Shown here piece after piece: positions 1 through 64,000 of a stretch of DNA of 64,000 nucleotides. The notes beneath the pieces were generated by a model that did not search any database, was not told the origin of the DNA, and saw only the letters and a program-made list of their open reading frames with translations. The DNA is from Massospora cicadina. Taxonomy: Eukaryota > Entomophthoromycota > Entomophthoromycetes > Entomophthorales > Entomophthoraceae. The DNA is taken from the NCBI GenBank assembly GCA_022478985.1, contig JAKSZP010009246.1, positions 1-64,000 of the forward strand, given 5' to 3'. Within the stretch, counting starts at the first letter, position 1; every line of letters starts with the position of its first letter. The position numbers and the translations under genes were made by a program.

Positions 1-740
1 CTGTGCAGTAAAAAGGTTACTGGGTTGACACCCAATAATCAACTCTTCAGTAAATTTTTACAGTATTGGAGAAGACTAAGGTGTCATCGAGATAGAAGAT
101 CACATAGCCCAGCTTTGGGTCCTGAAGTATATGATCCATCGCCCTCTGAAAAGTAGCAAGTGCATTACACACACCCTGAGGTAGCTGAGTGGTTTGGAAC
201 AAACCCTTGCTGCAAATAAGGGCGCACATCTCCTAATACTGTGGAGAAAGGTCCATATTCCAGTACCTGCTAGCTAAGTATATGGCGGAGAAGAATTTAG
301 GCCCAGAGAGTTGGGCCAGAGCGTCATCAATGCGGGGGATAGGTTAACTATCCTTCTTGGTGAGGTTTTTCAGTTTGCGGTAGTCCATCACTACCTGATG
401 ACCTCCATTTTCTTTTTTATCTTTATGAGCGGTGATGACCAAGGGCTTTGGAAAGGCACTAGCAACCCAGCGTCCAGCAGCTGTTTGAGCTCCGTCCGCA
501 TCTGTAGCTCCTCAACTTTTGATTTTTGATATGGTTTTGAATGGATGGGTTAAGCTTCCCCAATCATCAATTGTAAGAGTCCAACCCTTCATGTGTCCAA
601 GTCATTGTTAGATTTGAAGAAGAAGTCATTGTATGCCTCAAGCAGAGTGTGAACTTTATCCATCTCAGCTGGGGTGAGTTCATTGGAGATATGAACAGAA
701 GGTAGGGTACATCAAGACTGGTTGGAAGATAAGCCCATAT
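1..740 (-). pseudogene. Ty3/gypsy reverse transcriptase fragment (element F)
   Basis: Read on the minus strand this segment gives the RT palm of a Ty3/gypsy polyprotein. In order it shows an N-terminal DYRKLKNLTKKDS segment (about 380-420), PRIDDALAQLSGPKFFSAIYL (about 310-360), the QLPQGVCNALATFQRAMD segment (about 140-175) and the catalytic YLDD box (about 83-94). A stop separates the RT upstream half from the 47-229 open stretch, and the window edge removes the rest of pol. The parent element continues at 7045-9010, where its gag and PBS lie on the same strand; element A separates the two halves. The assignment to Ty3/gypsy RT is firm; the family within it is not resolved. Confidence 0.85.
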
Positions 741-1096
741 CCTCCATAGACCCAATACAGTGAACTTACTTTATTTCTTTAAAGGGAATCAGCATGCCTC
801 TTCCAATATCCTGATGCTTTTTTGCAACCATATCCTTCTTAGTGAGATTCCCTAGCAGGAGTTTGATTGGTCATTGATAGCAGGGTCTAGCACGCCTGGC
901 AAAACTCTGGGATTTAAAGGACAAACTCCATCAATAGTAAATTATGCGCAGAAGGCAGTTGTATGGGATTTTAAAGGTAATAAACGTGTCAAATATCCTT
1001 TGTTCACCAGCCTTGATGACCAACTATTCAGAAGCATAGAAAGGGGTTCACTCCAGGGAGTCCACTGTTTGAGGCAACATCTTTGTATGCTGGCCT
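741..1096 (-). pseudogene. Element F pol, segment upstream of RT, ending at insertion point
   Basis: This lies upstream of the RT on the minus strand and is interrupted by several stops. The reading near 600-700 (AEMDKVHTLLEAYNDFF) is the usual lead-in to a gypsy RT. The segment stops at the GGCCT at 1092-1096, which is repeated at 7040-7044 on the far side of element A, so this is where A landed in F. Short open stretches on the plus strand here are not considered real. Confidence 0.55.
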
Positions 1097-1946
1097 TATC
1101 ATGGTTAAATGACATCATAGTGGGGACCAACTTTAAGGATAAGGATGGGTGACAGGAGGCACAGAAGGTAAAGCTTCAGGCCCTTCCTGACCTCAGGCAC
1201 ACAGTAGACCAACGCTGGGTACAAGCTAAGTATGCCCAGGTTGGTACTAGTGAAGTGCCTGATGCCCAGCCCCTTACGTCAGCCCAGGCAATAAAATGGA
1301 CAGTTTATTCAATTAATTCAGATGGTTCAATTTGGTTAGTTGAGGAACGTGGTTTCAAAACCTGTTCCATTTATGAAATCACGAGTTTGGGTCAGATCCA
1401 ACTTCAATTGATTAAATGAGTGAAGTCAGTTTCAGTGTTTTCTACCAATTCAGATGTTAGCGTTTGTCTATTGGTGGATCAGTGCTTGGGACCACTTCAG
1501 CAGACTCTGAATTTCCCCAACAAAGTTTAATTATATTTTTTGTTACCAACATTTCTTGTTGGTCGACTTCCCAATAAACATTTTCCCGTTTTCCCCATTT
1601 TTCTTATGTTATCTCTAGTGAACCTGTGCATGGACCTCTTCAAGGAGGTCTCATGCTAAGTTAACCACTTTATTCTAAATGCAATTGAATTTTCAACTCG
1701 TGAACCATTGGGTCGCCCAGGTTCCCTCCAACCTGAGATGAATTTCCCTTTCACTTTGTGCACCACATCGTTTTTGGTTAGTTGTTTGCTATCATGATCT
1801 CACTTTTTCCTTTAAGTTATTATCACTCCAGCACCCTCTGCTGGGCTCTAGTAACTTTGGTACTAACGGCTAGTTTCCATGCATTGGCCCTGTGCACCAA
1901 GCACCACCACGCTGGAAACAGGAGAGTTATAGACACTCTCCTTACA
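1097..1946 (+). repeat. 5' LTR of element A
   Basis: The LTR matches 6195-7039 along its whole length with scattered substitutions and small indels, so the insertion is old. The family terminus is TGTCATGG..TTACA; here the second base is mutated (TATCATGG). A subterminal inverted repeat (TGTCAT..ATGACA) is kept in the family. A TATA-like stretch near 1530-1540 lies 25-35 bp upstream of an inverted repeat ACCAACA..TGTTGGT (about 1545-1564), a plausible transcription start region. The LTR ends TTACA at 1946, immediately followed by the leader. Confidence 0.92.
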
Positions 1947-2279
1947 TTAGTCAAGCACCTCTTAAAATTATGTGCACGAATTTTTTCTGAGTGGGACTTT
2001 TCCAAAGTGCAAACAGTGGGCGCTAACTGTGGGCTTCAGCTGTGGTCAGCCGCACCATCGTTTCCTCTTTTTCCTAAGGGTTGGAGCATCTTGGCATTAT
2101 TTTTGCTGCATCTAACTGGAAAGTACCCACCCTTTGTGCTCGTACCTGGTGGACATGGACGCTTCTAGGTCTGAAAGTTGTGATTCCCTGACTTTCCGCC
2201 AAAAATCACAAATTCAATTTAAGTAAATGGGGTTTACTTCTGCCGCATGTTTTGATGATGCAGGCAGAATTGGTGCATA
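1947..2279 (+). other. Leader of element A with presumed self-priming site
   Basis: The leader begins TTAGTCAAGC directly after the LTR. It does not begin with TGG, so it is not a normal tRNA 3'-end primer site. The corresponding leaders of B (17904) and E (30602, minus strand) begin TTAGTTGACCAACC and TTAGTCAACCAACC. In E an 11-nt stretch is exactly complementary to a site in its own LTR, suggesting self-priming. No gag start is recognisable here. Compared with E, the gag capsid-coding part is missing between about 2230 and 2280. Confidence 0.5.
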
Positions 2280-3030
2280 TGGGCCTGGGGGCGTTGGCCT
2301 TGGATAACGTCAGGCATTCCGTTGCTGTTTGAGGGATAGGGTCATTTGCATCTAAAACGCGTTTTTATAATAAAAACCTTATCTCTACCTCTGAACCGTT
2401 TATTAGCTCTTATATCCTGGATGAGGACCCTATTTCAATATATCAGATTACCCCTGAGAACCCACGTTTGACCCCTACCATGATCTGGGGCACTCAGGAA
2501 GTAGAAAAAGAACTTTTTTCAATATAATGATGTATATGCACCTGCAGAAGGTGTGGTGGGATATGTGGCCTCAGTAGTAAGAGCGGCCCACTATCCCTCC
2601 CCCTTCTATGATTCCAAAACATACCCTGAAGGCTTGCTCACGCCAGAGGAAGTTTTTCAGGTGAGGTAGTGGCGTTTTCTGCTTTGAATAAATCCCATTC
2701 TTTATACTTCTTATTGACCGCTACCTTTACATCCCCTTTGGGGAAGTTCAGCACTACTATTTTAGTGGATACCGGTGCCTCTAATAATTAGATTGACCAA
2801 GACCTTGCTGACTAACTTGAGTTGAGTTACTCATCAGGCTGTATGGTTAGAGCTGGGGCTTCTCGAGGTATCCCTACATTGAACGTCATCAGCTCTAGTG
2901 TACTACCAGGTGGGCGCCTATCTTCTGTCTGACCATTTTCAAGCTATCAGAAACCTCTGGTTCCCCATTATTTTGGGTGTAGAGTGGTGGAGAAAGTTTG
3001 ACGTCGTGACTAATTTGAAAAAAACACTCT
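2280..3030 (+). pseudogene. Element A truncated gag C-terminus and aspartic protease
   Basis: The reading around 2290-2520 (..SYILDEDPISIYQITPENP.., then TPTMIWGTQEVEKEL) matches the gag/protease linker in E (29098-29715). The retroviral-type aspartic protease motif VDTGAS is at about 2767-2785, followed by the flap-side segment GCMVRAGASRGIPTLNV (about 2840-2890). Frame changes occur around 2520 and 2660, and a stop sits just after the DTGAS motif. The protease would cleave Gag-Pol; it cannot be made here. Confidence 0.75.
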
Positions 3031-4500
3031 ATCCTTGTCTTTGTCAAACGGTCACAAGTTGATTGTTCCTTTGGCCGATGCCCACTTTCAGGGCAAACTG
3101 CCCCATTGGCCAAATATTCATACTCTTTCCATTGCCCCTTTGTTGAAGCCCTCGGTGGAGGCTCTCTCCCTTCCTGTTTGGAGGGGTTGGGATCTTCTTT
3201 TGACGCAGCTTCAGCTAACACACTTCCTGGGCACTCTGAATTCTATTGTGCCTTCAAGCTCACTGTGGATATGGCGCATATATCTTCCACTATTTACCCA
3301 TTGAATGTTCAAGAGGAAGAGGCGTTGGATGTGTGGGTGAAGGATCAGTTAGCCAAAGGTGCGATTTTTCAGCGTAACTCCCCTATTTTCTCCCCACTTC
3401 TCTTTGTTGAGAAGGCTGAAGGTACTCTACACCCCTGCATAGACTATGGGAACCTCAATAACGTTACTGTACCAGACCTCCATCCCATCCCTTTAAATTC
3501 ACAGATTGCACGCTATGTGGAGAAGGCTAAAATCTTTTCCAACCAAATAGCTTAATGCGTTTAACTAGATCTGAATTAAGAAGGGACAAGAGTGGTTTAA
3601 CCGCATTCCATACCAGAAAAGGGACATTCCAGTTTTGGTCATGCCCTTTTGGCTTAAGAATGCCCCTGCTATCTTTCAACGCCTCATTGAGGCAGCTTTG
3701 GGGAACTTGTTAGGGGTATGCGCGGTTGCCTACATGGACGACATTCTGGTGCTTTCCACTAACCATGAGTCCCATGCAGTACACCTTTGGCAAGTGGTGG
3801 AGAGGTTAAAGGCAGCCAGCCTTACGCTGAAGATAAGCAAGTGTGAATTTTTCAAGTCCCAGGTCACTTTTCTGGGCAACGTCATGTTTTACCAAGGCTC
3901 TATGATAACTCCTGACAAGGAGAAGGCGATTCATGAGTGGCCCACCCCCACCTCAATCAAGGAATTGAGAAGCTTTTTGGGGATGTGTAGGTTCCTCAAG
4001 AAGTTCATGCCGAATCTTTCCAAGGTGGCAGCACCCTTATATAAGGCTAGCGGTGCAAAGGTGCTTCAGTGGTCCTCCGCTTTGGAGGATGATTTCCAAG
4101 CAGTGAAGTGCACCCTGTTATCCACGTCTGTACTTCACCATATTGACCCTTCAAAAGAGTTCATAGTGTCTACGAATGCCTCCAAATTCACCATAGCAGC
4201 TGCCTTGTTAAAATGAGGCGAAAATGGGATAGAGCATCCGTGGAATATTTTTCTAGAAAAATGTTTTTACCAGAGTTGAATTACGCCGTTTATGATAAGG
4301 AGCTACTGGCAGTGGTGGAGGCTCTGACTTATTGGCGTCACCACTTGCATGGCTCATCATAACCTTTCCAGGTATGTACAGACCACCGTGCCTTGCTGTA
4401 CTACCGCGCTCCTTATGTCCTAACTCCACGGCAGACCTGTTAGCATGAGCCCCTTGCCCAATTTGCATTCACTTATGAGTTCACTAAGGGCAAGGACAGT
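3031..4500 (+). pseudogene. Element A reverse transcriptase and RNase H
   Basis: The RT starts around 3245 (the ALDVWVKDQLAKGAIF and RPCIDYGNLNNVTVPDLHP-like segments). It changes frame near 3545-3635 and resumes with the PFWLKNAPAIFQR segment. The catalytic YMDD box is at 3731-3742 and intact. The connection follows (ITPDKEKAIHEWPTPTSIKELRSFLG). RNase H starts near 4165 (the expected D is N in 'STNAS'), with a stop at 4214. ELNYAVYDKELLAVVEALTYWRHH (about 4275-4345) and TDHRALLYY (about 4380) are the usual RNase H core. Several stops follow. Closest relatives in this window are 19131-20470 (B) and 27180-28500 (E). Confidence 0.9.
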
Positions 4501-5886
4501 GGTTTGGCAGATGCTTTAAGCCACAACCCTGCTTTAGCTCCTTATCCAAAGGAGGTAGAAGTCCACAACACACAGGTGATGATTCCTCCAAATAAAATTC
4601 TGTTCCAACTTCCCTCTCACGCGGCCAACGGGCCGGCGCTTGCACCTCTGAAAACCGCGGAGGAATATGGTATGTTCAAAAAGGTTGTCCTTTCTCAGCC
4701 GCTGTCAGCTGAATATACTATGGTACTTGCTAAGAGCGCTTTAAATCAAGAGGACATATCCATGGGTTATCACGTAAAGGATGAGATGGTGTGGTTTTAG
4801 GGGCGCCTTTGGGTACCTGCTGGACCACTGCGCCTGGAAATCATCCGGGACCATTATGAAGGAATCACGTTGGTCATCTTGGGAAAGCAAAGACCTTGGA
4901 GTTGATATGTCACACCTACAATTGGAAGGGTTTGCCTGCTTAGGTGGGGCGGCATTGTAAGGAGTGCCTGGTATGCAACCAGATGAAACCCAAACATCAA
5001 CCCTTAGCGAGATTATTGGTACCAGTCCAAAAGGCTGATGGGCCCTGGAATTCCCTCTCAGTGAATTTCAATGTAAAATTACCTGCTTTTAATGGTTATG
5101 ATGCCATCATGGTGGTGGTGGAACAGTTCACAAAGTTCGCCCACTTTATTTCTTGCAGAACTACAATAACTGGGGCTGAGATGGCTAGACTCTTTGTCAC
5201 CCATGTGTTTGCGCTTCATGGGATTCCCTAAGAAATCATTAGTGACCAGGGACCCCAGATCACCTCTGTCTTTTTTTGAAGAGTTGTATAAGACTCTTCA
5301 TATTTGCCCTTGCCAATCAACTGCTTATCATCCCCAATCAGATGGGCAGACAGAACGAGTGAACCAGTGCTTGGAACAGTTTCTGCGGTGTTACACCACT
5401 GCAGACCATTCAGATTGGGTTTCTCACCTCCCTATGGCCCAATTCAGTTACAACAACACTTTGCATTCTTCTATTGGTTTTTCTTTTTTCGCCAACCATG
5501 GCTTTAACCCTGCCTTTAACATGGAGCCCAGCTGTGGTTCTAAGGTTGAAGTGGTAGTGGACTTTGCCAAGACAATCAGGAAGGTCTACAAGGGGGTTTC
5601 CACAAGTTTGGAGGCGGCAATGCAAGTTTATAAGGAGAACGCTGATGGTAAGCGCAGAGTGGGTCCAGCATATAAGGAAGGGGATCTCATCATGCTTGAT
5701 GCTCATAACATCCCTATCAAGCAGCCATGCAAGAAGCTGGGACCAAAGAAGATTGGCTCTTACTGCGTGATTAGAAAGGTGGGCCATGCCTCATACCAGC
5801 TAAATCTTCCCTCTCCATTTCAGATCTTCTCTGTTTTTAATAAGAGCAAATTGACGTTGTTCTTATCCCCCACCAGAGACTCTTGA
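4501..5886 (+). pseudogene. Element A integrase
   Basis: The N-terminal linker (ADALSHNPALAP, 4504-4800) leads into the degraded HHCC zinc-finger region (about 4840-4985, ending CLVCNQMKPKHQ). The catalytic core follows: the NGYDAIMVVVEQFTK segment at about 5090-5135, SDQGPQITSVFF (read in a second frame) near 5240-5270, and HPQSDGQTERVNQ with the catalytic Glu at about 5330-5365. The C-terminal part (GDLIMLDAHNIP, about 5680-5720) is the beta-barrel usually ahead of a chromodomain. At least three frameshifts are needed to read it through. The integrase would insert the cDNA, giving the 5-bp target duplication seen at the ends. Confidence 0.9.
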
Positions 5887-5896
5887 GGCCTATCTC

Positions 5897-6180
5897 ATGG
5901 ATGGGGCGCCAGAGTGGGAAGTGGAAGAAATAGTTGCCTCTTGCCATGTTAAAATAATACTTGAGTACCTGGTATCCTGGAAGGGTTTTGACGCTTCAGA
6001 GAACAGTTGGGTTCCAGCGCATGACTGTGTGCATGCCCAAGATCTGATTGAAGCCTTCCACAAGAATTTTCCCCAAGCTGCTGAATCTCAACCCAAACTG
6101 ACCATTGCCACCATGAAATTGGCCCCAGCCCACAAGAACTTAACCTTGCGCAAGCCCCTGGAGGGGGTTGAGCCCCGTCA
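5897..6180 (+). pseudogene. Element A chromodomain
   Basis: WEVEEIVAS..LEYLVSWKGFDASENSWVPAHDC..AQDLIEAFHK (about 5915-6060) is a clear chromodomain: the Y/W aromatic positions, the SWKG turn and the C-terminal helix are all present. It lies in a different frame from the integrase end at 5886. In Ty3/gypsy chromoviruses this domain guides integration to marked chromatin. The same domain occurs in B (21841-22020), E (25760-25960, minus) and, more diverged, in C (23970-24180). Confidence 0.9.
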
Positions 6181-6194
6181 GGAGGAGAGGGTAA
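6181..6194 (+). other. Polypurine tract of element A
   Basis: GGAGGAGAGGGTAA abuts the start of the 3' LTR (TGTCATGG at 6195). The same tract precedes the 3' LTR of E on the minus strand (25648-25661), and a decayed form precedes B's 3' LTR (about 22127-22141). It is the expected plus-strand primer. Confidence 0.85.
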
Positions 6195-7039
6195 TGTCAT
6201 GGTTAAATGACATCATAGTGGGGACCAACCCTAAGGATAAGGCTGGGTGACAGGAGGCCCAGAAGGTAAAGCTTCAGGCCCTTCCTGACCTCAGGCACAC
6301 ATTAGACCAACGCTGGTTACAATCCAAGTATGCCCAGGTTGGTACTAGTGAGGTGCCTAACGCCCAGCCCCTTACGTCATCCCAGGCATTAAAATGTATG
6401 GTTTACTCGATTAATGTAGATGGTTCAATTCGGTTAGTTAAGGAATGGGATTTTAAAACCTGTTCCATTTATGAAATCACGCGTTTGGGTCAGATCTAAC
6501 TTCAATTGATTACTTGAGTGAAGTCAGTTTCAGTGTTTTCTACCAATTCAGATGTTAGCGTTTGTCTATTGGTGGATCAGTGCTTGGGACCACTTCAGCA
6601 GACTCCAAATTTCCTCAACAAAGTTTAATTATGTTTTCTGTGACCAACATTCCTTGTTGGTCGACTTCCCAATAAACAATCTCATTTTTACCATTTTTAT
6701 GTTAACTCTAGCGAACCTGTGCGCGGACCTCTTCAAGGAGGTCTCATGCTAAGTTAACCACTTTATTCTAAATGCAAAAAAATTTTCAACTTGTGCACCA
6801 CTGGGTCGCCCAGGTTCCCTCCAACCTGGGACGAATTTCCTTTTCACTTTGTGCACCGCGTTGTTTTTGGTCAGTTGTTTGCTATCATAGTCACACTTTT
6901 TCCCTTAAATTATTATCGCTCCAGCACCCTCTGCTGGGCGCTAGTAACTTTAGTACTTATGGCTAGTTTCCATGCGTTGGCTCTGTGCACCAAGCACCAC
7001 CACGCTGGAAACAGGAGAGTTATAGACACTCTCCATACA
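6195..7039 (+). repeat. 3' LTR of element A
   Basis: The LTR begins TGTCATGGTTAAATGACA and ends CTCCATACA. It is followed by GGCCT, the second copy of the target duplication. The TGTCAT..ATGACA subterminal inverted repeat is intact here. The inverted repeat ACCAACA..TGTTGGT is at about 6642-6661. Confidence 0.93.
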
Positions 7040-7044
7040 GGCCT

Positions 7045-8462
7045 GCTGCGGTGTAATGTAGAGTTAAGGCGGAAGAGGGATACTTAACTGTAAAAACATA
7101 ATCTTTTTTATTTAGCTCCTCATTGGTCAAAATTAGGGGAACCTAATATTTAAGCAGAGAGAGATAACCATGCTTTAAGTTAATAATCCCTTCATACTCA
7201 AGCATGAACTGGGTACCAGTGAGTAGATCATAGGTATTGTTGGCAAGGGCCACCGCTGGAGCTGACAATGTGAGCTTCTTGAAATGGATGGGCAGAGAAG
7301 AGTACGCCCCAATGGCGCGGTGTTGTTTGGGCCTGCAGTTCCAAATTTTTGATTGAAGTCAAGGTCAGGGGCCGATTTAATTTACTTATGAGTTTTGATG
7401 ACACAAGTTCACTGGGGACCCAGTGTTGAGGATAGCTCTAACCAGAACTCCATTGGCAATGACCTCCACTTTAGTTAAGGTTTACCCAAGTTGGAGGAAA
7501 CAGCGAGAACCTCCTTTATATGGAGAGTACAAGCAGGTCTTTTGGCTCCTCATGGTATTTCTCCTGGATAAACTTCAGAATATGAACACACTGATTAGGT
7601 CGGATCAAGGTGGCAATGAGCTGGTCAGCGTCACTGGCAGTGCCAATGACCTCAAAACCCCTTAACAATTGGCGGTGATAAGTTTGGTGGGGGATCCTAA
7701 CCATGTCCACTCTATCAGGGTTAAACCTAATGAGTATCTCCACTTCACCTGGGGCTAAGACATAGTGAATGACATCTTCACAACCCACTTAAGATTCGTT
7801 TTCAGAAGGATTCTCAATGAATGTCAAAGATTTCATCAGTTGGGTGGTAAGGTCAGGGCTTTCCTTGTTGCAGGGGAGGTCCTGGGGTGCTCAATTACCA
7901 TGGGTAACTTTTATGGAGACGCTGTAATGGTTATGACTCTAAATTTAGCCGTTGACGTAGGAAGTTTGTGCTGCCCCTTGGCTACAGATTTTAGCTAGAG
8001 ATGGACGGAGGAGATGCTGAGGGGATAGAGATATTGCCTTGGCTGGATGTGACAATTGAGGCACTTTGAAAGGCTGCACAGATGAAGGTGGAGAACAGGG
8101 AAAAGTGGAAGCTAACTTCACCAGCTGCACTTTGGGAGCTGGAGATGGAGGGGAGCGCTGCCCCATCACTGTTAGTATCCTCTGCCTATCTTCATAGGGG
8201 GAGGAGCATCTTGTTACAGCAGCTCCACGGGAGCGTATTTCCACAGGGAGACAGCCATAGAAGAGGCTGGAGGTGTTATAGTAGATTCTCGCCTTGGAGC
8301 TCCTTGTGTGTATCACTTTCAAAATAGTCAGCCACAGCTAACAAGGCCTCCTTGATATCCCATATATCTTGGAAGGAGCGCTGATGGCAGGCATATGCAT
8401 TGCCAAAGAAGGATGAGATGCCAATACAGCCAAAATAGCAGCAATAGCATCATCAAGAGGGA
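7045..8462 (-). pseudogene. Element F gag C-terminal part and gag-pol junction, degraded
   Basis: Minus-strand open stretches at 7516-7788 (contains PGEVEILIRFNPDRVDMVRIPHQ-like sequence) and 7945-8322 (contains CSSPYEDRQRILTVMGQR) sit between F's gag N-terminus (8463-8963) and the A insertion. The second stretch is Pro/Ser rich, as expected between capsid and protease. I do not see a clean DTG protease motif. The strand, order and flanking modules make this F coding debris. Confidence 0.6.
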
Positions 8463-8963
8463 TCATTTTGGCCAACAACAGAGGTTGAGCTTCACTATAG
8501 AATCACTCAACAAAAGAGGTGATTGACTCTCCCTCCTTAAAACTAAGGCACATAAAGGCCTGTTTTTTGTCTTTGCAAGCTCTGCGGGGATCCAAACTCC
8601 ATAATGAGCGCTTTCATTACCCTCAGCCCAAGTTTTAAGAGAATTCATATAAGGTACCATCACCTCTTGAGCTGAGCGGCTGAGGCAGGGGAGGATGTGC
8701 TTTCTTTTGGGGATTGTTATCCCTTCCATAACAGCCTCATAATCATAGAGGAATGAGGCAATGCTACCCTCACCTGGGGTAAATTTTTCTTGGAAAGGGG
8801 GTTTGGTAAGAGTTGGAGCAGCCTCCTGAGAGGCTGAGCATATGCGCTTTTTGATGATTTCAAGTTGAGACAGGGTGCTGGCTAACTGCTTAGCCAAAGC
8901 ATCCAGCTGGGGGTCAGAGGCAGCGGGGAGATTGCGAGGGTTATTCACCCCAACACCCTCCAT
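8463..8963 (-). pseudogene. Element F Gag, N-terminal half
   Basis: This is an open stretch of 166 residues on the minus strand. The Met at 8963 lies about 28 bp downstream of the PBS. It has a heptad-like helix early on (DALAKQLASTLSQLEIIKKR). Then comes the capsid-type segment FTPGEGSIASFLYDYEAVMEGITI..HILPCLSRSAQEVMVPYM, typical of fungal Ty3/gypsy Gag. The C-terminal capsid portion is lost to frame changes around 8520. Gag forms the virus-like particle. Confidence 0.75.
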
Positions 8964-8990
8964 TTTTTATAGCGTTTTAGTGGTGTACTA

Positions 8991-9009
8991 CCCCCTGTAG
9001 TGAGCACCA
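8991..9009 (-). other. Primer binding site of element F
   Basis: On the minus strand this reads TGGTGCTCACTACAGGGGG, starting with the TGG expected for pairing with a tRNA CCA end. It lies two bases after the LTR end (TGACA). Near-identical sites occur at 35264-35282 (G), 39226-39244 (H, decayed), 60356-60374 and 62568-62585 (J). The tRNA isotype was not determined. Confidence 0.8.
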
Positions 9010-9011
9010 CT

Positions 9012-9720
9012 TGTCAGATTTTAGGCTTTTTTATATTGCTCGCTGGTGCTTTTTGCACCTAAATTCCAACAAATATCTTCAGGATAAATACTATTCTCTA
9101 ATGCAGGGATAATATTATTAGGGGGTTAGTCGACCAAATATAATAAAATAAAAAATATGGTGGCTAAAAAGTATTAATTTTTATTAGTTTTATTAGGAAC
9201 TGCAGGGGGTTAAGAAGTGAACCCTCTTGATATAAGGATGCTTAGTATTTAAATTATCTTAAGGCTTGAAGTGAGTCAGACAAGAAATTTATTACAAGCT
9301 TGGGGCATCCAAATTAGGTAACATGGGTTGTTGACCTATTGGATTGTTTAAGACTCACCTTGCTTCAATGTGAGAGCAGATGGTGAAGTGACACCTGAGA
9401 AGATGAACCCGTGAGACAGGGATTTTATATATTTAGACCAATCAGAAGGCGGAACTTATTTTCACCTTACTGGACTCCCTCCAACCTTCAAAAGTGGCTG
9501 GTCTCCGCGGTGTTGGTTGTAATAGTTTAGCTGTAAGATGGGGGAGGGACTTAAGAATGGCTCCTCTGATTTGGCTGCTGATTTAATGCAATCCAACTGC
9601 CCAAACTCATGCTTACTACCGAGTATTAATAGAAGTGTTACCCCAATTTGAGGGGTTCCACCAGGAATCAACCAGGGTCTTTTGGACAATGGTTTCAATA
9701 ATTACCTTTGAACCATTCTT
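9012..9720 (-). repeat. 5' LTR of element F (outer end unresolved)
   Basis: The inner end is fixed by the PBS: minus-strand LTR ends ..AAAATCTGACA at 9012. A TATA-like stretch on the minus strand lies near 9428-9438 (ATATATAAAAT). The partner LTR is outside the window, so the outer boundary is only a guess. Confidence 0.45.
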
Positions 9721-10944
9721 ATTAATACATTGGACTTGTATTTGTCAGACAGTAGACTTTTTATAATTACTTGGAAATGGATGGTGGGTCTGAGGAACCA
9801 AGAGGGGAAGCTAATTTTAAAATATTTCAATTGGCTCAGGAAACATAAAATTAATTCCAAATGCACATATATTTTAGGTTTATCATTCTGTAAATGGAAC
9901 TTCACAAGTTTTAAGCTTGGGTTCCTGAGCTAGCTTTCATTCCATTATGATTGAGTAATTGAGTACTAAATTTAAAGATTAATCTAATCTGATAATTTGG
10001 AACTCATGTTTATTCAGTTGGATCATATGACACAGTAATTATATATGAAGGGCATAATTTTTAAGTGATAACATTTGTTTTAAATTTGTTTAATCTTAAT
10101 CAACCAAAATTTATTTGTAATGTATTGTGATCTGCCAATGTATTTTTGGGGTTACAAGAACTCTAAAATTATAGTGCATCATGCAATAGATTATTGCATT
10201 CATCTATTGCTTTAATTACTCATTTTATTGGAATACCCTATCATGTGCAAATTCATATTTTAGTATAATAAACAAGGGTAGATGAGAGGAATATAAAGGC
10301 TGCATAATAAAATACTTCATATCTTAGCCCTTTTGGTTTCAAACTAAAATCCTTTGGAACTTATTACTATTAGTAAAGTGAATCATGTCAGATGATCTGT
10401 GGAATTGTGATGCCATTTTTCCAAGAACAGTTGCCTTTTCCCAACCAGAACCCAACTTTAAACATTTTTTGAATAACTCACCACTTGGGAATGCTCCCTA
10501 AAATGGAGAAAATCCCTTCTGTCATGTACCAATATGCACCCTTATTTCTGGTAGGTTATCTTGTGCTGTATATGATCCTCAAAATTTCAGAAACCATGTA
10601 GGGTGTTACTCACCTCTCTATCACGTTGCACAAGTCCTCATGGTAGGAGTATCTGTGACCGCCAAACTAACTGGGCTAAATATCAGGACCTCAATAATTT
10701 GTCTTTTATAAAATTCACCTCTGTATCAATATCTTACATCATTCTAGCTTCTATAACGGGTTGCGTTACTATGGACAGATCTGGCAGGTCAGTGATCACC
10801 ACCCTCAATGCAATAGTGACAGTTGTTTTGAGGTCAGCTGCCACAGCTATTAAGCTGAACAGAACCTTATACCCTTTCAGAATCAATAAAGGCACCAACC
10901 CTTGGGCCTTTCCTCCCAGCTATTTTGCTGATCCAGGGAAAACA
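9721..10944. other. AT-rich sequence, no recognised feature
   Basis: This stretch lies between the F LTR and the C 5' LTR. An open frame begins at 10603, but it runs across the TGTAAG border of the C LTR at 10945, so its downstream end is fortuitous. The part before 10945 (about 114 codons, Thr/Ser rich) matches nothing I recognise. It may be debris of an older element into which C inserted. Confidence 0.5.
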
Positions 10945-12357
10945 TGTAAGTCCAAGGGAGCGCCCCCTCCGCTTGGACTATTTGGCGTTCCATTTCCCAT
11001 TCAAAAAAGGTCTGAGAAGGCCACCTGACCCTCTTGTCTCCTAGGGCAACTTCGACCATGTGGTGGACAAGCAGTGGGTAACAGCTTACCCTTTAAGGAC
11101 CCCGTCACCTGTCCTAGTATTAACTTCAGAAAAAGTGGTACTAAGAATCAAGGGAATGCGTGTCAAACTATCAAAAAATTTGAAATCACATGGGTGAAAG
11201 GGTAAAATGTGTCTGACGGCGATGAGCCTTTGGATTAAGACCAATAGGACCAAACCATTGGAAATAAAGCCCAACAGCTGTAGACTTTTGGCGAATAAAG
11301 TGTACAGTGTCAAATAATTGATAAATTTGCCAAAGGCATTGGGCCATTGGTAAAAGTTGCTACCAGTTCTGAACCATCATTGAAAAAGTCAAAATCTTCA
11401 TCTGACAAATCTTTCTTGGTCAAAAAGATGCTGGAGCAATTAGGTGCAGGTAGATTGGGTGCCCTGAACCCATTCTCGACCTCTTGGGACTGCCCCTACA
11501 TGGGGTGGCCTTGGGAGATTCCCATTGGCCATTGGGTGAGATGTCATCGCTCAAATCATTGAAACCATGGTAAAACCACAATTTGGGCGTTCTTGGACAA
11601 ACTGACAACGACTCAGCTCGCTGCCAATACTTTTGAAGTAAGTTCCAAAATAAGTTTTTTCCCCACACACTCGAAGTTTGCCAGGTTAGAACAAATCTTG
11701 AGGGCACCAATCCCGCGCTTTCCTAAGCTATTCCCTAATCTATTAGCTATTTAAGCATTAATAACACACTGAGAAAATTGATGGTCAATTCTTTTTTTAA
11801 ATCTATCAAAAATCTTACTGCGCTACAATTTAATTTGATTGAGTTCAAAATTTTCTTTGCTGAACCCCCACATCTGCAATGTGGCCTCTTGGGCCTCATA
11901 TTGACTGGACTATCCCGTTATGTTATTAACTTTTATTCCAATTGCAGTCAATTGAGCCTATCATGTAAAGAGCTTTGTGGTACTTTTCTCAGTCACCGAG
12001 GCAATCTTCCAGCAGGATCTTAGCTTTATGTGGACTAAACTGTCTCCACTCAGGCATAAATCCACACCATTGCCAATGTTGCCGTACCCAGTTCCCCCAT
12101 GGGGAAAAACAAACCACCCAACCTGATCTTAAAACTTCCTACGCCCAGGCCCATTGGCCCTGGGGCTGCAACAGCCTGATTCCTTGCCAGGTTATTTTTT
12201 ACACTTGCGGCCTGTTGGTATTCAGTTGTTACTTATCTCTTAGCCCATTTAAACATCATTTGAGCGTCAATGCCCCTGGCAATCTGGCTTGCCTTTTGGG
12301 TGCTTCTTCATCCCAACTGGTAGGCCAGTATATACTTTATCTGCTGCTTTCCTGACA
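10945..12357 (+). repeat. 5' LTR of element C (1413 bp)
   Basis: It starts TGTAAGTCCAAGGG and ends TTTCCTGACA. The start matches the C 3' LTR at 24267 (TGTAAGTCCAGGGG). Start and end both match the reverse complement of D (15678-17095), whose CTCCC duplication fixes the LTR length at about 1.4 kb. An open frame conserved among copies lies in its first third (about 11040-11200: GNFDHVVDKQWVTAYPL..SPVLVLT). Confidence 0.88.
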
Positions 12358-13396
12358 TAATTGACAACCATTGTTTCCAGACAATTCCGCCCTCCTCTTT
12401 GAGAAGGGCGCATCAGTGGTCACCATCTACCATATGAATTCACAATTGGTAGCCTGCTTTCTGTTGTTTGTCTGGTTGATCACCAAATTTGTAATCAGAT
12501 CCCAAATGGCTTTGTGGAATTCCTTCATGGTCCTATTAGCCATCACCCTCTACTGTTACCTCATACTGTCCAGAAGTAGTAAATTTGGGTGTTACCTCCA
12601 ACGAGGTTGCAAATTAGGTCCTCAACACCCTATCCAAAATGCATATGTAGTCTGTAATCATACCAAACAGTACCTCTGCATTGACACATTTCACAACAGA
12701 GCATAGCAATTCTGGATGTGGTTGAAGGTGAAGCTTGCCAGTGGGTGTATGGTCTTTTGCATTTTGCCATTTGGGCAGGAGACCCCACCTCACTTGTTGC
12801 CTTAGTGTCAACAGCGTTGAAATCCCATGTGCTGCGTTCTTAACATCTGTTCTGATTATTCTCTATGAATATTAAAGCCATTAGCATGGCATATTTTGTC
12901 TCAGCTTTCCATGAGCAAGCTCCAGCGCTGGATCTCCCAGGGATGTACTTTAAGAATTTTTTTTTGAACTGCGTTGGATTTGGTCTCTGCTCATCATGTA
13001 TATGGTACATCCCTATGAAGACCGTGGATCAGATTTGCAAGGCAGAAAATTCAATTAATGAAGCTCTCCGCCACAGCCCCCATCCTCAAAATGGGAATTT
13101 CATGATTTTATTTGCTTACTTGGCCTTGATTTCTGATCTTGACTTTGAATCAGTATTTGTATCGGTTCCAGGAAATGACGCCGCCCCCACACCTGAGCTG
13201 GTTTGCTCCAGCCCACCTGTCTTTAATTCAACCTAAGACTAAGATTGAAAAGAAAGTGATCCAACCTCTTGTTTGCCCCAGTTTTGCTCCTTTAAAGAAA
13301 CCTGCTCTTCACCCTGATTTGGTTGCAATCTCTTCAGTTTCAGTGGAATTGACCGCATCCACCAATAAACAGAATAACGCCTACTTTTTATTATGA
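12358..13396 (+). pseudogene. Element C leader and Gag remnant
   Basis: The leader starts TAATTGACAACC right after the LTR, with no TGG primer site. A capsid-like segment can be read near 12705-12840 (AILDVVEGEACQWVYGLL.., then DPTSLVALVSTALKSHV). Pro-rich linker sequence at 13139-13396 leads into the protease. The stretch carries many frame changes and stops. Assignment to Gag rests mainly on position between LTR and protease. Confidence 0.6.
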
Positions 13397-13620
13397 ATGA
13401 AGGTTAGCAACAGGTCACATCAGGTGTCCTTTGAGGCCTTGGATGACACTGGAGCAGAAGGCAACTTCATGAGTCTGGAGTTGGCTCAGCAGCTTGGTCT
13501 AGACTTAAATGTGGGGCCAGTGGTGTTGGTTGCCTCATTATCCTCCCAGCATTTTACAAAGTACGGCGTCCAGTACCTTTCTCAGTTCACCAGTTTAGTT
13601 TTTGCAATCGCTTCTCAGTA
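13397..13620 (+). pseudogene. Element C aspartic protease
   Basis: The motif ALDDTGAEGNFMSLELAQQLGL (about 13433-13500) is the retropepsin active site DTGA followed by the usual helix. About 74 residues are open before a stop at 13619. The flap region is not clear. Confidence 0.8.
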
Positions 13621-13799
13621 ATGCTAAACCTTATGTTCCCAGTATTCTGGGTGTGGGTCGGTGGCGTTAGCAGCTTGAGAGCATCCATCTGGAATCTAAT
13701 ATGTTGTCATTTTCCAATGGTCAAGTGGAGGGCGAGTTCCCATTGCTGGACACCCTCAATAAAGCTTGAAGCCATGGATCTGTTACAACCTTCGTTTCT

Positions 13800-14500
13800 C
13801 CCATAGGTCTTCCACCAGATTTTCACGCATCATTGATGAGCTACCAGAGCATTTTTGACTCCAAAAGGCTGACCGCCTTCCCCTGATACATATTTTTTGA
13901 ATTATCAGACAACGGTAGAGGTAGTAAAAATAAACTTCCCACTGTACCTGCATATGGTGGAGGAGGATGTTCTTGATGCATGGCTTGAGGATATGCATAA
14001 GAAGGGTTGGTTATTCAAAGAGAAATCCCCTGTTGCCTCTCCCATTGTCTTTGCTAAAAGGCAGATGCTTCCCCTCGTCCATGCGTGGATTACAGCCACC
14101 TCAACAAAATCACAGTCTACAATCCTTACCCACTGACATTGGAACAAACAATTGGCCAAGCAATTGCAAAATTGCAAGTTTTTTCAAAACTCAAATTGGT
14201 TGACAAATTTGATCAACTTTGGGTGGTAGAAGGTCAGGAATGGCTTACCGCTATCCAGACCAGATGAGATTTTTCCAATTTCGTGTGATGCCTTTTGGAA
14301 TAAAGAATGCGCCCTCAACGTTTTCAAAGGATGATCTATAGTGTGCTAGGTAATCTCCAGTTCACCTGCGCGGTCATATATATTGATGCTATACTGGTAC
14401 ATTCTCCCAACCCAAACAACGTGCAAAAGACTTGGAGGCGGTAGTGGATGTCCTGCATATTGCTGGGTTGTTTTTCAAGCCTTCAAATGCAAATTTTATT
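13800..14500 (+). pseudogene. Element C reverse transcriptase, catalytic box mutated
   Basis: The RT entry (FPLYLHMVEEDVLDAWLEDMHKKGWLF-like, then SPVASPIVFAKR) is at about 13935-14060. A frame change leads to VDYSHLNKITVYNPYPL (about 14080-14130), then LVDKFDQL, and the RVMPFGIKNAPSTFSK segment at about 14282-14330. The catalytic box at 14379-14390 reads YIDA instead of YxDD; the second aspartate is essential for polymerisation, so this copy is catalytically dead. Several frameshifts. Confidence 0.85.
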
Positions 14501-15090
14501 AGGAAGAAGACGCCTTTTTAGGTAATCTCATCTTGAAATATGGGTACATCATTTCGCCTAGCAAACTGGATGCCATCTGCAAGTGGCTGACTCCAACAAC
14601 CCAGAAGCAATTGAAAAGCTTCTTGGTCACCATAATCTTCCTGAAGAAATTCTCTCCTGAACTCTCACAGTTGGCTGCACCACCGCATCTGCTCACAGGC
14701 AAAAAACGTACCTTTTTGCTGAACGCCTGAGTTCCAGAAGGTATTCAATTCAATCAAGGAGGTGTTCTTGTCGCCTCACATCCTTAATCACGTGGACCCT
14801 TCCTAACCCTATATTGTAGCATGTGATGCGTCTTTCACCGCAGTAGGGGCTATCTTACTCCAAGAGCACAATAGGTTGGAACACCCAGTTGCTTACTTTT
14901 CCGCAAGTTTTCTTCCACTTAGAAATCCTGGGACATCTATGACAAGGAGTTGGCAGCTGCGGCGTGGGCCTTGACCTATTGGCGGTACCTCTTGCAGGGC
15001 ACTCAGCACAAGTTAACTGTGCATATAGACCTCCAAGCTTTTCTCTGTTTCTGCAAGGCACAGAAGTTGGCACACCGGCAGGTTTGAACC
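14501..15090 (+). pseudogene. Element C connection and RNase H
   Basis: The connection YIISPSKLDAICKWLTP..LKSFLVTIIFLKKFSPEL (14533-14680) is followed by the RNase H start VACDASFTAVGAILLQEH (about 14818-14875), with the first catalytic Asp present. YDKELAAAAWALTYWRYLLQG-like sequence follows (about 14940-15000). At least two stops and a frameshift. Confidence 0.82.
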
Positions 15091-15583
15091 TATCAGTACT
15101 TGTGCAGATTTAACTTTAAATACGAATTTGTGAAGGAAGCATTGATTGTCCTTCCCAATTTTCTAAGCTGCAAACTCACACTTTGCCCAGCTGATTCTGA
15201 GGAGGTAATTCTTGTCATGGTCATTCCCCCAACTCAAATACTAGCTATTATTCATCCCGTGGTTTCAGTAGCAGACCTAGATCCAGACGCGCCTTTGGTT
15301 TCATGAGTTTTAGCAGCGCAGATGTCTTGTGTGGTTGGGTGGAACTTTTGGAGTGTCTTTCCCTCCCAAGCTCATATATTCCTTCAAAACTCCGGCCAAG
15401 GGACTCATCCAGTTAAGGTCGTGGTTGTGGGTTCCTGCTCTCCTCTGAGCTGAAGTCATTCAAGCTCATCATAATCCCCTGGCAGTCAATCACCTGGGGA
15501 ACAAGAAATGCATCAATTTAGCAAAGCATACCTTTAACTGGCCAGGCTTAGTTGAAGGATGTTCTGGCATTAATCACTGACTG
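15091..15583 (+). pseudogene. Element C integrase N-terminal part, broken by element B
   Basis: After the RNase H/integrase linker, about 15485-15583 reads NHLGNKKCINLAKHTFNWPGL and then KDVLALITDC. This is the end of the HHCC zinc finger, with the first Cys of the CxxC pair. The frame stops at the B insertion. The missing continuation (..TCAQDKSDW) begins at about 23050. Confidence 0.78.
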
Positions 15584-15677
15584 TGTCATGGCTTGATGAT
15601 GACATAATTATGGGGACCAACAGAAAGGACAAAACTGCATGTCAGGGGGCAAAAAAGGTGAAGTTGGCAGGCCTCCC
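15584..15677 (+). repeat. 5' LTR of element B, first part
   Basis: TGTCATGGCTTGATGATGAC starts the LTR, matching 22142 onward. It runs to ..GGCCTCCC, where D is inserted; CTCCC (15673-15677) is the left copy of D's target duplication. Confidence 0.88.
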
Positions 15678-17095
15678 TGTCATGGAAACGGCAGAAGAAG
15701 TTTAGACCGGCCTGCCAGTCAGGATGCGTAAGCACCCAAAATCAAGCCAGAATGCCAGAGGCATTGCGACCAAATGATGTTGTATGGAGCCAGGCATTGG
15801 GAAATGATAATTTGTTGGTGTAGGACAATAGTGAATATCATCCTGAGAATGAAACAAATTGAGGCTGCCCCAGACCCTGGAGGTCTTGCTGCAGGGGCGG
15901 GACCACAGATATGGTTTCAACAAGTTTACCAGTATACGGGGTTGATTTCGGCTGGGGAGACAAGGGGGCGGACCCTTGCTTTATGATGGTGGATATAAGG
16001 CCACAAAATCCCAGTATATTGTTGACAAAAGTTCATAACGACATGGCTAAACTGCCAGAAGTTTTTAGCTCGCTGAATCCATTCTATGACGTTGGGGGCC
16101 ATAGTGTCCATGAGTACCAGTAGAGCCCATCCAGTATATGGACTGACGGGCCATCAGGAATGTGGCTAGAAGGAAATCAAGAAAGTCAAAATTGATTAGT
16201 TTTTGGAGGCAAATTTTTATTGCAAAGGAAAGTGAAGAAAATCGACCAACAATTTTTTCAGTGCAATGCAACTAATTAAATAGTGGTCAATTGATGTGGG
16301 GACAAGCCAGGATTGAGACCCTCAAATTTGACCTAACTGGCGAATTTTTTGGGAATGGGGCGGATAAGTTCACTGGGAACTGACATCAAAGAATTTGGAA
16401 GCAGGCCGAGTTGCTGTCAGTTTGACCTCAAATGTCTGAACTGAGGCTTAGTACGTTTCCAATGGTTGGTGCAGCAGAGTTTAGCCTGATGAGCAGCGGG
16501 AATCCCCCGTGGTCACCCCACATAGGGCAGTCCCATTTGGTTGGGAATGGGTTCAGGACGCCCAACCTGCCCATGTCCAGTCACTGGGATGTTTGTTTAG
16601 TCAAAAGCATTACATCAACCACAACGCCCAATTTGTTGGAAGGGAGCTTTGAACCCTCGTCAATGGTGTCCAATGCTATTTCCTGCCCATTGTGGATGAT
16701 CCCCGATAATTTTGGGAGGGGGTTGATTTTTTTCAATCATAGTGTTGGCCAAATCGAAACTGTCAGCGATTTTGGCTGATAAATCAGTCTTCGTCCCTTT
16801 CTGACTACATGGAATCCAAACTTTGGGCTGACTCCCACTCAATTTTGGGACAATCAAATTCATTTCAGTGATCTCATAGCAGATTTCCCTGATTAACTGT
16901 AATAGTTCTGCCAAGGTGAATGTGGGCACTGGGGGAGGGATCCAAAGTGGAAGGGCTGTTACCCAGAGCTTGTCTATCACGTGGGCGAGGTCACCCTGGG
17001 TAACAAGGGGTACAGCCATCCTCTTCAATACCTTCTTACTTGGGAGTGGGAAAAGGGCCTGATCAACAGCCAGGGGACATTCCCCAGGACTTACA
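15678..17095 (-). repeat. D: solo LTR of the C family, nested in B's 5' LTR
   Basis: D is 1418 bp, begins TGTCATGG and ends CTTACA on the plus strand, and is flanked by the exact 5-bp duplication CTCCC (15673-15677, 17096-17100). Its reverse complement starts TGTAAGTCC and ends CCATGACA. It aligns with the C LTRs at 10945 and 24267 in order. With no internal coding part it is a solo LTR, formed by recombination between the two LTRs of a full copy. It is younger than B, which is younger than C. Confidence 0.9.
16660..17019 (-). CDS. Open reading frame inside C-family LTR (unknown protein)
   Basis: About 119 codons are open from an in-frame Met (KVLKRM, then AVPLVTQGDLAHVIDK) to a stop, within solo LTR D. 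The sequence QGDLAHVIDKLWVTALPL..PPPVPTFTLAELLQ has clear counterparts in the other two C-type LTRs: 11040-11200 (QGNFDHVVDKQWVTAYPL..SPVLVLT) and 24362-24470 (QGDLAHVVDKRWVTAY, 1-nt deletion, then PPPVLVLTLDEL). No motif was recognised. It may be a real LTR-encoded protein, captured coding sequence or chance; the retained frame in three diverged copies favours past constraint. Confidence 0.4.
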   Translation of the reverse strand: MAVPLVTQGDLAHVIDKLWVTALPLWIPPPVPTFTLAELLQLIREICYEITEMNLIVPKLSGSQPKVWIPCSQKGTKTDLSAKIADSFDLANTMIEKNQPPPKIIGDHPQWAGNSIGHH

Positions 17096-17100
17096 CTCCC

Positions 17101-17903
17101 TGCCCTTAAGCATACCCTGGACCAACGCTGGGTTAAGGCCAAATATGCCCAGGTTGGTCCTAGGAATGTGCGTGATGCTTGTCCTGGCATTACAGTTAGG
17201 GTGTTAAAACGCACCAGCTACGTTCTAAAAAATATTGGTTCAATCAGTTTGTTCAGATAAAGGGTTTCAAAACCCATTCAGTTTTTCAAAAATTCAAATC
17301 AGGTTGGCCTTGCCTTCAATCAATAACTTGAGTTCAGTTGATCTCTAGCTATAGTACCCTGGCCAGTAGAAGCGTGCAATTATTGGTACACCTGGGCTTA
17401 GAACCACTTCCACCAATCAATGATTCCCCCGCAATTGTTTATGACTCTCAAGATCAATTTTCCCCATTGGTTGACTTCGCTCCTATTAAAAATCCCCCAT
17501 TATCTTTACATTTTTTTAAAAAATTGTGCCTTGGGCGAACCTGTGTGCGGACCTCCTTGAGGAGGTCTTCAACAACGTTTATCTCTTTGTTTTACCAAAT
17601 ATCTACCAAATTTGGTTCAACATTGGTAGCCCTGGTCCCCTCCAGACTGAGACACCCAAGCCTTCCTGCACAGATCCCCACTTGTCAACGGATTCCCCTT
17701 TATGGTCAAACCATGTTTTGTGGTTTTTTAGTTGTTTACTACTATATCCGGCGTTGTACTACCTTACACATGGTCCCCTCTATTCTGGCATCCTCAGCGG
17801 TGCCCTGTTCACCATCTTGATAATAACTAGTTCCCTGATGGTTTAGCGGTGGGTCCCACACCACCTCTCTGGGAGTGGGAGAGTTACAGACACTCTATTT
17901 ACA
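17101..17903 (+). repeat. 5' LTR of element B, second part
   Basis: It resumes at TGCCCTTAAGCATA after D and aligns with 22238-23042. The inverted repeat near the presumed start site is present in weaker form (the ATTGGTTGAC arm at about 17466-17475), with a TATTAAAAA stretch just after it. It ends CTATTTACA at 17903. Confidence 0.88.
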
Positions 17904-18558
17904 TTAGTTGACCAACCACTTTTATTTGCGTGCAATAAAATTATCCATGTGGGGCTTTTTCTGTGTGCTAATTAGTGTGCCGCCTTTTTGTCATGGCCTC
18001 AACTGGGGATCACCACCGTTATCTCATTTGGCCAATGGTGGGGGAGTCTCAGCATTATTCTCTCTACCTCTAACCAGGAATTGTAAACCCTTCTTGCTCG
18101 TACATGGTGGATACAGATGCTTTTTTAATCTGGGACTCGTGAATCCCCAACTTTCCACCAAAATTCACAAAAATGACATAATAAAAATAATTTTTCTCAG
18201 CACCACGTTCAGATGGTGCAGGAAGGATATCAACAAAGGGCCTGGTGGTGAAGGCCCTGGATAACGATGCACAACCCATCTCTGAAAAGGGTAGGGATCA
18301 TTCTCAGCGCAAAACGCGTTCTATAACGCTGATTCCTTATATAAAAACGAACCAAATATCTTCTCTTATGGCTCTGATATGGAACCCATTTCAGTATACT
18401 AAATTACCCCAGAGAACCCGTGCTTGACTTCTACCATGATCTGCAGAACATAGGCGGTGAAGAATGAGTTACTTTTACAATATAAAAACGTTTATGAAAC
18501 TGATGAAGATATGGTGGTTATGTGACCATAGTAGTGAAAGTGCAACTATATCTCGCCA
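17904..18558 (+). pseudogene. Element B leader and truncated gag
   Basis: The leader starts TTAGTTGACCAACC. The gag C-terminal reading starts at about 18240 (VKALDNDAQ..) and runs to the protease. It is equivalent to E's 29098-29500 (MALDNDVLQTL..). The capsid-coding part upstream, present in E, is absent, with the same join as in A (GGCCTGG..). Many stops. Confidence 0.65.
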
Positions 18559-18995
18559 TTGTATGATGCGAAAACGTACCCCAGGGACATGCTTATGCCT
18601 GAAGAAGATTTTCATGGTGAAGTGTTGGCGTCGTCTACTATAAATAAAGACCATTCCGTATATGTTTTGTTAACTGCTACCCTTTCATCCCCTTTAGGAA
18701 AAATCAGCACAATTATTTTGGTGGATACTGGAGCCTCTGAATTTTTTTGACCAAGACCTAGCCGACTACGTTGAGCTTAGTTAATTGCAAGGTGTTATGG
18801 TTAGGGTAGGGGCTTCTCAAGGTATTCCCACACTGAAGGTTCTAGGGTTAGTGGATTATCAAGTGGGCAAGTATCATTTGTCAGACCGTTTTCAAGCAAT
18901 CAAAAACCTTCTGTACCCCATTATTTTGGGAGTAGAGTGGTCGCAAAAGTTTGACGTCAAGACTAATTTGAAAGCAATACCTTGTCCTTAAAATT
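18559..18995 (+). pseudogene. Element B aspartic protease
   Basis: VLLTATLSSPLGKISTIILVDTGAS (about 18664-18738) holds the retropepsin motif. A frameshift follows, then VRVGASQGIPTLKVLG (about 18800-18850) and LGVEWSQKFDVKTNLK (about 18930-18975), as in A and E. Confidence 0.8.
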
Positions 18996-19099
18996 ATAGC
19001 ATGGTCATATATTAGTTGTACCTTTGTCTGAGGCTAATTCTCATGACGATCTGCCCCACTGGCTAATATCCACACACTCAATCTTGCTCCATTACTAAA

Positions 19100-20470
19100 T
19101 CCCTCTCTGGAGGTACCCTTACCTTCCTGTTTGGAGGGGTTGGAGTTTTCGTTTGATGAGGCTTCAGCCGATGTACTATCAGCTCATTCAGAGTTTGATT
19201 GCAAGTTCAAGCTCACCATTGATCTGGTGCATATATCTTCCACAATTTACCCTTTGACCGTATGGGAGGAAGCGGCATTAGATGTGTGGGTTAAGGAGCA
19301 GCTAGCCAAAGGCGCTAATTTTCAGTGTACCTCCCCAGTATGCTCTCCACTTCTCTTTGTGGAGAAAGTTGATGGTACTTTACGCCCATGCATAGATTAT
19401 GGGAACCTAACAATGTCACTGTACCAGATTACATCCCATCCCACTGGAATCACAAATTGCACTCTATGTGGATAAGGTGAAAGTCTTCTCCAAACTAAAT
19501 TGTTTAAACACGTACAATAAGATCCAGATCAAGAAGTGCCAGGAGTGGCTCACCGCATTATGTAACAGAAAAGGGATTTTCCAATTTTGGGTTATGCCCT
19601 TTGAACTTAAAAATGCCTCTGCTATCTATCAACGCCATATTGATGCGTCTTTGGGGATCTGCTGGGGGTATATGCGGTTGCATACATGGATAATATTCTG
19701 GTGTTTTCCCATGATCATGAGTCCCATATGGTATACCTTCGGCAAGTGGTGATGAGGTTAAAGACAGGCAACCTTACGCTGAAAATCAGTAAATGTGAAT
19801 TCTTCAAGTCCCAGGTCACCTTCCCGGGCAACATCATGTTTGACCAAGGACACATGATAACTCCAGACAAGGAGAAGGCAATTTGTGAGTGGCCCACCCC
19901 AACTTTGGCTAAGGAATTGAGGAGTTTTTTGGGGACGTGTATTTTCCTTAAGAAATTCACACCAAATCTTTCTGAAGTGGAAGTGCCCTTGCATAAGGCA
20001 AGTGGAGCTAAAGTGCTCCAGTGGTCCCTCATATGCAGGATGCCTTTCAAGCAGTAAATTGCACTCTGTTGTCCACTTTCATCTTTCGCCATGTAGATTC
20101 CAAAAAGGAGTTCATTATGTATACTGATGCCTCCAGCTTTGCCATAGCAGCTGCCTTATTACAAATAGGTGAAGATGGAATAGATCACCCAGTGGGATAT
20201 TTTTCTTGGAAAATGTCTCTTCCAGAGTTAAATTACGCAGTATATGATAAAGAGTTACTAGCAGTGGTTGAAGCGCTGACTTATTGGCGTCATCACTTGC
20301 GTGGTTTATCCCAACCATTCCACATGGTTACAGATCACCGTGCCTTGTACTACTACGAATCTCATGTCTTGAACCCATGGCAAACCTGCTGCATGAGACC
20401 CTAGCCCAATTTGTGTTCTCCTATGAGTTTACTAAGGCAAGGAGAATGGTTTGGCGAACGCTTTGTGCCA
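19100..20470 (+). pseudogene. Element B reverse transcriptase and RNase H, YMDN active site
   Basis: RT entry ALDVWVKEQLAKGANF is at about 19275-19325, RPCIDYGN at about 19382, and the VMPFELKNASAIYQRHIDA segment at about 19590-19650. The catalytic box at 19683-19694 reads YMDN: the second Asp is Asn, which should abolish polymerase activity. RNase H (YTDASSFAIAAALLQIGEDGIDHPVGYFS) at about 20118-20210 and VTDHRALYYY at about 20328 are well preserved. Several frameshifts. Confidence 0.88.
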
Positions 20471-21810
20471 AAATCCTGCACTAGCTCCCAATCCCAAGAA
20501 GGTAAAGATGCATAATACCCATTTAATTTTTCCATTAGGTAAGATTGTGTCTCAACTTCCCTCTACCTCGGCCCATGGGCCAGCTCTCAATCCTCTGGAA
20601 AATTCAGAGGTTTATAATATGTTCAGAAAGGTAGTCCTTTCACAGCCTTTGTTGGAAGAGTATACTATGGTCCTTGCCATGAGCGCATTCAATCAGGAGG
20701 ACATTACCAGAGGTTACCACATAAAGGATGAGATGGTGTGGTTTCAGGGGCGCCTATTGGTTCCTGCCAGACCAATTCGCCAAGAAATCATCCAGGACCA
20801 TCATGGCATAATCACCGTTGGTCATTCTGGGAAGGTGAAGATCCTGGTGCTAATTCACCAAACTTAAAAATGAAAGGGGCTAGCCGTGCAGGTGGCCAGG
20901 TAATTTAAAGAGTGCCTGAGTTTCAACTAAATGAAACCAAAACACCAGCCACTAGCAGCGTTGTTGGTACCAGTCCAAAATGCTGAAGGGCCTTGTACTT
21001 TTTTATTGATGGTTTTTATTGTGAAATTCCTTGTATCAGATGGCTATGCTGCCATCATGGTAGTGGTGGACCTTTTTACAAAGTCCGCACACTTTATTCC
21101 TTTAAAAAACCACAGTAACCGCGGCTGAGATGGCTAGGCTCTTCATCTCTCATCTGTTTGCTCTTCATGGGGTCCTTTAAGAAATAATTAGCAATCATGG
21201 GCCACAGTTTACCTCTGTCTTTTGATAAGAGTTGTGTAAGATTATTCATATTCGCCCCTGACATTTGATTGCCTATCATCCCCAATCAGATTGTCAGACT
21301 GAACGAGTGAGCCAGTGTTAAAAACAGTTCCTGAAGTTCTACACTGCCGCGGATCATTCAGATTGGAGTTTTCACCTTCCCATGGCCCAGTTTAGCTACA
21401 ACAATACTCAAAATGTGTCTATTTGTTGTTCCACATTCTTGCCAACCATGGGTTTAACCCTGCCTTCAACATGGAGCCCAGTTGTGAATCTAAAGTTAAA
21501 GCGATGATGGACTTTGCTAAGGCTATCAAGAAAGTACACCAGGGGTCTCCACAAATTTGGAGGCGGCAATGCAAGTTTATAAGGAGAACGCCAATGGAAA
21601 GAGACGGGTGGGTCCAGCGTACAAAGAAGAGAATCTCATTATGCTTGATGCTCAAAACAACCCTATCAAGAAGCCATTTAAAAAGCTAGGGTCAAAGAGG
21701 ATTAGCCCTTACCGCGCTATCAGAAAGGTGGGCCACACCTTATACCAATTGGATCTTCCCCCTCGTTACATTTCTTTTCAATCTTTCATGAAAGCAAGCT
21801 AACGTTGTTT
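20471..21810 (+). pseudogene. Element B integrase
   Basis: The linker (20451-20700) leads to the zinc-finger histidines near 20800-20830 (IQDHHGIITVGHSGKVK). The core has GYAAIMVVVDLFTKSAHFI (about 21041-21095) and the YHPQSDCQTERVSQ region with the catalytic Glu (about 21273-21315). The C-terminal barrel (LIMLDAQNNPIKKPFKKLG) is at about 21635-21690. It needs multiple frameshifts and contains stops. Confidence 0.85.
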
Positions 21811-21840
21811 GAAGGCCCCACCAGAGACCTCGGAGGCTTA

Positions 21841-22060
21841 TCTCATGGATGGGGCGCCAGAGTGGGAAGTGGAGAAGATATTATCCTCCCAATGTGTAAA
21901 AAGATGGCTTGAGTACCAGGTATCCTGGAAGGGATTTGATGCAGCGGAAAACAGTTGGGTGCTGGCATGTGATTGTGCACATGCCCAAAACTTGATTGAA
22001 GTTTTCCACAAGCGTTCCCCTCAGGATGCTGGATCTCATTTAAAACAAACTGTTGCCGCT
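21841..22060 (+). pseudogene. Element B chromodomain
   Basis: WEVEKILSS..LEYQVSWKGFDAAENSWVLACDC..AQNLIEVFHK (about 21860-22010) is a nearly complete chromodomain in an open stretch that starts at 21809. It is the best preserved of the four in the window. Confidence 0.9.
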
Positions 22061-22141
22061 ATGAAGTTCGCCCCAGACCGCAAGAACTTTTCCCTGGCAC
22101 AAGCCCCTGGGTGGTGGAGCCTCAAAAGAATGAGAGGGTAA

Positions 22142-23042
22142 TATCATAACTTGATGATGACATAATTTTGGGAGCCTACAGCAAGGACAAAGCTGCACTT
22201 CAGGAGGCCAAAAATGTGGAGTTGGAAGGCCTCCCTGATCTTAAGCATAACCTGGACCAACGCTGGGTACAAGCAAGGTATGCCCAGGTTGGTCCAGGGA
22301 ATGTGAATGATGCTCGTCCTGGTGTTACAGCCAGGGCATTAAAACGCACCAGCTACGTTCTAAATCATGAAAGTTTAATTAGGTTGCTCAAAGAATGAGG
22401 TTTTGAAACCCATTTAACTTTCAAAATTTCTAACTTGGGTTGGCCTTGCCTTCAATCAATAACTCGAGTTTGGTTGATCTCTAGCTATATTACCATGGCT
22501 CATGGAAGCGTGTGCTTATTGGTGCACCTGGGCTTAGCACTACTTCCACCAATCAATGATTCCCCCAAAATTGTTTAAGTATGACTTTCAAGACCAACCT
22601 TCCTCATTGGTTGACTTCCTTCCTATTAAAAATCCCACGTTATCTTTGTGTCCTTTAGAAACAGGTGCCTTGGGCAAGCCAGTGCGTGGAACTCCTTGAG
22701 GAGATCTTCAATAACGTTTTTCTTTTTGTTTTTACCCAAATATCTACCAAATTTGTTGCGCCTCTGGGTAGCCTTGGTCCCCTCCAGACTGAGGCACTAA
22801 AACCTTCCTGCACAGATCCCCACTTGGCGACGGACTCCCCCTTGGGGTCAAATCAAAAATTTTTGGGTTATTTTTTTTACTACTTATCCGGCGTTGTACT
22901 AACTTGTCCAGGGTCCCTCTATTCTTGGCAACCTCAGCGGTGCCCTAATTACCATCTTGAAATGAATAGTTCCCTGTTGGTGTGGCGATGGGCCCCACAC
23001 CACTTCTCTGGGAACTGGAGAGTTACAGACACTCTCCTTACA
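22142..23042 (+). repeat. 3' LTR of element B (901 bp)
   Basis: It begins TATCATAACTTGATGATGAC (family start TGTCATGG), preceded by a decayed purine tract at about 22127-22141, and ends CTCCTTACA. The C integrase coding sequence restarts just after it. Confidence 0.9.
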
Positions 23043-23700
23043 AATTTGCGACTTGCGCGCAGGACAAATCAGACTGGTAGGAATGGTCTTCTTCCTCCTT
23101 GCAGAAGGCAGAGGGGTCATGGACATTTGTGCCCATAAAATTTAATGTTGTGCTACCCAGCTCCAAGTGGTTCTCAGCAGTCATGATGGTCGTTGACTTC
23201 TTCACTGGATTCTCCTGTTTACCACGTGCTCCACCATTACTTAAAAAAACTGTCCGCCTATTTGTGCGCAATGTTTTTCAATGTTCAGACTCCCACAGGA
23301 AATTATCAGCAACTGAGGGACCCAATTTATGGTGCAGTTTTGAAATGAGCTCTTGGTAATTTTGAATATCACGCCCTGTTCTCCACTGCATACCATTCAC
23401 AGCTGGATGGTCATATTGAATGAGCCATCAGATCCTAGAACAGAGCCTGTGGTGATACAATGCAGCCGCTAAGGATACCTGGGCGGATGGCTTTCCTCTA
23501 GCCCAGTTTGCATATGATAATGGAACACATGCATCCACAGACTTCACCCCATATGAAGCAACCTTGAGGTAAAACCATCATTTTTGGTTGACCCATGCCT
23601 TCGCCCAGAGGTACCAGATGCAATCAGTCATGCTCAGCACATTAGTGCCACACAATACTTAGTCAGGGAGCACCTGAACAAGGCCATAAGTATTTATAAA
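23043..23700 (+). pseudogene. Element C integrase core (continuation after B)
   Basis: It resumes with ATCAQDKSDWYEWSSSSLQ (about 23049-23105), completing the CxxC of the zinc finger begun at 15583. PIKFNVVLPSSKWFSAVMMVVDFFTGF (about 23132-23212) is the core strand around the first catalytic Asp region. ATEGPNLWCSF stands where SDxGPQF is expected, and the HSQLDG..NE region is near 23395-23425. The FADQKWLPAHEIKVGSHIMLNIR barrel follows from about 23705. Stops and frameshifts are present. Confidence 0.8.
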
Positions 23701-24245
23701 TGATTTGCAGATCAGAAGTGGCTCCCAGCGCATGAAATAAAGGTAGGTTCACACATCATGCTCAATATACGCCACTTGCACATGCAGGTGCCCTTGCGTA
23801 AGATTGCAAGTAAACGCTCAGGCCTCCATTTGGTGGAAGAAGACTTGGGAAATGGCGCCTTCCATTTGAAATTGCCGCCCCATTGTAAGCAATATATGGT
23901 CATTCAAGTCTCTCATTTGTCCACGCTCAAGTGAGCAATCCCATTGGAACTGGAGTCTATTGTGATCAAGGGTGCGGAGGAAGCTGAAGTTGATGACATC
24001 CTGGTTTCTTGACTCTCCCAGTAATAAGTTTAATATTTGGTTTCATGGAAAGGCTATCCGGCCTATGAAAATGGCTGGATTGGCACTCAGAATTGTGCTA
24101 ACTGCTCAAAGCTTGTCAAGGATTTCTATTCTACTCACCATGATTCTCCCCGCCCTCCCACAAAATTTCTACACTGATGGCGATCAAGTTGCCCAAGGCC
24201 CATAAGAATGTGTTCCTCGCTCAATTTTCTGGTAGTGGCGCCCCC
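23701..24245 (+). pseudogene. Element C integrase C-terminus and chromodomain
   Basis: The C-terminal barrel at about 23705-23930 ends with the usual SHLSTLK. A chromodomain follows: EAEVDDIL (about 23980-24005), then after a frame change YLVSWKGYPAYENGW..NCANCSKLVKDFYSTH (about 24037-24140). The YLVSWKGYP..EN signature is diagnostic. This identifies C as a chromovirus only distantly related to A/B/E. Confidence 0.82.
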
Positions 24246-24266
24246 CTTGGGAAAAGGGAAGGATAA
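24246..24266 (+). other. Polypurine tract of element C
   Basis: The purine-rich run GGGAAAAGGGAAGGATAA ends at the TGTAAG start of the C 3' LTR (24267). It is the plus-strand priming site by position and composition. Confidence 0.82.
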
Positions 24267-24756
24267 TGTAAGTCCAGGGGAAGCGCCCCTCCGCTTGGAC
24301 TGGGTGGCGTTCCCTTTCCCATACAAAAAGGTCTGAGAAGGACAGCTGCCCCACTTATCGCCCAGGGCGACCTTGCCCATGTGGTGGATAAGCGGTGGGT
24401 AACAGCTTATCTTTGAGGACCCCACCACCTGTCTTAGTATTAACTTTGGATGAATTAGTACTGAGAACCAAGGAAAGTTGTTTCAAACTAATGAAGAGTT
24501 GGCAATCACATGGTGCAAAAGGGTCAAATGTGTCCAATAGCAATGATCCTAAAGCATCAAGGACCAACAGCACCAAACCATTGGCAACAAAACCTGATGG
24601 CTGTGGACCTTCAATGAATAAAGCGTCCAGTGTCAAATCTTTGGTAAAACTCGCAGATATCATCTGGACCATTGGTAAAAGTTGCTGCAGTTCTGATCCC
24701 TCCCCAAAGAATCAAAATTCTAATTGACAAATCAAGCTTGGTCAAACAGATGCTGG
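24267..24756 (+). repeat. 3' LTR of element C, truncated by element E
   Basis: About 490 bp align with 10945-11430 of the 5' LTR, ending in ..CAAACAGATGCTGG where the 5' LTR has ..AAAAGATGCTGG. E begins at 24757. The remaining ~920 bp of the LTR are not found on the far side of E (31495 onward). Confidence 0.85.
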
Positions 24757-25647
24757 TGTCAAGAGAGTGTCTATAACTCTCTCGTTCCCTGCAAGGTGGT
24801 GTGGGATGCAAACCCACACTTCTAGGGAACTAGATATTTGGAAAATGGGAAACAAGGCACCTCTAATGGTGCCTGTACAAAAGGGACCCAAGGCAAGGGT
24901 GTAGAGCACGATATACAGTACCAAGTAAGCGAGAAACAACACAGCTTGAGTGGACCCCAGAGGGGAGTCCATAATCAAGTGTAAATTGGTGCCAGGAGGT
25001 TTTGGCGCCTCAATCAGGAGGGGCTGGAGCAGCCCAAGGGAGCACCTGAAACTTTTGTAAATTGGGAAAGTATGTAGTGGTCAACATAGTTGGAGACCTC
25101 CTTGAAGAGGTCCGCACCCAAGTTCGCCCAAGGAACCATAAAAAAACGTAAAAAATGGGTAAGTTTATTTTGTGAAAAGTTGACCAACAAGGAATGTTGG
25201 TCGCGAAAAATATATCTAAACTGAATCATGGTAATTATGGGTCTGCAGAAATGGGCCCAAGCCTTGACGCTCCAATAGACAAATGCTCCCATCCAATTTG
25301 GTAGAATACACCGAAAGTGCCTTCACTTGAGTGATGATTGAAGTTGTATCCTACCTGAGCTCATAATTTTGTAACTTGAACGGGATTCAAACCCACATTC
25401 TCCAATTAACTGAATCAAAACGTATTCATTCATTATATAAATCGTTAATTTCAACGCCTGGGCTGAGACAAGGGACTGGACGTTTTGCACCCCAATAGTA
25501 CCAACCTGAACATATTTGGCTTGTACCCAGCGTTGGTCTAATGTGTGTTTAAGGTCAGGAAGAGCCTGAGAATCACCTTTTGGGCCTCTTATCGCCCAGC
25601 CTTATACTTGGCGTTGGTTCCCACTATTAAGTCATTCAACCATGACA
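24757..25647 (-). repeat. 3' LTR of element E
   Basis: On the plus strand it starts TGTCAAGAGAGTG and ends CATGACA. It is followed by the complement of the polypurine tract (25648-25661, minus-strand GGAGGAGAGGGTAA). It aligns end to end with 30603-31494. Confidence 0.92.
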
Positions 25648-25744
25648 TTACCCTCTCCTCCTTCTTGGGCTCTACCCCCTCCAGGGGCGTTCACTAAGGA
25701 GAAGTTCTTATGTGCAGGTGACAACTTCATAGCAGCAACGGCTG

Positions 25745-25981
25745 GCTTAGACTTTAATCCTGCATCCTCAGGAAAATGATTTTGGAATGTTCGATCAGGT
25801 CTTGGGCATGTACACAGTCACATGCCAGCACCCAACTGTTCTTGGCCGCGTCAAACCCCTTCCAGGATACCTGGTACTCAAGCCATCTTTTTACTAATCG
25901 GGAGGATAATATCTTCTCCACTTCCCACTCTGGCGCCCCATCCATGAGATAAGCCTCCGAGGTCTCTGGTGGGGCCTTCAA
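25745..25981 (-). pseudogene. Element E chromodomain
   Basis: MDGAPEWEVEKILSS..LEYQVSWKGFDAAKNSWVLACDC..AQDLIE (about 25790-25945) is a complete chromodomain in one frame, near-identical to B's. It is slightly altered at the end of the final helix (EHSKIIF for EVFHK). Confidence 0.9.
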
Positions 25982-27100
25982 ACGACGTTAGCTTGCTTTC
26001 ATGAAAGATTGAAAATAAATGTAACGAGGGTAAGATCCAATTGGTATAAGGTGTAGCCCACCTTTCTAATGACGCGGTAAGGACCAATCCTCTTTGGTCC
26101 CAGCTTTTTTCATGGCTGCTTGATAGGGATGTTACGATCATTAAGCATAATGAGATCCCCTTTCCTGTACGCTGGACCCACTCGGCGCTTGCCATCAGCG
26201 TTCTCCTTATAAACTAGCATAGCTGCTTCAGCTGGGATTTATGTTAAAGGTGGGGCTAAAGCCATGGTTGGCGAAAAAGGGTGAACAACTGATTGACAAG
26301 TGCAAAGTGTCGTTGTAGCTAAACTGGGCCATGGGAAAGTGAGGAACCAAATCTAAATGATCTGCGCGGTGTAACAACGCAGAAATTGTTTCAAGAACTG
26401 GTTCACTCGTTAGGTCTGCCCATCTGATTGGGGGTGATAGGCGGTTTAACGGCAGGGGAAAATTTGAAGAGTTTTACACAACTCTTCCCAGGATACAGAG
26501 GTGATCGGGGGTCTGGTCACTAATGATTTCTTGAGGAACCCCTTGAAGCGCAAACACATGTGTGACGAAGAGCCTGGCCATCTCATCAGCGGTTATTTTT
26601 CATTTCTGCAAAGAATAAAGTGGGCGAACTTCATAAAGCGGTCCACCACCACCATGATGGCATCATAACCATCAGAAACGGGTAATTCCACAATAAAATA
26701 CACTGATAGAGAAGCTCAGGGCCCTTCTGCCTTTTGGACTGGTACCAACAACCCCGCTAAAGATTGCCAATTAGGTTTCATCTAATTGTAAATCAGGCAC
26801 TCTTTACAATGCCGCCCCATCTGAGCAGGCAAGCCCTTCCAATTGTAAGTGCGTCATATCAACACCAAGGTCTTTGCTTTCCCAGGATGACCAACGTGAT
26901 TCCTTCATAATGGTCCCGGATGATTTCCGGGTGCAGTGGTCCAGCAGGAACCCATAGGCTCCTCTGAAACCACACCATCTCATCCTTTACGTGGTAACTT
27001 ATGGATAAGTCCTTCTGATTCAGAACGCTCTTAGCTAGAACCAAAGTATATTTGGCTGATAATGGCTGAGAAAATACTACCTTTCTGAACATACTATATT
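25982..27100 (-). pseudogene. Element E integrase
   Basis: On the minus strand, from about 27092 down: the linker (FRKVVFSQPLSAKYTLVLAK, then GYHVKDEMVWFQ), the zinc-finger region (about 26900-26790), the core with DGYDAIMVVVD-like sequence near 26660-26630, and HPQSDGQT near 26440-26410. The C-terminal barrel is read in shifted frame at about 26195-26000. Many frame changes; same layout as A and B. Confidence 0.8.
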
Positions 27101-28520
27101 CTGTTGCATTTTCCAGAGGTGCAAGCGCTGGCGTGTTGCCATGGAATCAGGAGGTTGAGGCATAATCTTACCTGGTGGAATCATCAACTGGGGTTATAAA
27201 TTTCTCTCTCCTTTGGATTGGGAGCCAAAGTAGGGTTGTGGCTTAAAAGATCAGCCAAACCATTAGCCTTGCCCTTGGTGAACTCATAAGTGAATGCAAA
27301 TTGGGCAAGAGTCTCATGCCAACAGGTCTGCCATGGAGTTAGGACATGAGGAGCGCGGTAGTACAGCAAGGCCCTGTGATCTGTATGTACACGGAATGGA
27401 TGGGAGGAGCCATGTAAGTGATGACTCCAATAAGTCAGCGCCTCCACCACTGCTAATAAATCCTTGTCTTAAACGGAGTAGTTAAACTCATGCAGAGAAA
27501 TTTTCCTAAAAATATCCCACTGGATGCTCAGTCCCATCTTAGCCCACTTGTGACAAGGCAGCCGCTATTGCAAAGTTGGAAGCGTCAGAAGACGCAATGA
27601 ACTCCTTTGCAGGGTCGACATGGTGAAGGATGGATGTGGATAACAGGTTGCACTTCACCGCTTGAAAAGCATCCTCCAAAACGGAGGACCACTGAAGCAC
27701 CTTGTCACCGCTAGCCTTATATAAGGGTGCTACTACCTCGGAGAGATTGGGCGTAAACTTCTTGAGGTTTGTACACGTCCCCAAAAAGCTCCTCAATTCC
27801 TTGACTGAGGTTGGGGTGGACCACTCACAATAAGCCTTCTCCTTGTCAGGAGTTATCATAGGGCTTTGGTAAAACATGACGTTGCCCAGAAAAGTGACCT
27901 GGTACTTGAAGAATTCTTATTTACTGATCTTGAGCGTAAGGCGGGCGACCCTCAACCTCTCCACCACCTGCTGAAATTTTACTGCATGGGACTCATGGTC
28001 AGGGGAAAGCACCAAAATGTCATCCATGTAGGCAACCGCGCATACCCCCAACAAGTCCCTAACGCAGCATCAATGCGGCGTTGAAAGATGGCAGGGACAT
28101 TCTTAAGCTCAAATGGCATGACCCAAAACCACAATATCCCTTTTCTGGTATGGAATGCGGTTAACCACTCTTGTCCCTTCTTAATCCAGATCTGATTGAA
28201 CGCATTTAGGCAATTTGGTTTGGAGAAGATTTTAGCCTTCTCCACATAGCATGCAATCTGTGAATCCAAAGAGATGGGATGGAGGTCTGGTACACTAACA
28301 TTGTTTAAATTCCCATAATCTACACAAGGGCGTAAAGTTCCATTGGCCTTCTCCACAAAAAGAAGCGGGTAGCAGACATGGGAGGTACGCTGAAAGATTT
28401 CACCTTTAGCTAACTGTTCCTTCACCCACACATCTAAAGCCTCTTCCTTCAGAACAGTTAATGGGTAAATGGGGGAATATATATGCACCAGATCCACATT
28501 AAGCTTAAAGTCACAATCAA
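27101..28520 (-). pseudogene. Element E reverse transcriptase and RNase H
   Basis: The RT is open from 28497 to 27979 (VDYGNLNNVSVPDLHPISL, the WVMPFELKNVPAIFQRRIDA segment). The catalytic YMDD is at 28030-28019, just past a frame change, and is intact. The connection ITPDKEKAYCEWSTPTSVKELRSFLG follows (27877-27700). RNase H begins SSDASNFAIAAALSQVG (about 27600-27540). ALTYWSHHLHGSSHPFRVHTDHRALLYY is at 27440-27355. It is the best preserved pol of the family here. Confidence 0.9.
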
Positions 28521-28699
28521 ATTCAGAATGATCTGGTAGTGCTTTAGCTGAAGCTGCGTCAAAAAAGATCCCAACCCCTCCAAACAGGAAGGGAGAGAGC
28601 CTCCACCGAGGGCTTCAACAAAGGGGCAATGGAAAGATTATGAATATTTGGCCAATGGGGCAGTTTGCCCTGAAAGTGGGCATCGGCCAAAGGAATAAT

Positions 28700-29070
28700 C
28701 AACTAGTGACCATTCATCAAGGAAAAGGATAGGGTGTTTTTTTCAAATTCATCCTGACGTCAAACTTTCTCCACCATTCTACACCCAAAATAATGGGGTA
28801 CAATAGGTTCTTGATATATGAAGTGGTCAGACAGAAGATAGGCGCCCACCTGGTAGTCCACTAGAGCCCATGACGTTCAGTGTAGGGATACCTTGAGAAG
28901 CCCCAGCTCTAACCATACAACCTGGCGAGTAGCTCAACTCAAGGTAGCTAGCAAGGTTTTGGTCCATGAAATTTATAGTGGCACCGGTATCCACTATAAT
29001 AGTTGTGCTGAACTTTCCCAAAGGGGATTTAAGGGTAGTGGTCAATAAGAAGTATCCAGAATGGGATTAA
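28700..29070 (-). pseudogene. Element E aspartic protease
   Basis: LKSPLGKFSTTIIVDTGATINFMDQNLASYLEL (about 29030-28930) contains the retropepsin DTGA motif and following helix. It continues with GCMVRAGASQGIPTLNVMGS (about 28920-28860). About 72 residues are uninterrupted. Confidence 0.85.
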
Positions 29071-30335
29071 TTCAAACAGAAAACGCCATCAACTCACCTA
29101 AAAATTCTTCCTCTGGATTGAGCAAGAAAAAGGGTATGTTTTGGATTCATAGAAGGGGGAAGGATAGTTGGCCACTCTTACTACTGAGGCCACATATTTC
29201 ACCCCATTCTCTGCAGGTGCATAAACTTTATCATATTTAGAACGAAGCTCTTTTTCCACCTCCTGAGTGCCCCAGATCATGGTAGGGGTAAGATGAGTGT
29301 TCTCAGGGGTAATCTGATATACAGGTATAGGGTCCTCATCTAAGCTGTAAGAGATAATAAATGACTCGTTTTGGGATATAACATTTGTGTGATAAAACGC
29401 GTTTCTAGGCTCCAACGACCCCATACCTGCTATGAGGGTCTGGAGTACATCATTATCCAGGGCCATCACCCCCAAGCCCAATGTCAATGCTTTGACTTTC
29501 ACCACAGTAATGCAGTGCAAAGGAAACCCATTAACCTCATTACATTTTTGGATAAGTTTGGATCTAGACTCATACGGATCTTTGGCTTTCATCAAAATGG
29601 AGAGGAAAGTGGAAGGAAGCGCTTCACAATTCAAGAAAATATTAATAGTCACAGATTCGGTATTTATAGGGCTGGCCATGGGTGAAATCATCTTGGCAGA
29701 ATTTTCAGAAAACATTAAATTAGTCTTGGGGATAGTCCCTTGTTCAGCTTGTATTCAGAAAACTCAAAGGTTTAGAAGGATAAGATTCCTTCATTTCAAG
29801 AGATGTGTGTCAACTTTTTGGCTTCCATATTTATAGGGTTCAATATGAGTGAACACATGATGGCCAAATTACCTTACCCCTTCTGGGTTGGGGCAAGGAA
29901 ATTACCCCAAAGGGCTTCAACAAGATGATCAACGTTGGAAGGGGGCGACTGCCAAATTAGGGAGTTTGCACCAATATTCTAAGGTCAAACAGAGAAATTA
30001 CTTTTAACCTTGTCAGGAAATGGCAAAGCCTGGAAATTTTTCCAGAATTCATTTAAATATACTTTCATCTGTTGACCTGCTTGAAACAGCGAAAAGAACT
30101 CATATAAGGAATGAAGGGATGCTCTATCAGGACGACTCTGCTCCAAGGCCCTCTCTAAGCCCTCCATTGATCACCACAAGAATGGCTGAGTGTGGAATAC
30201 CGCAAAAACACATTCAGCTGCTTCTGGAGACAACTGGTACAACAGATCCATTCCCCACAAAAGCGGACGTGAACCAGACAAATATTTATTTCCTACAGAG
30301 GGTTTTGGCTCAATGGAAGCCAAGGCCTGTTGAAT
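29071..30335 (-). pseudogene. Element E Gag (capsid and linker)
   Basis: The N-terminal capsid part is at 30167-29985 (SLYEFFSLFQAGQQMKVYLNEFWKNFQALPF..), with more in shifted frames to about 29720. The linker is open from 29715 to 29098 (205 residues, including VMALDNDVLQTLIAGMGS and YQITPENTHLTPTMIWGTQEVEKEL). No CCHC knuckle was seen. A and B lack the upstream capsid half. Gag packages the element RNA. Confidence 0.72.
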
Positions 30336-30602
30336 TTATGAGTAAATCTTAGAAAAGGCAGGGAATTGTGACAACAGGATTGTGAAAAGTCCAAGACTAC
30401 CAAGTATGAGCAGGAAGGATGGGTACTTCCCAATTGGTAGTTGCAAGAATAATGCTGAGATGCACCAAAACAAAACCAAACAAGAAACTGTGGTGAGCAC
30501 CATCATGGCAGTGACAAGCGGCCAGCGCACCCAGTTTACAGATAACAAAAGTCCCACATGGATAATTCTCATGCACATATAATAAAAAGGTTGGTTGACT
30601 AA
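30336..30602 (-). other. Element E leader and self-priming site
   Basis: On the minus strand the leader opens TTAGTCAACCAACC (30602-30589), directly after the LTR end GACA. Eleven bases (30600-30590) are perfectly complementary, in the element's own RNA, to LTR bases 31035-31025. No TGG-type tRNA site is present. A hydrophobic open stretch covers the leader, but its counterpart is not kept in A or B, so I do not call it a gene. Confidence 0.55.
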
Positions 30603-31494
30603 TGTCAAGAGAGTGTCTGTAACTCTCTTATCCCAGCACGGTGGTGTGAAATGCAACCCCACACTGATAGGGAACTAGCCATTAGGAGAATGGGAAACAA
30701 GTCACCTTGAATGGTGCCTGTACAAAAGGGGCCTGAGGCAAGGGTGTAGAGCACGATATATAGTACCAGGTAAGCGAGAAACAACACAGCTTGAGTGGAC
30801 CCCAGATGGGAGTCCATAATCAAGTGTAAATTGGTGCCAGGAGGATTGGGCGCCTTGATCTGGAGGGGACTGGAGTGGCCCAAGAAATCACATGAAACTT
30901 TTTTAAGTTTGGGAAAGCATGTAATGGCCAACATAGTTGGAGACCTCCTTGAAGAGGTCTGCACCCAAGTTCGCCCAAGGAACTATAAGAAAACATAAAA
31001 AATGGGTAAAACTTATTTTTGAAAAGTCAACCAACAAGGAATGTTGGTCACGAAAAACACATTTAAACCAAGTTGGGGTAATCATGGGGCTGTGGAAGTG
31101 GGCCCAAGCCTTGACGCTCCAATAGGCAAACGCTCTGATCTGATTTGGTAGAATACACCAAAAAGCCTTCACTCAAGTGATCAATTGAAGCTGTATTCTA
31201 CCTGAGCTCATAATTGTATAACTCAAATGGGATTTGAACCCTTGTTCTCCAATTAACCAAAATGAATCATCTTCAAAGTTACATAGATTGTTTGTTCAAA
31301 AGCCTGAGCCAAGATAGGGGGCTGGGCGTTTTGCACCCCATTAGTACCAACCTGGACATATTTTGCTTGTACCCAGCGTTGGTCTAATTTGTGTTTAAGG
31401 TCAGGAAGAGCCTGAAGTTTCACCTTCTAGGCCTCCTGTCACCCAGCCTTATCCTTGGCGTTGGTTCCCACTATTATATCATTCAACCATGACA
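30603..31494 (-). repeat. 5' LTR of element E
   Basis: On the minus strand it starts TGTCATGGTTGAATGATA (31494) and ends TTGACA (30603). A TTTAAAT TATA-like box (about 31072) lies roughly 30 bp upstream of the inverted repeat ACCAACA..TGTTGGT (about 31050-31032), followed by TGACT. This is a plausible promoter and start. Confidence 0.9.
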
Positions 31495-32201
31495 CCCCAC
31501 TGAGATTTTTAACCAACAGTCACTTCAGGTCCAGGGTTGGCCATCACTCACTGGCTCCCACTGGTGCTGGTTCCTTGACAACTATGACCAAGTGACCATT
31601 GAGGTCAGCTGAACTTGGGATTGGTGGCTTGCAGCACAAATTTGACTTTGGAATTATGTAACAGTTGTAAATCCCAGTTCTAACTACCATAGATAAATGA
31701 TGCTTTGGTGCCTTGACAGCACCAAATCTGATCAACGTTGAGTAGGGGACAGGTTTGGTGCACTGACAGCACCAAAATATCCCTAAATTAAGTTAGTTTT
31801 CTAAAACTGAATTGTGGTTGGTCTGGCCCAACCACACAAAAACTCTTTAAGGATGGATGCCTAAAAACCATAAGGTAAGCAAGGTTAGAAAACCTTAAAA
31901 CAATTTTTTTGTTCAGGAGATAAAAAAAGGGCCCACCAAACAGAGCTTGTCTGGAGAGCAACTGACAATGCTTCCCAGTGGGATTAGCTAGGGACAAAAT
32001 ACCAAAGTGAGCTTCAAAATTGGTGGGAACGCCCTTTTACAGCTGCCCTTTGGGGGCCTCACCAGAATCATTGATTAGGCATATATGAGCCTAATCTACA
32101 ATTTGGGCAAGGCACAACCCAGCGCCCAAAAATGACCAAACCAAAAATCTTTTATTAAAACGATTTAGCTCAGATTTGAAAAATCTGAACCTGAGTCAAA
32201 A
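31495..32201. other. Unassigned sequence between E and G with two small hairpins
   Basis: No coding motif was recognised; minus-strand open stretches of 60-70 codons have no features. Two copies of an 8-bp stem hairpin lie exactly 50 bp apart: TTTGGTGC..GCACCAAA at 31704-31726 and 31754-31776. A third inverted repeat (TCAGATTT..AAATCTGA) is at about 32170-32189. Confidence 0.5.
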
Positions 32202-33330
32202 TGTAATAATTGAGGTATTCTCGTTTGTTACAGTTAACACTTGATTGTTGTTCACTAAATATCTAGATACTATTGTCCTAAATCAAGTAAAACTCAATTA
32301 CCAAAAGAAGCTAGTATACTAATAACAAGATAACTTTATTAGAAAAATAATCTCATACATATATGGTATTTTGGCACCTGTTGGGAATCGTGAGAATCAG
32401 ACAAACAATAGCCAGATTCAAACATGATTAAATTGCAACTTGAGAGAAGAGACCCCATTGATTTAATGAGTATTGAAACCAACTCAAAAAACGAACTCCC
32501 AAAAAGGTGAAAGGAAACTCAAACCCTGGAAGTATCTGACAATTCAACTAGCAAAGGCACCAAGCCAAATGGTGAAGATCTTACCACTCAGAGGTCCACA
32601 GACTCTACTGACCTGGCAAAAGAGAGTTGATTTCAAAGAAAGCCTACGCCTGCTGCCACATCATCAAAGAGGTCTCCTTACCCAACTCAATCCTGGCTAT
32701 CACTCCAAGATCCCCCTAGGCGATCCTGAGTAGCTCAGTGGCCTATTAATACCTCCAAATTTTAATTAATAAAAATACCTTCAAATTTGCCTCGTTATTT
32801 ACTAGAAGTTTTCCTTCATATTTTTATACAAAAACCTGCCTGAACAAAGCGAGCAGAGTAGCCTCACAAAGAATTTCCACTGAGAGATTGCCTTATGGAG
32901 CCTTTTCACTAAAAGATTCTACTGGAACCGCGTTCAACTAAAAAAACAGCCTTCAAAGGCCCTGAACATCAGAGAGGATGACGAAGTCCTACAGAACTTT
33001 AGTGCCCTCCTATCAGAATTTTGGTCTTATTGCCGGGGAATAGCTTTGCACTCATTGACATGCAGCTTCAGCGTGTCATTGGTCAAAATTTCCTTTAACT
33101 TAAATTTCAAGGCTAGAAATCCTGCCCTTGAGCTGGTAAACTATCATGTATCATCTCTGACAAATAAGGTAGTCTTAATAATTATATTAATCTTAAATAT
33201 TAACTCAGAGCTCCTTTCCCTCAAAAGCCTACAACCATCAATACTAGTAAATTATATCGAGAATCATCTCTGACCAATCCACTGGTATCATAACACATTA
33301 GAAAAAGTATAAATAGTCAAATTTACAACA
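32202..33330 (-). repeat. 3' LTR of element G, interrupted
   Basis: 32220-32378 aligns with 35385-35535 (ATTGTTGTTCACTA.., GGTATTTTGGCACC). 33000-33330 aligns with 35540-35865 (AATAGCTTTGCACT.., CTACAACCATCAATACTAGT). The block between is foreign. The outer edge is approximate; the inner edge is TACAACA at 33330, next to a purine-rich minus-strand tract (AAGTGGGGATATG). Confidence 0.7.
32379..32993. repeat. 615-bp insertion in G's 3' LTR, possible solo LTR
   Basis: It begins TGTTGGGAATCGTGAG and ends TCCTACA, with LTR-style TG..CA ends. Its borders are set by comparison with the uninterrupted G LTR copy at 35535-35545. Flanks are GCACC and GAACT, matching at only three of five positions. The orientation and family are unknown. 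Confidence 0.5.
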
Positions 33331-33699
33331 TATCCCCACTTAACCAGTTTACCTCTTCTGACATGTCTACTATGTTATACCTTCACCTGACCCCCCAGCC
33401 TAGAGGTGGTAGAAACCCAATGACAGCGAGGGTTACTGAACAAAGAACAATATAGAAATACTAATGGCACTAGTAGCTGAAGAAACAATGACAAAGCATT
33501 GAAAAGACTGATTAGCAATCATTGCTAAGTAATTAGTGGCTTAAAGCCGTTCCACTAAACCAAAGAACAATCATTTAAATATCAATAACCCAATCATAAC
33601 TAATAAAATAATACCAACTCTTTGGTTGATTATTGGCATGCTTGTAAGAACTTAGCATGACTTGATTCACGATATGACCATTGGAGAGGTCCTTAACTG

Positions 33700-34720
33700 T
33701 ATAGGCATCCAAGCCTGATTTATAATGACTTCAAAGGTACTAATATATACTTTATCCAATTTGTTATGACACTCAAAGCCATGAGTATCACATTAATTAA
33801 CCTTATCTCCAATTGCAAAAGTCGGGAGAGCTGACCATTTCTTATATTCTCATATTCCTTGGCTTTAAGTTTCCAATCAAGAGAGTTAGCATAGGCCAAG
33901 GACTGTAACCCAATCAGAACTTTCATCAAGTTCTCCAGATGATGAAGGTGACATTGCTGAGATCAGCTCAATTACAGAATACAATTGGGGGAAACTCAGC
34001 CTGATGGCTGTACATCAATTTGAAATGGGAGTTTCCTGTTGACAAATGGTAACTTAATTATAGGTAAAAGTTACCGCCAACCAATATTCCCCAGATGGAA
34101 GGTTTCCCAATGACAAGCTTCATTAATGTAGCAGCCAGTTTCCCATTTACTCAGTCAACCATCTCATTGGTCTTGAGATGGTAGGGCGTCATCAATAATC
34201 CCCAAATTCCCATTAGCTCATTTAATTTTGGGATGATATGTGTGGTAAAGTTGCTGCCATAATCTGTTAAGATAACCTGATTACAGCCAAGCCAATAAAG
34301 TAACTGGTCCATTATGAACTTGGTAGTACTGCTGGCATCTAGTTAGCAATAGCCGCATTTCTACACAATAAGGTATGTGGTTGATTGCTGCAAGATGTAC
34401 TGACTTTTCTCAATACTCAAAGTCAGCGGCCCTGCAACGTTGATGATACAGTATGCCACACGAACCCAGGCACACTAGCAAGAAAGTTGTAGCTTTCTTG
34501 AAGGGTTTGTGCGCCTGAAACATGGCGTAACAACTGAGATGTTTGTTGATGTCGAAATTAAGAGATTCCCAGTATAACTCCTATTGAACCTGTTCCAGAG
34601 TTTTATGTAGGCCCCCTGGATGGTTACTTTATGAGCTGCAGTAATAATTGCAGTGCACTCGGATGGTCTTGGATACAATAGAGATTTTTCTTCAACAATT
34701 TTCAATAATTGTCACTTGAT
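33700..34720 (-). pseudogene. Element G integrase remnant
   Basis: On the minus strand the zinc-finger-like stretch AHKVTIQGAYIKLWNRF..NISVVTPCFRRTNP (about 34640-34500) precedes a stretch (34470-33950) readable with several frame changes as an integrase core (..ILYHQRCRAADFEY.., DGLLSKWETGCYINEACHW). The tail is the open stretch at 33929-33720. The identification is modest: position between PBS and 3' LTR and the C..C spacing support it. Confidence 0.5.
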
Positions 34721-35263
34721 AAGCCTTGTACTCCCCATTGTTTGGTGAGGGCCTGCTGAATTTCATGTGGCTGCTCTTCAGTATCCCCGCTGAGCAACTT
34801 CTCATACAAGGCATCAGCTTCATTCTGCAAAACTAATTGGAGGATTATTGTGACAGATCGTTGGCAACTTGATGCGTTGTCCCACTTAGTGTATAATTTC
34901 ATAGTCATGCACTTGCAACTTAAGAGTCCATCATACCAACCTCCCTTCAGGATCCTTGAGGTTATGCAGCCATCTTAGCAAGATTGATGGGTCACCACAA
35001 TATAGTGGACACCATGATTATATGCCCAAAACTGCTTACAAAAATTATCACAAGGAATTCCTGATCAGCTACAGTATAGCTGCTTTAGGGATAGTGGATA
35101 GACTCATACACCTTCAAAGCCTATTCCATTCCCATGTATTATAAATCTGCAACTTTAGGAGTTTAGCACACTTCGACCACAACTTGGCCACTCCCCTTTT
35201 ACTCACCAGTTCTATGCTCATTTTTTTTAACTCAATACCTTATAGACAACGTCAGCTCAGAAC

Positions 35264-35282
35264 CCCCCAGTAGTGAGCACCA
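35264..35282 (-). other. Primer binding site of element G
   Basis: The minus strand reads TGGTGCTCACTACTGGGGG, two bases from the LTR end (TCAACA). It matches F's site at all but one position. Confidence 0.8.
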
Positions 35283-35284
35283 CC

Positions 35285-35865
35285 TGTTGATAAGTGGCCA
35301 CTGCACAGGTTTGTAAGGGTATTCCTTAACTTAGTACAGTTTCCCTGTTTGATGACAGGGAACATGAATCAGAGCTGATAAGTATCAATTGACATTTGAT
35401 TGTTGTTCACTATAATATCTAGGCACTTCCATCCTAAATCAACTAAAACTCAATTATTAGTAAAATAGATTATGCAAAGAACAAGATATCTTTATTAGGA
35501 AATTAATTACATACATATATAGTATTTTGGCACCATAGTGCAAACTATCAGATTTGTCAGATTTCGTTGATGGGAATAGCTTTGCACTAATCAACTTGCA
35601 GCTTTGGAGTGCCATTGGTTGGAACTTCCTTTGAATTGATTTCCCAGGATAGGCGATTCTGCTCTCAAGTTGGTAAACTATTGGGTATCATCCATGACAA
35701 GTAAGGAAGTCTCAATCATAGAATTAATCTTAAATATTATCTTGGAGCTCCCTCCATCAGAAGCCTACAACCATCAATACTAGTAATTATATTGGGGTTA
35801 TCCTCAACCAATCCACTGGTATTGAAATGCACTGGAAAAAGAAGAATATGGTTAAATTCCCAACA
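35285..35865 (-). repeat. 5' LTR of element G (581 bp)
   Basis: On the plus strand it starts TGTTGATAAGTGG and ends TTCCCAACA. It is matched by the split copy at 32202-33330. Confidence 0.78.
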
Positions 35866-36518
35866 ACCCAACATCCCAGCAGACCAACAACTTCGCCTTG
35901 GCTAATTGACCCCTCTTAGGTGTGCACTGGTGAGTCTGTCCCCCATTATGGGTGGCCTGGCTTCCTTGCTCCTTCACCCTCATGGTCAATTGACAGCCCC
36001 ACTTGGGTTGCACCAGTGAGCCCTCAGCTCCCTTCTTGGGTGGACCAACTCCTGGCTACCCTACCCTCATGGCTGATGGTCATCAGTCCCTCATTGATGG
36101 TGTCCAGTTGGCCAAGTTCCTGCTGGCTTCCTGGTAGCTTTGAGGTATGGGGTTTGGTAGCACCAACCACTCCAGGTGCATTGACCCATCACTTATCTTG
36201 AGGATCTCCAATCCCACCTTTACCAACCTAGAGGCCCAACTAATAACAATTATTAAAGAGGGGCGCAAGAGAGTTCTTTATTAAAATGAAAATTCAATTT
36301 CTTATAACTAGGCGTTTTTATGGCAATCTGCTGCTCACCTATCAACATCATCCAGAATTTATTGCTGACATCCTATACTATCATCAGCATTCTGCCTGCA
36401 ACTATTTAGCTTAATTAGTTGCACTTGAACACTGAATATTAGATTGATCCATACTCAGCATCAGTGGCTGGTTAATCATATATAAATTCTTATTATGAAG
36501 TTTATTAAATATCCTTAG

Positions 36519-38446
36519 CTGGGCCAAACTACTTTTCTTTCCACTCAAACTCACTTTTGAGTGATTTATTTGAAAAAAGTTTGTTTATCCACCGCCATCT
36601 GGTCACGCCCATTTCCTATTCAATGTACTCAGATCCACCACCTGCCACCCCAGTGTGGGGCAGCAGTGCTCCACCGCCTAGCATTTTCCGCCCAGTGGGC
36701 AAATGCGTTTGGATGGGCTCAAACAGCCTACCCACCTCGTCCAGCCAGTTTATCCCCCACAGGACTTTGTGCTTTACCTGGCGTGCATCCACCCTTCTTG
36801 CCCCCATACACTCGCCCTCCCTCATTCCACCATTTGATTTTGCCTCCATGTTGACTACGGGCGTTTATTCTCATATGCCAACAAGGCAATTATTGACCTA
36901 GCCACCGCGGCCTTTGTGCCAGCTGGCTTTATCAACTTCTGCCCATTTAAGGGCTACTTTGATATTGGGTTCCAAACAGCGGAGGACGCTGCAGCGGCGG
37001 CAATAACTCCTTTAATTTACAAAAAAAAAACCCCTATTCCCACTACCCGGTACTCAACTCCCTTCAGACACCACCCTGGTGGTGTCCTATTCATCCCTCC
37101 CATCTCACCTCCCACCCCAAGTTTTATATGACCAGTTGGTCATGGGGCTTATGGCTTATAGCACTCAGCCCAACCTCATCTTTGCAGTACCCTCTGGTGA
37201 GGAGCACCTTGCTGCCCCTCATGCAAATGCCACCATCATACCACACCACCCTGCCATAGCCCACCAAATCCCTCCCCGCGCTAGTGTCACAGCAGCGCCA
37301 GATCATTTATTTTGGGCTCAGGTTAATAATGGTCAGCAGATTTGTCCCCTCTGCTTTAGGCTTGACCATGCAAAAAAGCTTGCCCACATGCCGCTTCCGC
37401 TGATACAGCTTCAGAGCCCCCCCACAGGTTCTGTATGGGGCACTTTGCTGCCCCCTCCCACCCTCCACTCTCCTTTGATGGGCCAGAATGAGAAATTGGC
37501 CCCCCCAAATCCTCCAGCCACATTCTCCCACCTAAACCCACCCCAGCCAATCAGAGCCAGGCTTGGACCACCCTTTGCACCCAAGCATCCACCCATTCTC
37601 CCACACCCCACCCACCCAACTTCTAAAACCACTTTTTTTGTGAACCAAAATCCATGGGACCTATTGGCAGAGGTTGATGAATCAGGTAACGTTCTCATTA
37701 GTGAGCAACCCAGTCAACCTCTCAGCCAATACAATTATGGTCAGGCCAAATTTTTCCTTCCTGACTTTGATGAAACCCCACCCCCAGACATTTCACCTCT
37801 CTGCCCAATGCAGCCCCCTACCAAAGTGACCACCAGCTCGCCTTAGCTGCGGTGGCCTCTCCCTGGTGCCCAACCCTATGAAAAGCAGTGGCCCAATCAG
37901 TGGCTCAGTTCCAGCTAGGCATGCCCACCATCTTCTTCCCCCCAACTTCCCTGAATCTACATGCAGCGACATCTCAAAGTTATTTGATGATTCTGAAGCT
38001 GCTGTCATGAATGTCGCAATGCTTGCCAAATTCAACCCTTCAGCTAAAATCACCCGCCACAGTATCTCCCTTTTTGCATAACTTCCTGAAGCCTGCAAAG
38101 AAGCTGAAATTCTTGTTGTGGCATTTGTTGAAGCGCTTTACTGCGCTAATCTTAATGAGGAGGTGGAAAACTTGTACTACACCGACTTCCACCCACACTA
38201 CGCAGATGCCCCGACGCCCTGGCTCTCCGCTTTGATATGCTACTTTAATCAAAATCCCATGATCAAGGCACATATGTCTGAGGACCAACCCCAACCCCCC
38301 CTCACCCTCTGCTATGGTGGGTTAGCGGTTTCCTCTCCCCGCCTAGTTAGTAGTTTTATTTCTTTCCATTTGTTTTTGAGCAGTTTTTTTTTGATTATAG
38401 TATTGTCCATCCCCTGGTTGGCATACCTCAAATAAATTTATAATTT
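36519..38446 (+). mobile_element. K1: ORF1-only half-LINE (1928 bp)
   Basis: K1 is bounded by a near-perfect 12-bp target duplication, AAATA(T/C)CCTTAG, at 36507-36518 and 38447-38458, inside the H LTR. It carries one gag-like ORF1, broken by frameshifts, and no endonuclease or RT. It starts with a TTTTCTTTC block and an 8-bp stem hairpin (36542-36563). It ends with CCCCTGGTTGGCATACCTCA followed by an AT-rich tail (38413-38446). Both ends match the autonomous Tad1-like LINE L2/L1. Copies of the same length are K3 and K4. Confidence 0.88.
36600..38320 (+). pseudogene. K1 ORF1: gag-like protein with degenerate zinc knuckle
   Basis: The N-terminal Pro-rich part is at about 36620-36850. The conserved middle FINFCPFKGYFDIGF..AEDAAAAAITPL is at about 36925-37010. 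The 37079-37846 stretch (255 residues) has the LPSHLPPQVLYDQLVMGLMAY segment and a knuckle CPLCFRLDHAKK lacking its last Cys (about 37345-37380), then a long Pro-rich region. The C-terminal domain EALYCANLNEE..DAPTPWLSALICYF is at about 38130-38245. It resembles L2's ORF1 in layout. Its role would be RNA binding in a LINE-type RNP. Confidence 0.75.
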
Positions 38447-38982
38447 AAATACCCTTAGCCTTTAGTCACCAGTAACTTAGAACCCTGAGTGGCAGAATGG
38501 TCATTGATTGCTCTACTATTGAACCCCTCAGCGCCAAAGCTGGAAATATAATTGTCCTGGGCATAAGTCACCAGATAATCCCTAGATATTATATGATTGG
38601 ATTATCCTTGGCATTAGTCACCAGTAATCCTGAACATTTTGACATCAAATTGGCATTCCAACAGTAAACCTTAACCAAATTAAACATTTGATTATCCACA
38701 GCAAAAGTTGCCAGTAAATACTAATTAATATATGATTCATTGATTATTCTTGGCCTCCAGTCGGTGGTAAAAAAACTAATTGCTATCAAGGATCATCCTC
38801 AATACTTTCCCAATCCAGTGAATTATCAAATTATCTCAACCCAACTATCTGAGAAACACAAATGGCAACTTGTTGTTGATTATATCATCAAAATTAGGTG
38901 ATTGATTGGTCTGCAAGCCCTGACTAATTTTAACCCTAAATTGATATACAAGAAGAATTTTAGTTCGGGAAATTTTTCAACA

Positions 38983-39245
38983 CTTTCCCTCCTTGACTAG
39001 ATCTTATTCCTCCAGCATGACTCCTACCTTTTTGGTGGGTCAAAACTTCATCAGCATGATGGGGAGAGAGGTTCATGGTGCAACCTCCACACCTCCAAGA
39101 GGTTCCACAAACTACAATATCAGGGCTGAGGTTCTGCAGTGTGGTATCCTCCCTGAAAAACAAACCTAATGGCTCTTTACAACTCCTAACCATACCTCCA
39201 ACTACTTGAGCAAACACTAGTGGAGCCCCCTATAGCGAGCATCAA
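38983..39245 (-). other. Element H interior with PBS
   Basis: The minus strand from 39244 reads TGATGCTCGCTATAGGGGG (39244-39226), a decayed version of the TGGTGCTCACTACAGGGGG primer site of F, G and J. An 85-codon open frame (39217-38960) ends in ..HQKGRSHAGGIRSSQGGKVLKNF, which overlaps the purine tract and LTR start. Without a recognised domain it may be a leftover of gag or the pol end. Confidence 0.65.
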
Positions 39246-41400
39246 TGTCACAAATTTTGCATTATGTTACATTAGGGCTCTGCCAGTGTGCCAGACCACA
39301 TAGTATGATGAATTCTGGCCCTTGCTGTTTTGCCTTCATTGGCATACCTTTTCACTACCAGTCCGCAGGGCAACCCACCAAACTAGCAGACTAACTCTTC
39401 ACCTTGGCTAGTTGACCCCTCTTAGGTGTGCACCGGTGAGTCCAACCCTCATTGCAGGTGTCCCAGATGTCATGGCTTTAAAATGACATAGTCATGGAGA
39501 TAAATACCAAGGACAAAGCTGCATGTCAGGAGGCCAAGAAGGTGAAGTTAGAAGGCCTCCTGACAGCAAGCATACATTGGATTAACGCTGAGTGAAGGTG
39601 AAGTATGCCCAGGTTGGTCCTAGGGATGCAAGAGAAGTTTGGCCCAGTATAACAGCAGGTGCGTTAAAACGAACTATCTTTTCAATTAACAAAAACGGTT
39701 TGCTTTGGTTTATTGGTGAAAGGAGTCTTAAAACCTATTTAATTTTGAAACTTTCAGCTCAAGTTAGATTCTCCTACAATTGATAACCCAAGTTTAGTCA
39801 ATTACTAAGTATAGTTTACTGCCCAATAGAAGTGTGCGCTTATTGGTGCACCTCAGCTTAGCACCACTTCCATCAATTGATTGTTTCCCTGGATTCCCTT
39901 AAATTCTTTTCATCAAGACCAATCTCTCTCATTGGTTGACTACCCTCATAATAAAAACCTTTGCTAGTACACCTTTTTTATATATGTTATCTTTGACAAA
40001 CCTGTGCGCAGACCACTTTGAGGAGGTCTCACATAATGTTGACCCTTTAATTTTAACAACTGTAAGTCTCTCCACACATGCACTATTAGGCCGCCCAGGT
40101 TCCCTCCAACCTGGGTCGCCTATACACTCCCACTCTAAGCACCGCGTGGTTCAAGTTTAGTTCTTCCCTCTAATGATAACCATCCTTGACTTAAGTTTTT
40201 ACAGCTCAAGCACCCTCTTCAGGGATTTAGTAACCTCCATACAAAAGATTAATTTCCTGGCGTTGGCCCTGTGCACCAGGCACTATCACGCGGGAACAGG
40301 ATAGTTATAGACACTCTCCTTACACCATCTCCCTTGCTCCTTCACCCTCACGGTCAATTGCTGGCTCATCTTGGGTGTGCACCAATGTGCCCTGGCCCCC
40401 TTCCTGTTCATCCCAGCTCCTGGATACCTCACCCTCATGGCTAATGTCAGTCAGTACCTCGTTGCTTGTGGTAAGTTTCACAAGTTCCCATGGGGCTTCC
40501 TGGTAGCTTTGAGGTATGGGTTTTGGTAGCTCCAACCACTCCAGGTGCATTAAACTAACACCTACCTTGGGGATCTTCAGTCCTACCTTTATCAACCTAG
40601 AGGCATAAATCCTAACAGCTGCTAGAGATGGGTGCAAGAGAGATCTTTATTAAGAGGGAGATTCAACTATTTATACTTAAGCGTTTCATGACAATCTGCT
40701 GCCCACCTATCAACTTCATCAGCATTCATCACTGGCATCTCATATAATCAATGGACTTCTGCCTGCAATTATTTCAGCTTAATTAGTTGCACTTAAACAC
40801 TGTAAATTAGGTTGATCCATCCTCAGCATCAGTCACTAGTTATTTTTGTATAAATTTCTATTATGAATTTCGTCAAATATCCTCAGCCTTTAGTTGCTAG
40901 TAATTCAGAACCCTAGTTGGCGGAATGGTCATCACTTGCTCTACTATTAGAACCCTCAGCACCAATGCTGCAATCTGATTGTCCTCAGCATAAATAGCTT
41001 GCTAATTCCTAAATAGTACATAATCAGATTATCCTTGGCATCTGTTGCCAACAATCCTAAATACTTCAAAATCAAATTGGCATTTTGCTCAATAAAATTT
41101 ATTAATTAAACATTTTTTATTGTTATAAATCATCAGTAAATCCTAATCAGTATATGTGTTCATTGATTATCCTCAGCTTCCAGTTGATAAAAATCAAAAC
41201 ACTAATTGAATATCTAGGATCATCCATGATAATTTCCCAATCTGGTGGATAATCAAAATAGCTCAACCCATCCCAATGGGGAGCATAAATCAGCATTTAC
41301 TATTATCTATATTATTTAAACAGATGATTGAACAGTTTTCTGGTCCCAACTAATCTCAACCCTATTTCATTATTTATGGGAGGAATCCATCAGTTAATTT
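39246..41400 (-). repeat. 5' LTR of element H, containing a solo A-family LTR
   Basis: On the plus strand it starts TGTCACAAATTTTGC, two bases past the PBS. It is interrupted at 39468-40324. The outer end near 41400 is approximate, from loss of similarity with the left copy. Confidence 0.72.
39468..40324 (+). repeat. Solo LTR of the A/B/E family (857 bp)
   Basis: It begins TGTCATGGCTTTAAAATGAC and ends CTCCTTACA. It aligns along its length with the LTRs of A and B, including AAGTATGCCCAGGTTGGTCC (about 39601) and the inverted repeat ACCAAT..ATTGGT (about 39919-39936). The flanking 5-mers CCAGA and CCATC agree in three of five positions, compatible with an old target duplication. The H LTR sequence is interrupted exactly at its ends when compared with 35940-35970. 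Confidence 0.87.
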
Positions 41401-41999
41401 TTAGATACTTACCAATAGACTTACTTAACATGGAAGATTACCCTTTCACCAAACATTAATCATACACTTAAGACCCCTTTTAATTCAGCCAAACTTGTTG
41501 TTATAATCTATATGTTTCTAATGATTTTGCTAATCATAAAATATATATTTACCAATTAATGCTGGAAAATTCAGGTATTGAATTAATATAATCCAAGCTA
41601 ATAGTAGTTCAAGTAGAGTTGTTATTACAACTCTTTCCTGGAGAGTGAGAAAACTGTAATATATGACATGTTTGTAGCTGGATTTTTAGATGCAAAGTAT
41701 TTATTTATAGAAGTTTTAAGAATTTTTGTATTTTTTAATTAAATCATAGCTGATGACCAAATTTACATTGGCCTAAAAGATTTTAATAAATCATTGTAAG
41801 GTATTTCACAAAGATTTCTAATCAATAAAAAAATTAAACCTTTTGTATTTATATCATAATAAATTTAAAGTGATTGTTTATAAAGTTAAAGTCATGTGTG
41901 CTTAGCTGCCACCTTTTGTAAAAAACAGGCATCTTTCCTAGATATGTAAATTATAAGTAATAAGCTTATATGGTTGATTAAGCCAATTTTTATCATAGG
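41401..41999. other. AT-rich sequence, nothing recognised
   Basis: Low-complexity A/T-rich DNA between element H and LINE L1. No coding frame or repeat end was identified, except that TTTTTATCATAGG at 41987-41999 is the left copy of L1's target duplication. Confidence 0.6.
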
Positions 42000-44331
42000 A
42001 TTTTTATTTAACTGAGGCAAGCCAACCAGGGGATGGGCATTACTGAGTATGTGTGGGAACAAAAAAGGGGGAAGCGAATGTAGAACAAATTGGGCACCCT
42101 GGGGTACTCAGGTTACCCCTGTTGCCAGCGGGATTGACAGGTATGGGGGTTGGTGCGCTACTCTGAGGGAGTTTTCCCCGTTATGGAGCAGGTGTGAAGG
42201 AAGAAGTCTGTGTGGAGGAACCAGAGTGGGAACCACGATACTATAAGCACCTGTTGCCTTGGCCTCATATATCCATAGAGCCAGGCTTGGAAGTGCTCCA
42301 ATAAGTGGACGTGGAACCTGTTGATAACCCCACGGATGGTTGGGACCGTGCCCTTGAATGCATCTAAAGCAATGGTGTGGATTGTCCACATTGCAATGGG
42401 TATCATTAGGGAGCGGAGGGTAGATGGGATTGGTGATTCAATCTGGAGTGCAAGGAGGCTTTTTGAGATAGAAAATTCTTACTCGTTTTGGAGCTTAAGC
42501 AGGCGCGCGACTTCCCGCCATATGGCTTTGGTTGGGGGGCATGTTTCTAGGCGGTGTTATAGGGAGCCCTCCCCTCCACATACTGCACAAGTTGCATGGA
42601 GGGAATTGGAGCGGTCCGCCATCCTATAGGTCCTTCTCAGACAGCGCCAGGCGTTGGCTCTTACCCTCAGCTGTAAAAGTGGGTGGTGCGACATTTTCCA
42701 CACTGCCTTCTGTGTGGTTAAGTTGTAGGGAATGTCCAACACATCTAGGTATTCGATTCTAGCAATGATTGGGGTTGTAGCAAGCATGTCTCTCTGGGGG
42801 TGGTTTTCTGGATTTCTTAATTTGAAGTGGGGGCTGGATCATCCCCTTCCCTGCACAGTGCCAGTGTTCTCTATGGTCCACCCCATGCGTTAAATGGCTC
42901 AGAGGATGCATTTGAAGTGAGGGGGGTTCCATGCGGGCCCATTGCAGTAGGGTGTTTAGTAAGGTTTGATAATAGTCTGGGTGGGCTATATGAGTTAGTT
43001 AATTTGAGCGCTTGTGCAAAGTTAGTCCTCGCTGCACTAGATAAGTGTTGTTGCAGGAGGTCTGGGGTAAGGAATTCCTTTATCCAGGTACCCAGGATGC
43101 AGTTGGCGTGGCTCTCAAAATCTATTAGTTTCATGCCTCCGCTTGAGCGTGGGCCAAAGAGAGTTTCCATCCATATGGGAGGATGGGATCTGGGCCACAG
43201 CCAGCCCTGGATGAGCGCGTGGATTGAAGTTATAAAGGTGGGTGAGAAGGCTATCATGTGGGCAGGGTACCATAGTATTTGGAGGGTGAGTGAGTTAGCA
43301 ACTGCTACTCACCCCATTAGTCCTGGGGATCTTCCCTTGAGGGAGGCGACGCGAATGGATACCCGCTGTAGTAGGTTGCTTTCCATTGTCTCATTGGCAT
43401 ATCCCCCTGTTTCCAGCCATATCCCAAGGTGGCAGACAGTAGTGGTGGTGGGAGGTGATGCAAAGGGTAATATGAGTGGGTTTTTCCTTTGTATGGGGGT
43501 GTGAGGTTCTGGTGTTGTAGCCCAGTTGTTAGTGTAATTGCCTAAGAGAATGATTTCTGTCTTTCTTTTGTTAAGCGATGCATTGCTCACCTTGGAGTAT
43601 TCCTCTAGAGTGCGTTCTAGTTGACGGGCATCATTGTTGTTAGCTATTCCTGCCACAAAGTCATCCGCAAAGGCCAGTATCTTGAATGTTGGCTGGCCTT
43701 GTGCAGTTATGCCCATGAGGCTTGAGTCAGTTATGCGGAGGAGTGGATTGAAACTGAAATTATACAGCAGTGGGATGAGGGGGTCCCCTTGTTTGATCCC
43801 TCTGTGTGATGTAATATTGTTAATTAGGAAGCCAAGGCCGCATACAGCCATGGTTGCAGATTCTGTAAGGAGCATCGCCCAGTTTATGAATCTAAAGTGG
43901 GAGTTTGAAAGCGTGTAGGCATTCTTTTAGGTATGGCCAACTAACGCGGTCATACGCTTTTCCTGGTCTAAAAAGACCAATACTTCAGTTGCTTTGGACT
44001 GACATGTTTGCAACAGGGTGTATGTTGTTCCAGATTAAGCGCCCTGGTATAAACCCAAACTGGTTGGGTGACAGGACGTTAGAGGCTATTGTGCCTAATA
44101 TGGCCGCTAAAATCTTTTTTAGAATCTTTGTATCAGTATTAGAAAGTGCAATTGGACGCCAGTTGGCCAGGTCCAGTTTGTCACCCTTCTTAAATAGGGT
44201 TATGGCATATGATTCATTGCCACCAGGTAGGAGGCGTGGTTCCATCAAGCACTGGTTCATAGACAACAATAGGAGGGGGCAATTTGCTGAAAATATTTTT
44301 TGTAAAATTTGTAGGGTATCCCATCAGGCCC
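42000..44331 (-). mobile_element. L1: 5'-truncated Tad1-like LINE
   Basis: L1 is 2332 bp. Its 3' end (42001-42038, minus) is nearly identical to the K4 3' end. Its 5' end stops inside the RT near the GPDGIPY motif. A 13-bp target duplication with one mismatch, TTTTTATCAT(A/T)GG, flanks it (41987-41999, 44332-44344), as expected from target-primed reverse transcription that stopped early. It encodes the RT from LANWRPIALSNTDTKIL (about 44160) onward, the thumb, and the C-terminal CCHC (ATCAVCGGEGS, about 42585). Confidence 0.9.
42150..44331 (-). pseudogene. L1 ORF2 remnant: LINE reverse transcriptase and C-terminal region
   Basis: FKKGDKLDLANWRPIALSNT.., GFIPGRLIWNN, HRGIKQGDPLIPLLYNF and the catalytic AFADDFV (about 43670) are canonical non-LTR RT motifs. 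The C-terminal part includes HLGIWLETGGY, GPRSSGGMKLIDFESHANCILGTW, WRCLRRTYRMADRSNSLHATCAVCG. Frames change at about 43980, 43300, 42870 and 42560. It aligns throughout with L2. Confidence 0.88.
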
Positions 44332-44344
44332 TTTTTATCATTGG

Positions 44345-45265
44345 CCTGTTCACTCTTATATTCTAGAATAACAACATATTTAGATTAACTGATAAATCAT
44401 AGAAGATATTCTTTTATGGCTATATAAATCTTTGCTTAGATTTATAAATTTGAACACAGGATGCACAACTTTAATGTAACCAAGGTGGATTGACCTTGAA
44501 ACAAATATACCAAACCAAGGTTTTTTCTGGACAGTACAGGTTTCGCCTGTGTTAAAAAACCTGAAGTAGAGATGAAGCAGGAATTACCTTACCAGGCTAA
44601 TTACCCCTTAGGATGCACAACCTAAGAAATGGTAATATACAAAAATAAAATATAGGATTTTATTTAGGTATATTTTTGTTTCTAACCATATGTGACTGGC
44701 ATGCAGAGAGTGTTTCTATAACAAGATTGAAATTCAGATCACAATCTAGATGAGTCGTCTTAGTTTAGAAATCTTATAACCCTTTTAGTGCCAATTATCT
44801 TTATAAGTATCAGTGCTTTATATAAACTTAAGATGAAAAGTAAGCACCAATTGTTAAAATTATTATGATAGTTATTTGTGCCAAGTATACTTGTTGTAAT
44901 TGGTGCTTAGGCTTTGAGTACAACAGCACAGATACTGGATACAATAGTAAGATAGAGAAAACTGTATGAAGACAGTAGCCCAAAAGTAAAATAAAAAAGA
45001 TTTTTATTGTCTAAGGTTATATTTTCAGCAGCTATATCAAGTCAAAAAACATAAGATCACATTCAAATTGCTACTCCCATCATTATAAACTATATTTATA
45101 ATATTGGGCAATGCATATTAATTTTTAATATGGTAGGAACTATTGGACTAGAATCCAGGGATATATAAACTTACCAATTGTTTTTACGCCAGCTTGAGGC
45201 AAGGGAGATAATAATAGTCCCTCTTTTGCTTCAAATAATTATTTAATAAAATTCAAATTTAAATA
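44345..45265. other. AT-rich stretch, nothing recognised
   Basis: No open frame with a recognisable domain and no repeat boundary, apart from the right copy of L1's target duplication at its left edge. Confidence 0.6.
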
Positions 45266-45269
45266 AAAA

Positions 45270-46930
45270 TGCTCTCTGTTACCTTTTTGCCTGTGTCACT
45301 ACTAGCCCATGTTGACTATATCAACGCAGTTGCCTCTGCATGGGGTGGTGGTGCGCCGCCTCCTGGAATTTATCAGCCACTACTGAAACTCCCCCTGTCT
45401 GGCCCAGATAGCCCTGTGAACACTTCCAATTGCTAAATCATGCCTCAGGACTTAGCCACCACCTTGCATGCTCCTGGAAGTTCTAAGAAGCTCATGGTGC
45501 TCCCTCAGAGCAACCTGCATTTTGGTTTTCAGGTCAAATATGGGAACCTCTTCCCCCTACATGAGCGCAGCCATCATTGAGATGGACATGGCAGTTTACA
45601 AACCTTCTGGATTCATAGAGTTTCTGCCCATTTAAGGGTACTTTGATATTAGCTCTTTGAAAAGACCATGCCATGGCGGCAGCACAATGCCTTTAATATA
45701 TAAAATAACTTATCCCAACCATAAGGATTTTCTTGCCAGATGAGGCCAAACTGGTGGTCCAGTTTACCATCTTACCAACCCACCTCTCCCTAAAATGCCT
45801 TCACCATGAGCTCATGGAGGGCTTGGCTGCCTATGGCACCAACCCCATGCTGCAATTCATGGTTCCAGCTGGTGCAAATCATCTTTCTGGGCCTCACACA
45901 TTTGCTAAAATCCACTCATGCTTTTGGGACACCCACCTCACAATACCTTACTGCGCTGTGATCAGATAAACCCCTGATAATCCCTTCTGGTCATTCATTG
46001 AGAATGGCCACGCCATCTGTTTCTTATGCTTCACATTGACCATTCAAAGCACAAGTGCTCAGCAATTTTTTGTGGAAGCTGGTTCCACTTCTCCTCCCTC
46101 TAGCATAAACCTCACTACTGTTTTTAGTAACTTCTTTGAATGGGGATTGATTCTCCCTCCCCCAACCTCAACTGCCACAGGTGATGCCCACTGCTCCACC
46201 CAACCAAGATTTGAATGCCAGAACCATTTCTGAGCAGATGAGTGCTCAAGTGCTGGCGGATTTGCCATGGTCCACTGTGTTTGGTCATTTAGCATCTGCC
46301 ACCCACTAAGCCTTGTTGCTGGTTCAAAGCTGGCTGTGTCAAATCCTTTAGAGGCTCTCAAGTGTATTGATAGTTCAGACTTAGCCTATGGAATAAAACC
46401 TGACTTCAACTGGTCAGAATTTTTCACCTAACCCCCTAATTCAGCCCCACTTTCACTTTCACCCTTGTGCTGGATATCCATTCTATAGAAATATTCATCA
46501 GAAAGCCATTGATGTAACCACTCCCCCCACCAACTCCCTCCTCTGCCAAGCCCTACATACGGCAATCAAGCCACCTTGTGAGGTTTTCACCATCACTAAT
46601 TTCCCCAGTGATTACCCTAAAGATGCGAGTTTTGATATTAAAGGGCTTACATTTGTAGCTGGCCATGAGTGCATTGACGCAGTCAGATATTTTCTTTATG
46701 ACCCCACCTACCCCAAGCCCACAAATGAATTAAATCATTCACTTGTATGCCTGAAATCGTCAACTTAGCTGAATAACAGATTGCCCAATAAGTCAAGGAT
46801 TCACACCACTGGCCTCATTGATGAGGAGAACCCTCACCTCTTTCTCCTTCTACCCCACGCTTTTGAGACTCCAACCTCTATTTGTCTGCCTTTGCCCACC
46901 ACCTGAAGCTGGTTCCAGATTAAAAACCCC
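45270..46930 (+). pseudogene. K2 ORF1: gag-like protein, degraded
   Basis: The segments GFQVKYGNLFPLHE (about 45533-45570), LPTHLSLKCLHHELMEGLAAYGTNPMLQFMVPAG (about 45768-45875) and CFLCF..DHSKHKC (about 46021-46052, read across a frameshift; CCHC knuckle) match K1, K3 and K4. Downstream sequence is more diverged, with many stops. Confidence 0.68.
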
Positions 46931-46984
46931 TGACCCATCTTCCCCTTCAAATATGGATGCTTAGGCCAACGCCACAGCACCATG

Positions 46985-47014
46985 TTTAAATTTTAAATTT
47001 TAAATTTATTGCGG
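46985..47014 (-). repeat. AATTTAAA-type 3' tail of LINE L2
   Basis: Several units of a TTTAAATT-like repeat lie directly after the LINE 3' end and before the target duplication. Short A/T repeats instead of plain poly(A) are also seen at the K1 3' end (AAATAAATTTATAATTTAAA). Confidence 0.75.
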
Positions 47015-47172
47015 GGAAGGCTGACCATGGGACGGACACTTCTGAATATGACTCAGACGAGACAAAACTTAGCACCAGGGGAGGCACCCCAGAGAAGCGA
47101 TGCTATCTCTTGTTGCCAGCGGTAACGCCACTTATGGGAAGGGGGAGGGAACGTGTGTAGGGGGCGTAGCCA

Positions 47173-48467
47173 CTATTGAGCACGTGTGGAGGAAGGGGTC
47201 TGATTTGATGAACCAGACTGGGAACCAGGAGGAGACCAGCTGTCGGCGACGTGGTGGGAGATATCCAAACATCCACACTTGAAAGTGATCCACCAAATGA
47301 GACCGGAATCTGTGGACAGCTTCAGGGAGGGTGGGGATGGATCCGGCAATGGCATCCAAGACAATCGTGTGGATAGTCCACATGGCGATTGCAACCACCA
47401 GAGCACAAAGGGAGGGTGGGAGGGGGAGGCCATTGATGAAGCAAACATATCTCTTGACAGACTGAAGGGATTTGTTTGATCCTGGCCTAGCAGACGTTGG
47501 ACTTCGCGCCATATTACTTTAGAGGTGGGGCACTTCTCCAGGCGGTGAAACAGCGTTCCATACTGGCCACACATGACACAGGATGAGTGTAAAGCATTAG
47601 AACGCTCAGCTGTACGATACACCCGCCTCAGGCAGCGCCACACATGGGAGCAGACTTGAGGCTGCAACAGAGGATGGTGTGCGTATTTCCAGATAGTCTT
47701 TTGGGTCTCAGTGGAATAAGGGATGTCCATCATGTCCAGGTAGTCCACCCTGGATAGGACTTGGGGTCGAATGGGGATCACGCCATCATGGATGGGTAGC
47801 CCCTGTACCTCTTGTGTGAACTGAGGAGAGGGGTGGCCTCTTTGGGTTGTATGTCCACTAATACAAATTCTCCACTCTGCGCTTCGCATGGAGAGTAGGA
47901 TTCGTTTGTAGTGGGTTTTGGTCCCGTGAGGACCTGTGGCTGATGTGTGTGATGCGAGGTATTTCATCAGGGAGTGGGGTTTAATGGATTGTTGAGGCCC
48001 AAGGCTCGGGAGAAGTTGGAGCAGGCCGCGTGGGACCAGTGTTGGGATGGGAGTGTAGGAGCAGTGACGGCCGCAATCCAGGTGCCCAGGATCTTGGCGG
48101 CATGGGCTTTGAAGTCAAGTAGGCCCATGCCACCATGATGATGAGGGCCAAACATGACCTCTAGCCGTACTGATGGAGGGCGGCCTGACCAAAGCCAACC
48201 TTGTAGCAAAGCATACAGGGATTTGAAGAAGCTTGGGGAGAAGGGGATGGCATGGGCTCCAAACCAGACTTTGGATAGGAGCATAGAGTTGGCAAGAACA
48301 ACCCTACCAGTGAGGGTAGTAGGGTGGGCTCTGAGAGAGGCGATTTGCTTCGTCACGTTGTCCAGTATATGGCACTCCATTACTGCTGACGCGTATCCTC
48401 CTGCCTCCAACCACACGCCCAGATGGCGTACCGGTCCTATGGTAGGTCGTGGCACAAAGGGGAGCAC
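47173..48467 (-). pseudogene. L2 ORF2 thumb and C-terminal CCHC region
   Basis: 48467-47967: HLGVWLEAGGYASAVMECH.., VLANSMLLSKVWFGAHAIPF, and GMGLLDFKAHAAKILGTWIAA, the region downstream of the RT. 47967-47173: VWRCLRRVYRTAERSNALHS, then CVMCGQYGTLFHRLEKC, a CX2CX7HX4C knuckle usual at the C-terminus of Tad1/R1-type ORF2 proteins. The two parts are in different frames (TGATG overlap at about 47967). Confidence 0.85.
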
Positions 48468-48613
48468 CGGTGGAGCGGTGTGTTTTGAGTTAGTAAGGCG
48501 TGGACTTGGGCGAGCAGATGGGCTGGGTTGGGAACTACTTGCTGGGGCCCAGCAGTCCTGAAACCGACCAAGGAGGATGATTTCGGTTTTGGAGGCGTTC
48601 AGTGCCGCGTTGC

Positions 48614-49426
48614 TTACCCAGAATATTCCTGGATGAGGGCTTCAAGCGCGCGTGCATCTTTGTTATTAGACACCCCCACCACGCAATCATCTGCAAATGC
48701 CATCATCTTGACTGGGGTTTGGCCTGGCACATGGACCCCAGTGAGTTGGGCATTCACATTTCGCAGTAGTGGGTCAAGGCTGAAGTTGTATAAGAGTGGG
48801 CTAAGGGGGTCCCCTTGTCGCAGGCCCCTTTGAGGATGGACTACTTCCGTTAGGAAACCTGGGCCGCGCACTGCCATTGTTGCAGATTCCGTGAGCAGCA
48901 TCACCCAGTTAATGAAGCGGGGAGGTAGGCGGAATTGTTGGAGGCAGGCCCTAAGGTATTCCCAGTTTACTCTATCATAGGCCTTTTGTTGGTCCAAGAA
49001 TACAAGTGCCCCAGAGGCTGTGGACTGACACACATTAGCCGCAGAGTGCACGTTATCCCAAATCGACCTTCTGGGGATGAAACCAAATTGTTCTGGAGAG
49101 ATGGTGGCAGATGCTACAGTCCCTAAACGGTTAGCCATGATTTTTGTTAAAATTTTGGTGTCTGTGTTTGTTAGAGAAATGGGGCGCCAGTTGGCTAAGT
49201 CTAGCCTATCCCCTTTCTTGAAGAGTGTGACTGTAAAGGCCTCATGTCCTCCTGGTAGGAGGCGCGTTTCCAACAGGCTTTGGTTGAGTGAGGCTAGCAG
49301 CAATGGGGATATATATTTAAAATATTTTTTGTAGAACTCATATGGAATGCCATCTGGGCCTGGGCATTTTTGGTTTGGCGCACCGCGAATGGTAGTCCAT
49401 AATTCGTTAGGAGTAATTAAATTCAT
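48614..49426 (-). pseudogene. L2 ORF2 reverse transcriptase domain, open over 270 codons
   Basis: All canonical non-LTR RT blocks are present in one frame: CPGPDGIPYEFYK, LFKKGDRLDLANWRPISLTN, GFIPRRSIWDN, LDQQKAYDRVNWEYL, RGLRQGDPLSPLLYNFSLDP and the catalytic AFADDCVVG (about 48690). It copies the element RNA at the nicked target. The upstream frame (50337-49426) ends in a stop that overlaps this Met, so a frameshift separates them. The domain itself appears undamaged. Confidence 0.92.
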
Positions 49427-50756
49427 TATTTCTGGGTATCAGAAAATGGTGCGGATATAAGCTCTGTCAAGAAATTCTGCCATTTTGGCCAGCTGAATTG
49501 GTTCAGCTCGGTATAACTCAGAGTAATATCTTTGCATTTAAATTGCCACTTCGGCCAGTGTGTCCACAATAGAATTATCCGATCTTCACACCTGTGTGCA
49601 GGCCACACTCTGGCGTGGTGCAAAAATTTTTTATAGAAGTATGCGGTGCACTTGTCGCCTTTAGTGATGCGTGTGGCCCTGTATTGGATACAAACCCAAT
49701 GTTTGTGTTGCCTTTCAAGTGCGTTGAGGTGGGCTGCTGCCTCCGCCCACTTCTGGCCCCATGCAGGGCTATATCCTGAGGCTGGAATGTTGGACTCCAA
49801 GTGGGCCAATTCCGCCAGTGCACATGATATAACCGCCGATGTGGCTCGTGAGCATCTGGATGAGAGATGGCAATAGTGGCGGATGGTGTCTTCTTTGAAA
49901 GTTGCCCATGTGGAAATGGGGTCCACGCAAAATGGTGCAATAAATGATTTTGCCAAAGTTGCCTCTTCCACCCACGTGGAAAATCCTGGCGACGCAAGCT
50001 CTGGGGGCGGATTTTGCACCAATGTGGGGCCTTTGCAACTGTGACGGGTAAGTGGTATGTTATTGAGACCAGTTGGTGGTCGGAGAATTCCATTTTCATT
50101 GTTTTGAAGTGGGAGATGTGGGGCTGGAATTTCGCCGGCGCTAGAATAAGGCCAATGCAGGTCATGGACCTTAATTGGCCGTTGTGGACGTGGGGACGCG
50201 TCATGTTTTTGAGCAGTGGGGCATGTCATGGCAGCGCATCCATTAACCCAAGGGTGGCTTTTAGAACGCATAGTTATACATGACCCTGTGGGGTGTGGGG
50301 TGAGGGCGGCCGCCGGTCCGTTGGTGAGGTTAGCCAACAGTTCATGTCACCAATTAGGAAAGAATTGGGGGTAGTGGGAGGGATTTGACTGACGAGAAAA
50401 ATTCCTGACGCTCTTGTGCACCGTTTGGGGCGTAAATGTTGACGATTGTGTGTGCAACATTGGCCCATGAGAAGGTGACAATGAGCACTCAGTCATTTAG
50501 GAATGTTTCTGAAGATGTACATTTGAAAAAATTGTTTTTTCTGAATCAGCACCCCACAGTGCTTTGACCAAAAGGATAGGGATGGTAGGAGCATTGTTTT
50601 CCAAGCTTCCTCAGAGCCTCGTGGACAGTGGGTTTCCTGGATGGCCAGGATATCCATGGGTAAATTATTTTGTAAAAAACTCAGTTTCCTAGCCCGGGAT
50701 GGGGAGGCCTTGAGTCTGGCAATATTCAGCATCCCTAGAGTGAAGGTTTCCCCCAT
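49427..50756 (-). pseudogene. L2 ORF2 endonuclease (APE-type) and linker
   Basis: 50756-50493: LGMLNIARLKASPSRARKLSFLQNNLPMDILAIQETHC is the N-terminal half of an APE-type endonuclease, with the QETH glutamate. About 50440-50350 reads FNIYAPNGAQ..FLIGDMNCW in changing frames (the GDFN-like motif). From 50337 one frame of 303 codons covers the rest of the endonuclease and the linker, including GDKCTAYFYKKFLHH. The enzyme nicks target DNA. Two to three frameshifts. Confidence 0.85.
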
Positions 50757-50864
50757 CGCACCTTAGGTGTGAGGGGTGGGCCCCCTGGCCCACCAGCCTC
50801 TTCCAGGTCCCCACGGGCTTTCACAGCAGCGCAGGTATTAGCAGCAACGCTATTGGGGTTTTTG

Positions 50865-52174
50865 TCAATTTTTGCGGAAAGAGTCGCGTTGGCTTTGGCC
50901 TTCGCTTTTTGTTTTCCCGACGTTGGACGAATTTTTTGCGGTGCAGATAAGTTTGGTGCACCGTTGAGTGGGGCAAAAAATTTTTTTGGTTGGGATAGGT
51001 CCCAAGTCAGTTTTGACTGGGGCTTGGGTGTAGTGATTGGGTGAGATCGAATCTCCCATCAGATCCTCAGATTGAGTGGCCCATTTGGCATGGGCCTCCC
51101 AATCTGATTGGGTGATGGATCCCTGAGTTGCTTCCACCGCGAAGGTCTCCATGTCCTCCTGGCGTTGTGAGTGTGGGATGGTGGTGGTGACCTTGGCCGC
51201 TTCCTTGGCCGCAGTCCTATGGGCCTGCTTAGCCTTCTTCCACTCCTGCGGGGAGATGGGCTTTTATCAATAGATAGCAGCCTTGTGCTCCCCATGGGAA
51301 AGCCTCTTTGGTGCTTGCGGTTGGTTCATAGTGCGCCTCTCCACTGGCCATGGCTGCCGAGGGGTGCTCTTGGAATGTAACTCCCTCTTTGATGGGGCAT
51401 GCATGTGCCTTATGGCTGAACATGACACAGTGGGTGCAAATGGTGGGCGCGCAGTCCACGGTTACCCGGAATGGGTGGGTGTGTGCCCTGCAATGTCAAT
51501 AAAGGTGGAGTGTGGGATCCAGGTTAGGTCCTTCGCAATCTCCTCAGTTGGGGTCAGAACTATGATGGCTTTGCTGGTGCACAGGTGTGGCATCAGCGTG
51601 AAACATTGCATTTCAAAAGATTGTATTTCGCTGTATATGGCGAGACCATCTTTCAGGTGTTGCTCCAAAATGTCACGTTTATGTAGTAGGCAAAAAGTCA
51701 AACATGAGGAAAATTTGGTTTGATTTTGTCCATCTGGTGCATTTAGTTTCAATGACCCATTGCCCTTCAGGGAGGTTGACCACTACGCGCACTGCTGCAG
51801 CCTCATCTGCTGCTATTTTGCTTTTAAAACCTAGGTCCAGCCAACCGCGTGACATGGAGTGAGTTGCAACATACACCGCAGTCAGGAAAATTTTGTGTAC
51901 ATCTTCACAAAATTTTTCCCATAGGGCCATTTTTTGGATGTCCAGATACACACGGACTCCAAATTCCACCGACGAAAGTGGCTGGGAATGTGGCGTGTTG
52001 ATGTACTGGTTGCATCGTGCTTGCCACGCGAGTATCTCTGGGGGAAATTGTGACCGCCAGTTTTTTTAGATTTTTTTCTATTCCGCCGGATTCTCCGGGG
52101 CGTTTTCGAATGTTAGAGGCCTCAGGCCTTCCGCCTGCTCCTCTTGCCTTGCTTGCCCAACTGCTCCCAGACAT
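50865..52174 (-). pseudogene. L2 ORF1: gag-like RNA-binding protein with CCHC knuckle
   Basis: It starts at MSGSSWASKARGAGG (52174). The middle parts are FGVRVYLDIQKMALWEKF.. (51969-51840), DLGFKSKIAADEAAAVRVVV, and KRDILEQHLKDGLAIYSEI (about 51680). CTHCVMFSHKAHAC (about 51436-51395) is a CX2CX4HX4C zinc knuckle. A basic tail follows (RRSGRRLSRPIGLRPRKRPRS, about 51255-51190). Four or more frame changes. The layout parallels the K-element proteins (AADEAAA versus ADDATAA; LPTHL..LMDSLTAYG). Confidence 0.8.
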
Positions 52175-52232
52175 GGGCGCAGACTAATCCCCTCTATGAG
52201 ATTATCAAACTAGATTTAGTCTTGAATTGAAT

Positions 52233-52268
52233 GGGTTGCAAAAGTGTTTGCAACGAGAAAGAAAAGTT
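52233..52268 (-). other. 5'-terminal hairpin of LINE L2
   Basis: GTTGCAAA (52254-52247 on the minus strand) pairs with TTTGCAAC (52242-52235) around a 4-base CACT loop, 15 bases in from the element's 5' end. K1 has CACTCAAA/TTTGAGTG at the same place (36542-36563). Confidence 0.65.
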
Positions 52269-52284
52269 GCCACAGCACCATGTT

Positions 52285-53146
52285 AGGTTTTTTAATTCTA
52301 TCTAATAATTACTTTGTTTGGCACAACAAAATTAAGATGTGTGGAGGAACCCCCTTTTGGGTTGGTCACTACTAGTACTAAAAAATAATGATAATAATAA
52401 AGGGGAGTTGAGATTACATGGCCATGAACCAAGGTAAATCAATAATAATGAGTGATTTGAGCCATATCACCAATGGGGTGGGAAGGAATTGAACCTCATT
52501 AGATACATATTTTAGTCAAAGGGTCAGGGTGAGAAAACAAATGTAATCTAGTTCTATTCATCAATAACTGCATAAGATATTTAGCACGAGGTGAGGTAAT
52601 CCAAAGTAAACTAATTTTATGTATCAACATCAGTATCAAGGCCCAAAGGATAAATCCTCTGTATAAATATAAAATAAAAATTAAGTATAAATAGTAGCAT
52701 GAAAATAATATTATATGGCTGGACAGACCAAAATGCAACATTTTTTCCAATTGACCAAACATCTGAGCACAAAAATTAAATTAGGGGTTATATTAGACTA
52801 TTGAGAAGCTGGGGCCATAAGTTTAGTTAATGCTTGCTATCCATTATTTCTATTTACTAGATTAGCTACTGGCAGCACATAAAAAATCTAATAATGTAAT
52901 ATCTTTTCACATGAATTTAGTAAGATTAGTGTTTTACAAAGACACGCTATTTTCTCCCTGGTTAGGATAAACATCACCAGAGGCAGCAATAGGATCTTAT
53001 TTAGATCAACAATGGGGCAGAAGTAATTTACCATATAGAGTCTGAGATATAGTAAAGTCAATATCCATACTACAAGGGCTTTATAGACAGGTGTTATGGT
53101 AAAGCTGCATCCAGAGAATAATAATTCCATTAGACTCAACTATTGA
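52285..53146. other. End of K2, then unassigned AT-rich DNA
   Basis: 52285-52386 appears to be the 3' end of K2. The remainder to the K3 border holds short minus-strand open stretches without recognisable domains. Confidence 0.5.
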
Positions 53147-55069
53147 TTTATTTGAGTTAAGCTGACCAGGGGATGGACATTAACAAAACTAAAATTTAAA
53201 TCTAAAAACTAACGTAACTAATTGATTCAAACAGAATGCCCAAATGAGCGGATTAAATGAAACACTTTGAATGAAAACAACCAACAAGGTAGGTAGCAAT
53301 AAATGCTTATCCCTCCATGACGGAAGGGGAGGGGGGCTCAGGGGGCTCATATTCAGCAGCAGCTTCCTCATCCCAGAGTAGGGTACATGTCAAGGTGGAC
53401 AGCAAGGGTGTCAGGGTATTGGCGGCATGTGGTTCAATATTACTAATGATTGGTATTTCATGGAAATTGCAAGCCAGAAATATGGCACTGGTATATTTGA
53501 CTATAGTTTTTTTTGGCTTTAATGTGGACGTCTGGGAGTTTAACAAACGTGGCAATATTAGTTCAGTTAATCTTAGCTTTAGGATTTCGTGATAAAGTTA
53601 CCACGTTCTGGATAGCATCATTGATATTTTTGTGTAACTGATTCACTTTTATTTTACTTTTGGGGTGAGGGTGAGGGGATACAGGAGGGAGAATACCTCC
53701 TGTGAGCATCGCCACTGATTTGGCAACAGCTTTGCAGAGGAGATGAAAATCTGTGTTGCAGCTGCTTTGACTGCAAGCTAGTGGTCACCGCAAAATGATT
53801 TGGCATTTAGCTGTGGGGTATATAGATGAGGGGGTATTTAGCGTCCCATTCTGCATTAACAAACTGCTTGATTTGCAAAAAAGGTTCTTCTATGAGCTTA
53901 CCTGATTCGTCAATTTTAGCCAATAACTCCCATGGGTTCTGGTTGAATTGAATTGGGGAATTGGCGTGTGGTTGAGGTTTGGTTGATTCATTGGAGGAAG
54001 TATGGGATTAAACTGGGGTCCAAGCCAGTGCTTGTCTGGAAGAATCATGTGTGGCACTAGGGCAAGGAGGAGGTTGATTGGTGGCTGCAGGTGCAGCTGT
54101 AGCATCAGACTTTGGGGGAGGGGGAGGTAGGATCATACCCCATACCAAAGCTGGCGTGGGGTGTGTGGAAAATTGGAGGCCAGCGGACAAAAATCTGATC
54201 CATCAGAAGTGGCTAAGGAGGTGCACTTGCGTTTTTATGTGGTCCAATTCAAAACAGGATGGACATATTGTCCGCCTGCCCTTGATGTGAGCTCAAAAAT
54301 GGATGTTCATGGGCAGAAGGAATAATGGCGCAAGGGGAATTGACATGGTAATTTTACTAAATTCAGGGCTGATCATAGCATATGCCCAAGGCCCAGCGAG
54401 GCGCGTGGCCCCATTTGGGACCACAAATTGTAAGATGGAGTTGGAGCCATAAGCTGTCAAACTGTCCATCAGCTCCTGGTGGAGCACTTCAGGGGAAGGT
54501 GGGTGGGAAAATTAGCAAACTGGACCACCAAAGTGGTGTCCACTGGGAGCTGGGTCCAAATTGTGGAAAGAGGGGTACCCTGGAATACCAGGGGCACAGT
54601 TGCCGCAGTGGCATCATCAGCTTCACAGGTGAAACTGAGGTCAAAATACTCCTTATAGGGGCGGAAATCTATGAATCTGGCGGGGGTCATCACTGCCTGT
54701 GCCATTTTGATAATGGCTTGGTCATGGTATGGGAAGAGTTTCCCATAGTTGACTCTTAGGCTGTAGTGCATGTTGCTCCAGGGGAGCACCAGGGGGCAGC
54801 GAGGTACCACTTAGGTACAAGAGAGGTGAGTGTCAAGATCCTTGGGAGGAACAAATCATCCCATGGGTTTGGAATGACTGGGAAAGCCAGTCTGAGCACC
54901 TTTTACTGCTGGACGGAAATCGGCAGGGGGAGCTTCACCGCTGCCCCACATCAGAGCATCTGGCGGAGAATCTGAGGTCATTGGAGCAAAATACAACAGG
55001 CTATCAAAATTTACTTTCTTTTTTTCATGTAATTTGCTCAAAAAGTTATGCTGAGTGGAAAGAGAGTAG
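53147..55069 (-). mobile_element. K3: ORF1-only half-LINE (about 1923 bp)
   Basis: On the minus strand it runs from CTACTCTCTTTCCACTCAG (about 55069) to CATCCCCTGGTCAGC..CTCAAATAAA (about 53147). Its length and both termini agree with K1 and K4. A target duplication was not recognised. It contains only the gag-like ORF1. Confidence 0.82.
53307..55000 (-). pseudogene. K3 ORF1: gag-like protein
   Basis: It starts near MTSDSPPDALMWGSGEAPP (about 54990). LRVNYGKLFPYHDQAIIKMAQAVMTPARFIDFRPYKEYFDLSFTCEADDATAA is at about 54765-54600. LPTHLPLKCSTRS and LMDSLTAYGSNSILQFVVPNGATRLAGPWAYAMI (54520-54370) precede the knuckle CPSCFELDHIK (about 54270-54235; the last Cys is shifted by a 1-nt insertion). 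The C-terminal part ANTLTPLLSTLTCTLLWDEE is at about 53420-53350. Confidence 0.78.
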
Positions 55070-56690
55070 ATTTTTAAAATATTAAAAGCCAAATTTAAAG
55101 CGCTTTTGCACTTTTTTAAGATACTTAAAGGGGATGATGCCTCCCTTGTTCATAAGTTAACTGGTAAAATTGGTGGGGCTTTAAGATCTGGTTGGTATGG
55201 AGTTTCACTATCATCTTGTATTGGAAGCCTTAGAGGAACAGCATACACATTATCAACAAGTATATGGTGCAAGTCTGGGGAAATTATTTGGAATTATCAT
55301 AAAATAAATCATCAGGGTTGATGCTGTTTTATGGACTAAGCAACATAGTCTAATTAAGCATCTTTAATAAATATTGGTGATGTCAGAATAACTTTTAGTA
55401 ACCATCCACACAAGACCACGTTCACTATCAGGTGATGTCTTCTCAGTATAATAAAGCAGGCCAGTTGCCCCCTATATCCAAAGTATTATTCTCAAAGTTG
55501 GTTTTGAGGCCATATTTTTCCTGAAAGGTGCCAATAAGTATAACATAGTTGTCACAAATAAAATGATGGCCATAAAAAACAACAATATATTACCAAACTG
55601 CAGCAGCAAGGAGCTATAAGCTCCATGGTAGGTAGTGGCATTAGGTCCCATGATCCCATATTTTTTACAACGGAAAATATCAAGTGCAATTTCAAGTTCC
55701 TTCATTTAGAATAAAGGAAACTATGTTGATGGATCATCAATGTCCACAGTTGCCAAACTAAAATGTTATTTATGCTTTTATCTATGTAAGTACACTCAAC
55801 GTGATTATCTGATCCAGTAATCATATGAACGTCAATAGTGGCTGCTTGTCTCAGGTATGTAAATAAGTTACCATTTTCCTGTGGCCGTGGAGGCATAGAA
55901 AAACCTTTTTCCATTATTTTATTATAAGCTCCACCAATGATACAGCAAACTGTATTGTTTGATTCATTAATATGATTTTTAAACTTTTTTGGTGGAAGTA
56001 AAATACCATTTTTCTATTCCACCAAAGCTTTTCCCAAATCCTTGTCCACGGTCAATTTCAAAAGATGAATACTAGGTTCCTTATCAAAGGTTCTAGTATT
56101 AGGAGAACCAAATGTAAGGGTGCAGTAATAGAGGTAAATAAACCATTTTTGTTATGGTGCTTTTAGAATTTAAAATGGACAACATGGCCCATAAAGTTAT
56201 GTTAATAATTCGTTTGACCAACCATCAGTTCATAATTATTGCATACTTAATTTTATATTAACTAATCTTTAGATAATGGATTTGATCCAATCATAGCAAT
56301 TAGTATGGCACAAGGCCCAATTTTTTATAAGTAGTTGGCCACTTATTGATTTACTATTGATTAAATCCCTATTTCCTCACCAACACTTTTCAACCCTTAC
56401 ACTATAGACCAGTGGTGTTTGTTGGACATTCTCTTTCTTGACTTAATAAAAAGAACGTTGGAGGTATTAGGGCTCACAAATCTGCTACCATGATTGGCCC
56501 ATCTCCCACCCAATCCTCAAATAATATTGTGGCTATTAATGATATGAGTACTCACAGTGAAAAGACCTTAGCAGATTCTTGGTGGAATTCTAATTATCAG
56601 AAAAACATGATTTATCACAAAAATTGGCCAAAAAAGGTAAATACTAATAATAGGATTACTTTGGCTTCTCAGTCAAATTTGAGGAGTATG
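55070..56690. other. Unrecognised sequence with possible coding debris
   Basis: Minus-strand readings at 56130-55702 (..HLLKLTVDKDLGKALVE.., then EKGFSMPPRPQENGNLFTYLRQAATIDVHMI) and 55705-55472 (DIFRCKKYGIMGPNATTYHGAYSSLLLQFGN) look like protein remnants but match no family I can name. A plus-strand stretch (56490-56717, Asn/Ser rich) is equally unassigned. A dead element of another class is possible. Confidence 0.4.
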
Positions 56691-56692
56691 AT

Positions 56693-56998
56693 ATTGCACA
56701 GATCTGAACCTCCATGAGGCGAGAAGATTTTACCCATCAATGATTGGGTGTGAGATAACCAATCATTACCATCCAAGTTTAACCACTGCCAAGGTGCAAA
56801 GATTTTACTTGATGATGATAGGGTAAAAATTACCCTATCATTACCATCCAAGTCTGACCACTGCTGAGGTGCAAAGATTTTACTCGACAATGATAGGGTA
56901 AAAATTAACCAATCATTACCACACAAGTTTGACCACCACTGAGGTGAAAAGATTTTACTCGTTGATGATTGGATACAATTCATCAAATTGTTACTGCA
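56693..56998. repeat. Minisatellite, 75-bp period, about 4 units
   Basis: AAGATTTTAC recurs at 56724, 56799, 56874 and 56949, exactly 75 bp apart each time. Units also share ACCATCCAAGTTTGACCACTG. The period is a multiple of three, so an uninterrupted minus-strand frame runs through with a 25-residue repeat (SSKIFAP.QW..LDGND). Each unit holds an inverted repeat; the best is ATGATAGGGTAA-AAA-TTACCCTATCAT (56815-56841). Confidence 0.9.
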
Positions 56999-58291
56999 CG
57001 GGTCAGTTTTGCCTCAAAAATTTTATCTTCAATCTGATAGGCCAAAAGCCTATATTACCTAATTTAGATAACTGAGCTTTACATTCTTTTGCCTCAAATA
57101 TTGATGGTCTCAAAATCTTAACTAGTTTAAATAGGAAAAACTAGTATTGAGAAAAGGACCTTTTCCTGGTTTTGCCCACTTAAAATAATAAAGAAACATA
57201 ACTATGATAAAACATTATTTTATACTTTCGTTAAAAAGTAAGATTCTCACTTTGAGAAATTATTTGTGGCATCCATTGGCGGATCCCACAGCGTTGAAGC
57301 TTTGATTTCTTGATTGCCTCCTATGTTACTTCAGCATCATTATACTATATTGCCTCACGTTGGCAAAAAATTGGTAATAAGGTCCTCTATAATTATTATG
57401 GCCAGCTGCCAATAACTTGATTGCATCTGGTGTAATTCAATTACAACTGTTGTTTTGATCTTATTTTGTAAATGCCAGGAGGCCTAATCACTTGCTTTCC
57501 TGGCCTAAAGATTGGATGTTATACCGGCAGTTTACCAATCTTAAGACTTCTTAGTAACCATAAAATGCACCAATACAATTCTGGTAGAGAGCATTTCTAG
57601 GTGAGCTTGCCATCTAGAAGGGGGTTTTCCTAAGTAGATATTTTGAATTTACTATTAAGTTATATTAGCAAGCCTTGGAGCATTTGGCAGTACCAAATAC
57701 TATGGGGTACTCCTCTTTTTAATTAATTAAACCCTATTTTTGATATTAAGGTTTTTGGGTTTTTAAATTTTACCCAGATTGCTGTTGTCAGGCTTTACCA
57801 TGTGTGGGTAAAGCCTTGACTTTGGACATATAAATGATTTATTAATTTTAACCAATCACAATTTATTATATTACTGACTGTTTATTTTATTTTTATTTTG
57901 ATCAAGACTATATCCTGAAATTCTAATATGTATTAGGTTCAGAAACAAAAATAATTTTTAAGTGTACCAAATTTATGACCAAACCAAAATCTAATTAAAA
58001 AAATAGGTAGAATTAGTTATTCCAATGTTAACATTGGAGATATATTACCAGATAATGATGTAATTCCTTAAGAATCAGCATTTCTATCTGAAACTACAAC
58101 TGATAATATGATTCTAAAAGGACAGCAATGATTATGGTAACAACAAGAGGTTGAACCTTTAAATAATTAGTTCAAAAAATTGATAAGAAGTACCCTATCA
58201 TGAGATACTAAGGGAATCAATTCTATGCCATGTACCTGTAAAACCTATAAATAAAAACTTATTCCATTTAATAAAGCACTTTTCATTGGAA
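56999..58291. other. AT-rich sequence, nothing recognised
   Basis: No coding frames of note and no element ends were found. AAAGCACTTTTCATTGGAA at 58273-58291 is the left copy of K4's target duplication. Confidence 0.6.
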
Positions 58292-60202
58292 AACTCTCTT
58301 TCCGCTTGACATAACTTTCCAAGCCAAACTACACAAATTTAAAAAACAAATCATATCTGCCTATATTAGTTTTGCTCTGATGTCATCAGATTCTCCACCA
58401 GCTGCTCCAGCGTGGGGCAGCGGTAAAACTCCCCCGCCATTTTCCATTCAGCAGGAAAATGCGCTAGGACTGGTTCACCCAGACATTCCAAACCCATGGG
58501 CTGATTCGTTCCACCCAAGGACCTGGATGACCACCTTGCTCATACCCAAGCAGTACCACGCTGCCCCCTAGTGCTCCCCTGGAGCAACATGTGCTATGGC
58601 CTAAGGGTCAAATATGGGAAACTATTCCCATACCATGACCAAGCCATTATCAAAATGTCACAGGCAGTGATGATACCCGCCAGATTTATTAATTTCCGCC
58701 CCTACAAGGGGTATTTTGACCTCAGCTTCACCTGCAAAGCTGATGATGCCACTGCAGCAAACGTGTCACTGGTATTCCAGGGCACCCCTCTCCCCACAAC
58801 TCAGACTCAGCTCCCAGTGGACACCACTTTGGTGGTCCAGTTTGCTGGCCTGCCCACCCACCTCCCCCTGAAGTGCTCAAAAAGGAGCTGATGGCCGGTT
58901 TGGCAGCCTATGGCTCTGACCCCATCCTACAATTTGTGGTCCCAAATGGGGCCAAATGACTTGCTGGGCCTTAGGCATATGCCATGATAAGCCCTGAATT
59001 TAGTAAAATTGTGGTGGCAATTATGCCATACACCATTATTCCCTCAGCGCCCAACCATCCGTTTTGGGCCCACGTTGAGGGTGGGCAGATGATCTGTCCA
59101 TCTTGTTTCAAGTTAGACCACTAAAAACGCAAATGCCCCTACTCAACTACATCAGACAGATTGGATGACTCATCTGCTGACCTCCAATCTGATGCCCGCC
59201 TGTACAATTTCAGGTATGGGGCACAATCCTACCTCCTCCTCCCCCAGAGCCTGTTGCTGCAGCTGCACCTGCAGCCACCAATCAACCTCCTTCCCGCCAC
59301 AATGCCATAAATAAACCCTCCAACCAAACATAGGATTGGATCCCAGTTCAATCCCATGCATCCGCAAATGAATCAAACAAACCTCAAATGTATACTGATT
59401 CCCCAATCCAATTCAACCAAAACCCATGGGAATTATTGGATGAAATTGACAAATCAGGTAATGTCATTGAAGAACCATTGCTGCAAGTCGAGCAGCTCTG
59501 TAACACAGAATGTGATGCAAAATTCCCGCCTCATAAATATATTCACAACCCAACGCCAAACCGTTCTACAGTGACCACCAGCTTGCAGTAGAAGCGGCCA
59601 CCACACCAAATTGCTGTCCACTCCGCAAAGCTGCCACCAAATCTGTGGCTGTGCTCGCAGGAGGAATTCTTCTTATTATTCCCAAAGATCTTACTGCACA
59701 AAGTAAGATCAACATGAAAACTTTAAAAAAAAATGTCACCAAAGCCATCCAGAACATGGTAACAGTAGCACAAATCTGAAAGAAAAATAACCTGAACCAA
59801 CATTGCCACGTTTATTAAATTCTCAGACGCCCGCCTCAAAGCTGAAGATGCTTTGGCCAAATACATTGTTGGCATTATGATGGCCAACAACTATTTGGAA
59901 GTTCCAGTCATCAGAGATATCAAATCCCATACTGCCAATGCCCCCACACCCCTACTATCTGCCTTAACATGCACCCTACTCTGGAATGAGATGGATGCAG
60001 CCAAAGATGTTTCCCCCAATCCCCCTCCCCATCCACCATGGAGGGATAGCAGTATTCGCTATCCACCTGGTTATAATTTGTTAGGTATGATTCAATTGAT
60101 CCATCCATTTTGGGCGTTTTGTTTGAATTGTTAATTTTTTATTATGATTTTAGTTTTATTTTGGTGATGTCCGTCCCCTGGTTGGCTTACCTCAGTTAAA
60201 TA
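58292..60202 (+). mobile_element. K4: ORF1-only half-LINE (1911 bp)
   Basis: K4 starts AACTCTCTTTCCGCTTG with a 5-bp stem GCTTG..CAAGC (58304-58324). It ends CCCCTGGTTGGCTTACCTCA followed by GTTAAATAAA (60175-60202). It is flanked by an imperfect ~19-bp duplication (AAAGCACTTT..ATTGGAA at 58273-58291 and 60203-60222). Its 3' block is almost identical to that of the autonomous LINE copy L1. Gag-like ORF1 only. Confidence 0.88.
58380..60134 (+). pseudogene. K4 ORF1: gag-like protein, best preserved K copy
   Basis: 58380-58571 is N-terminal and Pro rich (SSDSPPAAPAWGSGKTPPP). 58571-58891 reads LRVKYGKLFPYHDQAIIKM..FINFRPYKGYFDLSFTCKADDATAANVSLVF, then LPTHLPLKCSK. The knuckle CPSCFKLDH.KRKC (about 59097-59137) has a stop in place of one residue. 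A Pro-rich linker follows, then FNQNPWELLDEIDKSGNVIEEP (about 59412-59475). The C-terminal domain MMANNYLEVPVIRDIKSHTANAPTPLLSALTCTLLWNE is at 59878-59990. Comparison of K1, K3 and K4 shows this is one protein family. Confidence 0.8.
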
Positions 60203-60355
60203 AAAGCACTTTCAAATTGGAATAAGTAAGATTTTATTCTATAAGTTGTTATAACTTTTTCTAATGACTAAAGTCTCATCCATCATGGCAAGCTTCAAAG
60301 CCCTGTCTTTAGCAAATTGAAACTCAAGTGATCTCCCAGGGTGCAGTTTGATAAG

Positions 60356-60374
60356 TGGTGCTCACTACAAGGGG
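60356..60374 (+). other. Orphan primer binding site of another LTR element
   Basis: TGGTGCTCACTACAAGGGG matches the F/G/J primer site with one change and is preceded by AAG, as in F and J. The sequence before it (about 60223-60355) would be LTR end and that after it leader, but no gag is readable, so only a fragment is present. Confidence 0.6.
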
Positions 60375-60648
60375 TTCCCAAGTTGCACCAATAGGATATA
60401 AACCTAAGTACGGATAAGAATAGATTCTTCCAAGTACCCCCAAGCTGAAGCCTGAAGAAGTTCTGGACTCTAATCTTGAGGAATATATGCTCTGGAATCA
60501 CCAAAATGCAGTAGCTATGGGGACCAACTTTCCATTGAGATTCTTTAGGTCAACCCAGATAACTTTGTACATCTCCAAACTCCCAGTCAACATAACCTTT
60601 GATTGACCTTCTAGAATCACTTGAAGAAATTAAAAGAGATGTTATTAA

Positions 60649-60694
60649 ATGCGTGGCGGATCCTCCTTTTGGGTTGGGCACCACTAGTGCTAAA
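60649..60694 (+). mobile_element. 46-bp retro-insertion with 17-bp target duplication
   Basis: A 46-bp block (ATGCGTGGCGGATCC..CACTAGTGCTAAA) sits between two perfect copies of AAAAGAGATGTTATTAA (60632-60648 and 60695-60711). The block matches the presumed 3' end of K2 (52340-52386). It is therefore a severely 5'-truncated copy of a K2-type element inserted by target-primed reverse transcription. Confidence 0.82.
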
Positions 60695-61191
60695 AAAAGA
60701 GATGTTATTAAGCAAAATGCTAAGAAATATACAAAGAGATTTATAAAGACTATTCTTTGTTTCAGGAAGAAATAACTTTTTAAAAGAAGATGTGGGATGT
60801 CAGTATAAAGTAAGCCTGGGAAAAATTTCTCTGGAGAATGACTATTGGTATCTAGTAAATGTTTACATTTATATAAATCTATGTTTAAATTCTTTCTAAC
60901 TGTAAATCAATACAAGAATAAATTCCAAGTTATTCTTTATCCTCCAAGCTAAAGATGAACATTAGCCAAAACAGATAATAAGCAAGGAGGAAATTGAGCA
61001 AGGAATTCAGTGTTCTTCCAATTACAGCACTCTGATTAAAACTGCTACAATACCATGATAATTGATGAAAAAGAACTTAATTTTATTGTGGCTAACCAAA
61101 ATCCTGATACTTTTCTCAGATCAACCAAGTTGAGGGCCATCATGACCTATTTCTATCCCTTTAGCAGATTATCTGTTTTTCAGTTTTTCTC

Positions 61192-61425
61192 TAACTGAGG
61201 CAAGCTGACCAGGGGATGAGCAATACCAAAAAATAGGGAAAGGGGAAGGCGAAATGGAACTGAATTAGGCACCCCAGAGTAGACGAGCTAACCCTGTTGC
61301 CAGCTGGTACCACCAGGTGTGGAAATGTTGAGTACTCAATCTATGAGGGGGTTTTCCTGTTATGGAGTAGGTGTATAGGAAGAGGTCCATGTGTAGAAAC
61401 CATACTTGGAACCATGACTCTACAA
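61192..61425 (-). mobile_element. L3: 3'-end fragment of Tad1-like LINE
   Basis: About 230 bp align with the last part of L1 (42010-42245): TAACTGAGGCAAGC, CCAGGGGATG, TAACCCTGTTGCCAGC and GGTTTTCCTGTTATGGAG. It is a short 5'-truncated insertion. A clear target duplication was not found. Confidence 0.8.
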
Positions 61426-62565
61426 TACTTTACTGCTCAGCTTTTGTTGGATTTTGCCCAAATTCCCAGCCTGCTAGATTACCAGGAATCGCTAGGGGAT
61501 AATTCCCTAATGCAAGGTGAATTGGAAATCAGTTGACCCTGATTTTGGAGTAACTATGTTCAAGGGATTTTAGGTATTTGCATGGTCAGATTTGTCAGGG
61601 ATTGATCCGGACAAATGCTTAAGATCTTGTTAAGCAGAGTTGCCAACGAAATTGAGGCACCAGATAGTGATTGACTATCAGGTGTACAAATTGGGATCGG
61701 TCAGACTTTATCACCAATTGATTGGGAATGTATGTAGTAAGTTGCAAGGCGAGTGATGCTGCCTGCAACTAGCAAATTGATCAGTTGATTTGTGATCTGC
61801 CTTAATGGATAACAAGTCCCATTACCTAAGCAGGTCGCTAGCCAAATATGGTTGGTTCAATTGGATTGAGAGGAAAACGTTATGGATACATTTTCTGACT
61901 CTTTCCCATTTTAGGTCTTAAGGATGTCCAACAACGGAATCTTGGCCAGGATGGGGAAGACCATCACATCTGAAACAAGGATGGGTGATTCAATGGAAAC
62001 AGCTGCCATTTCATCAAAGAGGTGTCAAGCGAGGGTTGATTGCCAAATCCCCCACTATAAATTCCCTAGAATTCACCAATAAATAAATAAGTTTTTATCC
62101 AGTATATATTTTAATTAGTAAACTTTATCAACTTTCAATTGTTCTATTCATTCTCAGGGATATTATTGCTGTGTGAAATAATTGAAAGACTCTTTGAGGA
62201 AAAGAAAATGATCTGAGTGGGGATTCAGAGAAGAAGCAGAAACATATTTGGGATTACTGCTGACCGTGTGTCAAACCAGAGAAACTGTCACCAGGGAATC
62301 TCAGAGAAGATCAGGTTAGATGGTATGAGGGAACAAATCCCTATTTTAAGATATCTCAAGTATTTTGACCAAAATACTGGCTGAGCGTTGAGCCAAGATC
62401 TAGTACTTCCATTCAACTATGGATAATAGTTGGCATACTATTATCAACTGATCATATCAACAACAATACAACATGGACTAATTGCATAAGAAGTTGAACC
62501 TGTGCAAGTATTAAGTTTATAGTAGTTATTGGCTAATAGTAACTAGAACCATAAACCTTTAGAAA
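61426..62565 (+). repeat. Presumed 5' LTR of element J (start unresolved)
   Basis: The inner end is set by the PBS at 62568. Upstream are a TATA-like CACTATAAATTCCC (about 62051-62065) and an AATAAATAAATAAG signal (about 62080-62094), both usual in an LTR. The partner LTR lies beyond the window, so the 5' border is unknown. Confidence 0.45.
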
Positions 62566-62567
62566 GT

Positions 62568-62585
62568 GGTGCTCACTACAGGGGT
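62568..62585 (+). other. Primer binding site of element J
   Basis: TGGTGCTCACTACAGGGG is identical over 18 bases to the site of element F on the opposite strand at 8991-9009. It marks a separate element of the same priming class. Confidence 0.82.
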
Positions 62586-62639
62586 GTAGTTGAGTAGAAG
62601 AACTTATAAGGATTTTGTACAGAGAAAAGTTAAGGAAAT

Positions 62640-63890
62640 TATGGATGGAGTTAGCCACCTTTAATCAGAATGCCCTAAACTCAGCGGATCATCAGTAATT
62701 TGCAGCATTAGAAGAACGAGTTGCCAAGATGGAGGAAGGGATCAATAATGTTGCAAGTTTCAGGAAAAAGTTACTTAGAAAAGTAAATTCATTAAAGAAG
62801 AAAGATGGGGACTTAATTTGAGAGGTCTTATATCTAAAAACAGAATGAGAAGCAGATTACATTCATTTAAAAAATTTCAGCGCTGATATTGAGCAACTGA
62901 CCAAGCAGGTCAAGGAGCTAAAAATCACAAATGTGATTGTGAGCCATATGTGGCAACCGATGCTGAAGAAAGAAGTCCTTGTATGATAATTGGGTTTCTG
63001 AATCCCCAAGAAACATGCTACCCACTTTTGCTGACAATTTCAGAGATAATGCCCAAAGTCATTCCCCAAGTGAGCTAGATGCCAAACCTAAAGAATCGGC
63101 TAGAGATACCTCAGAGGGATTTAAGGCAATGCCAAAATTTGAAAATTTCCATTGGGATAATGCCCCATCATTTTTCTGACTGTTCGATATGACTATGTAT
63201 GGATATGGTGACCATCAAAAGGTGGTGACAGTCATAAATTGCCTAGACACCAAATGTCAAAACTTAGTGTTTCCCCACCTGTAGGGGACAGCTGGTTGTA
63301 CGCAGAGGCCAAAGCGGCCATAATGAAGGAATTCAGGAGCCTGACGCAAATGTCAAAGCACAAACAGGAGTTTATGGGCATCCAGTTCTATAAAGACAAA
63401 TCTTTAGCAAGCTTTGCAGATTGGTTCTACCAGGAGTCGCAAATCCTGGTTGGAGCAAAAGTACTGGATGACTTTGATGCCAGAATTGCATTACAAGAAG
63501 CCCTTTGGCTCTATCACAATTTGCACCAAATGATGTCTTCCATGTTTGTGATAGAAATTACTACCTCTCAGTTGGTAGATAATTTGAAAATATTGGGAGC
63601 AACCTTTGATGCCTCAAACAGAAGTTTCAAATCCAACCCAGTATGCAATTTGAATCCCACAAAGGGGAATGAAGGCGCTAAAGAGATGAACAACTGAACC
63701 ATGCCAGGGAATAATCCTGAAGAGTTCAGATGGATGAATAAGAAAGAGAAGGTCTGCTACCAATGCGGAGGGAAGGGACATTTCTCAGTACATTGCAAGA
63801 AGCTGAAGGATCAAATCAACGTGGTCCAAGTGAAAGAGTCTGCTGCCAAAAAGGAGTTGGGAAAAGAGCCCGTGGCCTAGACATGGAACA
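62640..63890 (+). pseudogene. Element J Gag: coiled coil, capsid, CCHC knuckle
   Basis: About 62700-62970 reads as a heptad-rich helix (LEERVAKMEEGINNVASFRK.., then LKNFSADIEQLTKQVKELK). 62979-63179 is a linker leading to capsid (PKFENFHWDNAPSFF). 63239-63697 (152 residues) is the capsid body (AKAAIMKEFRSLTQMSKHKQEFMGIQFYKDKSLASFADWFYQES). CYQCGGKGHFSVHC (about 63754-63796) is a perfect CX2CX4HX4C nucleocapsid knuckle, in another frame. Pol would continue beyond the window. Frameshifts at about 62975, 63185 and 63700. Confidence 0.85.
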
Positions 63891-64000
63891 TTCTAGAGCT
63901 GCGGAGAAGCCTGTTCCTCCCAATATCATGAACAAGGAAATTGACATCAGTGATCTGTTCATGGATGAAGATGTACAAGATCAACAGTATCAATTGGTCA

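Follow-up and report, generated by a model that had tools for sequence, protein, structure and literature searches.

The window analysed here, a stretch of 64,000 nucleotides from the cicada-killing fungus Massospora cicadina, contains elements with a K-type ORF1 (K1 to K4) together with the LINEs L1, L2 and L3. K1 is a full-length ORF1-only element on the forward strand (36520..38444), delimited by its genome copies and by a 15-bp target-site duplication (TSD) with 1 mismatch, which TSD scoring placed at 36505..36519 on the 5' side (TTAAATATCCTTAGC) and at 38445..38459 on the 3' side (TTAAATACCCTTAGC). Its 3' hairpin block and AATAAA tail occupy 38399..38437 of the same strand. The repeat that hosts K1 has an uninterrupted paralogous relative at 40767-41024, and the insertion is flanked by TTAAATATCCTTAGC and TTAAATACCCTTAGC. 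K4, likewise full-length, ORF1-only and on the forward strand (58292..60202), was recognised from its genome copies and from a TSD at 58273..58291 and, imperfectly, at 60203..60222, of which 10 bp are exact and the remainder was assigned by eye, giving 19-20 bp with mismatches. The full-length ORF1-only element K3 lies on the reverse strand at approximately 53147..55069 and was delimited by its 5' and 3' blocks and its similarity to K4 (75% identity, end to end); no clear TSD was seen in its flanks. K2 (45300..46985, forward strand) is a decayed K-type ORF1 of another family, split by L2 and recognised by blastn to K3/K4 over 45327-46058, by protein alignment and by its CCHC knuckle; its own ends were not found.

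L2 is a full-length autonomous LINE with now broken frames, inserted in K2 on the reverse strand (46987..52268) between 16-bp TSDs (GCCACAGCACCATGTT) at 46971-46986 and 52269-52284. It carries an ORF1 with a CCHC knuckle and an ORF2 with an APE endonuclease, a reverse transcriptase (RT) and a zinc-finger region, and Pfam returned RVT_1 at 2e-33 and zf-RVT at 22.1 bits, under the cut-off of 27.5. An RNase H domain is frequent in the Tad1 clade; a scan of four broken pieces of L2 matched none. L1, a 5'-truncated member of a second LINE family (42000..44331, reverse strand), was identified by RVT_1 and by its TSD, TTTTTATCAT(A/T)GG, at 41987-41999 and 44332-44344, and has relatives at 39 further places among the best 40 scored. 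L3 (61184..61425, reverse strand) is the 3' end of a strongly 5'-truncated LINE, recognised by its 3' block and its 70.6% identity to L1. The M. cicadina assembly, at 1.47 Gb, is among the largest fungal genomes, and a comparative genome paper terms the LINEs of this species L1 (PMC10515909). The original description of the partner LINE as Tad1-like can stand only as a candidate classification.

Copies of K across the genome

Genome searches, each with thousands of candidates of which the best 38-40 were scored, recovered K mostly as a complete unit. End-to-end matches, window copy included, were found at 29 of the 40 scored places for the K1 family (28 further) and at 35 of 40 for the K4 family (34 further). 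When K4-like copies were found through the last 304 bp alone, the 5' end lay about 1.91 kb upstream in 17 of the 20 probed. Most copies lack the first 12 bases of the window copy of K1 (36520-36531): among the 28 other end-to-end places, 26 begin at query base 13 or later, and the 5' end of the K1 family is therefore placed near 36532.

Fifty K copies were fetched from dispersed sites, and TSDs were detected in 44 of them at a score of at least 10 and in 33 at a score of at least 13, as compared with 3/100 and 0/100, respectively, for control pairs of mixed flanks. The K unit was therefore retrotransposed rather than segmentally duplicated. No ORF2-like match was found inside or contiguous with K in any of the 50. 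These results, with the TSDs in the window, bear out, among the best-scored places, the original prediction of an ORF1-only unit of uniform length, and also that of genuine retrotransposition by K1 and K4. K1, K3 and K4 are thus confirmed as discrete 1.9-kb non-LTR elements with one CCHC-bearing ORF1 and no endonuclease or RT, and K moves by retrotransposition as a unit with fixed ends.

Terminal similarity between K and the autonomous LINEs

Allowing at most 3 mismatches, a scan of the window places the 20-bp 3' block at K1, K3, K4, L1 and L3, five occurrences in all, and five mononucleotide shuffles gave zero matches at up to 4 mismatches. The form found in L2 deviates from the K4 20-mer at 7 of 20 positions. 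The K1 and L2 3' ends are nevertheless alike (77% over 52 bp, E 1.6e-4), and those of K4 and L1 more so (90% over 42 bp, E 5.6e-8), the K4 tail being closer to the L1 family than to L2. Divergent L2 3' ends, suggested by matches that stop near 4095, were discarded as a candidate, all ten fetched 3' regions being of the ordinary L2 type.

In an alignment of 12 chosen copies from five families, 88% of the cells of the 3' hairpin were paired and 9 were altered on both sides, and none of 500 shuffles reached either the paired fraction or the count of two-sided changes. The outer stems read GGTAT/ATACC in K1, GGTAA/TTACC in K4 and GGAAG/CTTCC in L2, and the core is less variable than the outer stem. 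The alignment shows that K and the autonomous families L1 and L2 have in common a predicted 3' terminal hairpin with compensatory stem changes.

The 5' ends were compared by counting, along a LINE, the 35-base placements whose score equals or exceeds that of the true 5' end, itself counted, using single copies (L011, L033 and K3 against L2 and L067). K1 gave 2/5248 placements against L2 and 1/2889 against the L1 family, K4 gave 1/5248 and 270/2889, and K3 gave 41/5248 and 12/2889; the K4 and L1-family ends do not match. Hence the pyrimidine tract and ACTTT motif of the K1 5' end match those of the LINEs, and those of K4 and K3 do so less consistently. Terminal similarity is therefore greater than expected by chance for the 3' end and in most of the 5' comparisons. 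Of the two blocks originally proposed to join K to the LINEs, the 3' block held with the exception of the deviating L2 form, while the 5' block common to K and L2 proved real and clear for K1, weaker overall and mixed for K4 and K3. Counted copy by copy, a 5' hairpin was not above the null, and its existence and role are ones that we infer. The pairing of K1 with L2 and of K4 with L1 remains a guess, since the 3' tails suggest it and the 5' ends fail for K4-L1.

Coding state and ancestry of the K ORF1

The K ORF1, about 540 codons long, is broken in every window copy, with a CCHC knuckle visible by eye, and the one K1 piece scanned against Pfam matched no model. The majority sequences are not fully open, with longest stop-to-stop stretches of 234 aa (K1 family) and 202 aa (K4 family). 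The assembly derives from Nanopore R9 data (PMC9584336), and the broken frames were likely caused by Nanopore homopolymer errors and CpG decay. With the frame set from an independent pair, differences at the three codon positions amounted to 114/531, 85/535 and 175/534 between K3 and K4 (p 2.6e-10) and to 224/525, 201/527 and 299/524 between K1 and K4 (p 1.1e-9). The third position is the most changed between families, and therefore ORF1 was selected during their divergence; on this pattern of substitutions, protein-level selection on the K ORF1 is shown. The dN/dS of K3-K4 in a frameshift-aware alignment (0.283) carries little weight, because the 30 neutral simulations (mean 0.379, sd 0.043) reach down to 0.286, barely above it, and the reverse-complement control gave 0.343; the constraint is read from the codon positions.

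The core ORF1 of K1 and K4 is about 48% identical. Comparison by hhalign (E 2.9e-8, probability 95) indicates that the K ORF1 is distantly homologous to the L ORF1, and in the ORF1 tree K forms a clade apart from that of the L1/L2 families, both at 100/100. K is therefore not a recent internal deletion, nor a simple half, of the L1/L2 LINEs. An endonuclease relic in the C-terminal region of the K ORF1, hinted at by tblastn (SDHQL motif, E 0.029), was rejected at a profile comparison probability of 0.4, and an AlphaFold model of P0124 was set aside with a mean pLDDT of 44.

A proposed trans mobilisation of K, its alternatives and known systems

We consider it probable that K is a gag-only lineage of long standing, mobilised in trans by an L-type ORF2 protein. 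Each K RNA would encode its own ORF1 protein, which is of the RNA-binding type, has a CCHC knuckle and probably acts in cis as a coat on that RNA. The ORF2 protein would come in trans from the presumptive partner family, a LINE of the L1/L2 type; this protein would recognise the common 3' hairpin, nick the target and then use the nick to prime reverse transcription of K RNA. The common 5' end, with its pyrimidine tract and putative small hairpin, probably serves a step shared by K and L, for which transcription start, translation and completion of the 5' junction are candidates. A bolder reading, which we hold as doubtful, makes K and L a long-lasting two-part fungal retrotransposon system, in which K has an ORF1 clade and a C-terminal domain of its own, its RNA ends co-vary with several RT-bearing LINE families, and its ORF1 may act on L RNA; such mutual dependence has been proposed for HeT-A and TART.

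K could instead be an internal deletion of an autonomous LINE with a K-type ORF1, unseen or extinct, in which case its ORF1-only history may be short. We regard this as a possible, though not the likely, origin: scoring was confined to the 40 best places per query, the protein search gave only fragments of K-type ORF1, and in the P0001 gene model a K-type ORF1 is followed by 3' sequence of K and by pieces of an L-type ORF1. The P0001 pieces are, however, out of frame with one another where they join, the result that a gene predictor spanning two adjacent elements would give. Moreover, K1 and K4 share the RT-less architecture despite their ORF1 divergence, none of the 50 copies continues into RT, and both full-length autonomous families seen bear the other ORF1 clade. 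An extinct K-type parent may have preceded the K1/K4 split.

It is improbable that K is mobilised like a SINE, with ORF1 as dead weight and the ends alone counting. The broken window frames would fit, as would the nearly equal codon-position differences within families (6.7, 7.6 and 8.5% for K1; 6.7, 6.1 and 7.2% for K4) and an in-frame stop site common to 9/29 K4 copies, but the third position changes most between families and stops in the longest open stretch mostly occur in 1-2 copies (10/12 sites in K1, 13/17 in K4). A SINE encodes no protein, whereas the K ORF1 was under constraint; an Rfam scan of the window was empty. Still less credible is that the 3' block reflects convergence or a polyadenylation signal, with K using another enzyme: the tail is rich in AATAAA and the K4 and L1-family 5' ends differ, yet about 40 bp are held in common (as in K4 and L1), stem changes are compensatory among families, and the block, at up to 3 mismatches, is confined within the window to five element ends. 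Blumeria LINE ORF1 copies have turned into effector genes (PMC4641428), and a K ORF1 domesticated as a gene or effector and spread by segmental duplication is contradicted by the TSDs in 44/50 copies, leaving it a very slight chance.

Mammals, flies and slime moulds are already known to host ORF1-only LINE partnerships; no clear description of a gag-only partnership in fungi was found in the literature. If the trans mobilisation of K is true, such partnerships arose or persisted in fungi too, in this case around an ORF1 lineage separate from those of both partner LINE families seen. The K family would then help to account for LINE-related repeats in a very large fungal genome, and K-type units could otherwise pass as truncated LINEs. 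The proposed dependence of K on L should be easy to test, given short ends on both sides of the RNA and several naturally occurring variants of the stem.

HAL1 comprises ORF1-only LINE families of mammals, whose ORF1 capacity in guinea pig was retained for ~29-44 Myr, read as ORF1 acting in cis and ORF2 in trans; the HAL1 passages drawn on here mention no 3' hairpin (PMC3627910, PMC4859970). The likeness to HAL1 originally drawn applies to the ORF1-only architecture and not to descent by ORF2 loss, since HAL1 derives from L1 of its mammalian host whereas K, by its separate clade, does not derive from the L1/L2 LINEs of its own genome; an unseen LINE may be its parent. HeT-A of Drosophila has a Gag gene under negative selection and no RT, which is thought to be supplied by TART or TAHRE (PMC5537684), but it is telomeric and forms head-to-tail arrays, whereas K occupies dispersed sites with target duplications. 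In Blumeria, the Kryze/EKA repeats carry LINE ORF1, with RT downstream in 1/34 full-length fragments, and the authors seek a two-ORF LINE behind these consensuses; common ends and duplications, both present in K, are not reported in the corresponding part of that paper (PMC4641428). The fungal repeat Eg-R1 is SINE-like with a short peptide, in contrast to the ~540-codon ORF1 of K. K resembles stringent LINEs and LINE-SINE pairs with a common 3' end (PMC6510757, PMC3747384) in its 3' tail hairpin; ZfL2 binds its own 3' stem-loop, recognising the stem generally and the loop specifically (PMC4176376), and the SINE partner lacks a protein such as the K ORF1. In Dictyostelium, TRE5-A.2 lacks ORF2 wholly, is non-autonomous and is apparently mobilised in trans by the TRE5-A.1 ORF2 protein, and a marked construct based on TRE5-A.2 and carrying ORF1 was mobilised in trans (PMC5391098). 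TRE5-A.2 derives directly from TRE5-A.1, whereas the K ORF1 stands apart from that of L1/L2; both lack ORF2, and K would likewise be mobilised in trans.

Discrete K units in the window and across the genome

The window self-comparison recovered the ~1.9-kb ORF1-only elements K1 (36520-38444, forward strand), K3 (about 53147-55069, reverse strand) and K4 (58292-60202, forward strand) as related units and the decayed K2 (45300-46985, forward strand) as a partial relative, with identities of 75% across 1.9 kb for K3-K4 and 55-56% for K1-K4. K1 interrupts an unnamed repeat (36400-36519 and 38447-38597), whose uninterrupted relative at 40767-41024 provided an empty-site comparison. The LINE L2 (46987-52268, reverse strand) sits within K2, flanked by a 16-bp duplication, while the 5'-truncated LINE L1 (42000-44331, reverse strand) has a 13-bp duplication with one mismatch, both identified by eye. 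A domain scan of L2 ORF2 revealed an RVT_1 match (2e-33) and a sub-threshold zf-RVT, and many of its relatives among the protein matches carry RVT_1, endonuclease and zf-RVT domains. The window further contains a tandem repeat (56756-56969; 75-bp unit, 2.9 copies, 85% matches), two stretches of ~70 bp (52331-52400 and 60644-60711; 80% identical) that probably derive from another repeat, and decayed LTR-retrotransposon sequence at 3019-4216, 5170-5886 and 63212-63697, comprising pol (RVT_1 and RT_RNaseH_2 matches lie in 3575-4216) and what may be a gag frame, for which no Pfam model matched.

The assembly comprises 1.47 Gb in 16,968 contigs; the M. cicadina draft is described as a 1.49-Gb Nanopore R9/Illumina assembly with a stated 92% transposable elements (PMC9584336), and L1 LINEs, as annotated, reportedly make up 6.3% of the genome, unusual for the order (PMC10515909). 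In DNA searches that scored the best 40 of 11,416 (K1) and the best 40 of 13,151 (K4) candidates, 29/40 K1 places covered the query from position 35 or earlier to 1918 or later and 35/40 K4 places from 11 or earlier to 1909 or later (hand counts, window copies included), and two further K1 places and one further K4 place possessed both ends with internal gaps. Since these lists were ranked by score, they are biased to long copies. In a fairer test, the last 304 bp of K4 alone served as query, the best 40 of 3,883 places were scored, and 20 were probed 1.8-1.95 kb upstream (omitting K4 itself, three places whose full length had been established before, two that were skipped and the remainder with lower ranks); the K 5' end was found there in 17 of the 20. 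Six K4-like places (L077, L079, L084, L085, L091 and L092; scores of 32-42 versus 68-86) had K4-like 3' ends and similar 5' end signals with a more divergent 5' region, and are perhaps a K4 subfamily.

Among 50 fetched K1- and K4-family copies, the target duplication score was at least 10 in 44 and at least 13 in 33, compared with 3/100 and 0/100 controls combining flanks from different loci. Two of the six copies that scored below 10 are L027, scored at the wrong place owing to a short flank, and L041, which has no matched 3' end; the duplication of L003 is doubtful, as it falls in element-end sequence. ORF2-like sequence (E <=1e-4) was found inside none of the 50 copies and in the flanks of seven, and lay downstream on the same strand only at L012, 987 bp away.

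Potential terminal hairpins of K and L families

In all families seen, the 3' end can form a hairpin, in which the core TG(T/C)CC(A/G)TCCC(C/A)TGGT(C/T)(A/G)GC is flanked by outer stems GGTAT/ATACC (K1), GGTAA/TTACC (K4), GTTAA/TTAAC (K3), GGAAG/CTTCC (L2) and GGTAA/TTGCC (L1). Across six window 3' ends, 95% of cells pair, a level reached by 2/500 shuffles. In 12 hand-picked copies from five families, 88% of cells pair and nine are double-changed (0/500 shuffles for both), and the count of base pairs showing such double changes was unexceptional (76/500); because copies within a family are related, these shuffles overstate independence, and the family-level stems amount to ~5 independent observations. 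Two inner pairs are often unpaired (7/12 and 4/12 copies), probably through CpG decay. The K4 tail resembles that of L1 (TCAGTTAAATAAA) and the K1 tail that of L2 (AATAAATTTTAAA).

At the 5' end, the K1, K4, L1 and L2 families have in common a pyrimidine tract followed by an ACTTT motif. Their stems, GTAAC/GTTAC (L1), GTTGCAAA/TTTTGCAAC (L2), GCTCGAA/TTTTGAGC (K1) and GCTCGG/CYGAGC (K4), are unlike in sequence, each still able to pair. In a test on four sequences, 7/500 shuffles matched the observed pairing, and counting copy by copy did not exceed the null; a 5' hairpin is likely.

Constraint, decay and ancestry of ORF1

With the K4 frame taken from K1-K4 and differences from the K3-K4 nucleotide alignment, K3-K4 changes at codon positions 1-3 were 21.5, 15.9 and 32.8% (p 2.6e-10); K1-K4 changes, with the reverse frame choice, were 42.7, 38.1 and 57.1% (p 1.1e-9). 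Within K families the codon positions differ little, as expected after insertion. CpG was changed in 27% and 30% of copies in the K1 and K4 families, ~6-fold the change at C before C or T (4-5%) and ~3-fold that at CpA (~10%), a pattern suggestive of methylated cytosines in M. cicadina repeats. Interruptions remain in the family majority sequences, whose longest stop-to-stop stretches are 234 aa for K1 and 202 aa for K4, and their joint reading required seven frame steps and contained three stop codons between both; Nanopore error is a plausible cause of the K4 frame step, since the one step inspected lies at a C run.

By inspection, ORF1 of both K1 and L2 contains a CCHC knuckle, and no counterpart of the post-CCHC part of L1/L2 ORF1 was seen in K. 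The cores of ORF1 in K and L share homology (hhalign E 2.9e-8; tblastn of K against L1-family copies down to 1.2e-7) and formed two clades with support of 100/100 in a 13-row tree, in which 7/10 inner branches fell below 80 and K1 was flagged as a long branch. Protein-database relatives of K ORF1 were M. cicadina gene models: one match in one search (233 candidates) and eight rows in a second (2293 candidates; E <1e-38 in seven, 0.044 in one). The public gene model P0001 (L0F63_007425) joins K-type ORF1, frame-shifted K 3' sequence and L-type ORF1 pieces, and is likely a mis-annotation spanning two elements.

Probable mobilisation in trans and known parallels

Discrete units with target duplications, a common 3' RNA hairpin and the lack of a polymerase point to mobilisation of K in trans by an L-type ORF2 protein, which would act on K RNA via this hairpin. 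In stringent LINEs, the ORF2 protein is reported to bind its cognate 3' stem-loop with the segment that lies between EN and RT (PMC4176376). The L-family partner of K is uncertain. Among scored places (best 38 of 23,847 candidates for L2 and 40 of 11,692 for L1), identity to the query was 86-90% for K1, 85-89% for end-to-end K4, 88-93% for L1 and 93-97% for L2; K1 and K4 copies are thus about as diverged as L1 copies, and L2 copies are younger. The L2 copies scored (e.g. G000:C9454:29026-34307) differ from the L2 of the window by just 3-7%, so the activity of this LINE family probably postdates the bursts of K1 and K4.

Among the papers listed by open-access literature searches, none described an ORF1-only LINE of this kind, with shared termini, from a fungus; Repbase and subscription papers lay outside this scope, and a named entry may exist there. 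The closest fungal parallel comprises the ORF1-bearing AVRk1-like repeats of Blumeria, in which RT is seldom downstream: RT is reported downstream in 1/34 full-length fragments and, in an unclearly worded sentence, that none of nine consensuses holds both ORFs (PMC4641428). A precedent is the ORF2-less TRE5-A.2, for which there is evidence of mobilisation in trans, apparently by the ORF2 protein of another element (PMC5391098). For HAL1, cis use of its own ORF1 protein was argued from coding constraint (PMC3627910), and by the same argument the constraint on K ORF1 suggests that K, too, uses its own ORF1 protein in cis.
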